Assembly: GCA_026075535.2 (NCBI GenBank)
Contig: AP026538.1
Coordinates: 12,594,337 to 12,658,336, forward strand
Direction of reading: 5' to 3'
DNA from: Tricholoma matsutake
Taxonomy: Eukaryota; Basidiomycota; Agaricomycetes; Agaricales; Tricholomataceae
Length of the DNA stretch: 64,000 nt
The translations under genes and the position numbers were made by a program. Shown in pieces: positions 1 through 64,000 of this stretch (position 1 is the stretch's first letter; the number at the start of each line of letters is the position of its first letter). The notes below the pieces were generated by a model. It saw only the letters and a program-made list of their open reading frames with translations. It was not told the DNA's origin and did not search any database.

Positions 1-1258
1 TTTATGGATCAGTATAAACTGGAAGCTACTACTAGCAACGACTTTACAGATTGTCAAGGTTGGCGGCCAGGAAACACGGCCACACATGAGCGTTTGGAAG
101 TTCCTTGGGTTAATTAATAGATGACTACCGTCTCGCAGCTACTACTAGCAACGAGTTTGTCGATATCAAGGACAAGGATGAAGTTGTATGTTCAAAAATA
201 AACACATACCAAACATGTGGTTTCTTTTCATGCCCACGTGATCATACACACGTCATTCTTCGAAGACGAATGTAAGGCCATGTATCTGAATTTCGATTCA
301 AGTACAAGACGGAGGAAATGGAAAAATGTTAGGCATTGTCCATGAAATTTATTAAGTATCAATTTGTAGTTAAACAGGAATTGAATTGGTAGGGTTGAAG
401 CAGTCGAAAGATAGCGCAAATTGGAAAACTCAAACTGCTCGGGCATTCCAAAGGCCACACACAAGCAGTTGTCGAATGATAATACATTCTGGATTTGTCA
501 AATTACTCAGGCGTTCCAGAGGCCGCACACGAGCAGTTGTCGAGATCTAATGCGTTATAATTGCCTTCAATGGTTTTGATAGACGACTATGAACTTGCAG
601 CTACTACTAGCCACGACTTCACAGATCATCAAAGATGACCGCCTCAGATAAGAAGGCCACATATAAGAAGTTGCATAGATTCGTCAAAAGATAATGTGGA
701 TTGGACAAGTCGAACTGCTCAGGCATTCCACAGAGGCCGCACACGAACAGTGGTCCAAAGATAACACGTTCTGGATTCGTCAAACTGCTCAGGCATTCCA
801 CAGAGGCCGCACATGAGCAGTTGTCGAGATCTAATGCGTTATAATTGCCTTCAATGGTTTTAATAGATGACTATGAACTCGGATCATCAAAGACGACCGC
901 CTCAGAGCACAGAGGCCAAACATAGAGCCCTTCACATAACACACGACTACCAACTCGCAGCTACTACTAGCCACGAGTTTGTAGATCGTCGAGGAGAATG
1001 TGTGTAAATATAGTAAACAAAACAACCGGAAATATTGATCACGTGACGATATCTTGTGCCCTGGTCGCCTGAGTAACCCAATTCAATTCCTTGAGTAAAT
1101 ACTGGCCGAAAGGTCATTTTAAAAATATATTTGGTTTGCATAACTTATAATTCAAGAATGGAATGATATATATAGGCATGGACCAAAAATAAACTATGTA
1201 CAAATGATAATGGCTGACGTATATGAACAACCAATGAAAAATGTCTGTGTGTATTTTA
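1..1258. repeat. Gene-free repeat-rich segment
   Basis: No credible gene is seen. A motif of the form GCTACTACTAGC(A/C)ACGA recurs near 22-60, 138-165, 596-630 and 958-990. A second motif, AACTGCTC(A/G)GGCATTCCA followed by GAGGCCGCACA, recurs near 430, 500, 712 and 785 with a shared downstream stretch. The short ORFs here are overlaps of these repeats. The first motif also fills 4.5-5.6 kb, so both sides of the 1.3-4.3 kb gene carry the same repeat family. Confidence 0.6.
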
Positions 1259-4200
1259 CTACTCCTCCCAATATGATAAATTGCCTTGCAGGAATTTGTC
1301 ACAAGCGGCGTTGATTAACGTCTTGAGTTTTGTAACGGGCCCCGCACGAATCGTTGCCAATGCGGCCCTCCACTCTTTGGAATTTTTTGGTTTTGATCTG
1401 GCCTGAATCTCGTGCAATCGATTCTGGTACCACTGCTCATTATCCGCCGTCCAGTAGCCATGGTTATACCCAGATGATGCCCATATTGAGGCCTTGGGAA
1501 ACCAAGACCTGTCTTCTGTTTGTAACTTTTGATCTGTAGATATAGTAGCGTTAGTAGTATTTTTCGTCTGAAATGAAAGTTATACATACCGGTGTAGACT
1601 CTGTAGACACCACATATGGTGTCCTCTGCAGCCGGAGATAGGTTGTCATCAACCAGAGTATAGCCATTCAGATCCGCGACATTCTTTCCACTCCAAGCCA
1701 CACTTGATACTGGACCACTGGTAATCCTCTTATGCTGTACAGCATCAACAGCTAGCCTCCATACTATTCCGCCATGCATAAGTGCAGCACATCCTGCAGA
1801 ACCAGAGAGTAGATCGCCTTTTTTCTTTTCATACACTGAAAAATCTGAGAGGCTGAACTGGTAGCTGTGAGGGCAGTAGCCAAGGGTAAGTTCTGAGGGG
1901 CAAGCAGGAGTGTGGGGTGGTTTCCTAAAGGGCTTTGCAGTTGAGAAGGGGATACCTTGCTGAATCGGGTATCGGACCATTTGTCCAATAGATTCAGGCT
2001 GCTGGTAGAACAGTTCTGTGACTGCCCGCGCATCATATAAAACGAGAAGGTACCACTGGTTGACCAGCAGCTTTCCTCGAACACCAATGATGTGGCGCTC
2101 GCTGCTGATGCGGCAGTAGTGGAAGTAGGCATGGTCTACTATTTCATGGCGGAGCATTGGTGCAAAGTCCCATGACGGAGGAGAGAACTTTGGGTCCTTT
2201 GCGAGGTGGAAGTAGTTGTAGAAGTCAGCCATGCATGCTGTCGTTTCTGGAGTGTGATTTGCTGAATCTAACCCCAGCCTCTTTAAGGCAATCGTCACTT
2301 TCGAGAGGCCTGCGACCACTTTACCGTCCTCGCACTGTATTACTTCTGACATATGACGGCTAGGGGTGTAAGGCTCAGATATCAAGTACCTGTATTTATT
2401 GCGCATGACAGCCTTCGCATCTGGGCTTGGAAAACGAGAGGCTGAGAAAGAATAAATGGAGGGGTCCGAGTCACATTATTGGGTTGACTGTGGTGTCATT
2501 TGTTCCATGATATGCGGCTCTGCACGATTGTCCCGAGGGATAACTCTCTTGCATGGAATGGAGGCGCCTTGGCTCTGTTTCCTCTTGCTGCTACTACCCT
2601 TCATGTCTTCGTACTCTTCTTCTTCATCATCGTCGCTACTACTCAACCCATCGGCGTCATCATCTTCTCCAGAATATTTAACCTTCCACAGCTTCTCGAT
2701 CCGTTCTTCTATCGTCTTGCTCAAGTGGCATTCCTGGCTGTCGGGTCCAAGTTCAGACAGTCTGGCAGGCTCCATAGGAGCCTTTGCACATGTATATGAA
2801 TACTCAAGAGGAAAAACCCCTCTATCACTGTCATCAAAGTCTCCTTCCCTAATCAGGTTCCATTCGTCATAATCTGCAGTATAGTGACGCTCCTCCAGTA
2901 AATATAAACGCCATGTATCCTCCCACTTTTCTCGAGGTACAGCATATGGCCTATGTGCATTGTTTCCTTGCTCAACCCATACAATCAGGGCTTCTCCAAT
3001 TGTCGGTTGACTTAACGTCTGGTTGACCCTCTCCACCTCGGCTTTAAACTCCATATGTTGTTGATGATGAGCTGCATCGTCAGTCTCACTTTGCATTATG
3101 GCCATCTGCTCCTTGGCAAGACGGGCCAGAAGGACTTTAGGACTGTCTATTTGTGGATTGGGAGAGTTGTCTTCTCCTTGATGAGATGGGGATGGGGATA
3201 CCGGCAAATCATCCATGACGACCTGTGGGCCTTCATTATTTAAAAGTGGTGATGGAGAGCGATAGGTTTGAAGGATGGGTAGTGACGATTGTGGGATGAC
3301 TGATTGGCCCTGGGCATTCATGTTGTACCAAAATGCAATACTTCCACAAGGATCATCGGCGGGTGGCATTTGATTATAGTAAATATCTATGGCATGTCTC
3401 GCTTCAGCTTTGCATGGGCGATATCGCCAGACAAGGTCATCGTCCTTGAGTATTGGAGGGCGGTAGCCCCAGTTAATGAATAGAGGGACATTTGCAGTCT
3501 TGAATGCAGCAAATATCTGCTTGTACATGGAAACATTGGACTTAACATAGCTTCCAGGATGAAACCCTGGGGTGAAGTTACAGATGAAAGACTCTGCGAG
3601 CTCGCTGAGCCATGCAGGGTCCATGCCCAGCTTAGTTTGTGCATAAAATAGCCAGTTGGGCATGGTTCCTTCAACCGGAGGGTATGCAGCCAAGTCCAGG
3701 GCAATGGTGAAGGATACAAATGTCATAAGCATGATAAAGGCATTGTGAGATCTATAAATGGCCATGGCACAATCATCTGACGATCTAAAATGGTCCATGT
3801 AGTGAAATTCATATGGGAGGATGGAGGGGTGGATCTCTGACCAATCATACCGAGCCATGATATGTCAACGAAGAAGACCAGTCCCAAGCCTAACCAGTTT
3901 CCCCTCCAAGACCTGCCAGCCTACAGCCATGTCCAGATTGATATGCCATGTTTGCCCATCCTTCCACCAGATTATGGGGAGGTGACCAGGTATAAGATTA
4001 AGGCATGCGAAAGGTCCAATCCACTCGGGGCATAATGGCCAGAAGCCAAGGAAAGGCTCTAGGGGATCGAGCCAGCATGTCTTGCAGGGCCTACAGTAGT
4101 AGTCCCTCAATAACCCATTGTCACCATTGGAGGATGGGCGATGAACAGGTTTGTGGAGGTACCGCATGTTGGGTGATGACCAGAGGCCCCAGTTTTCAGG

Positions 4201-4284
4201 CTCCCAGAACACGTAGATTTTCTCCTGACGGGCATGCCGTATAGCTAATTCATCCTGTTCTAGCAGAACGTCAAAGAAGTCCAT
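1259..4284 (-). pseudogene. Lineage-specific basidiomycete hypothetical gene, broken by two stops
   Basis: Three open blocks on the minus strand lie in one frame: 4284-3868 (139 aa, begins MDFFDVLL), 3858-2479 (460 aa, begins MARYDW) and 2406 onwards (begins MRNKYRY). They are separated only by TGA at 3865-3867 and TAA at 2476-2478. Codons stay open across both junctions, which suggests one former protein. The third block continues through a 56-nt GT..AG intron (1534-1589) and ends at TAG 1259-1261, adding an R/K-rich C-terminus with G-Y-W-T-A and N-E-Q-W-Y motifs. The middle block contains F-x-Y-M-D-H-F-R and S-H-N-A-F-I, then an acidic serine-rich tail. I recognise it as part of a large Agaricomycete family without known function; no catalytic domain is visible. 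The bases before the first ATG end in TTATGCAG, so an upstream exon is possible. Separate use of the three blocks cannot be excluded. Confidence 0.6.
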
Positions 4285-5099
4285 GCTGCATAAGTGTATT
4301 GCGGCTATAGCTACAGGAAGGAGGTTAGACGGGGAGAATGGGTTTAAAGATAGCTCTTGGGATACTTACTGGAGGAATCGAATGTGTTAGTTTGTCATCG
4401 TCGATGTATAAGAAGATTGACAATGTGCAGTGAGCAGAGGAAATAACAAAGCCCCCAGAGTGTACGTTGAGGATCCTTAGACTTTATAACCCGGAAAGTG
4501 GCGTTGGGATAATAGGCAACTACGAACTCACGGCTACTACTAGCCATGACTTTGCAGATCGTCAAAGATGACAGCCAAGAGCGTATGTTGAGGACCTGTA
4601 GAATCTAGAACCTTGGATTGGAATAGCAGACTACTACGACCTCGCAGCTACTACTAGCCACGACTTCACAGACCATCTAAGAGGACAGGCAAGTCCCAAT
4701 GATAAGATGGAATCCCTCGTTGGTACTACTACCAGCGAGTTGCCAATGATGATCAATGATTGAGATCAATGAAGTTGAGAAAATCTGGTTACTTATATAT
4801 AACTGGCTATAACTATGTGGCAGTGTTGAGTTTACGACATGTACATGTATAGTACTCACTACAGAATTTTATTCATAAGTCCAAACATCTAAGCCATGTG
4901 TTACGTGGTAGATTAAGTGCTTTTCTAACCCTAAGCAACAGGAAAGATTAGATTAAGGGAGAATGGGTTGAAAGGTAGCTGTCGGAATACTTACTGGAGG
5001 AATGGAACGTGTTAATTTGTGTAGGGAGAAGAGATTGGCAGCCTGCACTGGCGGGTTAGCAGAGGAAACAGCTCAAAGATTGTATGAATACTTACTGAA
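4285..5099. repeat. Gene-free spacer with CTACTACTAGC repeats
   Basis: No gene is seen. Two clear copies of the (A/G)CTACTACTAGCCA(C/T)GACTT motif lie near 4530-4560 and 4645-4672, each followed by a stretch like CAAAGATGACAG. Paired phrases such as TACTTACTGGAGGAAT near 4366 and 4991 show the spacer is itself partly duplicated. Confidence 0.5.
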
Positions 5100-5695
5100 G
5101 GAATAGAATGCATTAATTTGTCGTCGACAATGTACGGTAAACCTGTGGAATCACAGACTACTACGAACTCGCCGTGACTACTAGCAATGACTTCGTTGTC
5201 AAAGACGACAGCCAAGAGTGTAGGGTTGTAGGGTTGAGGACTTGGAGAGTATGTGATCTGGGAAAGACGACTACAAACTCGCCGCTACTACTAGCAGCAA
5301 CTTTGTAGTTGTCAAAGATGGAGTCAAGATGGAGTTGATGCCTGTCGAGTGTGTGGCTGTGTTAAATTCGAGCCACAAATTTAACACAGCCACACACTTG
5401 AAAGTTATAGTTGCCAGAATTTTCTTATGTTCTTCAGCATCAACTCCATCTCTGACAACTACAAAGTCGCTGCTAGTAGTAGCATCGAGTTTGTAGTCGT
5501 CTTTCCCTGGTAACCCTAATCTCCAAGGCCTCAACTCTAAGCTCTTGGCTGTCGTCTTTGATGATTTTCGAAGTCGTTGCTAGTAGTAGCAGCAAGTTCG
5601 TAGTCGTCTATTATTCCACAGGTTACAAAGTCTATGGATCCTCGACGTACGCCCTGAGGATTTGTTTCTTCTGCTTACCGTACATTATTTGGCTC
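5100..5695. repeat. Foldback inverted repeat of about 600 bp
   Basis: The left arm (about 5100-5372) is the imperfect reverse complement of the right arm (about 5378-5695), with almost no loop. The arms pair at GGGAAAGACGACTACAAAC (near 5260) with GTTTGTAGTCGTCTTTCCC (near 5489), at GTGTGTGGCTGTGTTAAATT with AATTTAACACAGCCACACAC at the centre, and at CCACAGGTTTACC with its partner further out. Each arm carries the GCTACTACTAGC motif. The structure resembles a foldback or MITE-type element. No protein is encoded. Confidence 0.7.
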
Positions 5696-5924
5696 AACAT
5701 TCAACAATGTCAAAACCATGTCCGACACCTCTCTAAAGTGTGCTCTCCCTGCCGACATGCAAGACACAATACAACCCAAAAAAAGGGAAAGAGTCAGTCA
5801 GTCATTACCCACTCCTATCACACATACCTGCCATTTCAATTCTAGCCCAGAAAGGTGCAAGCTTGAACACCTGGTTGTTCAATTTTGCACATATTAACCA
5901 TGCTTGTTAGGACTGTCCACATAC

Positions 5925-7523
5925 ATGCAAGAACTGTAAATCTCTCTCAGGAGCAGGGGGCGCCCTGGCCACCCATCAATCCAACTCCAACATTCATAGC
6001 AATTGTGACCCTGACTGCCTGGGCAACAAATTTCTAATGGGCAAGAAAAACGACACAACAATTTTGGATACTACCATTCCGCTGAAATTTTTGTGGGTTC
6101 TTCCAGAGGAACACAGCGGCCATCCCGAAAGAAAAGAGGGGTTCCCTATGCTTGAATGGGTGATGCAAAGTTTCTGGAGTGTGATGGAGGCAAGTGCATG
6201 GAAGTCTGATCAAGAAGCTCTGTGGTCGCCCCTTCATAAGCCTGAACATAAAAGAGCTTGGAAATGTGCAATATACCAAGACTCAAGGAATAAAAAAGAA
6301 CCTTCTGTGTCGGTACTTTCGTGGGTAAGTCCCAATTTCAGTACATCAATGACATTACCAAAAAAAATTCTAGGTTTTGGTTGCAACCAACATCTTGAAG
6401 AGAAACCAAGGGTCATCTGGCAAACTACTTACATTCAAAGACTTCACCAGCCATGTCAATGACCACAACTTTGTCTGGTTCCAATCTTATGATGTCATTG
6501 TTCTTGATTTTTCCATGCAAACAGTGTACGCAATTGTTCAATCATTTAAACCACTGGAAAACTGACCATTTTAATTGTCAGGTCACAACTAGAATGGATG
6601 AACATTTGTTGTAACCTTAACGACCTGGCGAAGCTTGTCCCCATATGGCCACCGCTTTGGGAGCAAGACTTTCACACCGAAAAATGGCAGCTGGAGCGTG
6701 ATCTAGATTACATTGCAAAAGAGGTTACCCACACAGCAAGACCAGCCATACAAAATTCGGTTCCGACTGACGGTACTTGGGTTGCAAAAAGGTATGTCTT
6801 TATATTTGCCATATCCATACTTGCTTGACTCCCTCAAGATCGTACTCGTGGGGGTGCCGCCATGTCAAACCATTTACAATTGGCTCTCCGCCTCCACAAC
6901 GTGATGGAATTGCTACCTGGTTCTATCAGGAGTATAACCCCCTGGTCGTGTCAGCAGGTGAACTGCGCATATGGTGTGGCATGGAAGGGGAGATTATTCA
7001 AAAATGGTATTCTCATACCGAAGGGTTTGGCAGCTCTATTTGGAAACACACTATCCTTACAATGCCTGTCCCACTGTCAAAATGGAGAAACATGTAAGCT
7101 TCCCTTATCTATGAAGGCAGTTTCATTTTTCGCTTAATTTATAGGGGTCCTTCAAATACCTGGAAATTAGACATAGGCTTGAATACTTCACTCACCCGGG
7201 ATGAAAAGAAGCAGGGTATCAATGACCTCCATGCATTTGTAGTTGCTACACTTAAGGCTCTCCGAATATTGGAAGCTAAACGCCATGCGATTCCTGCAAG
7301 TAAAAACGATATTGTGCAAATGGACATAGGCCTATGCCTCGATATGGCCAGGAATCCCCAGTATTATGTTAATGAATTGCAGGTGGCAGTGATGGCAGAT
7401 CTGTGGGAGATGGAGTGGTCAGGAGAGCCCATACTTCAGACGGTTGGTGTTTTCACAAACACTTCTTTGTGCAAACAGGTGGAACATCACAGGTCGATGT
7501 ATCCCTACTACGACAGATCATAG
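5925..7523 (+). CDS. Five-exon gene of unknown function
   Basis: Four introns join exons in frame: 6325-6373, 6526-6581 (branch CTGAC), 6792-6838 (branch CTTGAC) and 7094-7144. From the ATG at 6037 the spliced length is 1284 nt (427 aa), ending TAG at 7523. The frame stays open upstream of 6037 to about 5925, just after a TTGTTAG acceptor-like site. That extension holds a Cys/His cluster (C-x2-C, then H and H-x3-C) that could be a zinc finger, so exon 1 may lie further upstream; an ORF from the ATG near 5718 is one candidate but its phase does not fit cleanly. The protein has an aromatic-rich middle (W-F-Y-Q-E-Y) and a helical C-terminus. I do not recognise the family. It is the only multi-exon gene in the window with no stop or frameshift, which argues for a maintained host gene. 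Confidence 0.65.
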
Positions 7524-7790
7524 GATAGTCCTGTTATGGCACACATGATGTATTAGACAAGAAACCATGGAGTAGGATGAGTAGTTGCTTGGCGGGGTCA
7601 GGGGATGACGATGAACCATGGGAATGGAGGACAGTAGACCATTGACAAGGCGAATGACCCCAGCATCATAACCAACCACCATGCCGCCATAAAGTAAATG
7701 AATTATATGGTTCAAAGGCTAATAAAAAATATGAACATACGAGTAACTCAATGTAAAAGACTGTATGTACAAAGCATCAATCCGATCAGC

Positions 7791-10700
7791 TCAGGCCTTG
7801 GACTTTTTTACATGTTTACCCTTAAGAGCAGACTTAGGCGGAACAGAAATGTTCTCCAATCGTCCTGGTTGATGACTGGGAGCCTCATGTTGCATGGATG
7901 GGCAGGCAAAGGGATTGGGTTTGGGCATGGGCGTGGGTTTACTGGCAAAGGGATTTGGTCTTGTCTTCTTGGATGTTGATTCATTAGGCAAACCCGAGCT
8001 TCTTGCTGCTAGTACCCTGTAACAATTGATTGCAAAGCAAAACTATGCTCGACTTACTTTGTTCTTCTGAAGAGACAAGGAATTGCCGAGGTAGAGTGTT
8101 CGTCGATGACACAGATGTCTTAACCTCGTTTTTCTCTCCAACGTGGCTTGATGAGGCATGTGGAATAGCTGTAACGGCGCCAGGTTGGTTAAATTCTAAG
8201 TATTTTGATATCAATTGAAAGACTTACGATGCAGTGTTGTTCTTCCCAATCATTTCCGAGTCCTTTTCTGGGTCTACCAAAGAAGCTATACAAAACGTCA
8301 TTCCTGGTGATTCTAGGTTGGAAGACTTACAAGTAATGGGCTGCTGCTGTAGGTGGATGTGTACAGCCATTATTTGAGTGTGGCCTTCAGCCCCGATCGT
8401 TCCTTGTCTGGAACATTTTGGTGGAGGGCTCTCTTCCTCAGAGCTTCCATAAGCAACCAGGGGATTCAGGATGACGAGTTCTGTACGAATGTTGTCAGTA
8501 GTATGCCACCTTGAATGGGTTGAGGAAGGTACCTTCTTCATCTTCGTTACCTTCTCCACCTTCATTGACAATCTCGGGTGACCTCCAGCATTTGGTTGTG
8601 GATACTCTTTGGGCCTTCTCCCCTATCTCGTCTAATTCCATCTCCTCTGCACAAGCAATAAATAAGCATTTTCCCTCCACATGTGGCATGTAAGGTTTAC
8701 CTTCAGGGTGATGGCCATATGACATATTTGAAGTTGGCGCATCACTGAACCCCTCTCCATCTGAAGTACCTATATCGGGTTCTGATTGGAATTGAGAGGT
8801 ATCGGGGTCTGACGGGAATATGGATGTATCGGGCTCGCTGACAAAGGGTAATTTGTCATCGACAACGATGATAGGCTTTTTATGCTTTTTTGGCTTGTTG
8901 CACAGTGGGTCAGGCTTCATGTTGTTATGGACATCCGGAATATAGCCCTTTAGCAGCTTTTCAAACTCTAAAAAAATCGGTTTGAATTCCTATGGTAGTA
9001 AGGACAAATTTGTGGACTAACCTTCTCTGAGTTCCTTATTGACAAAGGCGTCAAACATATCACATTTGCCTCGTGCCATGGCATTCATCAGAAGGTCAGC
9101 TGAATCATTTGCAAGTAGGTGGATTACTTTGACAATTTTCTTCTGGGGTTGACGGTGCGCTCGTCCACGTATCTGTCATTCGTCCTGAGCCAACCATGGC
9201 TGGTCCTGCAGATTTGTGATTAATACAGATGAACATTAGTTTGGCAATGTGGAATGGTGATACTCACGAAGAATATAACTATATCGGACAAAGAAAGGTT
9301 AAGCCCAGCCGACCCAATGCTTGAGAAAATGAGGACTCTGATGGGATTCTTAGGGTTGTAGAACTCCCTTATTAGCTGGTCTCGCTTTTCAATGCGGATC
9401 TTGCCATTGATGACAATGCTCTGGACCCCATAGAGGCGGAGAACCTGAAAAGATAGTGTCAGGCATATGAACGAAGTGAAGGATGAGATACATGCATTTT
9501 GAAGAAGTTGCCACATGGAAGAGAATTCCTGGAAGACGATGATACGGCGTGTCTTCTGAAGCAGTTGCCCCGTAACACCCAAAATCTTCGGGAAGACAGG
9601 CTGCCCGTCCACAAAGGATACATCGTCCACCTTGTCGTGGGTAAGGTAATGTGTGCAGAGTTGTGCACAGATGTCCATCTTTGTGCTCTTGACTGGCATC
9701 CATTCCTTGAGCGTCTGGAAGGATGGCCAAATTGCAGTAGAGTCTTCCTTCGCATATCCGACAGCTGTGCGGTATTCAAGGTAAAACTTCTACAAGACAT
9801 TTGTTAGACTGGACCATATTACACAAGCAGCAGCTTACTTTCATTTGGATCTTTGATATGTCACTAGCCACTTCAAGACTATGGACAGGGTGAGAAATGA
9901 GGGGAGAAAGGGGATGGTGTTGTACTTACGCTGCTTTGGCAGTGGCAGCTCGGGTCTGAATGATGTCAGTCTCTCTCTTGGTCAACGTTACTATGCCTAA
10001 GATCTCTTGGTATGGAGGTAGTGGCAACAACGGCTTTTCCTCATAGTCGAGGCTCTCTGTCGTCCTGCGGAGGAAATGGCCCTTGAGATGGCTCTGCAGG
10101 CGCTTTACAGCCTGCACTTGCTCAGCAAGTAGACTTTCTCCATCATCATCAAGCTTCTTTGCTCTCCGAACCGAAGTAGCATCATTCTTCTCCTGAGAGA
10201 ATGCAGCCTCTGTGAAAAAATGGGATTTACCAACAAGACGACCCATTGCCGCAATATCCTAGAAGTATGAAAGGATATTGTGCATTGTTACAATTCCATA
10301 TTTACATCACTGACTCACCTTCGAAGATGTGTGCAGAGGAGTGGCAGTCATAATTAGCCACACTGTGGCCTGCTCAAGGAGTTTCAAGGTGCTGGAATGC
10401 TTGTTGCCCGGGTTGCGCATGTAGTGTGCTTCATCAATGATGGCAGTGAGAAAGGAGTGTCCGAAGAGGGTGTGCTCTAAGGACCCTTTGGCAGTTGGCA
10501 AGTCCCAAGGCCGAGCATCTTTCCTGATCTTCTTGGATATATGGAAGTTATTGTTCATTTCTTTGAACAAAGCCTGCGATACTACATGGTGAGTAACACT
10601 GAATTTTGAAAAAGCTCTATGCACCGCATGCGAGACAATGATGATTCGGTTGTGTGGTTGATGCTTGGAAAGATGCATGGGTCCTGAGGTACTCCAGAAG

Positions 10701-12389
10701 TTGTCACCATCGGTTTGGCTGTCATAGACGAAGATGTCCACGGATTTGGGTTGTAAGAAGACCTTCAGTTTGCTCATCCACTGTGCCACGAGGGTACCAG
10801 GACAAACGATGAGGTGCGGTAATGACAGGAACTTATCTTTGTCGCCAAGAAAAGGCCATTCCACTGGAATAAGGCTGGATGAGTGTGGGTCAATGATATA
10901 GAGATGGTGAGATGCGCTTACATAGGATTCTTGGGCACTTTCTCTTGGTCTGCTGTAAGAAGATGGCCTGCATGAAAAACGCAATCACTCCAATTGCTTG
11001 CACTGTTTTCCCAAGGCCGACCTCATCCACAACAGGGATTCCAAGGACGCATGAGGAGTCTGGGTCTTTGGAAAGGATGGATCGTATGATAGAATGATTG
11101 CCAGCCAGCTGATGCCAATGAAGGCATAACTTGGAAAGATTATCAGGTAGAGCATCAGAATTCTTATAGGAGAACAAATTAGGGTTGTCCCAGGGGGTCA
11201 ACCCTGATCTATCACGGATGGTGTTGAATGACAGAGGTAGGCCTGTCCTATAGCCCAACGACATGGCCAAGGATACAGGGGTCATCTTTGCCTCTTCTTC
11301 CATGCCAAAATTGCCGCCACAATCATTGAGCATCTGCTTTTCGGATAGAGCATCGGATATTGGTGGCTCCTCTTCATTCTCCATATCCTTGTCAAAGTAC
11401 TCGTGGTAGAGGTTGAGCACGTCACTGATGTCTTCTTCAGTAGCTAACTGCTGCAGGGCAGCAGGGTTTACCTTCGAGGGACCTAGATATATGACTTGTC
11501 AAAGAGGAAGATTAATGGAAATAATCCACATACTTTTTGCAGCTACTTGCTTTTCGATCTTCACTCCCAAACCCTCTAGGATTACCTGAAGCTCAGCAAG
11601 CATATCCTGGGCCTTCTGTATGTTATTGACAGTATGGAAGAGCTCAGCAGTGTCCCTCCACTTGGCAACGTTACAGATGGCACGCGAGACTTTCATCCTA
11701 GTTACTTTGCCAGTCTCAAGATCTACGATCAGTAAGAAAAAAAATAAAGGGCAAAACAGGATTGGCTTACCTTTGAATGCTGCTAGGGCTGCAGCCTCAA
11801 TCTCAATTGGACGGTTCTTCATTGCGTTTACCTGAATGCGAATCATATTCCAGGACCTCTGTGGAATAATTTGAAATGCTTCCCGCAATGCTGGTCTCAA
11901 GACGAGGCTGCCATTTGGAAAGGCCTCTTCGCCAAACAACTTTAGCGCAAGAGAGTCCAGGATCATAGGAAGATAGTTATCGGAGGAAGGCCATGGCGCA
12001 TTGATGTTGTTCTCAGAGATAAGAATATCGAGGGGGTGGATATCCCACTCTTTGAGCTCAGCAATGATGACAGTATGAACACCCCATGAATCCCATTTTC
12101 TCATGATGAAATTGTTCCAGAACTCACGTCCTGGATAGGCCGAAGCACCCTTCACGTTGATTGCAAAGGCAAGCTTCTTGTCTTCATTCGGAAGAAGATG
12201 ATATGCTCGGAAGTAGGACTGAACGTCCACAGCATCCTTACGAGTCCAGCCTTTTGGCAGTTTGGAGTCGTCGTCCGGAAAGAGGCCATGGAGGATGCCA
12301 GTACACTCCTGCCAGGCAGGCCACTGCCAGGGAGCGCCATCAAATGAGAAAAGTTTTATCAAGGCACTGGAAGGAGTGTGACTAGGCAT
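7791..12389 (-). pseudogene. SNF2-family DEAH helicase/ATPase gene with a stop in motif VI
   Basis: Thirteen exons can be followed from ATG 12389 to 8228, with introns at 11723-11770, 11483-11533, 10864-10921, 10259-10318, 9879-9929, 9790-9838, 9445-9495, 9206-9267, 8969-9021, 8647-8700, 8481-8532 and 8286-8330 (about 1180 codons). Helicase motifs appear in order: Walker A (G-L-G-K-T, near 11.0 kb), L-I-V-C-P-G-T-L (Ia), DEAH (near 10.43 kb), T-A-T-P-L-H-T (III), G-S-A-G-L-N-L (V) and Q-I-R-G-R-A-H-R-Q (VI). This order is that of SNF2/Rad5-like DNA translocases. The N-terminal 400 residues are unrecognised; the C-terminal tail is acidic and disordered. TGA at 9176-9178 sits directly before motif VI, where the frame expects arginine (CGA). 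Intron 9445-9495 appears to use a GC donor. The 3' end (7791-8227, basic Pro/Lys-rich frame) does not splice cleanly. Chromatin remodelling would be the usual role; this copy looks inactivated. Confidence 0.75.
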
Positions 12390-12759
12390 AGCAGAGGGGG
12401 GATGAGGGCTTCTAATGCGAGCTTGTCTTTCGAGGTAAAATCTGGGGTTTGTTATAAGACATGACACAGTACGGATATGGTTTATATAGAGGAGAAAAAA
12501 ATACATATAAAACTTGGAATAGTTTACGGTGGAATTAATGTAGGCTCTCTTCAACCAGGGGTGAGGTGATGGCCACAACAAAAGGAATGACTGATTTGGA
12601 ATTGGGGGTGGAACGTGTTTTACATGAGTTCTAGAGCAATAATTTGTGCTTGAATAACAAGCCATCTGTTCAACGTGGGTGCATTGAGAAAACAATCACA
12701 GACATCCAGGGGAAGACAACGAGATAAGGGTCATACAACATGCAGAGAAAGATCCAGAA

Positions 12760-13550
12760 ATTCCAGTAAACGGAAAGGAGATAGCAGGGCCACACAATGT
12801 GCCAGGGCCCAACATGGGGGACTTTGAAAAAAAATTGCAGCGGTCCAAGGAGAGCGGGACATTGCGGGAGGGCGAACTAGGAGCACCACATAAGGAGTCT
12901 TGAAGGTCGAGAGGATTGGGGATAGCCAGTCAGGGATGTAGAACATGTTCATATTGGGGACTACTCCCTAACAGAACTCATCATTGCTGTTACTGATGAA
13001 GAAGACCTGCACAGAACTACTTCCATGCAGGTTGCATGGTAGGTGAGGGTTGCATGGTAGGTGAGGGTTATCCAGGAAGGAGAAAGCAACGCACTGTTCG
13101 TCTTTGACAAACAGCCATGATCAGGCAGTCAGAGTGGCTGTGCTAAATCCTCTCGACATTGTTTGGCATTTTCCGAAAATAGCTCAACTCATCTCCACCA
13201 TGTCTGTTCATCAAAGACAAACAGCGCATTGCTTTCTCCTTCCTGGATAACCCTCACCTACCATGCAACCCTCACCTACCATGCAACCTGCATGGAAGTA
13301 GTTCCATGCAGGTCTTCTTCATCAGTAACGGCAACGACGAGTTCTGTTAGGGAGTAGTCCCCAATATGAATGTGTTCTATGTCCCTGACTGGCTATCCCC
13401 AATCCTCTCGACCTTCAAGACTCCTTATATGGTGCTTAGCATCCTCCTCCAGCAATGCCCATTCCTCTTGGATGTCTGCAATTTTTTTTCTCAAAGTCCT
13501 CCATGTTGTGCGGCCCTGATATCTATCTCCTTTTCGTTTACTGGAATTGC
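12760..13550. repeat. Long foldback inverted repeat with a 77-bp loop
   Basis: The left arm (about 12760-13121) is the diverged reverse complement of the right arm (about 13199-13550). Matching landmarks are CGTTTACTGGAATT at the outer ends, GGGGACTACTCCCTAACAGA mid-arm and a CTTTGA(C/T)(A/G)AACAG motif at the inner ends. Both arms contain a tandem GGTAGGTGAGGGTT pair near the centre. Each arm can be read as a similar short ORF (12731-12952 minus, 13366-13626 plus), which is a consequence of the palindrome. It sits directly upstream of the 13.69-kb gene. Confidence 0.75.
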
Positions 13551-13689
13551 TGTGTGCTGCTATCCCTTTGTCCTCCCCTGGTGGAAGGACGGATCATTAT
13601 TCAAGCAAAAATTATTGTTTCTTTAGTTCTTCGTACACAGTCGGAATATAAAACTTTCATCGAAAATTCACCCTTTGTCAATTATCCAC

Positions 13690-16473
13690 ATGCTATCTCC
13701 TATGGCCGATCTCTTCAACAACCACCCAGTCATAACCCACAGCCTGCGTGAATTCATTGACCATGCTTATGGCTTTCATGAAAATGATGAAACAGATGAC
13801 AACTACATATGCTTTGTCCTTACTGGTGAATACGTCGATGACGATGGACATCCAAAGCAGGCCTTTGTCGATGCTATTCAGAACATCATTGAAGTTGACC
13901 ACTCTCTTTTGATCTCCCGGGACTATGACTCCCTCCTTGGCATTGCCGACAAAGTCATGGTCAACTGCCCAATCTCTGTATATGTCATTCCACATGATAC
14001 TTTTGCTCTGAAGACAAGTATTCATCTCAAGCACCCTGTTACTTATTGAGGCGTGAGTTTCTGGAGTCCAACTTATAATTGAATCTTTTATCTAACCAAG
14101 TATTTGTGCTATAGGAGGAGAAACTAGTTGACTACCACAAGATCCCAAATTTTGAGTTTGGCACATTCGGCATGCGCCACCACTTACATATATTTTTCCC
14201 TGCACTGTGGTCGCCCAAACATTCCCAGCGATCAAGTGCCTACCATTTGACTGAATGCGAGCGAGCCTTCTGGTACAAAAATGGCTTTCGTCCTGCGATC
14301 GCGACTTTACTTGGCCAAAGCATCGCCTCAGAATGGCCAGCCAACTATTCAACAGAGCGGTTTAGAGCGAAGAAGACAAGAGGAGGCTTTGCCTGGGGTA
14401 CAAAGCTCATTCCCAGTAACATCGTTGACCACCTCGCCAACCGTATTCGCATGGAACTGGATTTGAACCCCCTCATTGCAGATAATGACATTGCATGGGC
14501 ACGCGACTTCTTCATTCTGCACACCATCCGAGGCACAAAACATAGCACTTACCATCAGGTAGATGTCAAATCTGTGGAATACTACCTTTACAATTTTGTC
14601 CGGAGTGCACAGCTCTCTTATGAAGTCCCAGAGGTTGGAGACTGGTACATCGATGTCGGTATCGAGATCAGTAGTGATCAGGAGGAATGCCTTCAATGGA
14701 CTACAGCCACCCATTACCAGGTAGTCCAGCAGGCATTGTGCATTTCGGATCAGAACGCCGAGAGGATTTCCAATATTAATTCATCCAAATATTCAAGAGA
14801 TCCTGTCAGCCATCTTACTGCCATTAGTGGCTTTCGTGCCATTCCTGGCATCCATGCTCAAGGGGAGTATGAGGCTGTGTACATCCAGGCATACACAACT
14901 GATAAGTCTATCGTTTACCACCCTGAAGGTAGGCACCATGCGAAATTTATCACCATCAAAGAGGCTATGGGCGGGGATCATCCAACAAAAACTATCAAAG
15001 GCATCTACAGTATCTATGAAGAGGCACGTACTGCTAACTCTTCAAATGCACGTCTCGAGGTCCGGGTACCTTATAGATTCGCCACAGAAGTCCTAATGCA
15101 GTTTGACCCTGATACATTAAAGGACTGTCTTTGTTCGTTTACCTGTCAGGAGTGGTGGTAAGTCTTTTTTTCTTCAATGTTACCCTTTATATTGATTTAT
15201 TTATTCCCATAGGTCTTTCTGCATGACGAGGCTGCTGGCGATCAGCAAAGCTCTCTCCCACCAAGCCAGTGGTGCAACCCATAGTCGACTCATTCCTGAA
15301 TCGCTCACATTGACTGCAGCATGTGTGTGGTTGCTGAATGGATTACATGCTTGCCCTGAAGATGGACCAGCAGCAAGACGACTCATGGATGCAGCTCTTC
15401 CATTATCGGAGGCTGAGGGCCTGAATACCAATGTTCTCGCATATAACACGTCCAGGCAGGCAGATTGGCAGCAGGAGGAGGAGGAGGAGGAGGAGGAGGA
15501 GGAGGGAGATGGAGATGAAGATGGAGAACCCAACAATCGCCGCTGCTCTCATGGCCGGGTTCCTTATATACCCTATGGCTGCGTCTTTTTCCATCGTATA
15601 ATGGTCAGGGAAGTTGTTCCTCGCCTACACATCGGTGGAACCCTCCTTACAGAACCAGCTTTTAAGTTTTGGTTTGACGGCATGATGTTGGACCAGGTCC
15701 AGGCAATGTATCAGAAGTCAGGCATTATCCCCAGGGATGCGTTTGCTGGTAAGTGCTCTACAAATAAAGGAAGGATGCCGACATATATCAACTTCACTGG
15801 CCAGCCCGAACCAACTCTATTTGACCTACAATCTCAGGGTCATACGCTCCCCCCTCCTATGCAGGATGATGGCTCGGATATAGATGATCGTGAGACCCCT
15901 CCTCCTGCTGACAAACATCCTACAATCGATACTTTCCTTTCCCAACTCTGGTGTCAATTCGTCATTGATCTCACTGGCAAGGCGCCTAATCCACGGGGAA
16001 TCACAAACCCCTCTTACCTCAAGCTTACCACGGTCGAATGCCGAGAAGGGAAAGAAGATATATACAAGAATCTAACCCTTTCCAATGTTTTCACCCATGT
16101 CACCTACAAGAACACTTCCACCACCAATTGGCAGAGGGCCTTCAAATGGCTCTTTCCTGAGCCTGGTTACAAGACCACGAATGCCATCCAGAATTACCCT
16201 AGCTCACCATATTTTGTGACGTGGATGACCTTTATCGAGGACCCTAAAAATTCGACCCTCATTTCCGCATCGCACTTAGAAATCTGGAAACGAGTGAGGA
16301 AGTGGAGCTGGATCCCAGATGCACAACAAGACAAGATGTGGCCAACATCCACAGCATCAGGATTTACTCGTTGGCCCAGTTCTTCCAGGTGTGGTGGTAA
16401 GGATCGAGCTGCACCTCACATTCTCCTGAAGCGCCATGCAGTTCTGGACTTTGCTGATGAGGGTGAGGAATAG
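13690..16473 (+). CDS. Lineage-specific Agaricomycete hypothetical protein, possible early stop
   Basis: Exon 1 runs from ATG 13690. Exon 2 (14115-15157) and exon 3 (15213-16473) join in frame through a 55-nt GTAAGT..CATAG intron. The first intron is ambiguous. The strong donor GTGAGT at 14053 leaves an in-frame TGA at 14047-14049, whereas a weaker donor GTTACT at 14038 would remove it and keep the frame. The predicted product is about 880 aa. Exon 2 has conserved-looking blocks (G-T-K-H-S-T, I-D-V-G-I-E-I, Y-T-T-D-K-S). Exon 3 carries a run of about 11 glutamates from a (GGA)n tract near 15.48 kb and ends in W-x-R-x-R-K-W-S-W. I recognise it as one of the expanded hypothetical families of mushrooms; no function can be assigned. 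A decayed copy of its 5' end lies downstream at 16.99-17.10 kb. Confidence 0.7.
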
Positions 16474-16589
16474 TATCTTTGTTGTTACATCTTAAACTGC
16501 TTCATAATTGTTTGGTGCATTCAATGTTTTTTTCTTGGATATTTAATTAATAAATAAACATTATTCAAGGATTGAGCACTCTAAGATCG

Positions 16590-17105
16590 CTCCAGCATGG
16601 AAGTAGTTCCATGCAGGCCATTCCATCCCTGATCTTCATCTTCATCATTGTCCACAAAGGCAATTGATCAGATTTGCAAGGTGTCCATTCTTCAACGACA
16701 ATGAACAGCAAGTAACTGGCTTCCTCCCTCACGTCCATCACAAGTTCTATTGCGGAGTAGTCCCAAATATGAAGGTGTTCATGTTCTTGGCTGATAAAGT
16801 GTTACTTTTATTTATGCTAAATCAAATTCACTTTACAGTTGAATAACAACTGCTGGTATGTGGCCTCCATGGAATGCCTATGCGGTACACCATATGAAAT
16901 TCATGTTACCTACCAACAGTTGCTTGTGTTCCACAGATTTTACCTCAATTGAAGTACAAATTATTATTTGTTTCTATCTGTTCATCTACCCTCGAGCCAG
17001 TCAGAATGTAGAACACTTATCAAAATGATTATTCACATAATCTCCTATGGCTGATAGTTTCAAGAGCCTCGATTAAACTTACTGACCATGCTTAACACTT
17101 TGTCA
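16590..17105 (+). repeat. Degenerate duplicate of the foldback arm and of a gene 5' end
   Basis: 16596-16790 repeats the foldback right arm in weak form: CATGGAAGTAGTTCCATGCAGG, split here as CATGGAAGTAG then TTCCATGCAGG, followed by GGAGTAGTCCCAAATATGAA. 16985-17100 resembles 13640-13770, with CTCCTATGGC(C/T)GAT and (A/T)TTGACCATGCTTA-like landmarks in the same order. The unit upstream of the 13.69-kb gene is therefore repeated after it, and the second copy has lost coding capacity. Confidence 0.6.
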
Positions 17106-19100
17106 TTACAGGTGAATGCTATATGTGTGGTACATGTCGTCGCTGACATTCCCGAGTCACAAGTGAAATTTTGCAGTGAGTACTGTATGTGCTGTACATG
17201 TCGTCTGTGATGTCCCAGACTTACAAGTGAAATTTTGTACATGTCTTCGTTGACGTTCCAGACTCACAAGTGAAATGGTGCAGTGAGCACTGTATGTGCT
17301 AAACATGTCATCGTTGAAGTTCTGTATGTGGTGAGTATTGTATGTGATATACATGTCATCATTGACATTCTGTCCTCACAAGTGAAATTTTGTGGTAAGT
17401 ACTGTATGTGCTGTACATGTTGTCGTTGACGTCCCCAACTCACAAGTGAAATTTTGCAGTGAGTACTGTACGTGCTGTACAACATGTCATCGTTGACGTT
17501 CCAGACTCACAAGTGAAATTGTGCAGTGAGTACTGTATGTGCTAAACATGTCATCATTGAAGTTCTCTATGTGGTGAGTACTGTATGTGCTATACATGTC
17601 GTCGTTGACGTTCTGTCCTCACAAGTGAAATTATGTGGTGAGTACTGTACATGCCGTCGTTGACGTTCTGTCCTCACAAGTGAAATTATACAGTGAGTAC
17701 TGTACATGCTGTCATTGATGTTCTGTTCTCACAATTCAAATTATGCAGTGAGTACATGTTGTTGTTGACGTTCTGTCCTCACAAGTGAAATTATGTGGTG
17801 AGTACTGTACATGCCGTCGTTGATGTTCTGTCCTCACCAGTGAAATTATACAGTGAGTACTGTACATGCTGTCGTTGACGTTCTGTTCTCACAATTCAAA
17901 TTATGTGGTGAGTAACAAGTGAAATTATGTGGTGAGTACTGTACATGCCATCGTTGACGTTCTGTCCTCACCAGTGAAATTATACAGTGAGTACTGTACA
18001 TGCTGTCATTGACGTTCTGTTCTCACAATTCAAATTATGTGGTGAGTACATGTTGTCATTGATGTTCTGTCATTACAAGTGACATTATGTGGTGAGTACT
18101 GCACATGCCATCCTTGACGTTCTGTCCTCACAAGTGAAATTATGCAGTGAGTACTGTACATGTCATCGTTGACGTTCTGTCCTCACAATTGAAATTATGT
18201 GGTGAGTACTGAACATGCCATCCTTGATGTTCTGTCCTCACCAGTGAAATTATACAGTGAGTACTGTACATGCTGTCATTGACGTTCTGTTCTCACAATT
18301 CAAATTATGCAGTGAGTACATGTTGTTGTTGACATTCTGTCCTCACAAGTGGAATCATGCAGTGAGTACTGTATGTGCTGTACATGTTGTCGTTGACGTT
18401 CTCTCATTACAAGTGAAATTATGTGGTGAGTACTGTACATGCCGTCCTTGACATTCTGTCCTCACAAATGAAATTATGCAGTGAGTACTGTACATGTTGT
18501 CGTTGATGTTCTGTCATTACAAGTGAAATTATGTGGTGAGTACTGAACATGCCATCCTTGATGTTCTGTCCTCACCAGTGAAATTATACAGTGAGTACTG
18601 TACATGCTGTCGTTGACGTTCTGTTCTCACAATTCAAATTATGCAGTGAGTACATGTTGTTGTTGTCGTTCTGTCCTCAAGAGTGGAATTATGCAGTGAG
18701 TACTGTATGTGCTGTACATGTTGTTGTTGACATTCTGTCATTACAAGTGAAATTATGTGGTGAGTACTGTACATGCCATCCTTGATGTTCTGTCCTCACA
18801 AGTGAAATTATGCGGTGAGTACTGTACATGCCGTTGTTGACATTCTGTCCTCACCAGTGAAGTTATACAGTGAGTACTGTACATGCTGTCATTGACGTTC
18901 TGTTCTCACAATTCAAATTATGCGGTGAGTACATGTTGTCATTGACATTCTGTCATTAAAAGTGAAATTATGTGGTGAGTACTGGACATGCTGTCCTTGA
19001 CGTTCTGTCCTCACCAGTGAAATTATGCGGTGAGTACTGTATGTGCCATACATGTTGTTGTTGATGTTCTGTCATCACAAGTGAAATTGTCCGGTGATAA
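17105..19100. repeat. Minisatellite, unit about 55 bp, about 2 kb
   Basis: Degenerate head-to-tail units contain GTGAGTACTGTACATG, GTTGACGTTCTGTCCTCAC and AAGTGAAATTATG. The basic period is about 55 bp; some units are about 64 bp because of an extra TATGTGCTG. Two phases of sub-variants (TCACAAGTGAAATT and TCACAATTCAAATT) alternate in blocks, which suggests higher-order duplication. All ORFs across it are periodic translations of the repeat. Confidence 0.9.
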
Positions 19101-19809
19101 GCATAACAAATAAAAGTCCTCATATATATTTATATGGCCACTCCGCGAGACAATGCCCCCCCCAACCCCCCAAGGGGGGATCATTGAACGTTCTGACCCT
19201 AAGCAGCTAAGCCAAACACTAACGCGGCCTTTGGCTGCCGAGGCAACCCTAACCGAGCCTAACATGGTTACACCGAGACTTTCCCATGAGTGAGTCAGAT
19301 GACCTAGCATAACTATAAAAATCTCCCAATGGCCATCAAAAGTCCTCGTGACAGCCAAGCAGAAAAAATCCATTTTATGTCCATACCCCCCCTCATTAGA
19401 ATCCCCGCGTCGATACAATCGCAACACACTCCCACACACCCCTGCCGATCCAAGTTGTGAAATTTTTCATATTTGTTCCAAACAAACAAACCACAAGGAA
19501 TTTGGATTTCCACCAAAAATGGAATCACATGTGGGGGGCATCACCCTGTGCTGACCCCGATCACCCCCAGATTATACTGCGGGAAAGACTACAGATCACC
19601 CAATGATCAATGCAGGATTCCATAAAGCTTCAAGCAGATGCAAAGAAATGTAAGCAACCCAAACAAACAGAAATAGTCCTCAAAATAGCCTGGTCACTTT
19701 TTGGCATCAAAAAGTAGTCAGGAACACATCCAAAACAGCCAAAACATGCAGATCACCCAGGTCTGGGTGACCAGAGAACTCTCGTTGTCTGAAGCGCAAT
19801 ATGGATAGA
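19101..19809. other. Gene-free spacer between the two minisatellites
   Basis: Nothing that looks coding is seen. It holds homopolymer C/G tracts near 19.16 kb. The ORF at 19023-19439 runs out of the satellite and is not convincing. Confidence 0.45.
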
Positions 19810-20895
19810 ACTGGACATGCATGCCATACCCAGTGCAAATCTATTTGTCTGTCCAGAACTTCAATGAAGAACTGGATGATGCATACCATACCCACTGCAA
19901 ATTTACTGGGGTATCCACCAACTCTGGTGCAACAATGACAAACAGCACAATGCACAATGTACCTGCTGCAAATTACTCATTCCTCCACAACCTCCATGAG
20001 GAACTGGACAACACATCCCCTACCACAGCAAATTTACTTGGGCATCCACAACCTCCATGAGGAACTGGACAATGCATCCCCTACCACAGCAAATTTTCTT
20101 GGGCATCCACAACTATACTGCACCCAGTGCAAATCTATTTCTCTGTCCACGACTTCTAAGACGACCTGGACATGCATACTGCACCCAGTGCAAATCTGTC
20201 TCTGTGTCCACAACTTCTAAGACGAACTGGACATGCATACTGCACCCAGTGCACATCTGTCTCTGTGTCCACAACTTCTAAGATGAACTGGACATGCATA
20301 CTGCACCCAGTGCAAATCTGTCTCTGTGTCCACAACTTCTAAGAAGAACTGGACAATGCATCCAGTGCAAATCGGTTGCTCTCTCGACAACTTCTATGAA
20401 GAACTGGACATGCATACTGCACCCAGTACAAATCTGCTTGTCTCTCCACAACTTCGAGGAAGAACTGGACCATGCACCCAGTGTAAATCTGTTTCTCTGT
20501 CCACAACTTCAAGGAAGAACTGGACATGCATACTGCACCCAGTGCAAATCTGTTTCTCTGTCCACAATGTCTAAGAAGAACTGGACATGCATATTGCACC
20601 CAGGGCAAATCTGCTGCTCTCTCCTCAACTTCTATGAAGAACTGGACATGCATACTGCACCCAGTACAAATCTGCTTCTCTCTCCACAACTTCTTGGAAG
20701 AACTGGACATGCATACTGCACCCAGTGCAAATCTGTTTCTCTGTCCACAACTTCGAGGAAGAACTGGACATGCATACTGCACCCAGTGCAAATCTGTTTC
20801 TCTGTCCACAACTTCAAGGAAGACCTGGCCCATGCATACCAGTGCAAATCTGTTTCTATGTCCACCACTTTGATGAAGAACTGGCCCATATACAC
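19810..20895. repeat. Minisatellite, unit about 61 bp, about 18 copies
   Basis: Each unit carries GAACTGGACATGCATACTGC, then ACCCAGTGCAAATCTG, then TGTCCACAACTTC. Because 61 is not divisible by three, the reading frame rotates from copy to copy, so long but spurious ORFs appear on both strands (for example 20294-21016 and 20339-20977). Outer copies from 19.81 to 20.10 kb are more diverged. Confidence 0.9.
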
Positions 20896-21094
20896 ATGCT
20901 TGCACAACAGTATGAGTCCTCAGGAGAATTGCTACAATACTCATGTTGCATTTCTGTGTACAGTCCTCCCCATACAATTCCTGTCATACAGCAGTAGTGG
21001 AGATGTTGTGCAGTGATCCAATACATTACACGCATCATCTACATTACAATGTCATGTGATCACACTCTACCATTCTCTCTCACAATCCCCACCA

Positions 21095-21195
21095 CCCTAC
21101 TCCCCTTCCCCCACCACCCTACTCCCCTTCCCCCACCACCCTACTCCCCTTCCCCCACCACCCTACTCCCCTTCCCCCACCACCCTACTCCCCTA
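21095..21195. repeat. 22-bp C-rich tandem repeat
   Basis: About five near-perfect copies of CTACTCCCCTTCCCCCACCACC. It has no coding value. Confidence 0.9.
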
Positions 21196-21239
21196 GTTTT
21201 CCACCCTACCCTACAATCTCAAATATATTTCCTGATAAC

Positions 21240-22599
21240 CCTAACTCCATGAGGCCTCAACCTGAAGAAATCCGAATTTAACAAGGCTCATGCCACGGTG
21301 AAGTTGAAGGATGCTTCTCAATGTCATTACAAATAGGGTCATGTATGTTTCTTCATTATCAACAAGGGTTTTCATTGCTGATCCTCCATTATAGCTATGT
21401 ACTACATACAAGGCAATTTCGGAGTGGGATAAGAGGTCTGGTCTTGGGTGGAATGACTCTTATGGGGCTAATGCACGAACTCTGAGCGAAAAACAGGTAT
21501 TTGAGGAATTTCTAAAGACATCCGAGGTATGAGTGCAATAAGTCTCATTTGAGCTTCCAACTGATGATATAAACAGCATGCACCACTCAGGTCCTTCATG
21601 ACAAGAGCATGGCCACATTATCACAAAATGCAAGGCTTTATGCCTGGTGTCCAGCCTCATGGAACACATGCTTTCGATCCATCCTCCCACTCGGCGACAG
21701 AAATGCTCAATGCTGTCAACGCAGAGGAGGATAAAGCAGAGGATCAAGTCACTCCTCTCGATTCACCTATGAGTAACATGCCAGCAGCCACTACTGCCCC
21801 ATCTCCTCTCGTCAACCCCGATCTTGGCACCTCTTCATCTGGAGGAACATCTTCTGTTGTATCATCCTTTCCTCCACCCAATCTTAGTGCTTCCTTGTCC
21901 TCTGGTGGCACAGGGCCTTTACCATCTTCCTCCCTTCCCCCATTGGTCCATCTGCAGCAATCCAACGCTTCTATGGGCTCAGTATGTTCTATCACAACTG
22001 GTAGTGAAGCTGGTCAAAAATGCAAGCATGATGCAAGATCTCTGAGTGGTATGCAGCCCCCCAGCTCCAAGCGATCATCTAGGAGTAAGACCAACGATCT
22101 GAACCCTGTCATCATTTCCAGCACTCTTAATTCAACTCTAAACCGCATGGCCAACGTGATGGAGAGGAGTCTCAATGTAACTGCTGCTACTATTACACAT
22201 ACTGCTCCCACCACTCCTTCTGCTGCCCCGCCTTCTATCATTACTTCTCCTGTTGAGCTCCAAACTACTCAGCTCTCGTCGATACCCTCTCAACCTCTTG
22301 GCTCTTTATCCAACCCTTCATCAGCATCAGCATCTCTGACAGAAATCCTTGACCAAGTAATCTGAATCATATCAGCTGATGCTAGCTTCTTATTGGACAA
22401 TGAATTACTTGCGGCCTCCCTCTTCTTCACCAGTGCATCGGAAGATGCTGTTCATGTGGCATGCACTTTCATTGCTCTTGGCAGCAACCAGGCTGTGCAA
22501 CATTGCTTCCTTCTTCACCAGCTTGAGATTGCTGCTCTGCTTCCAGGAAAGGGCAAGGGCAAGGCTGTGGAAGATGACGATCATATAATGGTGTACTAA
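21240..22599 (+). pseudogene. Myb/SANT-like DNA-binding partner protein of the Harbinger element
   Basis: The exon near 21415-21523 encodes K-A-I-S-E-W-D-K, S-G-L-G-W-N-D and a following E-F-L, the spacing of fungal Myb/SANT-like (MADF-type) domains. It joins by a 50-nt intron (GTATGA..AACAG) to the frame A-P-L-R-S-F that continues into a long Ser/Pro/Thr-rich linker. TGA at 22363-22365 interrupts the frame, which then continues to TAA near 22599 with a conserved helical tail (F-F-T-S-A-S-E-D and an F-L-L-H-Q-L motif). The first exon (near 21262-21340) is partly legible (E-F-N-K-A-H) but has no clear donor. In such elements this protein binds the transposon ends and helps bring the transposase into the nucleus. 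Confidence 0.6.
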
Positions 22600-22828
22600 C
22601 TTTCTGTCGTAGCAACTGTTTCATATCACTATGGCTGGTCCTTGACTCCTTGCTCATGTATGTACTGTGTTGTCTTGTCTTTTGTTCCCATTGGTTTGTG
22701 TCCTCTTATTCCAATTTGTATGGTCACTATCATCTCATACATCTTGTATCGCTCTCACATATTTCTTGTGCTTGCTATGAATGTATTTTTGTGCATGGCA
22801 TTTCCCTTTCAATGATGTAAACTACTTG

Positions 22829-24175
22829 CTAAGATGAATCATAGTCACTGCTGCCTGTCTCTCCATCCACCATGTAGTCCAAGTAGCTTTCCCACATCTC
22901 ATTAGCAATATTTATTCTGCGTAGCTTAACCTTTGAATTTGCCTCATCGTCATCCTCTGCAATGAAACCACTGTCATTGTCATTAATGTCAGGAGAAAAA
23001 GGTGTGTAGGCTGATTGGTATGAATCAGTGGGTATTGCACCTTCATCGTGGTCAATTTCTTGAATAAAATTCTGGAGAGCACACAGAGCAGCAGGAATGC
23101 AAGCCTGAAAGGCAAGGGGATAATGAGGAGGGAGAAGGAGAATCCGGAAGCGTTGCTTGAGCACTCCAAAAATATGCTTGATAACATTGCATGCCTGAGC
23201 ATGATGAAGGTTGAATAATTCCTTTGCATTCCTCGGGCTATAGGATTATTATAACAAAACATTAAATACATCAGACAAGGCACATACCGAACACCTGCAG
23301 TGCCCCACTCCTGAAGATGATACCAAACACTACAGAAAGGAACGAGAAGTTCCTTGCAATGAGGATATCCTGCATCTGCAAGATAATAGAATCCTTCAGG
23401 TACCAAAAATCCTTTCGCCAATGCATCAGCCCAGACCTGAGCATCAGTTGCAGAACCTTCCCAGCCTGTAAGAATGTATGTGAAGAGCATGTCAAAGTTA
23501 CATATGCAGAGACAGTTCTGTGAAAGACAGCCTTTTCAATTCTGGTAGAGACTTTGGACAGCATAGGGTGGAGAGAGGGGCATATGGGTACCATCAAGTG
23601 CTCCAAGGCATCCTTGGAAGAAAGGCCATAGTTTTCCATTATCATAAATCCTGTGAGAGACAGGATCATTGGGGGTTGAACGTCGAACATATTGGCCATA
23701 AAATGGTTGAGATGAGAAGATGATGGTCATTTTTCGAAAGTATCTGTTGTAAGATTGGTATATAGATTGTCATCACCAATGATCACAATACCCACTTGGA
23801 AATTGTCCCATTTGCACGTTGAAATCGCTCTCCAACATGATGTATAGATAAGCCAGTGACTGATGTATAGAGAAAGATAGCAAGCTGTTCCTCAAGTGTT
23901 ACATATCTAGTATCACCATGGCCCATTGACCGCAGTACTCTGATCAGAGCATGGAAAACCTCCTTGTGAACTCCAAGTTCAGTAATGTGCTCAGGATGAC
24001 CATGCAGCAGCTCTTGAAGCCAAGCATAGCCAGACAGGATCGATGTGTGATATGGCTCTTTCATGTGATAGCGAAGAATTAGACGCATGAGTGTTGGCAA
24101 GAGCAGTGACAACTGTAATGTGATTGCAAAAATAATGGTGCAATGTAAATGCATTCTTGCTTGGGCTGAATCCAT
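22829..24175 (-). pseudogene. PIF/Harbinger DDE transposase (DDE_Tnp_4 type), inactivated
   Basis: Exons 24175-23796, 23743-23288 and 23237-22829 join in frame through introns 23744-23795 (donor GTGGGT) and 23238-23287. The order is typical. First comes a helical N-terminus with L-E-E-Q-L-A-I-F-L-Y and H-V-G-E-R-F-Q-R. Next is G-A-L-D-G-T-H (first Asp), then L-T-G-W-E-G-S-A and L-A-D-A-G-Y (second Asp). Last is N-V-I-K-H-I-F-G-V-L-K, where the family normally has N-V-I-E-R; the catalytic Glu is Lys here. TGA at 23536-23538 replaces an expected arginine in the frame Y-Q-N-x-K-G. Nearby Arg-to-Cys and Arg-to-His changes fit CpG decay. Without these changes the enzyme would cut and paste its element at short T/A-rich targets. 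Confidence 0.85.
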
Positions 24176-24182
24176 TGCGATA

Positions 24183-24275
24183 ATGATTTAGTTGTTATCT
24201 ACTATGATGATGAACGATTTAGTTGTTATCTACTACGATGATGAACGATTTAGTTGTTATCTACATGATGCGGCA
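24183..24275. repeat. 31-bp tandem repeat, about 2.7 copies
   Basis: Unit GATTTAGTTGTTATCTACTA followed by (T/C)GATGATGAAC, directly beyond the 5' end of the Harbinger transposase gene. Confidence 0.85.
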
Positions 24276-25239
24276 CCTGATGAGAATTCAACATCTGATG
24301 GCAACGGCAATGGGAAACCCAGCAGATACAAACATGTTACTTTGGGAATTGGAAATTTCCCATGCAGCTGAATGGGCTCTTAAGAAAAATTGGCTCGTTT
24401 CTCAGTTTGATGTAGGGCAAGCGAGCTTGGCTATCTGACATGCTCTTAATTTGGTCGCATGCATCTCCTCCGGGTGATAGGTACCTTGATCTAATAATAA
24501 CACCTGCTAATGAGGGGGAGTTGCTTCTCGTGAGGATTTGAGCTGAGCAGCAAATAATAGATAATGACCTGCTCCCACAGTTGTTCTACTACCCATTAGG
24601 CAGCATATTCTCAGTCTTTACAATAAAGTTTTAATGAGCTTCCTGGCCTAAGGGTTGGTTATTGCTTACATGCATGCACATACTGTAGTACAATGCTTTT
24701 AGAAGTGTAAATACTGTACTGTATTGTATGAATTTAATGTGGGAGTCCCACAACTGCCACAGCCTCCCGTTGTTGAGGATTGAGGTGAAAGGCTGCACCG
24801 TGAAGACAGACTGCTGGATATGCCGTGATGCGACTGATGGCCTTGATGACCTTGGGACAAGCAATGCATGGCAATCGCCGAATTTACCTCAATTTAACAT
24901 TCAGTACCTTAAATTGAATCGAATATACACACTTACTTCATTACAAACTATTATTGACTTGTTACTGACCTCATTACAAAATGTTTATAACATATGCAAA
25001 CAATGTAGTAAATGGGCACTTAGACTTTATTTTGGCCTTCCAGCTGGCCTCATCCTCTTTTTAAAAATAATACCTCATAGGATGAGTTCTATCAATATAT
25101 TAGAGAGCCTAGGGACCATTTCCCCCTATCAAAATGTGTTGGGAATTGACGGATGCGCAAAATTGCTTCTGGATGACATTGATTAATCAAGTCAGTAACT
25201 AAGTTTGTAATGAAATCAGTAACACTTTTAAATCAGTAA
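24276..25239. other. Gene-free spacer
   Basis: A-T-rich sequence with a short palindrome (GGGAATTGGAAATTTCCC near 24341). The ORF at 24728-25186 has no recognisable domain, codon pattern or splice support and is not called. Confidence 0.4.
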
Positions 25240-25580
25240 CACTTTTGTAAAATTCCATCCTGTTTATTCATGAAGGACTTGTAATAATATGTCTGACTTC
25301 CATTTATTTGATGTTTGTGTTCTACAGTATTAAAAGCACCCCATAATTCATTCATTTACAAGAAGAAATTCCATCCTATTCACTTATGAAAAAGTCATAA
25401 TAAAACATGTCTGACTTCCATCCATTTGAGGTTTGAAATCTCCAGTATAAAAAGCACCCCATAATTCATTCATTTACAAGAAGAAATTTCATCCTATTCA
25501 CTGATGAAAAAGTGGTAATAAAATATGTCTGACTTCCATCCATTTGAGGTTTGAAATCTATGGTATGAAATTTCATCCCA
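25240..25580. repeat. Three tandem copies of a unit of about 113 bp
   Basis: Each copy contains ATGTCTGACTTCCAT, then AAAAGCACCCCATAATTC (first two copies), then ATTCATTTACAAGAAG. The second and third copies are nearly identical; the first is more diverged. Confidence 0.8.
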
Positions 25581-25779
25581 GATTCATCCACCATATATTC
25601 AGCCATTTATATTAGATATTTCCTTTTTTTTTACTTAAACAGCTGAAATCCATACCCCACCAGTCTCACAGTGTCAAACTGTAGAAGGACATGGTAAGTG
25701 TAAGAAGTGTGCAAACATCCTCTATTCTATAAGCAAATAGTGGCCAAAAATAATACACTAAACCAGAGCCAAACAGTTA

Positions 25780-26378
25780 TCTGGTTACAGCTGTCATAAG
25801 GACAAACACTGCTTTGAATGCTGGCAGTTGCAATATACAGTGAGGCCTGATGCCAGATTAGGAATAAAAGGTGGTACATGAATACAGATACTCCTGGCTC
25901 TTGCCAAAAGGGTGATGCAATGATGCATAATCAAGTGTGGTGGAGTGAAACAAGAGGGTGCACTGATGGTAAGTTGTGTTCTTCTGTTAGGGCGACACTG
26001 AGTATCACCAATGCAGGCTGGTACATGCACACTCTACAAGAAGTATGAAGTGGGGTGATGGTTGTGCAATGCATGTGGCTAATGGATATAAATAGAAAGA
26101 GTTTAGTTGCCTGAGGTTTCTCACACACTATGTGACAGTGGGAATTCTAAGAGAACACAACTGCTGTTCCCTTAGGCATGTATTAGGTTTATATACTATG
26201 TTACACATATTGTACATGACATGCACATATAGGTGCATACATATTTATGGAACATATGAATGGTGCAAGGCATGGGACTGATAGTTTCCATGCATTGGAA
26301 TGTCATATTAATTGATGGTGTTAGGATAGGAAATGTACTAATACTAGGATAGGGAAAAAAATTTAACATTTCCTAACA
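25780..26378 (-). repeat. Inverted gypsy LTR plus leader fragment
   Basis: Read on the minus strand from 26378 this begins TGTTAGGAAAT. It keeps the order of landmarks found in the LTR at 27005-27555: TATATACTATGTTAC, CTAAGAGAACACAACT, GTGTCGCCCTAACAGA or its diverged form, and CACCCTTTTGGCA. It passes the LTR end near 25833 into a leader that ends AGCTGTAACCAG. A small extra TGTTAGGATAGG inverted against the end lies at 26319. It is a diverged second copy of the same family facing the downstream element head to head. Confidence 0.7.
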
Positions 26379-27004
26379 CCACTCTTCTCCATGTAACCTT
26401 TCTGCTGTGTCCAGTTTTCCCTCTTCCTCTGTGCTTCTCACTCAAAGATATGGTGGTAGATGCAAGGCATGTCCCTATCCCACAGACACCTGTGGATGTG
26501 GAAGAATTCTCAATTGCATCCAAACACTGAATATGGAGACAGTTGATGGCATTGCATAGTTTCCATCAATGCTGCAGTTCCACAGCTAGATCCATATTAG
26601 TTGTCAAAAGGAGAGAAATGGTTCTCTGTGTGTGGATTGTCTTGTCATGAATGGAGGTATGAAGACAGCATATTTTGAGGTTCCCTGAACCTTGTTTGAG
26701 ATTCTTAATCTCTGTCTTTGCCATTCCAGCATCGTTGATTGGTGAGAAGGCCTCTAAGACCTTCTGTCTGAAGTCTGTATATTCTCCAAATCCCTCAGAT
26801 TGGTGTTGGTTGACAACTGTACCAGGCAGCTTCCGTCCCTCCATTCATGAAGGACAGCATGAAGATAATCTTCTTGTTGTTTGTGTCATAGACCTGGTCA
26901 TTGATTCACAGGAAGAGGTCTATCTCCTGGAGGAACTTGGCAGTCTTGGTCCACTCTCCTGAGAAGTGTGTGGGTGATCAGATTCAAATGTCCTTCGCAG
27001 ACAT
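26379..27004. other. Spacer between head-to-head LTR copies
   Basis: No gene is seen. ORFs at 26566-26844 and 26675-26962 lie opposite each other and match nothing recognisable. Confidence 0.4.
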
Positions 27005-27555
27005 TGTTAGGAAACCACCCCATTACCTAATAATATTTTATTTTATTTTATTATGTCAAATTACGCTACATGACGCCAAATGATGCTACACTTTGATAGC
27101 ATGAGAAATAAAAATGTACACGCATGTACTAATGGGTCAGTAACAACAATGTACAATATATGTAACATAGTATATAAACCCTAAATACATGCCTAGGGGA
27201 CCCCAGTTGTGTTCTCTTAGGTATTCCACCTATGCTTTCGGTGTGAAAGGCCTTTGTCAACAAACTCACCTATTAATAACCCCTCGCATCAAAACCATCA
27301 ATTCCCCCATCACAAGCACAGATCCCGCCCCCTTCTTGAAGAGAGAACCCGCACGGTCTTAGCTAGCAGATAGTGGGTGTCGCCCTAACAGAGGAATACA
27401 ACTGCCCATATCAGTGCACCTTCTCTTACTTGCGCATACGTCATTGTTTCACTGCGCCACATCCGATTACTCACCCTTTTGGCATGAGCCAGAAGTACTT
27501 GTATATACGTGATCTACCTTTTCTTTTGTAAGCTGATGCCAGGCCTTGCCTTACA
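27005..27555 (+). repeat. 5' LTR of a Ty3/gypsy element
   Basis: Begins TGTTAGGAAA and ends CCTTACA (TG..CA type), about 551 bp. It is followed at 27556 by TTGCGACCGCCAGTG, which looks like a degenerate primer-binding site starting TGG. A TATATAAACCC motif near 27173 may be the promoter. No matching 3' LTR is seen in the window because the element is cut at 30.58 kb. Confidence 0.6.
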
Positions 27556-27877
27556 TTGCGACCGCCAGTGATTGAGAGGCAGTGCTCGTCATTAGGACAG
27601 CTGCAACCAGACAACCAATCGGATCTGGTTTAGTTACAATTTACATTACTCTATTCAGATGACTATTTTAGTTACAAACCAAATTCAGTGATATCTCTGA
27701 GATCAGGCACTGTTGGAAGGGTTATTGATCCGAAGTGTCAAAATAGGCGCCCGACAAACAACAAACAATTGACAAACCTCAATGAACCTTATCACGTGAC
27801 CCGTAAACATTTGGAGAGGTCTCAAAGAAAAAATTTTGAATTTGTCGAAGAAGTGATTCATCACAGATTCTACAATT

Positions 27878-28975
27878 ATGTCCGAACCTTCAACTTCTAA
27901 TCGTGGTCCTAATCCTGCTCCCATACCAGCATTAGAGGTGAAAATTGATGCGCTCACAGCACAAATGTTGCAATTAGTGTCAGTATTGGCAGCATCACAG
28001 CCCAGACAAGTGGAAGTACAGCCAGAGATGATAGGAGAAAGAGATGATGAGATGGAGGAGATGGTGGAGTGGATATCGCAGGAGGATGAGACGGTGGAGA
28101 AATCCGGAAATGGAAAAGTGCACTTACCTAAGTACGCGCCCCTGCAAATCTTTGACAGTACCATGGAAAATACAAAATCCTTCATGAGCTCTATAGTATT
28201 GTACATCCATGGGAGGAAGCCAGAGTTTCGTACAGCCGAGTCTAGGATTATGTTTGCTCTCTCATACATTCAGGGGGGGAAAGCACAGATCTGGAGAAAC
28301 GAGGCTATTAATCAAATTGCCATGGGAAATAAACCTTTTGCAACCTTCAAGGAATTTCTGGAGAGATTGGAGGCACAGTTTGGAGACCCTAATCCAAAGG
28401 TGACAGCCAATGCTAAATTAAAGACCATGCACCAAGGTTCCCTAACGGTGGATGAATTTATTTTGCAGTTCAAAGCAGAAGCTTCGCAAACGGACATGGG
28501 AGAAGCTGCATTGGTAGAGTTTTTGAAAGCAGGATTAAATCCCTCCTTATTCAAGTCTATCTACCAACTACCTTCTATGCCAGAGAAGTTGGATGAGTGG
28601 TATAATTGGGCAATGTGCCTTGACCAGCAATATCAGCAGGAACAGGCAGAGTCAAAGTTGATGTACAGAAGTAGTAAATTTGGAAAGTCATCTGGAGGAA
28701 AGTCCGAGAAAGGAAAGGCACCTCAGGCACAAGCTCCAAGGGCACAGCCACCGGCCATGGCAGTGACACCTATAGTTACGGAGTCAGCAGCACCAGCAGA
28801 GGCAATGGAGGTTGATCAAGCAGGGAGACGAGCCCCACTTAAATGTTTTAACTGTGGGCAGTTAGGACACATTTCTAGGAATTGTAGGCAGAAAAGAAAG
28901 ATTAGGGAAGCTACAATCGAGGAAGTGAAGCCAGAGGAAGGCAAGCAGAAGAATTTTGTGGAAGAGTCCCAGTGA
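27878..28975 (+). CDS. Gypsy Gag polyprotein
   Basis: An uninterrupted 365-aa frame from ATG 27878 to TGA 28975. Domains in order: a short N-terminal helix, an acidic stretch (about 45-75), a retrotransposon-gag capsid region (about 85-270, with F-x-S-x-x-Y-I-x-G-x-A and a T-V-D-E-F motif), a basic Lys/Pro/Ala linker, and one perfect CCHC zinc knuckle ([14 protein letters not shown], about 325-338). Gag packages the element RNA into virus-like particles in the cytoplasm. This is the best preserved retroelement ORF in the window, with no stop. The pol frame follows in the -1 phase and touches the gag stop. Confidence 0.9.
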
Positions 28976-30577
28976 AGGTTTCCCCATTGGTGACCCAAAA
29001 TCATTACAATGTATTAGTATCCAAGGAAACCCAGAGCAAATCAGAAAAGGAAATTGAGGAGGAGTATAACCATTCTGAATCATGTGATGAAAAGGAGTAC
29101 AACTGTTGTCAATCACGTGACAATTTTCACACATCATTTCTGAAAACCCCTAAATTCTTTATTCGCTCTGCGCGAGTAGAACCCGAAATCACCTTGACTG
29201 TGGGATTGAAGACAGTGGACACACATGCAGCTATTGATGTGGAAGTGTTGCTTGATAGTGGTGCTACAGGATTATTTATTAATCGATCTTTAATTACTGG
29301 AAACGGTATTAACACACACAACCTGGCGCAACCTATAATGGTGTACAATATTGACGGAACAGTCAATCGTGGAGGAACTATCAAGGAGGAGGTGACTATG
29401 GTACTAAAGTATCAGGAGCATCAGGAGCGAGCCATATTCAAAGTGTGTGATCTTGGGAAAACCAATCTAATAATAGGATGTCCATGGTTATGGAAGCATA
29501 ATCCCAAAATTGATTGGAAAACTGGGAAAGTACAAATGACTCATTGTCCTAAGGAATGTAATGTGTATGGGAGGAAGATGAAGAAGGAAAAAAGGAAAAA
29601 GAAAGAGAAAGAACATCCGAGAAAGCATTCTGTTACGATGGAGGAAGTGGAGGATGAGGAAATGCCAAATGGGGAAGTTCCGATCATGATTGAGAAAGAA
29701 GAGCAGAAGCAAACCTTTAGAACAATTCATGGAGGACAGTCGTGGGACAAGAATATCATGAAGGTGGAGAAGCCAGTGGAGGAATGGGTGCCAAAAGTGT
29801 ATCATGAACATCTGTCAGTGTTCCAGAAGAAGGAGTCTGAGCGAATGCCAGTGCGGAAGCCATGGGATCATGTGATTGAGATGAAGCCAGGGTTTGTGCC
29901 GAAGAAGTCGAAGGTATATCCGTTATCTCTGATGGAACAAGAAGAAGTGGATGCGTTCCTGAAGGAGCAATTGTGCAAAGGATACATACAACCTTCGAAA
30001 TCACTGCAGACGTCACCAATATTCTTCGTGCCAAAGAAAGACCAAAGGAAGAGGATGTGTACCGATTATAGGTATTTGAATGAGTGGACAGTGAAGAACG
30101 CGTACCCCCTGCCGTTGATCTCAGAAATAATTGACAAGGTGGGAAAAGCCAAGGTCTTTACAAAATTGGATTTACGATGGGGATACAACAATGTACGAAT
30201 AAAGAAAGGAGATGAGTGGAAGGCAGCATTTGCCACGGATCCTTCGAGCCGCTTGTCATGTTTTTTGGGATGACTAATAGTCCCCTGACCTTTCAAAATA
30301 TGATGAACAACATTTTCAAGGATGTAATAGACAAAGGCATGGTAATAATATTTATTGACGACATTCTGATATTCATGGAGGATGAAGAAAATCATGAGGC
30401 AATAGTACAGGAGGTGTTACAGAGGTTGGCGGAGAATGATCTATTTTTGAAACCAGAGAAGTGTGTGTTTGGGGCAAGCGAGATTGAGTTCCTAGGATTA
30501 TTGATCGGCCCTGACGGGATCAAAATGGATCCAATCAAGGTACAGGCGATCACAGATTGGCCTGCGCCCACCATGAA
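28972..30577 (+). pseudogene. Gypsy Pol fragment: protease and reverse transcriptase
   Basis: The frame opens at the gag stop in the -1 phase. An aspartic protease motif (L-L-D-S-G-A-T-G) lies near 29.25 kb and a G-C-P-W-L motif near 29.48 kb. Reverse transcriptase follows: [15 protein letters not shown], then F-I-D-D-I-L-I-F as the catalytic core near 30.36 kb, and F-L-G-L-L-I-G. At about 30241 the frame shifts inside the block between K-A-A-F and E-P-L-V-M-F-F, consistent with a small deletion removing a few codons. The gene ends at the junction with copia sequence, so no RNase H or integrase remains. Confidence 0.85.
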
Positions 30578-30895
30578 GATATTAAAATACATGTTTGATG
30601 GCAGTCCAATGAGTAGGTCTGGGATTGCTCATGAACTGGCTGAGTGTTTGTACCGCAAATGAAATGTCGGGTCGCGTTCCAATTGCCACATACATGAGTG
30701 ATCTGATCGCGCTGCGATATTCAGGGATATTGTGGTGCTCGTCGTCGGGCGTTTTGATCAGTTTGATATTAGGGTCCAATGGTGTGCTGACAGGGTGCAA
30801 ATCTGTCATTCCGAATTTCTCCAGGACCTTCTTGATATACTGATGCTGCATGATTTTGAGGGTACTATCCTCCATGTCAAGAGGCGTCAGATCCA
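30578..30895 (-). pseudogene. Ty1/copia reverse-transcriptase fragment
   Basis: On the minus strand the frame reads S-Q-H-like Q-H-Q-Y-I-K-K-V-L-E-K-F, P-V-S-T-P-L-D-P, S-L-M-Y-V-A-I-G-T-R-P-D-I-S-F and H-W-T-A-I-K-H-V-F. This is the hallmark C-terminal RT and connection segment of copia polymerases (RVT_2). The upstream part is lost near 30.90 kb and the downstream part ends at the gypsy junction. The ORF's N-terminal 50 residues lie in unrelated sequence. Confidence 0.85.
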
Positions 30896-31650
30896 CCGAT
30901 CGCAGCCATAGCTCCCACAGTGGGGTAGGTAGGGGGTACCCCCAAAAAAGGATGCCAACATAAGCAAGGCAAAGGGAACGGCAAGGCAAAGGGAACGGCA
31001 AGACTGAAGCGAGATGGCTCGGCAAGGTCGGCATTTCAGACGTTTACCGTGATAATCCTCATCTCGACTGACGGTTGGACGCATACCTACAGACGCGTCA
31101 ACGTCAAGATCTCCTTCTCAGCACGGCAATCTCACAATATACATAGTGTTCCATATCAACATTCGTTCTCGACTGTCCCTATATTATCAGGCTCTTTCTC
31201 TCATAACTCTCCGGCTGCAACCTCCACTTCCTCTTGCCACCCACCTGTTCATATCTCTTCATCTTTTCTCTCGAAACCAGCTACTGCTAGTCTCTCATCT
31301 AATGAAAATACATCACCTTTCAATCATACTACTCCTAACAAAGTCCTCTGCTCACGCTGTGGTATTAATCTCGACGTTGTCAGGTTTCAATACAGTATCC
31401 ATGCGGATTCTGTGCCCAATCAAGTCTGAACGGGGCATGTTCAGTACACATCCAAAGTGGCAAGGCTATTTCGATATGCTCTCGCGCTTATGATTTCAAG
31501 ATCGCTCCCGCTTCGAAAATCTCAAAGCAGAAGACATGCACAAATGTTCCGATCACTCGGGTTCAACAACCGAGCGCCAAGAAAGCAGAACGAGTGATCT
31601 CAAAGAGAAGGAGCATGGAGATGGAGAGCAGGAGGCCAACAATGTTGTTC
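30896..31650. other. Unassigned spacer
   Basis: An imperfect direct repeat GGCAAAGGGAACGGCAA lies near 30.97-30.99 kb. The ORF at 31049-31429 contains one C-S-R-C pair but nothing else to support a gene; it may be retroelement LTR sequence. Confidence 0.35.
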
Positions 31651-33524
31651 TCATGCAGACCAGGTGTTGCGGAAGAAGACGGCATAAGGAAAGTGGAGCT
31701 TGATACGTTCCAGGAGCCACCAGCCAGGGGTGGCGTAGGTGACATGGGAGTTGCTCGAGCCGCCTTTCGACTGGCCAGAGTGGAGTTGGCCAACGACACG
31801 ACCATTGTTGTCCCAGACGAGAGCCCCAGAGTCTCCTTTGTCTGCAAAGACGCCAGAATTCTTCCCCCAGTTGTAGATTCCGAGTTCGATGGACTCAACA
31901 CCGAGTTCGTCGCAGAGGAAGGACTCGATGCCTGCATAGCGTCCGAAGGTGAGGCCAGTCTTGGTACCGTCTTTCCCGACGATAAGGCAGGGCCGGTTCT
32001 CGCTGTCGAACAAGTCAGGATTGGCGAGGAGCTCGCGCGTGACGACACCTTGGATCTTGAGCTTTCGAGCATGGGGATACTTGAAAGCGGTCCTAGTATT
32101 ACTCTGAGGATAGAACATGGGGGTTACTTTGTCGGGAGAAATGTCAGTTCCTGAATAAAGTCCTGTTAGACAAAGTAAATGATAAAAATGAGTCAAACCG
32201 CACCCAGATCCACAAATGTGCCTTCAAACTCGGCCTTGACCTTCGTCTCATCAACTTCGAAAGCACCCCAATCCTCCGTATACCGTGTTCCACCCTCGAT
32301 GTCGACGGAGATGGCCTTAGCGTAACGAACGTGATCGATGTTGCGGAGACCAATGTCGCTCCACTGGTTCTTGACCTCACCATAGAATTCCTCGAGCTCG
32401 GCGATAGCCTCTTGCCTCTCGAGCAAGAGGTCTTGATTTTTGCGAAGCTCTCTATCTTCATCCCTGTCCCGGTTCTGCTTCGCCTCCAACCTGACGATTT
32501 CTCTGACGTAAACTTCGGCGACTATGCCGTGGTTGCCAATGAGAGTCCTGATGTCGTCCAAGCCCTGCTGGAAGCGACGCATTCCGTTGGCACGTACATC
32601 CAGCTTAGCTGCGCCAGACCCCTTGAATTCGTAGTCGACGGTGGTGTCCTTCCGGAGGACGTGGCAGTTGCTGACGCCCAACACCTTATCGCTGGGGTTG
32701 CCACGCTTGTCTTTGTTTTCGTGGAAGAAGAGAGTGAGGCTACCCTGAGCATCATCGGTCTCCCTCTCCTTGGTGGCGAGGGGAATGTTGAGAGCGGCAG
32801 TGAAGATACGACGGACGTAGGCGGTAGGGTTGTTGCTGCCAACAACGCGCATGAGGGGTGGACCTGATAGCTTGGACAGAACGGCCTCACGCCACTCCAC
32901 CACAACATCCTAGACTCCATTCTCCGCGAGAAGCGCAAGGATATCCTGGGAGACATCGTGGGCGGTGTCGGGAGAGGTAGAACTGGGATGAACGCCGACC
33001 CAAATGACGGGAGGACCGAGAGTCTGCTCGTCGTCCTCTCCGTAGCTGACAAAGCGAGCAGGGTCGATGGACGAATAGCGAAGCTTGCGACCTTTCACCA
33101 GGTCGCGGATCTGGGGACCGACAGTGTGCCAGACCTTGTTGAGCGAGGTGTCGTAGACTTCTCGAAGCGACTTGGAAGGGAGATGGGCGAATCTGCCCTG
33201 GGGCTTGGGGAAGGGATTGGTGAAGAAATCAGAACGGTAGAGGAGGTTGGGGTGGTCGCCGTTGTCGGTGATGCCGTTGTAGTATGCAATCTTCTCGTAC
33301 TCCGAGACAGCGTAAGGGGATACAACGGTGAAATCGCTGTCTTGTGAGGCGAGGGCGAGTGCGGGGATAACAGACACGTCGCTTGGTATAGACACGCAAA
33401 AAGACTAAGGACTCGCCAGCTCTACCCAAAGCCTCATAGGTAAACGGAAAGACTTGTAAAGAAGATGCTGGTGAGTGTGTAACAGACGAGGGAAAGACGG
33501 TGGGACTCACCAGGAGGATCCATG
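31651..33524 (-). pseudogene. Trypsin-like serine-protease-fold protein with internal stop
   Basis: Open blocks 33395-32913 and 32909-32213 are in one frame separated only by TAG at 32910-32912. An intron (GTGCGG..TAACAG, about 32168-32208) joins the second block to 32166-31651. The C-terminal domain carries a catalytic-looking His motif (V-S-N-C-H-V-L) and a Ser motif (D-K-G-D-S-G-A-L-V-W), as in divergent trypsin-like peptidases, with a long Glu/Arg coiled coil between them. The N-terminal domain (Y-Y-N-G-I-T-D-N-G-D-H-P) is a fungal block I recognise but cannot name. The start is uncertain: an ATG at 33524 followed by GTGAGT may be exon 1, but its phase does not fit without another splice. 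The TAG could come from a CAG or GAG codon. Confidence 0.6.
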
Positions 33525-33679
33525 TTCCCGTTCACCGACGCAACCCAAGTTCCGTCAACTGAGTTTTAAAATACTTACTGCTTATTACATCTGAGTCAGT
33601 TACTTCTAACCTGTCCTCCAACAAAGGTACACGATAATTCGAACTTACTAGCCATTTACACACAACTTGCATCATTCAG

Positions 33680-34649
33680 GTGAAAACAGACCTTCATCAT
33701 CTCATGGGCAGCGGTGGGACAACGACGACGATCTCGAACCACCTACAAAGCAGAGATGTACAAGTGATCCTCGTGAAAATTCACCTGATGCTCTCATTTA
33801 CCCAGAATTTCAAGATTCTCAGGTAGCCGATCTCTGTAGTGCAGTCTACTTTGTCTTAAATTGCATATCACATCTAGTCTGGAATCAATGACTCGGACAT
33901 GACTCCGATTTCCCCAACTCCGAGTGACGCTCTTGTGCAAGATTCTCAACAATCTTCAAGCCAACAGTCACGACCTGCTACAGAACTGTCAGCTAGCCCT
34001 AACTGTCCAGATAGAGCCGATTCGCCCACTGATATCCTAGAAGATCCGATCTTCCCAGATCCTGTAGCAAATCTCGAACAGCTTCGATGTTCCCAAGCCT
34101 TTATCAATGCTTTAAGGAATGCTTCCCTGGATAACTCGCAGCTCAAACCAGATGACCTGCATCGCCTTAGAAACCCACCCAAGGAATCCATCAATTTGAG
34201 TGAGGATCCCGACTTATGACTGTCAATTGATTTATTTCTTGCTGTTGGAAACACATCACAAGTCTGCGCAAGCTGCGATCCTTAGGAGACACCCCGACGA
34301 CAATGTCTTATCTTATGATCAGGTAAAACGATGTATCAGAAATATCACAGCTATTGTACTGGCTCTACATGACATGTGCATAAATTCTTGTCATGCTTTT
34401 ACAGGCCCGTTTGAACACCTTGAAGCATGTTCAATCTGCTCCGAGTCTCGTTATGACCCAGCCATTCTTGCTTCCAGCGATGGTGAACTCAAGAAACCCC
34501 GGTTGCAGTTCTCGACTCTAATGCCTGGGCCACAACTCCAAGCGCAATGGGCTCATCCTGAAGGCACAACACAGATGTGATACAGAGAGCATTGCATAAG
34601 TACACTTCTCCCTGATTTGGCCGAACTCTCTGGGACAGTTGATATTGAT
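33680..34649 (+). pseudogene. Plavaka/Tnp2-type transposase, 5' half
   Basis: Exon-like blocks join through an intron ending near 33882 (CACATCTAG). A Ser/Pro-rich N-terminus leads to N-L-S-E-D-P-D-L, then R-R-H-P-D-D-N-V-L-S-Y-D-Q-V-K, then M-C-I-N-S-C-x-A-F-T-G-P with a C-x-x-C pair, then P-G-P-Q-L-Q-A-Q-W. These are landmarks of Plavaka transposases, the basidiomycete branch of CACTA-like (Tnp2) elements. TGA at 34217-34219 and 34578-34580 sit where arginines are expected, and a frameshift lies near 34250. The gene stops at G-T-V-D-I-D-D-I at 34656, exactly at the edge of the 23-kb insertion, and resumes at 57875. Confidence 0.8.
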
Positions 34650-34656
34650 GACATTG
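34650..34656. other. Left target-site duplication GACATTG
   Basis: The same 7 bases occur at 57875-57881, immediately outside the right inverted repeat. With the next base counted they are GACATTGC and GACATTGT, so an 8-bp duplication with one mismatch is also possible, as expected for KDZ elements. Confidence 0.8.
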
Positions 34657-35063
34657 CACATAGGTAAGCTACACTGTACCAAATAATATGGTCTATCAAA
34701 CACATACAGTGTATCGAGTGATACGGGTTCGGTGGATGCTGTCGAATGCTCTCATAGTATGTATAACATGTACTAGTATCAAATGAATACACTTTTACAA
34801 TTCTTGCTTGTGATACACTATGAAGAATGTTAATAATATACAGATCAGAGATAGCGTACACAGTACTCGGCAATGGCATTGGCATCAGCATAGAAGTATG
34901 GCATCAGCATCAGGCACCACTTCGCCATAATAGTATGACCTAGTTGCATGTACTATAGTGAATTACAATGCTTGGTATAGATGTGCATAGGAGACTGTAT
35001 GGCCTAGCTATGGGCAATGATGCAATAATTCATTCTATGTAGTGCAGACCTACCAAACGGGTC
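34657..35063 (+). repeat. Left terminal inverted repeat of the KDZ element
   Basis: Begins CACATAGGTAAGCTAC and matches the reverse complement of the right end over roughly 400 bp with interruptions. Landmarks include GTATAACATGTACTAGTATC, GATACACTATGAAGAATG and GCATAGGAGACTGTATGG. The stretch near 34873-34960 differs between the ends. Confidence 0.8.
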
Positions 35064-36659
35064 TTTTACAATTCTTGCTTGTGATACACTATGAAGAATG
35101 TTAATAGACAGATCAGTGACCTATGAGATAGCATTGGACATGGTACTCGGCATCAGCAATGGCATTGGCATAGATGTGCAGTAAGAATCTAATACCATTG
35201 ATGAAATAGTCACAGCCATCAGCATCAGCATCAGCAGACACGTCGGCACAGAAATCTACATCAACATCAACATTGGCAGCAGCAGACAGACACTTTGGGG
35301 TGGAAATCTATATACCAAGAGCATCAGCAATGGACATTAGCAGCAAACCAGATGCACAATAGGTGCAGGGAGTATGAATGAACAAAATCAACAAAACAGC
35401 AGTGTTCATCCTAGCTACAATAACAATGTCGGTACTAGCTAATTGTGAGAACTGGCGGGATCAGCCATGTTGTCATCATGGGACAATGAAACCATTACAT
35501 CCAGTGGCTGGACCAAACCTGAACTGAACAGAACTGTTGGTTTGGTTCTACCGGTTCTGGTTCTTTGTGTCAGTTTGGAACTGAACTTTGGCAACCCTAA
35601 GACTGAGAGAGTATCAGGTGCTTTGTCCTCCCATTTTTTTTGCTTTTTCACAAGGCACTTTCCAGGTGAAACAGATAAGCAGGAAAGGGAAGCAGATACT
35701 GCCAAGATGGGATTGGGGCTGAGCCAAGGTGTATTTGGTGGAGGGCTACATGATGACAGGATGTTATAAAATGAGGGTACATTGAAACCTGCAGATGGAA
35801 GTGCCTCAACTGTTGGTCCATACTAAAACCTTATCAGTTAAGACTCAGGAGTTAAAAACTATAGGACTTACTACTTTGTTATAGTGCTCAATAATTCTGC
35901 ACAACATTGCCATCCTTCCCAGATCACACTTGCAATGCTCCTCATGAAGCAAAGGGTTCTTATTGGGAAGGTAGAAGTGAAAGAGGCTATTCAGACTGAA
36001 AAGTCCACACTGCCACCAATCATAGTGAAGTTCCTGGACTGTAGAAGCCAAGTCCTTCATGTCAAATTGTTCTGGCTGTACTTCAATCACATGCTTTGAT
36101 GCAGACTACTGAATGCAAGCTGTAACAGTACAGTCCTGGCCATTCTTCATTGGATCACCATACCAAACCTCTTCATTGGGAAGATCTGCAATAGCTGCTA
36201 TCCAATGGTCACCATTTATATGGAAAATACCTGCAAGTAGTGTTTTAAAGTCTGCTCCAGTCCAGTTTTTTGTTTTTTTTTGGGCATGTAACCGAGACCA
36301 AGGCTGGTGACATAATGACCCAAATAAGGTAGGACCATAACTGGACCCCTTTTAACCAGTTATTTCTGGTTAAATTGCTGTTAAATGACTGGTTATAACC
36401 AGTTACAAACAGAACCAGTTATTAACAAGTTAGGACTGGTCATGTCATTATTCTTCTAGTATTTTGTGTTCAAAATATGTCTGTTAATGATCCAAATTGT
36501 ACATACAAGGGTTGGTGTAAATATAGCAAGTTTCTGTCAAGTTATTTCAAAAACACAAACAGCACAAAATCCAACTCAGCATGCTTATTATGTTAAAGTA
36601 CCTCAACACTCATTGTATGGATCAACATAAAAAGTTCTCAACCCACTGTAGTAAGTAAT
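35064..36659. other. Left subterminal region, no gene
   Basis: 35064-35482 is subterminal sequence repeated at about 37990-38400. At 35483 similarity stops. 35490-36460 contains GGTT/AACC-rich sequence, and GTAGTGTTTTAAAG near 36238 resembles the end of the MITE at 45.51 kb. It may hold a diverged copy of that MITE family. No coding region is supported. Confidence 0.45.
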
Positions 36660-38400
36660 TTCACATGGGTAAGCTACACTGTACCAAATAATACGGTCTA
36701 TCGAACACATACAGTGTATCGAATGATATGGGTTTGGACACTGTCAAACACTCTCATAGTATGTATAACATGTACTAGTATCAAATGAATACACTTTTAC
36801 AATTATTGCTTGTGATACACTATGAAGAATGTTAATATACAGATCAGAGATACTGTTGGACACAGTACTCAGCATTGGCATTGGCATTGGCATAGATATA
36901 CAGTGATGATGCTCAACCCGGAAACTCAACCAAACCCACTAAGCTGGTCTTAGGAGATATAACACAAGTCAGAGAAAGGTTGTGAGGTAGTACTGAATAT
37001 CGCCGTGCTATCCAAAGGCCAGTAAATGTACTGTAAGATGTTGTGAAGCAGTATTAGGCCGTGCAAAGTTCTGTGAAGCTGTGCAAAGTAACGCGAAACA
37101 CTATGAAGCATTCTGAAATGATATGAAGGAGTTTAGCAGTGATGTGAAGGAGTTCAAGAATCTCTGGAATGGTTTCACAGGTTCGGGAGATGGTGACAAT
37201 AGTTGAAAGTGAGGTAAGAGACAATGACATGGTAGGTAGACAATGTGATGTGAGTTTCAAGAAACTATGTGGTGAAACAATGTAGTTTGCAGAATACTTG
37301 AGCGAGTTCAGACAAAGACTGAACTAAAACTCAAGAGTTAAACCCTTAAGTCAGATGATAGGCGATGTGAGAAGATGATTTCCTGTTTTCTCCACAGTAA
37401 ATACACCAAACTATATATGTTTTAGAGAGATAGTACTAAAAAGGTAAAAGGCCATGAGGCAAAACATGTGGTAAATGTGAGGCAGTGAACAAGGTGTCGA
37501 AATCATGAAGTAAATGAGAAAATGATAAGAAAGAAATGTGCCATATACATGATATATCAAATCTCCTTGTCTTGTGGTTCCAATAAATCATGAATACATC
37601 AAAAAATGCCTCGATGCATGCTAAGTTGCTAGCCGTTGTGTTTCTTCATGTTTGTGGTGGCAGGGACACAATGCGTTAGTGTGTGTAATGGTGGGAGCAT
37701 GTGTTTGAGGTTCAGTACAATAGGAATATGGTGGCCAAAGTGTCATTTCATTGTTTTGTATGTTCATAGGCATTTGTAAGCATTCACAAAATCGTAGGAC
37801 TTTGGGAAGGAGGTGTCCGAGTGTGATTTCTTGATTTCAGAGCTCTGCTGCCATAGTGGACCTATCAATGGCATTGGCATCAGGCTAACAGTCTTGGTAT
37901 AGATGTGCATAGGAGACTGTATGGCCTAGCTATGGGCAATGATGCAATAATTCATTCTATGTAGCGCAGACCTACCAAATGGGTCTTTTACAATTCTTGC
38001 TTGTGATACACTATGAAGAATGTTAATAGACAGATCTGTGACCTATGAGATAGCATTGGACACAGTATTTGGCATTGGCAATGGCAATGGCATAGATGTG
38101 CGATAAGAATCTAATACTGTTGATGAAATAGTCACAGCCATCGGCATCGGCATCAGCAGACACGTCGGCACAGAAATCTACATCAACATCAACATTAGTG
38201 GCAGCAGACAGACACTTTGGGCTGGAAATCTATGTATCAAGAGCATTGGCAATGGGCATTAGCAAACCAGACACACAATGGGCACAGGCAGTATGAATGA
38301 ACAAAATCAACAAAACAGCAGTGTTCATCCTAGCTAAAATAACAATGTCGGTACTAGCTAATTGTGAGAACCCCATGTTGTCATCATGGGACAATGATCT
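36660..38400 (+). repeat. Second, interrupted copy of the left TIR and subterminal region
   Basis: 36660-36902 repeats the TIR (CACATGGGTAAGCTAC start) and 37870-38400 repeats the subterminal part. Relative to the right end they should be adjacent, but about 967 bp (36903-37869) lie between them. The inserted piece begins TGATGATGCTC and ends ACCTATCA and encodes nothing recognisable. Confidence 0.7.
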
Positions 38401-39066
38401 GATTCGAATGTCTGAGAACCTGTGTTCAAATGATTTCAGATTATATTCCATCCTTTCTGTCAAGGTTGCATATGTCTTCAATGTGACATCTTGCTGTTCC
38501 AGCTTCTCAACCTCGGCCATGTAGAGATGATGACTGGCATCCTTGTATGAGGTGCCAAGGTTGTTTTGCAGGGCTTTCACTTTGGCATGGCAGCTCAACA
38601 GCTCCCTGTCTGTCAATTTCTGCAACAGGATGAACTAACAGTCATACAAATGAGGACAAGGCACTTACTGGATCAGCAGGTAGCATTAGCTGGTTGCAGG
38701 CCAATGCGTAGTAGTATGGTATATCAGTCATGTTTCCAGACTGCAAAGTCATCAGTGAGAGGATAGACGAGCCAAACAAGACATGGCATTGGCCAAGACA
38801 TGGCATTGGCCAACAGGACAACATCGGCCCAAGGATGGCATCAGGCCAAGGACAGCTAGGCTGGCAGCAACAAGACTTTGAAAAGAAGGAAATCTTACCC
38901 CCCCATGTGCCATGTGTACATTGAATTCAACCTTCTTGCAATAGGCCTCCATTGCCTGGTGGGTAGCTGGAATCATAAAATGGGGCACTAGATAATGCTG
39001 CCCATTGTCACCTCAGATAACGACATATCCATCAGGAATATAAGTGTCGGTTTGCTGATTGCTCAT
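38230..39066 (-). pseudogene. Small companion gene of the KDZ element
   Basis: From ATG 39066 the frame reads D-G-Y-V-V-I, TGA (39013-39015), G-D-N-G-Q-H-Y-L-V-P, F-M-I-P-A. An intron (GTAAGATTT..TTTGCAG) leads to a short exon, and a second intron (GTAAGTGCC..TTGCAG, near 38.62-38.67 kb) joins P-A-D-P to K-L-T-D-R-E-L-L. A helical block follows with S-Y-K-D-A-S-H-H-L-Y-M-A-E-V-E-K-L. The C-terminus merges into the subterminal repeat. It looks like a small protein that recurs beside basidiomycete KDZ transposases; its role is unknown. The TGA again stands where arginine is expected. The first intron contains a duplicated TTGGCCAATGCCATGTC. Confidence 0.55.
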
Positions 39067-39231
39067 GGTATATATAACACAGATGATAACAAGTGATACT
39101 GTTTAATCAGGACATTATTTGTTTGTATATATTGATTGTATATTGATCAACAACACGTGATTGTTGATTTTCAGTGTTTCACTCTTTTTCATCTCAACAT
39201 CAAACCCACTGCCGCAGCCGACTCATCAACC

Positions 39232-40186
39232 ATGAATGTTACATGCCAACAAGTACTCGGCCAGATCAGCGAGATCGAGCAATCCATCTGCAATGGACTT
39301 TGGGACCAAAGTATCAAGGCCGTGATGAAGGAAAGAAAATCAGCCCTTGTGAGTGGATTGGCATGCTATCAGATCAATGATGCACTTACAAATTGTAGAA
39401 AATGTTATTTGCCTGGCAAAGAGAGGTTCTCACAGAGGATGTGCAGGCTGTCTTCCGGGCTGATGCCTTTTTGTGGGGATTTGTGGTAGCATGGTCAAAG
39501 TCAGACAGGACAGGGGACCAGAAGTTTATTAAAGGTCAACTGAGGGCAATGAAGACCTTTGATGAGAAAAAGGGCATAACAGGACCTGCATCCACATTGG
39601 CTGGACCAACTGCATCGGCAATGGCAGCAGCAATGGCAGGTGGAACAGCAAGGGCAGGTGGAATGGCAATGGCCACTGGAACAGCCACTGCAGTGGGAAT
39701 GAGAATGGCACCGACCAAGAAAGCGGGAATGGCAGCAGCCAAGACAGCAGGGATGGCAGCTGCAAGGAAAGGAGGAGCAGCAGCAGCAACACCAGCAGCA
39801 ACACCAACACCAACAAGGATAGAAGCAGCACCAGCACCGGCCAAGATGCAGGCCCATCAGGATCCAGACTTCCAGCCCCAGCCCAGCAACCAATGCTGCC
39901 AGCAATCACAGTGAGACCCAGGCCACAAGAGGTGCAGAGTAGCAGGGGATCAGACGAGGATTTTGATGAGGAGACAGAGAGCAATGCTGGTGCCAATCCC
40001 AGGATGGAGTGGAAGTGGCACAATGCAGCAAGGGTGGCACGAGGAGCACCCCAGCGAGGGAGTTTGTGAATGACGCTGTGTGCACGATGTGTCAGGCTTA
40101 GGCATGAGTGTTGGGAGCAGGTGAATGGGAAAATGGCCTGCTACTTCTGTGGGAAAGGGAAAGTTTGGTGTGATCCAGAGGACGTG
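39232..40186 (+). pseudogene. KDZ companion gene, 5' part: Ala-rich linker and Cys cluster
   Basis: ATG 39232 opens exon 1; a 50-nt intron (39349-39398) joins A-L to K-M-L-F-A-W in frame. An N-terminal helical domain (about 100 aa) is followed by a low-complexity Ala/Gly/Met/Thr stretch made of GGNAT/GGCA repeats. Within it the reading frame changes: the frame used before ends at TGA 39914, while a second frame continues D-A-G-P-S-G-S-R, S-D-E-D-F-D-E and then a Cys-rich motif C-A-R-C..H-E-C..C-Y-F-C..W-C near 40.10-40.18 kb, resembling a fungal binuclear-type cluster. A TGA near 40068 precedes the Cys motif. The coding sequence stops at W-C-D-P-E-D-V where the chromovirus is inserted and resumes at 47903. 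Confidence 0.6.
40182..40186. other. 5-bp target duplication ACGTG (left)
   Basis: Identical to 47903-47907 at the other side of the LTR retrotransposon. Confidence 0.9.
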
Positions 40187-40902
40187 TGTTACAATTTTGT
40201 TATCTGGACCCGCAAGACCCGGCACCTCATTTTTCCTTTCTGACAGGACACGACTCACTTCCGATGGAGACACCCCCTGATCTGACTCCTGTCAATCGAC
40301 ATGCTGCACCACAGTATTCCATGACATCAGACTCCGTGACGTCGGACTCCTTGATGTCGGACCCTTGATATCGGATCTGTGACATCGGATGCCTCATGCT
40401 TGGCATGAGGGTTATTTGCTATTGTTCTTCGACATGCTGCGCCGCAGCACTCCATGACATCGGATGCCTTGTGCTAGGCATGAGGCTTACTGTTCTATTG
40501 TTCCTTCTATATTTACTTGACAAGGATCTCGTATTCCGATTGGATGATAGACATTCTCTGAACCATATATAAGCTACAGTAATACTGCCCGTATTCCTTA
40601 GCTTGACCTAATTCAATCAACAGTCTTAGACTCAACCAGAACACTCGACAGCTTAGGAAGCCCCTAGCTGTGATAACTCAAACTCGACAGTTGGAAAGCC
40701 TCCAACTGTGATATATGAACTGATGGTCTACTCAGAAACCCTCTGAGTACAGATAGCTGTAACAACTTGAGGAAGTACCCAAGCAAAGGCCAGAGGGCCT
40801 GATATACTAGGAAAGCCTCCTAGTGTGATACCGAGACTGTTGGAAAGCCTCCAACTGTGACAGACAAAACCAAGGCTGAGTTAAAGACCTATAGTCTTAA
40901 CA
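40187..40902 (+). repeat. 5' LTR (716 bp)
   Basis: TG..CA ends. It is about 105 bp longer than its partner because of an internal duplication around the GGCATGAGG and ATGACATCGGATGCC motifs near 40370-40480. A TATATAAGC box lies near 40566. Confidence 0.9.
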
Positions 40903-40929
40903 AAAGGTCAAGCTGATCCATAAAGTCCA

Positions 40930-41574
40930 CCTACCTAGGTGCAGACACAATGTCTTTCAGACAAAGCCCAGACAGACCTCCGACAGGAGCCTCATCATCA
41001 GGACAAACCCCGTGGTATAGATACCAGGGTTGACTAGTACAATACTCGGAACCAGCACAGAAGTGGTTCTCAAGGAGAACCAGTGACGAAGAACCCCAAT
41101 ACCTCAACGAAGAGGATTTTAGATCCCTCGATACAGAAGAAGCTCCAGAACGAGACCCATTCTCCCTATCCAACGACAACACCAACATGTCCACTGAACC
41201 CACCACACTGACCAAGGAGATTAGAATCTGAACCCCCTCTGACTTCACAGGGGACCGAATGAGAACTGCAAAGTTCTTACAAGAAGTGAAACTCTATCTG
41301 AGAGTAAACTAAAGCAAAAGAGACCCCACTCAAGATCAACCAACTCTCCTATCAGGAGAGGATCGAACACATGAAGAAAGGGTTGTGCTTTGTGTGCCAC
41401 CAGCCTGGACACAGAGCAACCGAACACAAGAAAGGGGAAAAGAGGACTGAGGACCAGCCATCCCCAAAGAATAAAGGCAAGGAAGCCTACTCAAAGATCC
41501 GAGCGATCATAGGAGAACTCGATGAAGAAGAAAGGAAGGGAGCTCTCACCGCCATTGAGGATGAGGGTTTTTAA
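40930..41574 (+). pseudogene. Chromovirus Gag remnant with large internal deletion
   Basis: An N-terminal piece (M-S-F-R-Q-S-P-D-R-P, with stops) runs to about 41310 and then passes directly into a C-terminal piece with one zinc knuckle, C-F-V-C-H-Q-P-G-H-R-A-T-E-H. The last ligand is His where CCHC knuckles have Cys. Most of the capsid region is missing, about 250-300 residues by comparison with the usual Gag length. Confidence 0.65.
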
Positions 41575-41591
41575 AGAGGTGGCCTGCCTCG

Positions 41592-44500
41592 ATGCCAGGT
41601 ACCACCGAACTCTCTGTCTGCTCTGTACTACTAGCCACTTTGAAGAATCAATCTATGCATTTAGATGTCAAAGTGCTAGGAGCAGGCAGAGGGAAAGCCA
41701 TCGAAACCAAAGCCCTACTCGACTCTGGAGTGGGAGGGATATTCATGAGTCATGAATTCATGGAGAGCAGCGGATTTGAGCTGCACCCCCTGGAGAAGGT
41801 GATCAAGGTCAAGAACGTGGACGGAACCCCAAACAAGAAAGGGGAGATTTCCCACTATGCCAGGGAACTCCTGATGATCAACGGAAGAACCTTCCCAACA
41901 ACCTTCCTCATTGCAGGACTGGGAAAGGAATCAGTCATCTTGGGCTTGCCATGGCTCAGGAGAATCAACCCAGTAATTGACTGGAGAATTGGAACCTTCC
42001 AATTCAGGACGAATGACAAGACCCATCCTGAATTCTCATATGGAAGAGGAAGAACCCTTATTGGTAGGGTACAGACCAAGAAAACCAATGATGAACACTT
42101 GTCATGGCGCCAAAGGGGAACCGAAAAGAAGAAGGACCCCCTAGACATGACAAAAGAAGAGTGACAGGCATGGTGCCGAAAGATTGTTGCCAAAGGACAA
42201 GAAAAGCTTGCCCTCAAGAAGAAGACTGCCGAGGAAGAATGAGCACAATGGAAAAAGGTGGCCACCAGAGAGCTGGAGAAACTGGCCGCCAGGAAAGAAG
42301 AAGGATGACTGGCAGTAGCCTGGATAGTTACAAAAGCAAGGGAAAAGGTAGCCCTGAAAAGCAAGAAAGAAGAGCTGGCAAAAGAAGAACACCGAGAGCT
42401 ATGCTGAAGAGTTGTCGCCAAGGCGAAACTGATGGGAGGAGTCCTCCACAAAGAACCAAGAAGAAGCAAGATGCCCCTCGAGACAAGAAAAGTGACGATC
42501 AAAGAAATCGACGATGAAGAGATCGCGATCACGACTCTTCAAGATGCAGAGCCCATAGGGCCACAAGACGAAGAAGACACTGGGAAGGAAAACCCAGCAC
42601 AGGCAAACCATGAACAGGCAATGGAACAGGCAATGGAACAACCAAAAGAGACACCCAAACTGAGGATCAAAGACGATGAGCTACTGGTCACCTACATCCA
42701 AGGAGAACCTGTCATTGGAATATTCAAACCAGCTAGGACACCACTGACAGAGGAGTATGACAAGCCAAGATACAGATATTCTCAGACGACGAAGACAATT
42801 TGTTGGATCGTAAAGGCAAGAGGATCACCGCGATATGCTTATGGACAAAATATCTGGATCAGGGCAAAAACATTGGTCTCACAACACCTGACACACAAGA
42901 AGGAAGGAGACCCCGAACAAAAGACCCTTGACGAACTACTCCCCGAACAGTACAGGGAATACCGACAGATATTTGAAAAAGAAGCATCGGAGAGATTCCC
43001 AGAATCAAGACCCTGGGATCATGCGATCAAACTGAAAATGGACTTTACGGCAAAGGATTGCAGGGTTTACCCATTGTCACCAGCAGAACAAAAGAAACTC
43101 AATGAGTTTCTTGACAAAAGCCTACAGAAGGGATACATCTGACCATCAAAATCGCCCATGGCGTCGCCATTCTTCTTCGTTGTGAAGAAGGGCTCGGATG
43201 TGCTACAACCCTGCCAAGATTACAGGTATTTGAACAATGGAATGATCAAGAACACCTACCCACTGCCACTGGTAGGAGACCTGTTGGACAAACTAAGAGG
43301 GGCAAAATGGTTTACAAAATTGGACATCCGATGGGGATATCACAACATCAGGATCAAGGATGGAGATCAATGGAAGGCAGCCTTCAAGACAAATTGGGGG
43401 CTGTTTGAACCAACGGTGATGTTCTTCAGATTATGCAACTCACCAGCGACTTTCCAGGCAATGATGAATGAGATATTCTGTGACATGATCAGAGAAGGAT
43501 GGCTCATGATTTACATGGACGACATCCTGATATTCTCCAAGGATCAGAATGAACACCAGGAAAGTACTGCAAAGACTGGCAGAAAATGACTTATACCTGA
43601 AACCAGAGAAATGCAAATTCGATGTCCACAAAGTGGAATTCTTGGGTCTGATCATCCGACCCAACGAAATTGCCATGGACAACACGAAACTGGCAGGTAT
43701 ACAGGATTGGCCAACCCTGACAAATGTAAAGGCAGTCAGATCTTTCCTGGGATTTGGAAACTTCTACAGGAAGTTTATCGGACATTTTGCGGAGACAAGC
43801 AGACCGCTTAATGAACTAACGAAGAAGAACAAAATGTTCGACTGGACAACAGAATGCGAACAGGCCTTTCAAACACTGAAAAAGAAATTCACAGAAGCAC
43901 TGGTACTACTGATGCCAGACCCAACAAAGCCATTCACAATCAAATCAGATGCCTCAAAATATGCGATGGGAGGAGTGCTGAGACAAAGGGATACAAATGG
44001 GGACTGGCATCCGTGTGGATACATATCGCATGCGCTAACACCAATGGAATGGAACTATGAGATTTATGACAAGGAGCTACTAGCGATAATATGATCGCTA
44101 GAGACATGGAGACACTACCTACTAGGTTCAGAACACCCAGTGGTAATCCTGTTGGACCACAAGAACTTGACATACTTCCGAATGGCACAGAAACTGAACA
44201 GATGACAGGCAAGGTGGAGCCTATTCCTATTGGAATTCGACTTGCAAATCGTCCATGTGCCTGGATCACAGATGGTGCAGAGCGATGCGTTGTCATGGAG
44301 AGCAGATCACGTACTGGAAGAAGATAACGATAATGAAGACGTCACGATGCTGCCAGAAACAGTATTTGTGAAATTCATTGATACCAAAATGCATGACTTA
44401 CTCGCAGGGAGTATCATGAAGGACGACCTGGTGAAGAGCACAATCGAGGCACTAAAGACCAAGGGAATGCCACCGATAAAGTCGGCATTGGAAGATTGGA

Positions 44501-46651
44501 AAATAGAGGACGGCCTTCTATTTTTCGAGACAGGTGCTATGTCCCAGACAACGGAGATCTACGGAAGAAGCTGGTGCAAAAATACCACGAAGGAGTAACC
44601 AGCAGACATCCGGGACAATGGCAGACAACTGAAATGGTTAGGAGAGACTACTGGTGGCCAGGAATGATGACATACATCAAAAACTATGTTGCTGGATGCG
44701 CAACATGCCAGCAAATGAAGGTCAACACCCACCCGACGACACCCCCTCTACAACCAATTAAATCTGAAGTGACAAGACCATTCGCAATGGTGATGACAGA
44801 TTTCATAACCGACCTACCAGAGTCCAATGGTTATGATGCACTCATGGTCGTGGTAGACCATGGGCTTATGAAGGGGGTAATTTTTATCCCTTGCAGGAGA
44901 ACTATAGATGCATTGGGAGCGGCCACCCTCTATCTAGACAATGTCTACAAACAATTTGGCCTCCCAGACAAGATCATCTTTGACAGAGATCCCAGATTTG
45001 CCTTGCAGCTGTTCCAGGAGCTAGGAAGACTGCTCGGAATCAAGCTGGCAATGAGCACAGCGTACCACCCCCAGACTGACAGGGAGACAGAACGGGTGAA
45101 CCAGGAAGTGGAAGTATACCTATGGATCTTCTGCTTGAACAACCAGGAGAATTGGAAGCACCTCCTCCCAACTGCAGAGTTCACACACAACCAGAGGATG
45201 CACTCTGTACAGAAGAACTCCCCATTCTACCTCATGATGGGCTATGAGCCCAAGGCGATCCCACTCCCCTACCTGAAGACGAACATACTGGCCATAGACA
45301 AACGAATAGTTGCACTGCAACGGGCCCGAGACAAAGTGAAGGCAACTCACAAGTTAGCCAGACAAATGATGGCAGAAAGAACAACAAGGCACTTCACCCC
45401 ATTCAAAGAAGGAGACAGAGTGTGGCTAGAAGCAAAGAACCTCAGAATGATGCACGAAACAAAGAAGCTCGCACCGAAAAGAGAAGGACCATTCTCTATC
45501 AAGAAGTAGTGTTTAAAGGTCCGGTCCTACAAACTGGAAAAAGACCGAAACCGGACTGAACTGAACCAAAGTCCGGTTTGTCAGGTGGCTATTTATAGGA
45601 CCAGTCTTTTGCAGTCCAGTTGCCAGTCTTTTGCTTTGAAAAATATCATTGAACCAATGAAAACCGATCCAAACCAGTTTCAACCGGTTTATAGGTCATG
45701 TGCACTATACCCGCTGATTCCCACACATAATGGCTTCAATTCCGCTCCCTGGACCATCAAAAATGGTTGGGAACTGAGAGAGATATGACAAAATACATTT
45801 TGATGTGAGTATTTTGATGTCATTTGAGCAGCTGTGACTGTACTGTTTATACCTTGTGCTACAAAAATGTTGGGCACAATTGGACATTATCCAAGGCAAA
45901 GGAATAACATACATAAACATCTATACCATGTGTATTTGATTCATTTAACAGCCCTAACAAGTTGTAACTACAAACTACAAACTACAACATGGAATACAAT
46001 GTACTTTTGTTTTGGTCATATCTCTGTCAGATCTTGATAAAATCTCTTAAAAGTTGGACCAGTCACCGGGAAATTACAATATCCAACTGCTTGTGTAATG
46101 GTGAGATGGTCCGGTTAATATTTGGTGAGAAATATATGGGTTATATTGGTACAACAAATTTTACAACAAAAAGTCGATTCGAACTGGTTTTTTTCAGTCC
46201 ATGGACTGATATGGACCGGTCCTATGTGGTCCTGTTGCAGTTCAGCAATATCTGGGTCAGTCTTGGACCGGTTGCAGTTGCGGTTGCCCCATTTAGACAT
46301 AAAAAACCAGACTTAACTGGACCTGTAAATGCTATCGAGAAGGTCCTGAGCCCACTCTCCTACCGACTGAAGTTGCCAGAACAGTGGAAGATACACCCTG
46401 TATTCCATGCAGCACTTCTTTCCCCTTATAAAGAAACTGAGACACATGGCCCAAACTTCCCAAAACCTCCGCCGGATCTAGTTGAAGGCGAATCGGAGTA
46501 CAAAGTGGAAGCGATCATCAGACACAAGAAGAAAGGAAGGACCACGCACTTCCTAGTGAAGTGGGTCAGATACCTGACCTCGGAGAATTTGTGGGAGCCC
46601 AAGGGGAACCTGACTAATGCCAAGAGAATCCTAGGGGCATATAAACAGTGA
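41592..46651 (+). pseudogene. Chromovirus Pol: protease, RT, RNase H, integrase, chromodomain
   Basis: Domains follow in normal order. Protease has L-L-D-S-G-V-G-G (about 41.72 kb). A Lys/Glu-rich linker with several TGA stops (42.16-42.41 kb) follows. RT has [14 protein letters not shown] and Y-M-D-D-I-L-I-F (near 43.51 kb). RNase H has [10 protein letters not shown] and D-H-K-N-L. Integrase has an H-P..C-A-T-C zinc site, then D-F-I-T-D-L-P, D-R-D-P-R-F and E-R-V-N-Q-E. A chromodomain follows (V-E-A-I-I-R-H..F-L-V-K-W-V-R-Y..W-E-P, 46.5-46.62 kb). TGA at 43140-43142, 44092-44094 and 44203-44205 replace expected arginines; frameshifts lie near 43560 and 44590. A MITE splits integrase from chromodomain. 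Confidence 0.9.
45510..46330. mobile_element. MITE of about 0.8 kb inside the chromovirus integrase
   Basis: The integrase frame breaks at F-S-I-K-K (45505) and resumes at E-K-V-L-S-P-L (46335). The two breakpoints carry CTATCAAGAAG and CTATCGAGAAG, a likely target duplication with one mismatch. The insert's ends resemble each other in inverted orientation (GTTTAAAGGTCCGGT against CATTTACAGGTCCAGT). The interior is rich in GGTCCGGT/GACCGG motifs and encodes nothing recognisable. Confidence 0.7.
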
Positions 46652-46663
46652 CGACAGCTGTTG

Positions 46664-47231
46664 AACCCCCCAAGACCAAAACACCCACCGAACCAACCAC
46701 AAAAGAAACCACAGAATGCCCACCATCCCATCAACACCACACCTACCACGAACCCCAGCATGGACTGGGCGAATGGTCGTCGACCAACGACCACTGATGA
46801 ACATACTCCCTGGCAGACCCACATGGATATGCCCACATGGGATTCCCTTCTGGATTACAAGGGATGATTGGATAAGAAGGATGACCTCGACCTGTCCAAG
46901 ATGCTGTCTCTTTGCCTGGAGAAGCATGAAAGTGGATTACAATTGGGTGAGGGCACAGTATGAAGAGTGGTGCTTCGAGGGAGAACTAGACAAGGAGGAC
47001 TATTTCCCAGAGGACTTCTACATCAATCGAGAAGGACTCGCCCCCGGCAGAAGACCACTATCAGGGGTAAGCATGCCCCTGTGGAGAGACCTGCAGTGGA
47101 ATACCCACTATGATAATGAGAGCAGATATAGCCTGGTGAAGAGGCTCCTGCTCAGAGAACATGGAGAGTTGGGAACACTGCTGCGCTCCAACCGATTCCC
47201 TCAAACCCCACGACCCTGCCCCACCTCCTGA
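46664..47231 (+). CDS. Short ORF after Pol, unknown
   Basis: A 171-aa frame ending TGA at 47231 lies between the chromodomain and the 3' LTR. The C-terminal half (Y-N-W-V-R-A-Q-Y-E-E-W, D-Y-F-P-E-D-F-Y) looks protein-like; the N-terminal half is Pro/Thr-rich and overlaps another frame, so the true start is unclear. Extra ORFs in this position occur in some fungal gypsy elements. No domain is recognised. Confidence 0.4.
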
Positions 47232-47291
47232 CTAGAGAGGAGAAAGAGATTTTGATCGAAGTCAGTGACTTCAAAGATAGAGAGAGGGTGA

Positions 47292-47902
47292 TGTTACAAT
47301 TTTGTTATCTGGACCTGCAAGACCGGGCACCTCATTTTTCCTTTCTGACACAACACGACTCACTTCCAATGGAGACACCCCCTGATCTGACTCCTGTCAA
47401 TCAACATGCTGCACCACAGTATTGTGACATTGGACTCCATGACATTGGACTCCTTGACGTCAGACGCCTTGTGCTAGGCATGAGGCTTACTGTTCTATTG
47501 TTCCTTCTATATTTACTTGACAAGGATCTCATATTCCAATTGGATGATAGACATTCTCTGAACCATATATAAGCTACAGTAATACTGCCCGTATTCCTTA
47601 GCTTGACCTAATTCAATCAATGGTCTTAGACTCAACCAGAATACTCAATAGCTTAGGAAGCCCCTAGCTGTGATAACTCGAACTCGACAGTTGGAAAGCC
47701 TCCAACTGTGATATACAAACTGACAGTCTACTCAGAAACCCTCTGAGTACAGATAGCCATAACAACTTGAGGAAGTACCCAAGCAAAGGCCAGAAGGCCC
47801 GATATACTAGGAAAGCCTCCTAGTGTGATACCGAGACTGTTGGAAAGCCTCCAACTGTGACAGACAAAGCCAAGGCTGAGTTAAAGACCTATAGTCTTAA
47901 CA
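47292..47902 (+). repeat. 3' LTR (611 bp)
   Basis: Same ends and body as the 5' LTR apart from the 105-bp length difference and scattered transitions. The polypurine tract is probably the GAGAGGAGAAAG..AGAGAGAGGG stretch just upstream. Confidence 0.9.
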
Positions 47903-48468
47903 ACGTGGATCAAGTGCCCAGAACCAAGAAAGCAAAAGGATTGGCAAGAAGATTAGCAAAGAAGGTGCAATTTTCCAGTGAAGACAGTGGAGAGGAATCA
48001 TCTAGACGGTTCACTGCAAGCCAAAAAGGAAAATCAAAAGGTTAGTTCTTCCATATCATGACACATAAAACCACTAACATGTATACCCATAGCTGTGGAA
48101 GAGGATATCGACATGGCCGATCCTGAGCCCAAGCTGACTGCCCTCCCTGCCCTGACTCCCTACCCCTCTGCCGGTGACTATGCCACCTTCACTGGACATC
48201 TATACCAACTGGAGGAAGACATGTACAAGCATGCATGGTGGAATGAAGAGTCATTTCAAGAGTCCTGACTCCATGTACGAGAACTCTGGGACACAGTCGA
48301 CTTGCTTCAAAACAGGGTAAACAACATTGAGGCATACCTTGGGTTGCAGGCTGGTGCACAACACATTGCATTGTACAATGGTTACATGGCTGGGCAGGTG
48401 GTTCACCTTGAGAGGGAGGGCAGAGGCAGATTGGGAAGGAATGACAGATGCCGAGGAAGTCAATGCCA

Positions 48469-48502
<34 letters not shown>

Positions 48503-48506
48503 CACC

Positions 48507-48538
<32 letters not shown>

Positions 48539-49060
48539 CACCCCTGCTCCTGCTCCTGCTCCCACTCCTGCTCCCACTCCCACTCCAGCTCCAGCTCCCC
48601 CTCCCACTCCTGCTCCCACTCCTGTTGCCACTGCTGGCAACAAAGACAAACAGATGGCAGAACTGGTTGAGGAGGGGGGATTTGTTGAGGGTAACACTGA
48701 GCCTGAGCATGGTGAGGAGGGACTGGCTGTGCCTGAAGAGGTTGTGGGGGAAGCATCCTTGGCTGGTGCCCCCCCCATCCAAATTATTCCTGCCACACCA
48801 CAGGATTCTCAAGAAATGGTACAGCCCACAACATTGATGGCCCCACCACTCCCTCTCCTCTTCCCCCCAAGGTTGCTCACCAAGCCTGAGGCTGCCACCC
48901 CAGCAGTGGCACTTAACCCACCAGCATCAGCAGTCAATGTAATCACCTCACCCCAGCCCTCCCCTCCCCCTGCACAGCTGTGCCAATCCCCATGTGGGCT
49001 GACCCCTGGTCCATCTGGACTATGTTCCAGAAGTACCACCCCTCAGCCAAACCCAAGGAA
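47903..49060 (+). pseudogene. KDZ companion gene, 3' part: coiled coil and Pro/Ala repeat
   Basis: Directly after ACGTG the frame D-Q-V-P-R-T-K-K continues as a basic, Ser/Glu-rich segment. A 52-nt intron (GTTAGT..CCATAG, about 48042-48092) leads to E-E-D-I-D-M-A-D. A coiled-coil block (H-V-R-E-L-W-D-T-V-D-L-L-Q-N-R-V) follows, interrupted by TGA 48266-48268 at an expected arginine. A frameshift near 48.42 kb moves to the frame with D-A-E-E-V-N and a (Pro-Ala/Thr)n tract, then a long Pro-rich tail. Joined across the chromovirus, the N-terminal helical part, Cys cluster, basic linker, coiled coil and Pro-rich tail would form one protein, perhaps DNA-binding; that is inference. Confidence 0.55.
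48466..48635. repeat. (CTCCTG/CTCCCA)n hexanucleotide repeat
   Basis: About 27 units of CTCCTG with CTCCCA or CTCCAG variants. It encodes a Pro-Ala/Thr tract in the element gene frame and gives long spurious Gly/Ala, Gln/Glu and Leu ORFs in other frames and on the minus strand. Confidence 0.9.
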
Positions 49061-49068
49061 GAGAGCAG

Positions 49069-49362
49069 GTGTGCACCGAATGCTCCCAAAACCCATCACA
49101 CGATGACCTTCTTTTCTGTGCGCAACTGTGCACCAGCTTCTTCACTCTAATGCATTTAGGTGAGCTAACATGGCCTGATGACAGAGACCTCAGAGACCCA
49201 CAAAAGCTCATGAAGCAAAACTCTGTCATCATCAACACTTTCTTCCAGTTTTTCTTGCCTGGCCACAAGGCCGACAAGTTCTTTGATGGAAACATCATCA
49301 TCCTGCATCCAAACCCATATCCATGCAACCCAATGGTGCTATTCACCGCATACTTGCAATAG
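49069..49362 (+). pseudogene. Tyrosine-recombinase fragment (N-terminal part of the catalytic domain)
   Basis: The frame reads H-D-D-L-L-F-C-A-Q-L, F-F-T-L-M-H-L-G-E-L-T-W-P-D, F-F-L-P-G-H-K-A-D-K-F-F and P-C-N-P-M. This pattern fits fungal tyrosine recombinases, where the segment around L-M-R-L-G-E-L holds the first catalytic Arg; here it is His. The HxxR and Tyr part is absent. It abuts the Pro-rich tail of the companion gene without an obvious junction sequence. Confidence 0.6.
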
Positions 49363-49393
49363 GATGCTCTGTCCAATTTTGCCCTAAAAGTGG

Positions 49394-51480
49394 TCAAGGC
49401 TTAGGGCATTGTGAGCTCTCTTGAGGTATATCCAACAGAAATGGATCAATTGGGCATGGGGGATCATTTACAATGGCATTTCTGGCTGATCCAGGTGTGA
49501 TGTATCTCATGTGAATGTGTTGAGGAATGAGATATTCTGGTTCACCATCACTAGGACCATTAATTGGCTGTGGTTGAGTGACACCAACCATACAGAGGCT
49601 GTCCATTGTCATTTGATCCACTTGGACATATTGTGATTCAGTTGTATCAGAATTTGGGGTCTGTCCTGCTGTTGATATTTAGCAAGCTTCCTTGTGCTTG
49701 GGTTTGCCTTTGACAACTTTTCTGCCTCTTGATGCAGCAGGCAGTTTGGCAGTGGCAACAGCCTCCAGTTCAGTGCTGGGTTGAGGATCAGCATCAGCAT
49801 CATCATTTCTTTGGCCCCTGCAGTTTGCAGAAGGTGGTTCAGCATCAGCAATGGCCCCCAGCTCGGTGCCACTATGAGGATTGGCATTGTCATTTCTTCA
49901 GCCCCTGCATTTGGAAATGCATTGGGAAGGTGAAGGGTTATTCAAATCATTCGGATAGTGTGCAGGAGCCACACTCCTGTCCATGGCTTTGATCGCTTTG
50001 AACCGGAACACTCTTTCAGGGCCCTGCACCATTTGTTGCTGCAGAACATGGTCAAAGAAGTCTTCTATGACACTCTTGTGCATGTTCCATGGGTCTCTAA
50101 ATTTGAACCTAGCTGGGAGATATTCCAGACTGACAAATGATGATGTCCGATCTGCAATTGCTTTGAATGGGATATGGCAACTACGACCATTATTTGCTAG
50201 TTCTGCAGGAGATAAGTAACAGTTTGTGGAATAGGAAGTCAACATACTGTAATGCTGGCCAACATACTAAACCATTCTTCCAGCTTTTTTTTCTTGAATT
50301 GTGATCCTTTCCATGATGTGGGAAGGATCCTGAACTTTACACTTCCTGGTAGTCCTACCAGGAAGACCAGGATTCCTCCAGGAATATGTGGGGCAGTGTA
50401 AAGAGCTCGAAGGATCGGGAAGCCATCATTAGTCATTGTTAATCAGGTTAGTGTTGGGTTGTGTTGCATTGCCGACCTTGAAGCAAGGTGTGATGGGCAT
50501 AAAAACTTGATATAACTCATAAAGTTTTGCTTCAGTTCAGTGACTTGATCATGATATGTGTCCAGAAACAATTGTGCAGGGGTGGCTATCAGAGAGGCAA
50601 TATTTTCATGACTGGAGTTGGCATTGGCATTGGCATCGCATTGGCAGTAAATGATTTGGGGACTCATGTGTCAACAACCATCAAACCATTAGGTGCAGTA
50701 TAGGCTGTAAATGTCACAGACAACACCCCCATTTCCAGCCACTGTTGTCATGCATTCTCCACCACACGCTTAAGGAGGCATTTGTCTGCTAGACTGTGAA
50801 ATGTTCCTTATGTCCAGCAATGGCAATGGCATCGGCTTCAACTTACACTTGCTTTGTCTGCTCGGGATATCCTTCCCACATCATTTTCTCCTGTTTGACC
50901 TCAAGGATGGCTTTCTCCTCTGCATTCATGGTGTCAAAAACATGCTTAATAGCTGGCAGTCACACTTGGAACCATCCTGGTGTACTTGTGGTGGCGTCCT
51001 CAACACCTAAAAAGTTTGCGATTTGTTGGAAAACTCGGTCCTGGTACAAGCTCCAAATGACTTCCAACTGCTTTACTTTGAAGTCATTCAATTTCCATCA
51101 GAGGCCTTTGGTCATTTGCCAGTTGTTGGAAAGCCAGGTTATTAGTTCCTGGCAATGTGATCAATAATACAACCTTCACATGCTTGTGAGTTTACCTTGG
51201 CATGAATGCAACTCTCCTCCTCATCCATAGGGGCCCTGTCAATTGATGCCCAGTAGTTGAATATTGCTGGGAGGATGTCGCACTTGAGTATTTGCAATTG
51301 GCCAGCTTTCAATTCCTGCGATTGGAATGCAACTTTACAAGGCTCAATGATCTTCCACTCTTCAACCGTATATCTGCTTCCCTTCTGGTACTGTCTCAAC
51401 TGCGGGTTCTCTGATGGCTCAGGCGGCATTGGGGGACTGATGTGAAGGAAAGGATCATTCTTGTCATTGACATAAAACAT
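49394..51480 (-). pseudogene. KDZ companion gene of unknown function, minus strand
   Basis: Begins near 51480 (M-F-Y-V-N-D-K-N-D-P). It continues through blocks with E-W-K-I-I-E-P, W-L-S-N-N-W-Q-M, V-W-S/I-W-S-L-Y-Q-D-R-V-F-Q, A-I-K-H-V-F-D, then P-I-L-R-A-L-Y-T-A-P, G-I-L-V-F-L-V-G-L-P-G, then E-Y-L-P-A-R-F-K-F-R-D-P-W-N, a Gly/Asp/Ala-rich repeat zone and a final block ending at 49394. TGA at 51098-51100 and 50960-50962 interrupt the frame where arginine fits. Donor-like sites (for example GTAAGT near 50.84 kb) indicate several introns. It is divergently placed against the KDZ transposase gene, with about 145 bp between starts. I do not recognise a domain. Confidence 0.5.
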
Positions 51481-51625
51481 ATCATCGACACAAGGATCAC
51501 ACGAGGATCACACGAGGTCAATAGTACAATAGCCCCATGAATAAATGGGTGTCATTATGACTCACCCCAAATCATCATGAGCCTAACAAGAGTTTCTTAC
51601 AAGCAAAAGAGAAGATCAAAGAAGA

Positions 51626-54446
51626 ATGCCCCCCCTGCATGAGGACAATGACGATGCAGTCAATACTGTTACACATGTAGAGGTTGAGGTCAACATGAAA
51701 CATGGACCAAAAACAAAGCACATCAAGGTCCCCCTGACTTCAGTGGAAGAACCAGGTCAATCAAATTCTGTTATACAGGATAATCCTAATGTTGCTCCAG
51801 AATGGGACATGCAGGAACCTCAGGTGGCCACCAAGCCAACTCGGCCACACATCAGCATGGTTAGTTTCTGACACTGATTGCTTATGGAGCGAGGCTCATA
51901 TACAAATAATAGAGACAGCGAGACTATGTACTGGAGTTTGTTGGATGAGTAGATGAATTGCTGCAAGCATCCCTCACTTGGCAGGCATGGTCGGTTGACA
52001 AACAAGTTTGCAACCACTGTCCATTCAATAAATGGGCAATTTGGCAATGCATTGATTGTTCACTGGGAAGCATGCTTTGCTGCACATGCATGCGTGTAAC
52101 CCACAGGCAAAATCCCTTCCATCGCATTGAATGCTGGACTGGCATGCACTTCCACTGGGCTGAGCTATGGGAGGTCAGCACATACATTTTAGTCCAGCAC
52201 CAGATGGATCAGCTGATTTGCAATGCTCTGAACTTCCAAATGAAATATCTGGAGACATTTGAAGACATGAAGGATAAAGCAGAGCAACAGTCAGCCAATT
52301 GGCAGGCAAACAATCAGCAATGGCACCGGCATCGGCCCTCTTCACCTGACTCAACCTTGGACACATATAATGAGTCTCAGGCCGATGACTGGGCCGAAGA
52401 TGAGACTGGGGCCAATTCAGCATTTTTTAATCACCTTGATGCCCTCAATCAAAGAGATCCTTTGAATCCTGAACCAGGATCACTTGCCAATTTCTGTCCA
52501 GCCTGTCCTCAAGTAGGCATTAATATACTGGAAAATTGGAAGGACAATGCAAACCAGTGGGTGTCAAAATACCTTGGTGCAGTGGCATCTAAAATGATAC
52601 TATGGATTTCAGATTTGTTTTTGAACACATATTCGTGGCCGATGGCAATTTTAAAGCTGATCATGTTCAGTAGAAAAACTCCGATACTGATATATGGCTA
52701 TGGGATGGAGGTGGGATGGGCCCAAATCAGGCTGAATATGAGCTGTTTCTCTAAGCTGCCATAGAACGATTAATGGTAGGTACCTTCCCTTGGTGGTTGC
52801 CAATGCTGTTCCCAATGCCGTCCCCAAAGCCAGTCTGATTTGCATTTGGGTTTCCAGAAGGCTCCTTGCGAAAATAAATTCCTAGCTGTTGTGAATGCTT
52901 TTCTGGTGTTGAAGGCATGTGACAGGACTGGAGTAGCACCCATTGCATGTGCACGGCATGGATGTTATGTGCCCAATGCATTGGTAGACCTGTTTCATGG
53001 AGAACAGCAAAAGAATGTCAACTTTGCTTTCCTTCAAGCACCGAAGACCACCAGAGTTGACCCTCAACAGGGAGTCATGCTCATTTACAACATTGTCTGC
53101 CAGTACATTATCCACCTTTGGGAACGTATTGGTGCCCATCTTCTGGCCGGCTTGACCATTGACCAGGCCATTGGGCTTTTGCATGTTCATGGCCACAAGG
53201 ATGAATGCTTTTTTCGCTATGCTCCTTCTTTCATTCCAGGGTCCGGCATTGTAGCAGGAGAAATACTTGAGTCTCTGTGGGCATCACTGAATTCCATTTC
53301 CCCGACGATCAGAACAGCAACCTTGCCACATTGGGCAGAAATGCTTGATGATCATGCTACAGATTCAAATCACAAGAAAATGCTTGGCATGACAGTCACA
53401 CTCTGCTCAAAATCTCGGGAAGCCCTTGAGAACTCTACACAACTCAGCCAATACCATGGTGAACTAATGGCAGCATTTGGCCAACTGGCAATCAAATGAT
53501 GGGAGGATGAAGTGAGGGCAGCAGAATCCCTAAGGCTCACAGATATCAGGGTAAACGATATGTATGCCACTCACATATCAGAAGTGGCATCAGCAGCAGG
53601 GACAGGATCAGCAGCAGGGACAGGATTGGCAGCGGGGATGGCATCAGCAGTGGGAGTGGGATTGGCCTTAACTTCGGCATCAGCACTGGGTCAATCCACG
53701 GTCGAGGAGTGGATTGATTTTGCTATTCTTTTTGAACAAATGCAGTGAGTTGTACTGCCTACCACCAATCACAACCCATCATTGATTGTCACCAGGATTG
53801 AATTATGAGACAAAGTCCTCAACTTGGTAAATCACCTCACATTTCTGACATGCAAGCTGTTGAATGGGAGAGAGAAGCTCTCACATCTCACATGGTAACC
53901 TTAATGCAGTTACAAAATGCTGCCGACATTGCCGATCATGACATTGCTCCCTCATGGATCACCCATGATAATGAAGGTGAATTTGATACCCCCGGTGACC
54001 TGGATGATGACAGTGCTGTGGCATTGGGCCTGTCAGATCTCCCAGCCCACACACATGCTATTCCAGTTGAGGAGCAACAAGTATACCTCCCCTCTAATGG
54101 CAATCTTGCGGATGTAAAGATTAACCTCCACAAGATCCAGGCAAACCAACTGCTGCACCAGCTGCAGGAGCTCATTGCCAACAAATCATTTCAATATTTA
54201 CACATCATTCGAGCAGTGCCGTGAAAGGGAGTTCGCACCCAGTCACGAGCTGTTGTCCACAAGTTGGTTAACAAAATTAGCTTGCATGCCCAAATGTATA
54301 ACCATTGCCGTAGCCGAATGCTGGCACTGGATTGTGATGATGACACATTGAGTATGTTTCAGCAGTTATCCAATGATGACCTCAATGCCAGCACAGCTAT
54401 TTTGAATCCAAACGTACCTGGTTCCACCTCTGTTCGTCTGTCCTAG
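51626..54446 (+). pseudogene. KDZ (Kyakuja-Dileera-Zisupton) transposase, inactivated
   Basis: ATG 51626; introns 51860-51912 and 52557-52612 (donor GTGGGT) and another from about 52775 to 52858. An N-terminal Cys cluster (C-N-H-C..W-Q-C-I-D-C..C-C-T-C..H..P-F-H-R-I-E) is the CxC domain seen in these enzymes. The core follows: A-C-P-Q-V-G-I-N, V-A-D-G-N-F-K-A-D-H (first Asp), A-C-A-R-H-G-C-Y, E-Q-Q-K-N-V, then Y-N-I-V-C-Q-Y where the family has Y-D, H-G-H-K-D-E-C-F-F-R-Y, F-I-P-G-S-G, G-E-I-L-E-S-L-W (Glu). Stops: TGA 51946-51948, TAG 52671-52673, TAA 52752-52754, TGA 53497-53499, 53806-53808 and 54222-54224. A repeat-expanded Ala/Gly stretch lies at 53.58-53.69 kb. The C-terminal helices reach about 54446. 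The active enzyme would move elements with long TIRs and 8-bp duplications. Confidence 0.88.
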
Positions 54447-54589
54447 ATTTGGCATAATTCCCACATTCGTACTGGTCTCATGGCCGATGCAGATGCCATT
54501 GCTGATGCAGATGCCGGCTGATTCTGGGAATGTAGATATATTTTGTAGCCATCCATATTCATTGTACTAACAATTTTCATAGTCAGGTG

Positions 54590-57148
54590 AGTACATTGGC
54601 TTTCTTCATGGGCTCAAAGAAATTGATGGAGGGAGGAATTTCTACTGGTCACATATGAAATGCAGTGGACTGTGTGGTATTTCATCTATCACAGCTGACA
54701 GTGGCAGTTGGCCTCACAGTCCAAGAATACCCTTCCTGGTCTGCTAGCCTATGCTAATTGCCAGCATGCTTCATGGTATGAATTAGCATTGAGGGCTGAC
54801 AATGCATTTAGATCAATAAATGCCGATTATATCTCCCCTCTGTGACTGAAAAGGGCCACATGTATTATGTAAACATGATGTAAACATGATGTAAACACGA
54901 TTATCTTGATCACCAACCACGACCATGTCAAACAAAAGTCTCTCAATCTTCAACCCTTTTTCTTTGCAATCAGGCCCAAAAGGGCAACTCCAAATGTGGA
55001 CACAAGAGATCATTTGGTATGCGGAGTCCCCATTCCATCGAGTTTTGTTGGAGTTAGACCAGGCAAACTTTGTAAAACAATGTTGGATGCAAAAAATTCT
55101 CTATGCTGAGCTTGTATGTTGAGATCTTTCCTAAAGGAAGTAAGTATACATCACTTATGACAGATGTATGTCATGTCTTGCATCAGCATTGGCACCTCCA
55201 TTGGCCTTATGATGGATGTGCTGATCCTTCTTTGGTCCTTGGCCAACAGTCTTGCTGATGTGAATTTGGACCACCTACCCCTTGGACTCCATCCATCTCT
55301 CTTGGCCTCGTTGGATGATGGTGTTGCCAGCAACAGTCCTAGCTGTCTGGTGGATTCATATGTATGTGATTGGTGGAGCCACAATAGTGAACTGGCACTG
55401 GGGCAAATTTTTGCCAGTGACATAGCCAGCCAGCAGACAATGCTGCCGATGGCCAAGCTGACTGCCGATCTTGCATCTCTCATTGGGGATTTGTTCAATG
55501 AAGTATGCAGGATGCGGGACTTCATAGATGGCTGCGAATCATCAGCAGAGGCTGCGATGAATGCGAATGTCAGGCAAGCAGCAGGGTTCCAATGGCTTCA
55601 TGAGCTAGCCCTGCTCAAGGAGCTTCAGTCTGAACCATGTAAGTTAACAATGGCACCGGCAGCGGCAGCGGCATCAGCATCAAAAAACAACCATGGACAC
55701 ACTGGGAGATGGTCAGCTGTAAGAAGACAATTGGAACTGGTATCTGCACATGCACAGGCTGAACTTGAGTGGCTGAAGGCCCTTCCCCCAACCTCCTCTG
55801 GGGCATTGATATTACAGAGAATGAGGTTTTAGCAATCAATCAGGCAGCCAAGGGCAAGGGAAAGGCACAGCATTCTGGGTACACAGGGTCTTTACCTGAT
55901 GGCATGCAGCAAAAGAAGGAGTGGTCAAATGCACCAAGTCTCCCAACAGTTGTCTCTGCCTACAATCGACCACCCACAGTTACTAATCATGATGCTGGCT
56001 AGGGCAAGGCAGGGGTTACCCCTGGGTGTCAAATCTCATACCCTTACCCCTACCCCTGAACACCCTACCCTTAGGGGTAAGGGTATGGAAACATATAAGG
56101 GTTGCCAAAGGTATGGGAGGGTTTGTCAAGGGTACAATGGTTTGGCACAAAATCAACATATTTAGAGCAAAATTCATTTGAAAGTGTTGATAACTATTGT
56201 ATTTACTATTAATATCACATATTAATACTCTTATTAACATATGAAAGCCATTATCATGTTGGACAATCTCAAAATCTGAATTTAATTGATGAAAATCTTG
56301 AATATGAGTCTTTGTAGCTGAAAAAATCAAATGATATTCTTACATAAGCATACCCCTGGCATACCCCTGTACCCTTACTAAGGGTACAGGGGTATGCAAG
56401 GGTATGAACTTCCAAACCCCTACCCTTACCCCTCATACCCTTAGCCCAAAAACACAAGGGTATACCCCTACACCTGCCTTGCCTTAATGCTGGCCTATAT
56501 TTTTCAGATGCTGAATCCGATGTGTCCAATGCTGGGACCGCTCCTGTTGTTCCTGTCCCCGCTCCCGTTGCTTCAGTCCCCATTGCCGATGCTGATCCTC
56601 TCTCCACTGCCGATGCCAATTCCAATTCTGTCCCCATTCCCACTACCGATCCTGTCCCCGCTGCCCTTGCCGATGCTGAGGCACTCATGGTTTGGCAAGG
56701 TGAAGATGATGTAGCAAATGATGCTGATCAGCATACTGCCCTTCAGGCAGCCATGACATATGGTTCTGATTCATCATCTGCCCCTACGGGTTCCCCAACC
56801 AGCATTGATGCTGCTGACTTCTACCTCAATGATTCTACCTCTTCATCTCCACCCTCAAATCCCCTATCAGCTTTTGTCACCACATCTGATGCAGCAGATG
56901 TTTTTCTCTCATCATCAGAGACAGATTCTACTGGACCTCGGGGTGAATCCAATGCCAATGCCGATAATGCCAGTGCCAATTCTGACTTGGAGCACAATTT
57001 TAGTGATGAGTCCCCCAGCACCTCCCAGATAGAGCACCCCACTCCTTCTCGCATCACGCTGCCCATCTATATTCATGCAGACTTTGATTATGTTGATGAC
57101 ACTTGGTTGCATGGCTCTGATGATATGGACACTACAGATGATGGATGA
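54590..57148 (+). pseudogene. KDZ companion gene with acidic disordered C-terminus
   Basis: Blocks on the plus strand include L-S-I-F-N-P-F-S-L with W-T-Q-E-I-I-W (54.93-55.09 kb), and a helical block 55164-55640 with H-P-S-L-L-A-S-L and W-L-H-E-L-A-L-L-K-E-L. After a GTAAGT donor a further helix follows (A-E-L-E-W-L-K-A-L). A change of frame near 55.79 kb (splice or frameshift) leads to E-N-E-V-L-A-I-N-Q-A-A-K-G-K-G-K. The frame then meets a MITE at 56000 and continues seamlessly after it (H-D-A-G to L-Y-F-S-D-A-E-S) into a Ser/Asp/Asn-rich tail ending TGA 57148. No family is recognised. The last 600 bp are rich in GATGCC-type repeats shared with the rest of the element. Confidence 0.5.
56000..56486. 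mobile_element. hAT-like MITE with 8-bp target duplication
   Basis: ATGCTGGC is duplicated at 55992-55999 and 56487-56494. The ends are inverted repeats: TAGGGCAAGGCAGG on the left and TAAGGCAAGGCAGG read in from the right, followed by CCCTTACCCCTA-type subterminal repeats in both orientations. The 487-bp interior encodes nothing. An 8-bp duplication with a TAGGG-like tip is characteristic of hAT elements. Confidence 0.9.
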
Positions 57149-57519
57149 TGTTCATTTATTTCATTTACATATTCTATACATGAACATGTAGTAATAATTG
57201 TTGGTGCTTCTGGAACACCGAACATTTTCTGCCTGATCCCTAATCCCAGTGCCTGTGCCGTGCTCAATTCTGATGCTGATCTCTGATTTCATGAAGGTCT
57301 GTATTATGTGTCTGCTGCTGCTGATGTCAGTAAATTTTTAATTTCTGCCAGTGCCAGTGCCGACTCATTTCATAGGTCTGCATACTACAACAAATGAATG
57401 ATTGCTAATTGAGGCATTTATCATACATGTCACTATATAACCTTTGGCATCAGGAAGTTTCCTTAGGCAGCATCAGCAGCATTGACCAACACCAATCAGG
57501 TTGGCAAGCTGATCCAGTT
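57149..57519. other. Right subterminal region
   Basis: No gene is seen. Contains the element-specific GATGCTGAT and AGTGCCAGTGCC repeats. Confidence 0.5.
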
Positions 57520-57874
57520 TGGTAGGTCTGCACTACATAGAAAATCATTGTATCATTGCCCATAGCTAGGCCATACAGTTTCCTATGCACATCTATACCA
57601 AGACTGTTAGCCTGATGCCGATGCTGTATATCTATGCCAATGCCGATGCCGTTGCTGTTGCTGGGTACCATGTCCAACGCTATCTCTGATCTGTATATTA
57701 ACATTCTTCATAGTGTATCACAAGCAAGAATTGTAAAAGTGTATTCATTTGATACTAGTACATGTTATACATACTATGAGAGCATTTGACGGTGTCCACC
57801 AAATTCGTATCATTTGATACACTGTATGTGTTTGATAGACCGTATTATTTGGTACATTGTAGCTTACCTATCTG
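57520..57874 (-). repeat. Right terminal inverted repeat of the KDZ element
   Basis: Reverse complement begins CAGATAGGTAAGCTAC and tracks the left end with scattered, mostly transition, differences. The last 13 bases of identity are ATAGGTAAGCTAC. Confidence 0.85.
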
Positions 57875-57881
57875 GACATTG
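57875..57881. other. Right target-site duplication GACATTG
   Basis: Pairs with 34650-34656. Placing the left coding end directly onto this copy keeps the Plavaka reading frame open. Confidence 0.8.
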
Positions 57882-58115
57882 TTCTCGAAGATGTTCACCA
57901 TGGCCGTGAACTGATACAGGCCATCACTGATGGTCATGTAAAACCTGAAGATATAATCCTTCTCTTCTCAATGGATGGTGCTCAACACTATCATATGAAA
58001 AAGTCTGACTACTGGATATACATTTGGGTTATTCTGGATTTGTCTCCCAAACTTCATTACAAAAAGAAATATGTCTTGCCTGGCAGATTTATTCCTGGAC
58101 TGAACCTGCCTCAGA
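57875..58115 (+). pseudogene. Plavaka/Tnp2-type transposase, 3' continuation
   Basis: The frame reads L-E-D-V-H-H-G-R-E-L, F-S-M-D-G-A-Q-H-Y, K-S-D-Y-W-I-Y-I-W-V-I-L-D-L-S-P and K-K-Y-V-L-P-G-R-F-I-P-G. These are central Plavaka blocks, including the conserved D-G-A-Q motif, and they belong directly after the 5' half that ends at 34656. About 80 codons survive before the frame runs into unrelated sequence near 58.11 kb. The rest of the transposase is absent. Confidence 0.85.
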
Positions 58116-59529
58116 TAGTGTTGCCTTGACCAACTTGGGACATTTTTGTATTTTTGACACAATGCACTCAGCCTGCTTAGTGTTCAGAGAGGACCCATCG
58201 ACTTTTGGGGCTCCCTATCTTTGTGAGTATTTTTGGAATTCTATACAATTTATTGGAATTGATATTGTCTTTGACTCAATTTTTGCAAATCAGCAAGATG
58301 TCCCTGAAATGGACATGAGCCAGGACCTCATGAGGTGGCTCAACTTTCTCGAAGCATGATTGGGCCATCCACTTGTGAACTATGACTATGTTTTCCCCTA
58401 CTTTGCACCAAATGGAGCTCCTGACCCAAAGCGAGTGATGTTGTACAACACCCTTCAAAACACCCTGACAGAATTTTCAGCAGCAGCTGGGCTTGATAAG
58501 CAGTATACTACACACTGTTTCCATCATGGGGGAGCTCAGTATCAATTCATGCATGCACCACTCGGGAAGCGGTGGTCGCTGAGTATGGTTCGATGGTGGG
58601 GGGATGGGCTATTGGAGAGCATGTAAGTAAAAATGAATGCTTGAGAGCTTGAAGGTGACTGTCATGGTTTGAAACAGGTTGACACATTGATGAAGTACCT
58701 TGTTGATGCACTCCAGAGCTTTGAGAGTGGCCATGGCAATGCTCTATACCCTATCTGCACTGAGCCTGAGAAGAGTTTCATGGGCGAGCACATGGGAATG
58801 CAAACTGTGACTGCAGAAGAGTTTCATGAAATGATGTGCGCGGTGGATCACAAGCTTGACAATCTTACCATTGCCTTGAACTCTGGGCTTTCTATTGGGG
58901 TTGCTATGCATTTGGGTGTACACTCAGAGTTTATCATCCCCAGCAGCATGAATCCAGGACCAGCATGGACTCCAAGCCAGGGTTGGGACTTTAGACAGAC
59001 ATATGCAGCTCCATATCTTGCTAAAAGGCCTGAAACTCCAACCGGCCTTGAGGGCAACAACGATGATCAGGCACATCCCAGATTGAGAAGGTCCCAATCA
59101 GTCCCAGCTCTCCTTGGTACAGTATCAATCCCTGATCTTGGGCATGATCGTGGCGCATGGTGTAGGGCTGTTGTTCAGTGGGAGGAAGGCACACCTGACA
59201 TGCCTCAAGGACTGGCTTTGAAGGATTGGCCAAAGGCTTGGTATACTGGTGAGATGGTGTGTGTAACTGGCACAAAATGGTCTCAGAGGAAGCTGATTGC
59301 AGATGAGTACAGCAGGTTTGTTGATAGACTTTTATCAATGATGCCAAGTACTCACTTGCTGACTGTAAGGTTCGGATCGGATGCCAAGAAGTTTTTACAG
59401 GTCTACCCATTCACAGATTCTAAGCCTCTGACCCACCTCCAACGCGCAATCCAAAAAAACGATCTGGAGATGCAGAGAAATAGCAGGAATGGGACCCCAA
59501 CAGAACGCGAGAGTTCCCTCAACCTCTGA
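58116..59529 (+). pseudogene. Tyrosine-recombinase (DIRS/Crypton-like) gene, inactivated
   Basis: An open block to 58356 ends in L-M-R-W-L-N-F-L-E-A; TGA 58357-58359 replaces an arginine, and the frame continues L-G-H-P-L..Y-V-F-P-Y, T-E-F-S-A-A-A-G-L. The catalytic box is T-T-H-C-F-H-H-G-G-A-Q-Y-Q-F-M, where related proteins have H-C-F-R-R-G-G-A-Q-Y-R; the HxxR arginine is therefore lost. R-W-W-G follows, then a one-base loss in a G run near 58600 shifts frame. An intron (GTAAGT..AAACAG, 58625-58678) precedes D-T-L-M-K-Y-L, whose Tyr would be the nucleophile. The 286-aa C-terminal exon (to TGA 59529) is intact but unrecognised. In this fungal group such recombinases belong to DIRS-like or Crypton-like elements; which one is inference. 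Confidence 0.65.
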
Positions 59530-60097
59530 AGTCAATACTTGCAAGCAAACCCTCTGTGGCTCTCCGAATTCATGCCATCTCTTTTGCTTATGACTCTATG
59601 CTTCCCTTTTCTCAGACTTGACTTTCCTACCCACCTTCTTCTAATTAAACATTTTAATTAGATAGTTTCTTTGATGACTTGGACTTAATTATTGTTACTT
59701 GGACAATCCTTCATACATTTGGACAGCCTATTACTCATATGCAGCTAGATCTCATAGTCATTATGGACATGAACATTCAATACTATTCAAAATGTCAGTT
59801 GATGAAAATCATGCAGCAAAGATATCTGTTGTGTTGCACACATCTAATAGATGCACTGATAGCACTGTATTCTCCAATGCACCAGATAGCAAAGTGATCA
59901 CTCATTGAATCAACAGAACCTGTCCAGAACAAAGATGACCTGCGCAGATGGTGTCGAGATCTCAAAAGATCTTCATCACCAAGATGTGTGTCACCTTTTG
60001 TAGATTTGACTCAGTGTGAGGAGATAACCACGGATTTCACATTGCCAGCCAGAGCACTATGTACTTCACATGGAACACTTGTGTTCGTACTATGATC
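59530..60097 (+). other. Intergenic, with a possible coding relic
   Basis: From about 59910 to 60095 one frame stays open with a protein-like composition (D-L-R-R-W-C-R-D-L, P-F-V-D-L-T). It stops at the target duplication of the solo LTR. No family is recognised. Confidence 0.3.
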
Positions 60098-60756
60098 TGT
60101 TACAATTTTCCTTGTAACTCATGGAACCCAACCAACCCGACCAACCCGACGATCCCCTCCAGACAGGAGGCACTCCATGATTCATGCCTAGGGCATGTCC
60201 TTGACACCAGACACACGCACGATGCATGCCAACTGCATGCATTCAATCCCCTTCCTGTGGAAGGCACCCTTGATGCATGGTGACTCCATGCACCCGAACC
60301 CACTCCCACACATGCTGTGATATGACAGCTTCTTGACATGAGGCTTATCTCTTATTGTTTCCTGACATGCTGCACCACAGCTCTCTGTGACATTGGATGC
60401 CTCATGCAAGGCATGAGGCCTATTGTTTCTATTATTACTTGATATGCATCTACCGTTCCGATTGGATGATAAGGACCTCCCTTCTAGTATAAGTACTGCA
60501 ACTTGTAGTAGGGATGTCCTTAGTTTAGATCTAGGCAATTAACAGCCTTAACTTGCAACTCGCAAACTTACTTGAAACCACTAAGGAAGCCCCTTAGTGT
60601 GTGAACCTGAATGACTCTATGCAGAAGCCCTGCTAGAGTGCACTACCTATCTTACATCGGACACTCTGAGTAAGACTAGTGCCGAATGACTCGTTGAGGA
60701 AGCACCTCATCAAACGACATCGACTAGATCGAGTGGTTGAGGCTTCGCCCTTAACA
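60098..60756 (+). repeat. Solo LTR of the chromovirus-related family
   Basis: Starts TGTTACAATTTTCC and ends CGCCCTTAACA. It shares the GACATGCTGCACCACAG, GGCATGAGG and GGAAGCC(C)C landmarks with the LTRs at 40.2 and 47.3 kb but is clearly diverged. TGATC is duplicated at 60093-60097 and 60757-60761, so the copy inserted as a complete element and later recombined to a single LTR. Confidence 0.88.
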
Positions 60757-60761
60757 TGATC

Positions 60762-61396
60762 TAGGTTCTGAGTTCAATACAGCTAGTAAGTTCAAAGAGT
60801 TTACAACAAAGAGCAAGCAGGTCTGGAAAGATAAATAGTCCATGTCAGTACCAAGGCAGAGAGAAGGCAACCGACACCCAACAATGAGATGAACAACAAG
60901 CGTGTCTGTTTGCCAATGCTGAACAGCCAGCATTCTTGAAGTTCTCACTACCGATCATATCGATCACTAGTACTATAAGTTTGATCATGGTGATATTTGG
61001 CTGCTGCCCTGGAGGGCAAACAAGTGGCAACTTCCAGATTCCATGCTTGGTCATCCGATCACTTTAAATTGAGCTCAAAGCTTGTTTACACAAGTCCAAT
61101 AGTGAGCAGTACACCATGGTGATGCTTACACCCCCTCTGCACTGCATGCATGCAAGGCTCACACTCAGAAGTTTGTGCCGAACCTCCTAATCCATCGCTT
61201 GGATTGGGACATCACCCCTATACCTAGTAGGGGAGTGCGAGCCGCAGGAATCTTTTGTCTTAGATTCTCTCTGCCTCTCACTCCCTCCTAGGTAAGGGTT
61301 TTCCGTTCTTAGGTATTCTCTCTAACACTCACTCCTTCTTTACATTCATAACCCATCATGTATTTTTGATCTATTCTATTAAACATCATTGCTCTC
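60762..61396. other. Leader or promoter region before the gag-like gene
   Basis: No gene is seen. It contains CTCACTCC(T/C)T(C/T)C-type pyrimidine-rich stretches near 61280-61350, possibly the transcription start region or left end of the retroelement that follows. Confidence 0.35.
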
Positions 61397-62650
61397 ATGA
61401 CTGGTGATGGACATGTCTCCTATTTTGGTCAGTTCATTGCCCCAATGGGGGACCAAGCTACCACCAGAGATGGAAGAGGTGTTGGAAGCACGGCTGGAAG
61501 AAGCGTCTTGAACAACCCTTCTACACAGACTCTCAACACTGGAACTACACTGGACAACGAGAACAGAAGGGAAATCACCTCCATCCCACCTGAAGGTGCT
61601 GCCATTGTTGGAGCATCTCAGCAACAAGGTAGGGCACCAATTGGACGTGGTCCAGATGATGCAAGCACGCCATGAGGAATGATCAACACTTCTGGAGTGA
61701 CTCAGCAACTCATCCCTATCCCAGCCATTTATGGCCAGGGAGGACGTGAACGTGCACCAGGCCCATGGAATGAGGTGCCAGAAGTTGATCCTTTCTGTGC
61801 CGATGTCATTTTGAAATTGAAAACCCTCGTTGACGAGTTTAGGAAAGACAATGCATTGCGAATGGAAACCCTATACCAGATCCTCACCATGCTACATGAC
61901 GCAGGCCTCAAGGAGCCAGACAGATGGTCAACCCTTGAGGAGTACACCCTGTACATCGATATCATCGCCTCAAAACACAAAGATGCAGAGCACCAAGGAT
62001 TGGAAGTCAGAGGTGTACGAGACCAGCCGGCACAAGGAGAAAATCTTGGATGTGGTGAGCGCAGGAGTGGTGAGCGCCCACGAGTCTTGTGAGAAGAGGA
62101 AGCAGAGCAGATACTTCAACACATCCAAAAGGAGCTCCTCCACAAGAGATGTCAGAGTGTTTCATCTGACTTGAGCTCCGATAGTGACACGTCATCAGGA
62201 AGAAAGGACAGAGAGTCCAACAAGAAGAAACAAGTTTATCAGTCCCAGCTTCCTTGGTACAACTGCTGAAATCACAGCAGAAGCCAGGGAGGTTGACGAA
62301 AACAGATGAAAGACACGAGAGACACTCGCTGTATTTCAGAAGGATCTCAACTTTGCCGAGCGAGAGATCCACCAAGCGTCCACAGCTCCACAAGGCTTCC
62401 CTGAATCTGATGGAAACACATCTTCAAGAGAGAAGCAATCAGTCTCAATGTCATATTCAGCAACTTACACCACATTGCCCCTCCTAAAGAGAATGTGGGA
62501 CACATTGGTGGAACAGAAATATCTCTTGGAAAGACAGACCAAGTTAGAAAGGTCCAAACTAGTGGGGACTGGACCATCGCATGGCATGTTGCATCCAAGG
62601 TGATCATATTCGCTTTCCCACACTGCAGTGAAGAACTCTGAGAGTGGGGA
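61397..62650 (+). pseudogene. Gag-like ORF of a basidiomycete non-LTR/DIRS-like retroelement
   Basis: ATG 61397 opens a Gly/Thr/Ser-rich N-terminus. TGA 61673-61675 interrupts T-P-x-G-M-I-N, then a helical block (L-K-L-K-T-L-V-D-E-F, T-L-Y-Q-I-L-T-M-L) runs to TGA 62090-62092, after which E-E-E-A-E-Q-I-L and a Ser/Asp/Lys-rich linker follow. Beyond a frameshift near 62.27 kb a frame with G-D-W-T-I-A-W and F-A-F-P-H-C-S-E-E-L runs to TGA 62639-62641 and continues E-W-G-D-Y-M-A-S-E-F directly into the next block. All three TGAs fit lost arginine codons. Such a block (F-P-H-R..E-L..Y..Y-I..F-A) precedes the reverse transcriptase in this element type. Confidence 0.55.
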
Positions 62651-62656
62651 GACTAC

Positions 62657-64000
62657 ATGGCGTCCGAATTCTCTGCAAAGCAGCTTGGAGCACATCACAA
62701 GCTCATTGCCTTTGACAAGGCAGTCAGAGCAATGGTCAGGGGTGGACAGTCCATCCTCCTCATGGACAGAGAGCGATTCACTTACCTCTACTCCACCTAC
62801 CTCCTTCCAGATGGAATCCAGGGTGGATCGTCAGCGCGAACTGTGATTGGGGATCGTGCCAGAGAATGCAAGTGTGTAGGCGCTTCAATTCCACCAAGGG
62901 TTGCCACTGCACAGCCAGCACCTGCAGGTACTGACACACTTGCCTCAAGTGCAAACAGACTGGGCATGGACAGAGCAGCTGCGCTCAGTCAAATTGACTC
63001 AGCCTACAGGATGCATCCAAAGTATCTCCAATACAACTTGTGGAGCAGTGAGGAGGACACTAATTTCAGCAATACAACTGCTCCACCATGTCTTGCTGAC
63101 TGGACCGAAACAGCCAAGCCTTTGCCAGCGGTCCCGGAATTTGAACTGGCCAATGTCAAGGAAATGAACACTATCAGAGACAACCAACACCCCTTCAAGA
63201 TCGTCACCCCAATCAATGTTGACCGCTTTGAAGAAATGCTCAAATCATCACATCCAAACCGGCCTTTCGTCAAATTGGTTTGCAGAGGCCTTTGAGAGGG
63301 ATTCTGGCCATGGGCTGACATGCACCATGACACATACCCAAGGATTGTTGACAAAGCATTGGGAATGCCAAAGAAGGTGGAAGAGATGGATTTCTTACAG
63401 AAACAGAGAGACCATGAGCATTCAAAGGGGAGGTTCTCTGGATTCTTCGGACGAGATCTCCTCCCAGGAATGCATGCATCGCCTGTACATGTGGTCCCGA
63501 AAACACACACAGATAAATTACGCATGGTGATCAACCAATGTGCGGGACCCCACTCACCAAACTCAATGATCAAGCGTGAGGATGTCAAGGGCTTCCCTCT
63601 GGACAACATGCAACATCTGGGTGAAGGGCTGCTCGTGAGACACCAAACGAAGCCTGATCAACCACTTGTGCTCTCCAAATCCGATGTGGCAGAGGCCTAC
63701 AGACTTTTACCCATGCACCCTTTGTGGCAAATCAAGCAGGTGGTCACAATCAACGGCAAACGAGACCTCAACTGGAACAACTGCTTTGGCAGACAAGGCT
63801 CTGCTGGCATTTACATCTCCTTCGATGGACTAGTGACATGGATTGTGAAAAATGTTCATGTCATTGCCGACCTCTGGACATACATGGATGATTCCTTTGG
63901 CATAGATGAAGAAGGAAATGTTGTATGGTACAAACACTACGAAAAATACCTACCAAAGAACCAGGCCAAGCTTCTGTCCCTATGGGACGATCTGGGGATT
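62657..64000 (+). pseudogene. Reverse transcriptase of a DIRS-like element (runs off the window)
   Basis: After S-A-K-Q-L-G-A-H-H-K-L and M-D-R-E-R-F-T-Y-L-Y the frame enters a polymerase region. TGA 63293-63295 replaces an arginine before E-G-F-W-P-W-A-D. RT landmarks follow: S-P-V-H-V-V-P-K with K-L-R-M-V-I-N-Q, L-S-K-S-D-V-A-E-A-Y-R-L-L-P (motif A Asp), F-G-R-Q-G-S-A, and Y-M-D-D-S-F-G (motif C) near 63.88 kb. The style of motif A and of the Y-x-D-D-x-F box matches the tyrosine-recombinase retroelements of mushrooms rather than gypsy or copia. The 3' part, where RNase H and possibly a recombinase would lie, is outside the window. Confidence 0.7.

What the first reader, a model, noticed from the sequence alone, without database searches (positions are those of the whole stretch)
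34650..57881. A 23.2-kb multigene KDZ transposon split a Plavaka transposase gene
Seen: Plavaka coding blocks end at 34656 and resume at 57875 in the order expected of one protein; GACATTG stands at both breakpoints; inverted repeats of roughly 400 bp begin at both edges; a KDZ transposase lies inside. Known: KDZ elements have long TIRs, 8-bp duplications and several genes. Inferred: one insertion event explains everything, with Plavaka older than the KDZ copy. A large cargo-bearing element defined to the base, caught inside another transposase gene, deserves description as a family.
Basis: partly seen in the sequence, partly recalled or inferred. Interest (0 to 1): 0.88.

Follow-up and report, generated by a model that had tools for sequence, protein, structure and literature searches.

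The report
Nested KDZ transposon inside dead transposase
In what appears to be the matsutake mushroom genome, a large jumping gene of the KDZ family really did land inside another, already broken, jumping gene, but much of its 23-kilobase length comes from still other jumping genes piled into it rather than from useful cargo, so it is a well-documented but largely ordinary case.

Summary
A 23,218-bp insert (34657-57874) with inverted ends (405/361 bp) and a 7-bp duplication (GACATTG) interrupts a transposase sequence; three unoccupied relatives in the same genome run straight through the joint. The assembly matches Tricholoma matsutake (161,040,721 bp, 13 sequences). The insert belongs to a large family: 482 termini, and 23 of 30 end pairs examined carry exact 7-bp duplications. 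Parts of the interpretation fail. (1) The target matches CACTA-type tnp2 (PF02992), not Pfam Plavaka (PF18759), and was most likely already a pseudogene. (2) Duplications are 7 bp, not 8. (3) It is not one event: a second left end at 36662 is a further KDZ insertion, inside a Ulp1-bearing repeat; a 7.7-kb Ty3 retrotransposon, a 0.96-kb repeat and two MITE-like pieces are nested too. (4) No cargo was recognised: compact relatives are about 11-15 kb, and this copy's transposase lacks 549 bp. The locus also lies in a segment of at least 30 kb duplicated, mostly about 98% identical, near the end of the same chromosome. It is a new family of a known kind. The 7-bp duplication and CA..TG ends recall Kyakuja, but the long inverted repeats do not fit the published description.

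The parts
34650..34656 (.). 7-bp target-site duplication GACATTG, left copy
57875..57881 (.). 7-bp target-site duplication GACATTG, right copy
34657..35061 (+). left terminal inverted repeat (gapped extent 405 bp; first 179 bp 93% without gaps)
57514..57874 (-). right terminal inverted repeat (gapped extent 361 bp)
33640..34656 (+). left part of the interrupted tnp2/CACTA-type transposase pseudogene (extent as searched)
57882..58116 (+). right part of the interrupted transposase pseudogene; homology stops about here at another repeat
34657..35489 (+). outer KDZ left-terminal segment (833 bp), homologous to the first 716-860 bases of other copies
35490..36661 (-). fragment of a different repeat carrying a Ulp1/C48 protease remnant (36109-36351 minus, below the Pfam cut-off); the full stretch was found only here and in the duplicate
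36662..36903 (+). second (inner) KDZ left end, inserted into the Ulp1-bearing repeat; presumed duplication GTAATTT at 36655-36661
36904..37867 (.). high-copy 0.96-kb repeat nested in the inner left end
37893..40186 (+). KDZ core, left part
40187..47902 (+). nested Ty3-type LTR retrotransposon with chromodomain (7,716 bp; LTRs 40187-40902 and 47292-47902, 580 of 611 aligned bases identical; 5-bp duplication ACGTG at 40182-40186 and 47903-47907)
49901..50670 (-). core gene of unknown function, present in other KDZ copies and with relatives among database proteins; interrupted here by a 79-bp insertion
50330..50408 (.). 79-bp MITE-like insertion with 8-bp duplication GAAGGATC
51587..54221 (+). 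KDZ transposase coding region, defective; KDZ domain in 52780-53496; 549 bp of the CxC2-containing exon missing at 52445/52446
55161..57145 (+). right-hand core open frames (the last one serine-rich), interrupted by a MITE
56000..56486 (.). 487-bp MITE-like insertion (TAGGGCAAGG..CCTTGCCTTA) with 8-bp duplication ATGCTGGC, hAT-like by these features

Best explanation
A KDZ cut-and-paste DNA transposon inserted, making a 7-bp duplication, into a decayed tnp2/CACTA-type transposase copy. Shown: ends, duplication, unoccupied relatives, family. The site then became a layered nest. A Ulp1-bearing repeat sits next to the outer left end, and a second KDZ copy of the same family inserted into that repeat (shown by the uninterrupted relatives of the repeat). 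The most likely way to get the present structure (outer left end, repeat, inner left end, one right end, outer duplication intact) is recombination between the two collinear KDZ copies that removed the outer copy's body; this step is inferred. A Ty3 retrotransposon, a 0.96-kb repeat and two MITE-like pieces inserted inside. Later a segment of at least 30 kb, including the nest, was duplicated near the end of the same chromosome. In intact copies the transposase (CxC2 zinc cluster plus KDZ catalytic domain) would recognise both inverted ends and excise and integrate with a 7-bp stagger (inferred from known transposons); this copy's transposase is broken, so it could move only if another copy supplied the enzyme.
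For: TIRs and duplication; three unoccupied relatives continuous across the joint; 482 termini at up to 3 mismatches against 0 for the reversed-pattern control; 36 inward left/right pairings against 5 outward within 60 kb among 214 listed ends; exact 7-bp duplication in 23 of 30 pairs examined (21 once copies of one insertion are counted once), 6/7 in 2, 5/7 in 1, none in 4; layered map against other copies; 6 of 6 other copies of the Ulp1-side repeat run on past the point where the inner left end begins; LTR pair with ACGTG duplication; duplicated segment; divergence outside CpG: duplicate 0.5-0.7%, LTR pair 3.1%, window copy against other KDZ copies 3.5-4.9%, target against its empty C5 relative 3.9%.
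Against: The inner copy's right-hand duplication is missing, so the recombination step rests on inference. The junction at 35489/35490 between KDZ sequence and half of another repeat is unexplained. The composite could have formed elsewhere and moved as one unit. Four of the 30 pairs show no duplication.
Confidence: 0.85

Rival explanations
1. One simple insertion of a single 23-kb cargo-bearing KDZ element.
For: Outer ends and 7-bp duplication match; other pairs of up to 31 kb also have exact duplications.
Against: Inner left end inside a Ulp1-bearing repeat; LTR retrotransposon with its own duplication; 0.96-kb repeat; six copies of 10.9-15.4 kb read in full show no match to the retrotransposon, the Ulp1 stretch or the full 0.96-kb repeat.
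Confidence: 0.04
2. Composite transposition: a solitary outer left end and a neighbouring complete KDZ copy were mobilised together by transposase acting on the distal left end and the shared right end, and the composite then landed in the tnp2 copy.
For: The outer ends share a perfect 7-bp duplication although the left side holds two KDZ left ends with a foreign repeat between them.
Against: The full Ulp1 stretch of the composite was found only here and in the duplicated segment, whose flanks are the same, so no independent second landing is known.
Confidence: 0.12
3. Assembly artefact.
For: Repeat-rich, heterozygous genome (PMC10211490, passages); a near-identical segment lies on the same chromosome.
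Against: The two copies differ by 0.5-0.7% outside CpG, the outer, retrotransposon and MITE junctions carry duplications, and the T2T assembly used HiFi reads (PMC10211490, passages).
Confidence: 0.03

Closest known systems
Kyakuja (KDZ) transposons of Agaricomycetes (Kojima 2025, PMC12730594; parts 1-4 of 7 and passages read)
   Same: KDZ transposase, 7-bp duplications, 5'-CA..TG-3' termini, mushroom host
   Different: Kojima reports no TIRs for the two Kyakuja families of Laccaria bicolor; this family has TIRs of about 180-400 bp. No TET/JBP match appeared in the frames scanned.
Cryptococcus neoformans KDZ1, KDZ2, KDZ3 (PMC12810828, passages)
   Same: KDZ transposase with a cysteine cluster, long TIRs (139-241 bp), about 9-11 kb
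   Different: 8-bp (KDZ1) or 4-8-bp (KDZ2, KDZ3) duplications and CxC1; here 7 bp and CxC2
Zisupton/Dileera (Kojima 2025, PMC12730594)
   Same: same superfamily of transposase
   Different: 8-bp duplications reported; here 7 bp, exact in 23 of 30 pairs
Starship giant transposons (search listing only)
   Same: large fungal DNA transposons
   Different: Starships are Pezizomycotina elements classified by a tyrosine recombinase (search listing); here a KDZ transposase and TIRs, and much of the length comes from nested elements

Membership tests
KDZ superfamily | KDZ transposase domain (PF18758) | tested here: met
   114.4 bits in the window copy (cut-off 26.6); 117.3 bits in a relative
KDZ superfamily | CxC-type cysteine cluster preceding the transposase | tested here: met
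   CxC2 PF18803, 62.1 bits, in relative C3:6211344; the window copy lacks 549 bp of that exon and its own frame gave no match
Kyakuja lineage | 7-bp target-site duplication | tested here: met
   23 of 30 pairs exact, 2 at 6/7, 1 at 5/7, 4 without
Kyakuja lineage | 5'-CA..TG-3' termini | tested here: met
   30 of 30 pairs printed; the ends were found by patterns that begin CA or by similarity to this element, so this is partly by construction
Kyakuja lineage | no terminal inverted repeats (as reported for the Laccaria families) | tested here: not met
   TIRs of 405/361 bp
Kyakuja lineage | transposase groups with Kyakuja in a tree | not testable with these tools
   I had no labelled Kyakuja/Zisupton/Dileera reference proteins; no tree was built
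Zisupton / Dileera | 8-bp target-site duplication | tested here: not met
   match over 8 positions is 0-4 of 8 in all 30 pairs
Plavaka (interrupted gene) | match to PF18759 | tested here: not met
   three frames of uninterrupted relatives (363, 233 and 202 aa) gave no match at E <= 0.05; the listed part of a genome search for PF18759 includes none of the sites, but not all its matches are listed
CACTA/EnSpm tnp2 (interrupted gene) | match to PF02992 Transposase_21 | tested here: met
   31.4 bits, cut-off 28.6, in the C9 relative; 25.3 bits, below cut-off, in the C5 relative; the two window pieces alone gave no Pfam match
Starship | tyrosine-recombinase captain gene | tested here: inconclusive
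   none of the 19 distinct insert or relative frames scanned gave such a match, but not every frame was scanned

The most novel reading that the evidence does not exclude
KDZ transposase in this genome can pair a distal left end with a neighbour's right end, so that closely spaced copies together with the foreign repeats between them are mobilised as ever larger composite elements: a route by which basidiomycete transposons could grow and move unrelated DNA without Starship-type machinery.
Probability: 0.12. Interest if true: 0.55.

Novelty: new member of a known kind. Interest (0 to 1): 0.4.

Why it matters
It defines, with both ends and the duplication, a high-copy KDZ family in a commercially important mushroom genome of which 25.4% was left as unclassified repeats (PMC10211490). 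It adds a 7-bp-duplication KDZ family that has long inverted repeats, which the published Kyakuja description lacks. It is also a caution: a large 'cargo' transposon in a repeat-rich genome can be a stack of nested transposons. The copies show a strong C-to-T excess at CpG (935 of 1,808 changes), which makes the family useful for studying methylation-linked decay.

Tried and rejected
Rejected: an 8-bp duplication (7 bp fits). A Ulp1 protease as KDZ cargo: of the elements mapped only the segmental duplicate has that stretch, and parts of it lie at other genome places as a separate repeat. TET/JBP cargo: no match in the 19 distinct frames scanned with Pfam; absence from the whole element is not proven. 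Recurrent hits on one target: the copy at C1:19.22 Mb has the same target, but its flanks match on both sides, so it is a duplicated segment and not a second hit. A cargo element with foreign contents: C4:723087-738456 seemed to share only its ends, but that search covered one strand only; one search shows the same core lying in the opposite direction, so the left/right labels of the ends are not perfect.

Led nowhere: structure prediction of the minus-strand core protein was of low confidence (mean pLDDT 57.3), so no fold search was made. dN/dS between copies (medians 0.45-0.66) is confounded by CpG decay and was not used as evidence of constraint.

Not examined: 5 of the 36 left/right pairings (each shares an end with a nearer partner or spans more than 56 kb); the 31 rows are 30 pairs plus the inner left end. 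Pairing used 214 listed ends only, of 482 or more. Twelve elements besides the window's were read in full; would have completed one more and given eight further.
Full report
Source. The window is G000:C1:12594337-12658336 of an assembly of 161,040,721 bases in 13 contigs. The published telomere-to-telomere assembly of Tricholoma matsutake has exactly that total and 13 sequences (PMC10211490 and PMC10627285, passages). I take the window to be matsutake.

Observation. The two edges are inverted copies of each other: 93% over 179 nt without gaps, extending with gaps over 405 and 361 bases (score 240 against at most 16 in 100 shuffles). GACATTG abuts both edges. The left end reads CACATAGG... and the right end, in reverse complement, CAGATAGG..., so the element has CA..TG termini. 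Joining the flanks with one copy of GACATTG gives a sequence that aligns without a break over positions 1-840 or 1-835 to three loci without the insert, at 92%, 82.5% and 82.4%; of the other two loci aligned, one (C13) crosses the joint by only about 20 bases and one is the duplicated segment, which still carries the insert. The insertion is therefore real and defined to the base.

The target. Uninterrupted relatives match PF02992 (Transposase_21, tnp2), above its cut-off in the C9 copy (31.4 against 28.6 bits) and below it in the C5 copy (25.3); none of three frames matched PF18759 Plavaka. The window pieces alone gave no Pfam match. The window copy shares two in-frame TGA codons with its empty C5 relative (alignment); at one the C9 relative reads arginine, at the other the C9 relative also has a stop. 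The target was therefore most likely a pseudogene before the KDZ element arrived. On the right the homology ends near 58116 at a repeat found at many places, often as two inverted arms, beyond which other sequence follows.

The family. A pattern for the first 32 bases finds 227 forward and 255 reverse termini at up to 3 mismatches, with 0 for the reversed control. Left and right ends can usually be told apart, though one element, C4:723087, has its core lying the other way round between its ends. Among 214 listed ends, left and right face inward within 60 kb in 36 pairings and outward in 5. Of 30 pairs whose flanks I read, 23 have an exact 7-bp duplication, 2 have 6/7, 1 has 5/7 and 4 have none. 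Two sets of exact pairs share their flanks and are copies of one insertion each: this one with C1:19.22 Mb, and C1:9.79 with C1:11.77 Mb, leaving 21 independent exact cases; a third set, C1:1.81 with C10:10.01 Mb, shares flanks but has no duplication. The 30 pairs span 7.0-41.2 kb. A genome search for the KDZ domain scored 150 of 831 candidates and gave 165 matches, many of them far from the listed ends, so other KDZ families are probably present too.

What the 23 kb is made of. Mapping against other copies shows a shared core with, in the window copy, additions and losses. 34657-35489 is a left end. 35490-36661 is part of a different repeat with a Ulp1/C48 remnant (PF02902, 19.1 bits, below its 20.7 cut-off). 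A second left end starts at 36662. In 6 of 6 other copies of the Ulp1-side repeat the sequence runs on past that point, so the inner left end is a separate KDZ insertion, presumably with the duplication GTAATTT; its right-hand partner is gone. 36904-37867 is a high-copy 0.96-kb repeat (40 matches scored of 1,473 candidates, the window and its duplicate among them). 40187-47902 is a Ty3-type retrotransposon with a chromodomain, LTRs 580 of 611 aligned bases identical, and an ACGTG duplication. Two MITE-like pieces with 8-bp duplications sit at 50330-50408 and 56000-56486. The transposase lacks 549 bp compared with copy C3:6211344 and has stops in aligned exons, so this copy is probably not autonomous.

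Core genes. The compact copy C3:6211344 (13.3 kb) encodes a CxC2 (62.1 bits) and KDZ (117.3 bits) transposase, probably with introns; a minus-strand gene without Pfam match; and low-complexity frames on either side. The transposase frame has 475 relatives at E <= 0.001, of which 120 are listed, including named proteins of T. matsutake and Flammula alnicola. The minus-strand protein has 15. Two pairs of relatives of the two proteins report the same longest-contig length (12,988 and 552,232), a hint, not a proof, that the genes travel together elsewhere. No typical host cargo gene was recognised in the frames scanned.

Order of events. Outside CpG, divergence is 0.5-0.7% between the window and its duplicate, 3.1% between the LTRs, 3.5-4.9% between the window copy and ten other KDZ copies aligned (duplicate excepted), and 3.9% between the target and its C5 relative. 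So the retrotransposon arrived before the segmental duplication, and the KDZ and retrotransposon insertions are of broadly similar age. The duplicated segment reaches at least from C1:19212823 to C1:19242815, on a contig that ends at 19249005. Changes among 12 KDZ copies are dominated by C-to-T at CpG: 935 of 1,808.

How it works. By analogy with known DDE transposons (established knowledge, not tested here), the KDZ transposase would bind both inverted ends, excise the element and join it to a 7-bp staggered cut. What is shown is the footprint (ends, duplication, unoccupied relatives, copies). The removal of the outer copy's body by recombination with the inner copy is inferred. A rival, mobilisation of the composite as one unit, cannot be excluded.

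Comparison. Kojima 2025 (PMC12730594; parts 1-4 of 7 read, plus passages) gives 8-bp duplications for Zisupton and for the Dileera family described there, and 7-bp duplications, CA..TG termini and no TIRs for two Kyakuja families of Laccaria bicolor. The present family fits Kyakuja in duplication and termini but has long TIRs; without a tree the lineage stays open. KDZ elements with long TIRs are known from Cryptococcus (PMC12810828, passages), and KDZ preceded by CxC2 from Pleurotus (PMC7641404, passages). A search for papers holding both 'Tricholoma' and 'KDZ' found 0 (open-licence library only). The original KDZ/Plavaka description by Iyer and colleagues is known to me from recall and through these papers. 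Verdict: a real, precisely bounded insertion and a new high-copy family of a known kind, but not a single event, not a Plavaka target by Pfam, and not a recognisable cargo element.

Noticed in passing
window 33640-63999 and C1:19212823-19242815: A segment of at least 30 kb containing the whole nest is duplicated in inverted orientation near the end of the same chromosome, mostly about 98% identical.
   Followed up: partly
C1:9787126-9814399 with C1:11771526-11799208; C1:1809187-1839810 with C10:10008429-10049643: Two further sets of KDZ elements share the same 12-base flanks, suggesting more duplicated segments that contain KDZ elements.
   Followed up: no
C4:723087-738456 (L020, L021): A KDZ element with an exact 7-bp duplication whose core lies the opposite way round between its left-type and right-type ends; end swapping or conversion is a guess.
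   Followed up: partly
12 KDZ copies, segments homologous to window 50409-55422: C-to-T changes at CpG make up 935 of 1,808 differences from the majority base, about 3 changes per CpG site against 0.05-0.24 in other contexts.
   Followed up: partly
58116-58290: About 175 bp matching one arm of a repeat found at many places, often as two inverted arms; it cuts off the transposase pseudogene.
   Followed up: partly
17482-19068, 19993-20898, 21065-21196: Tandem-repeat arrays with periods of about 55, 61 and 22 bp.
   Followed up: no
12882-13436: Inverted repeat of 238-nt arms, 93% complementary, 79 nt apart.
   Followed up: no
27857-30659: Second Ty3-type retrotransposon remnant with gag, zinc knuckle and reverse transcriptase.
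   Followed up: no
35489/35490: KDZ left-end sequence is joined directly to the inner half of an unrelated repeat; how this junction arose is unexplained.
   Followed up: partly
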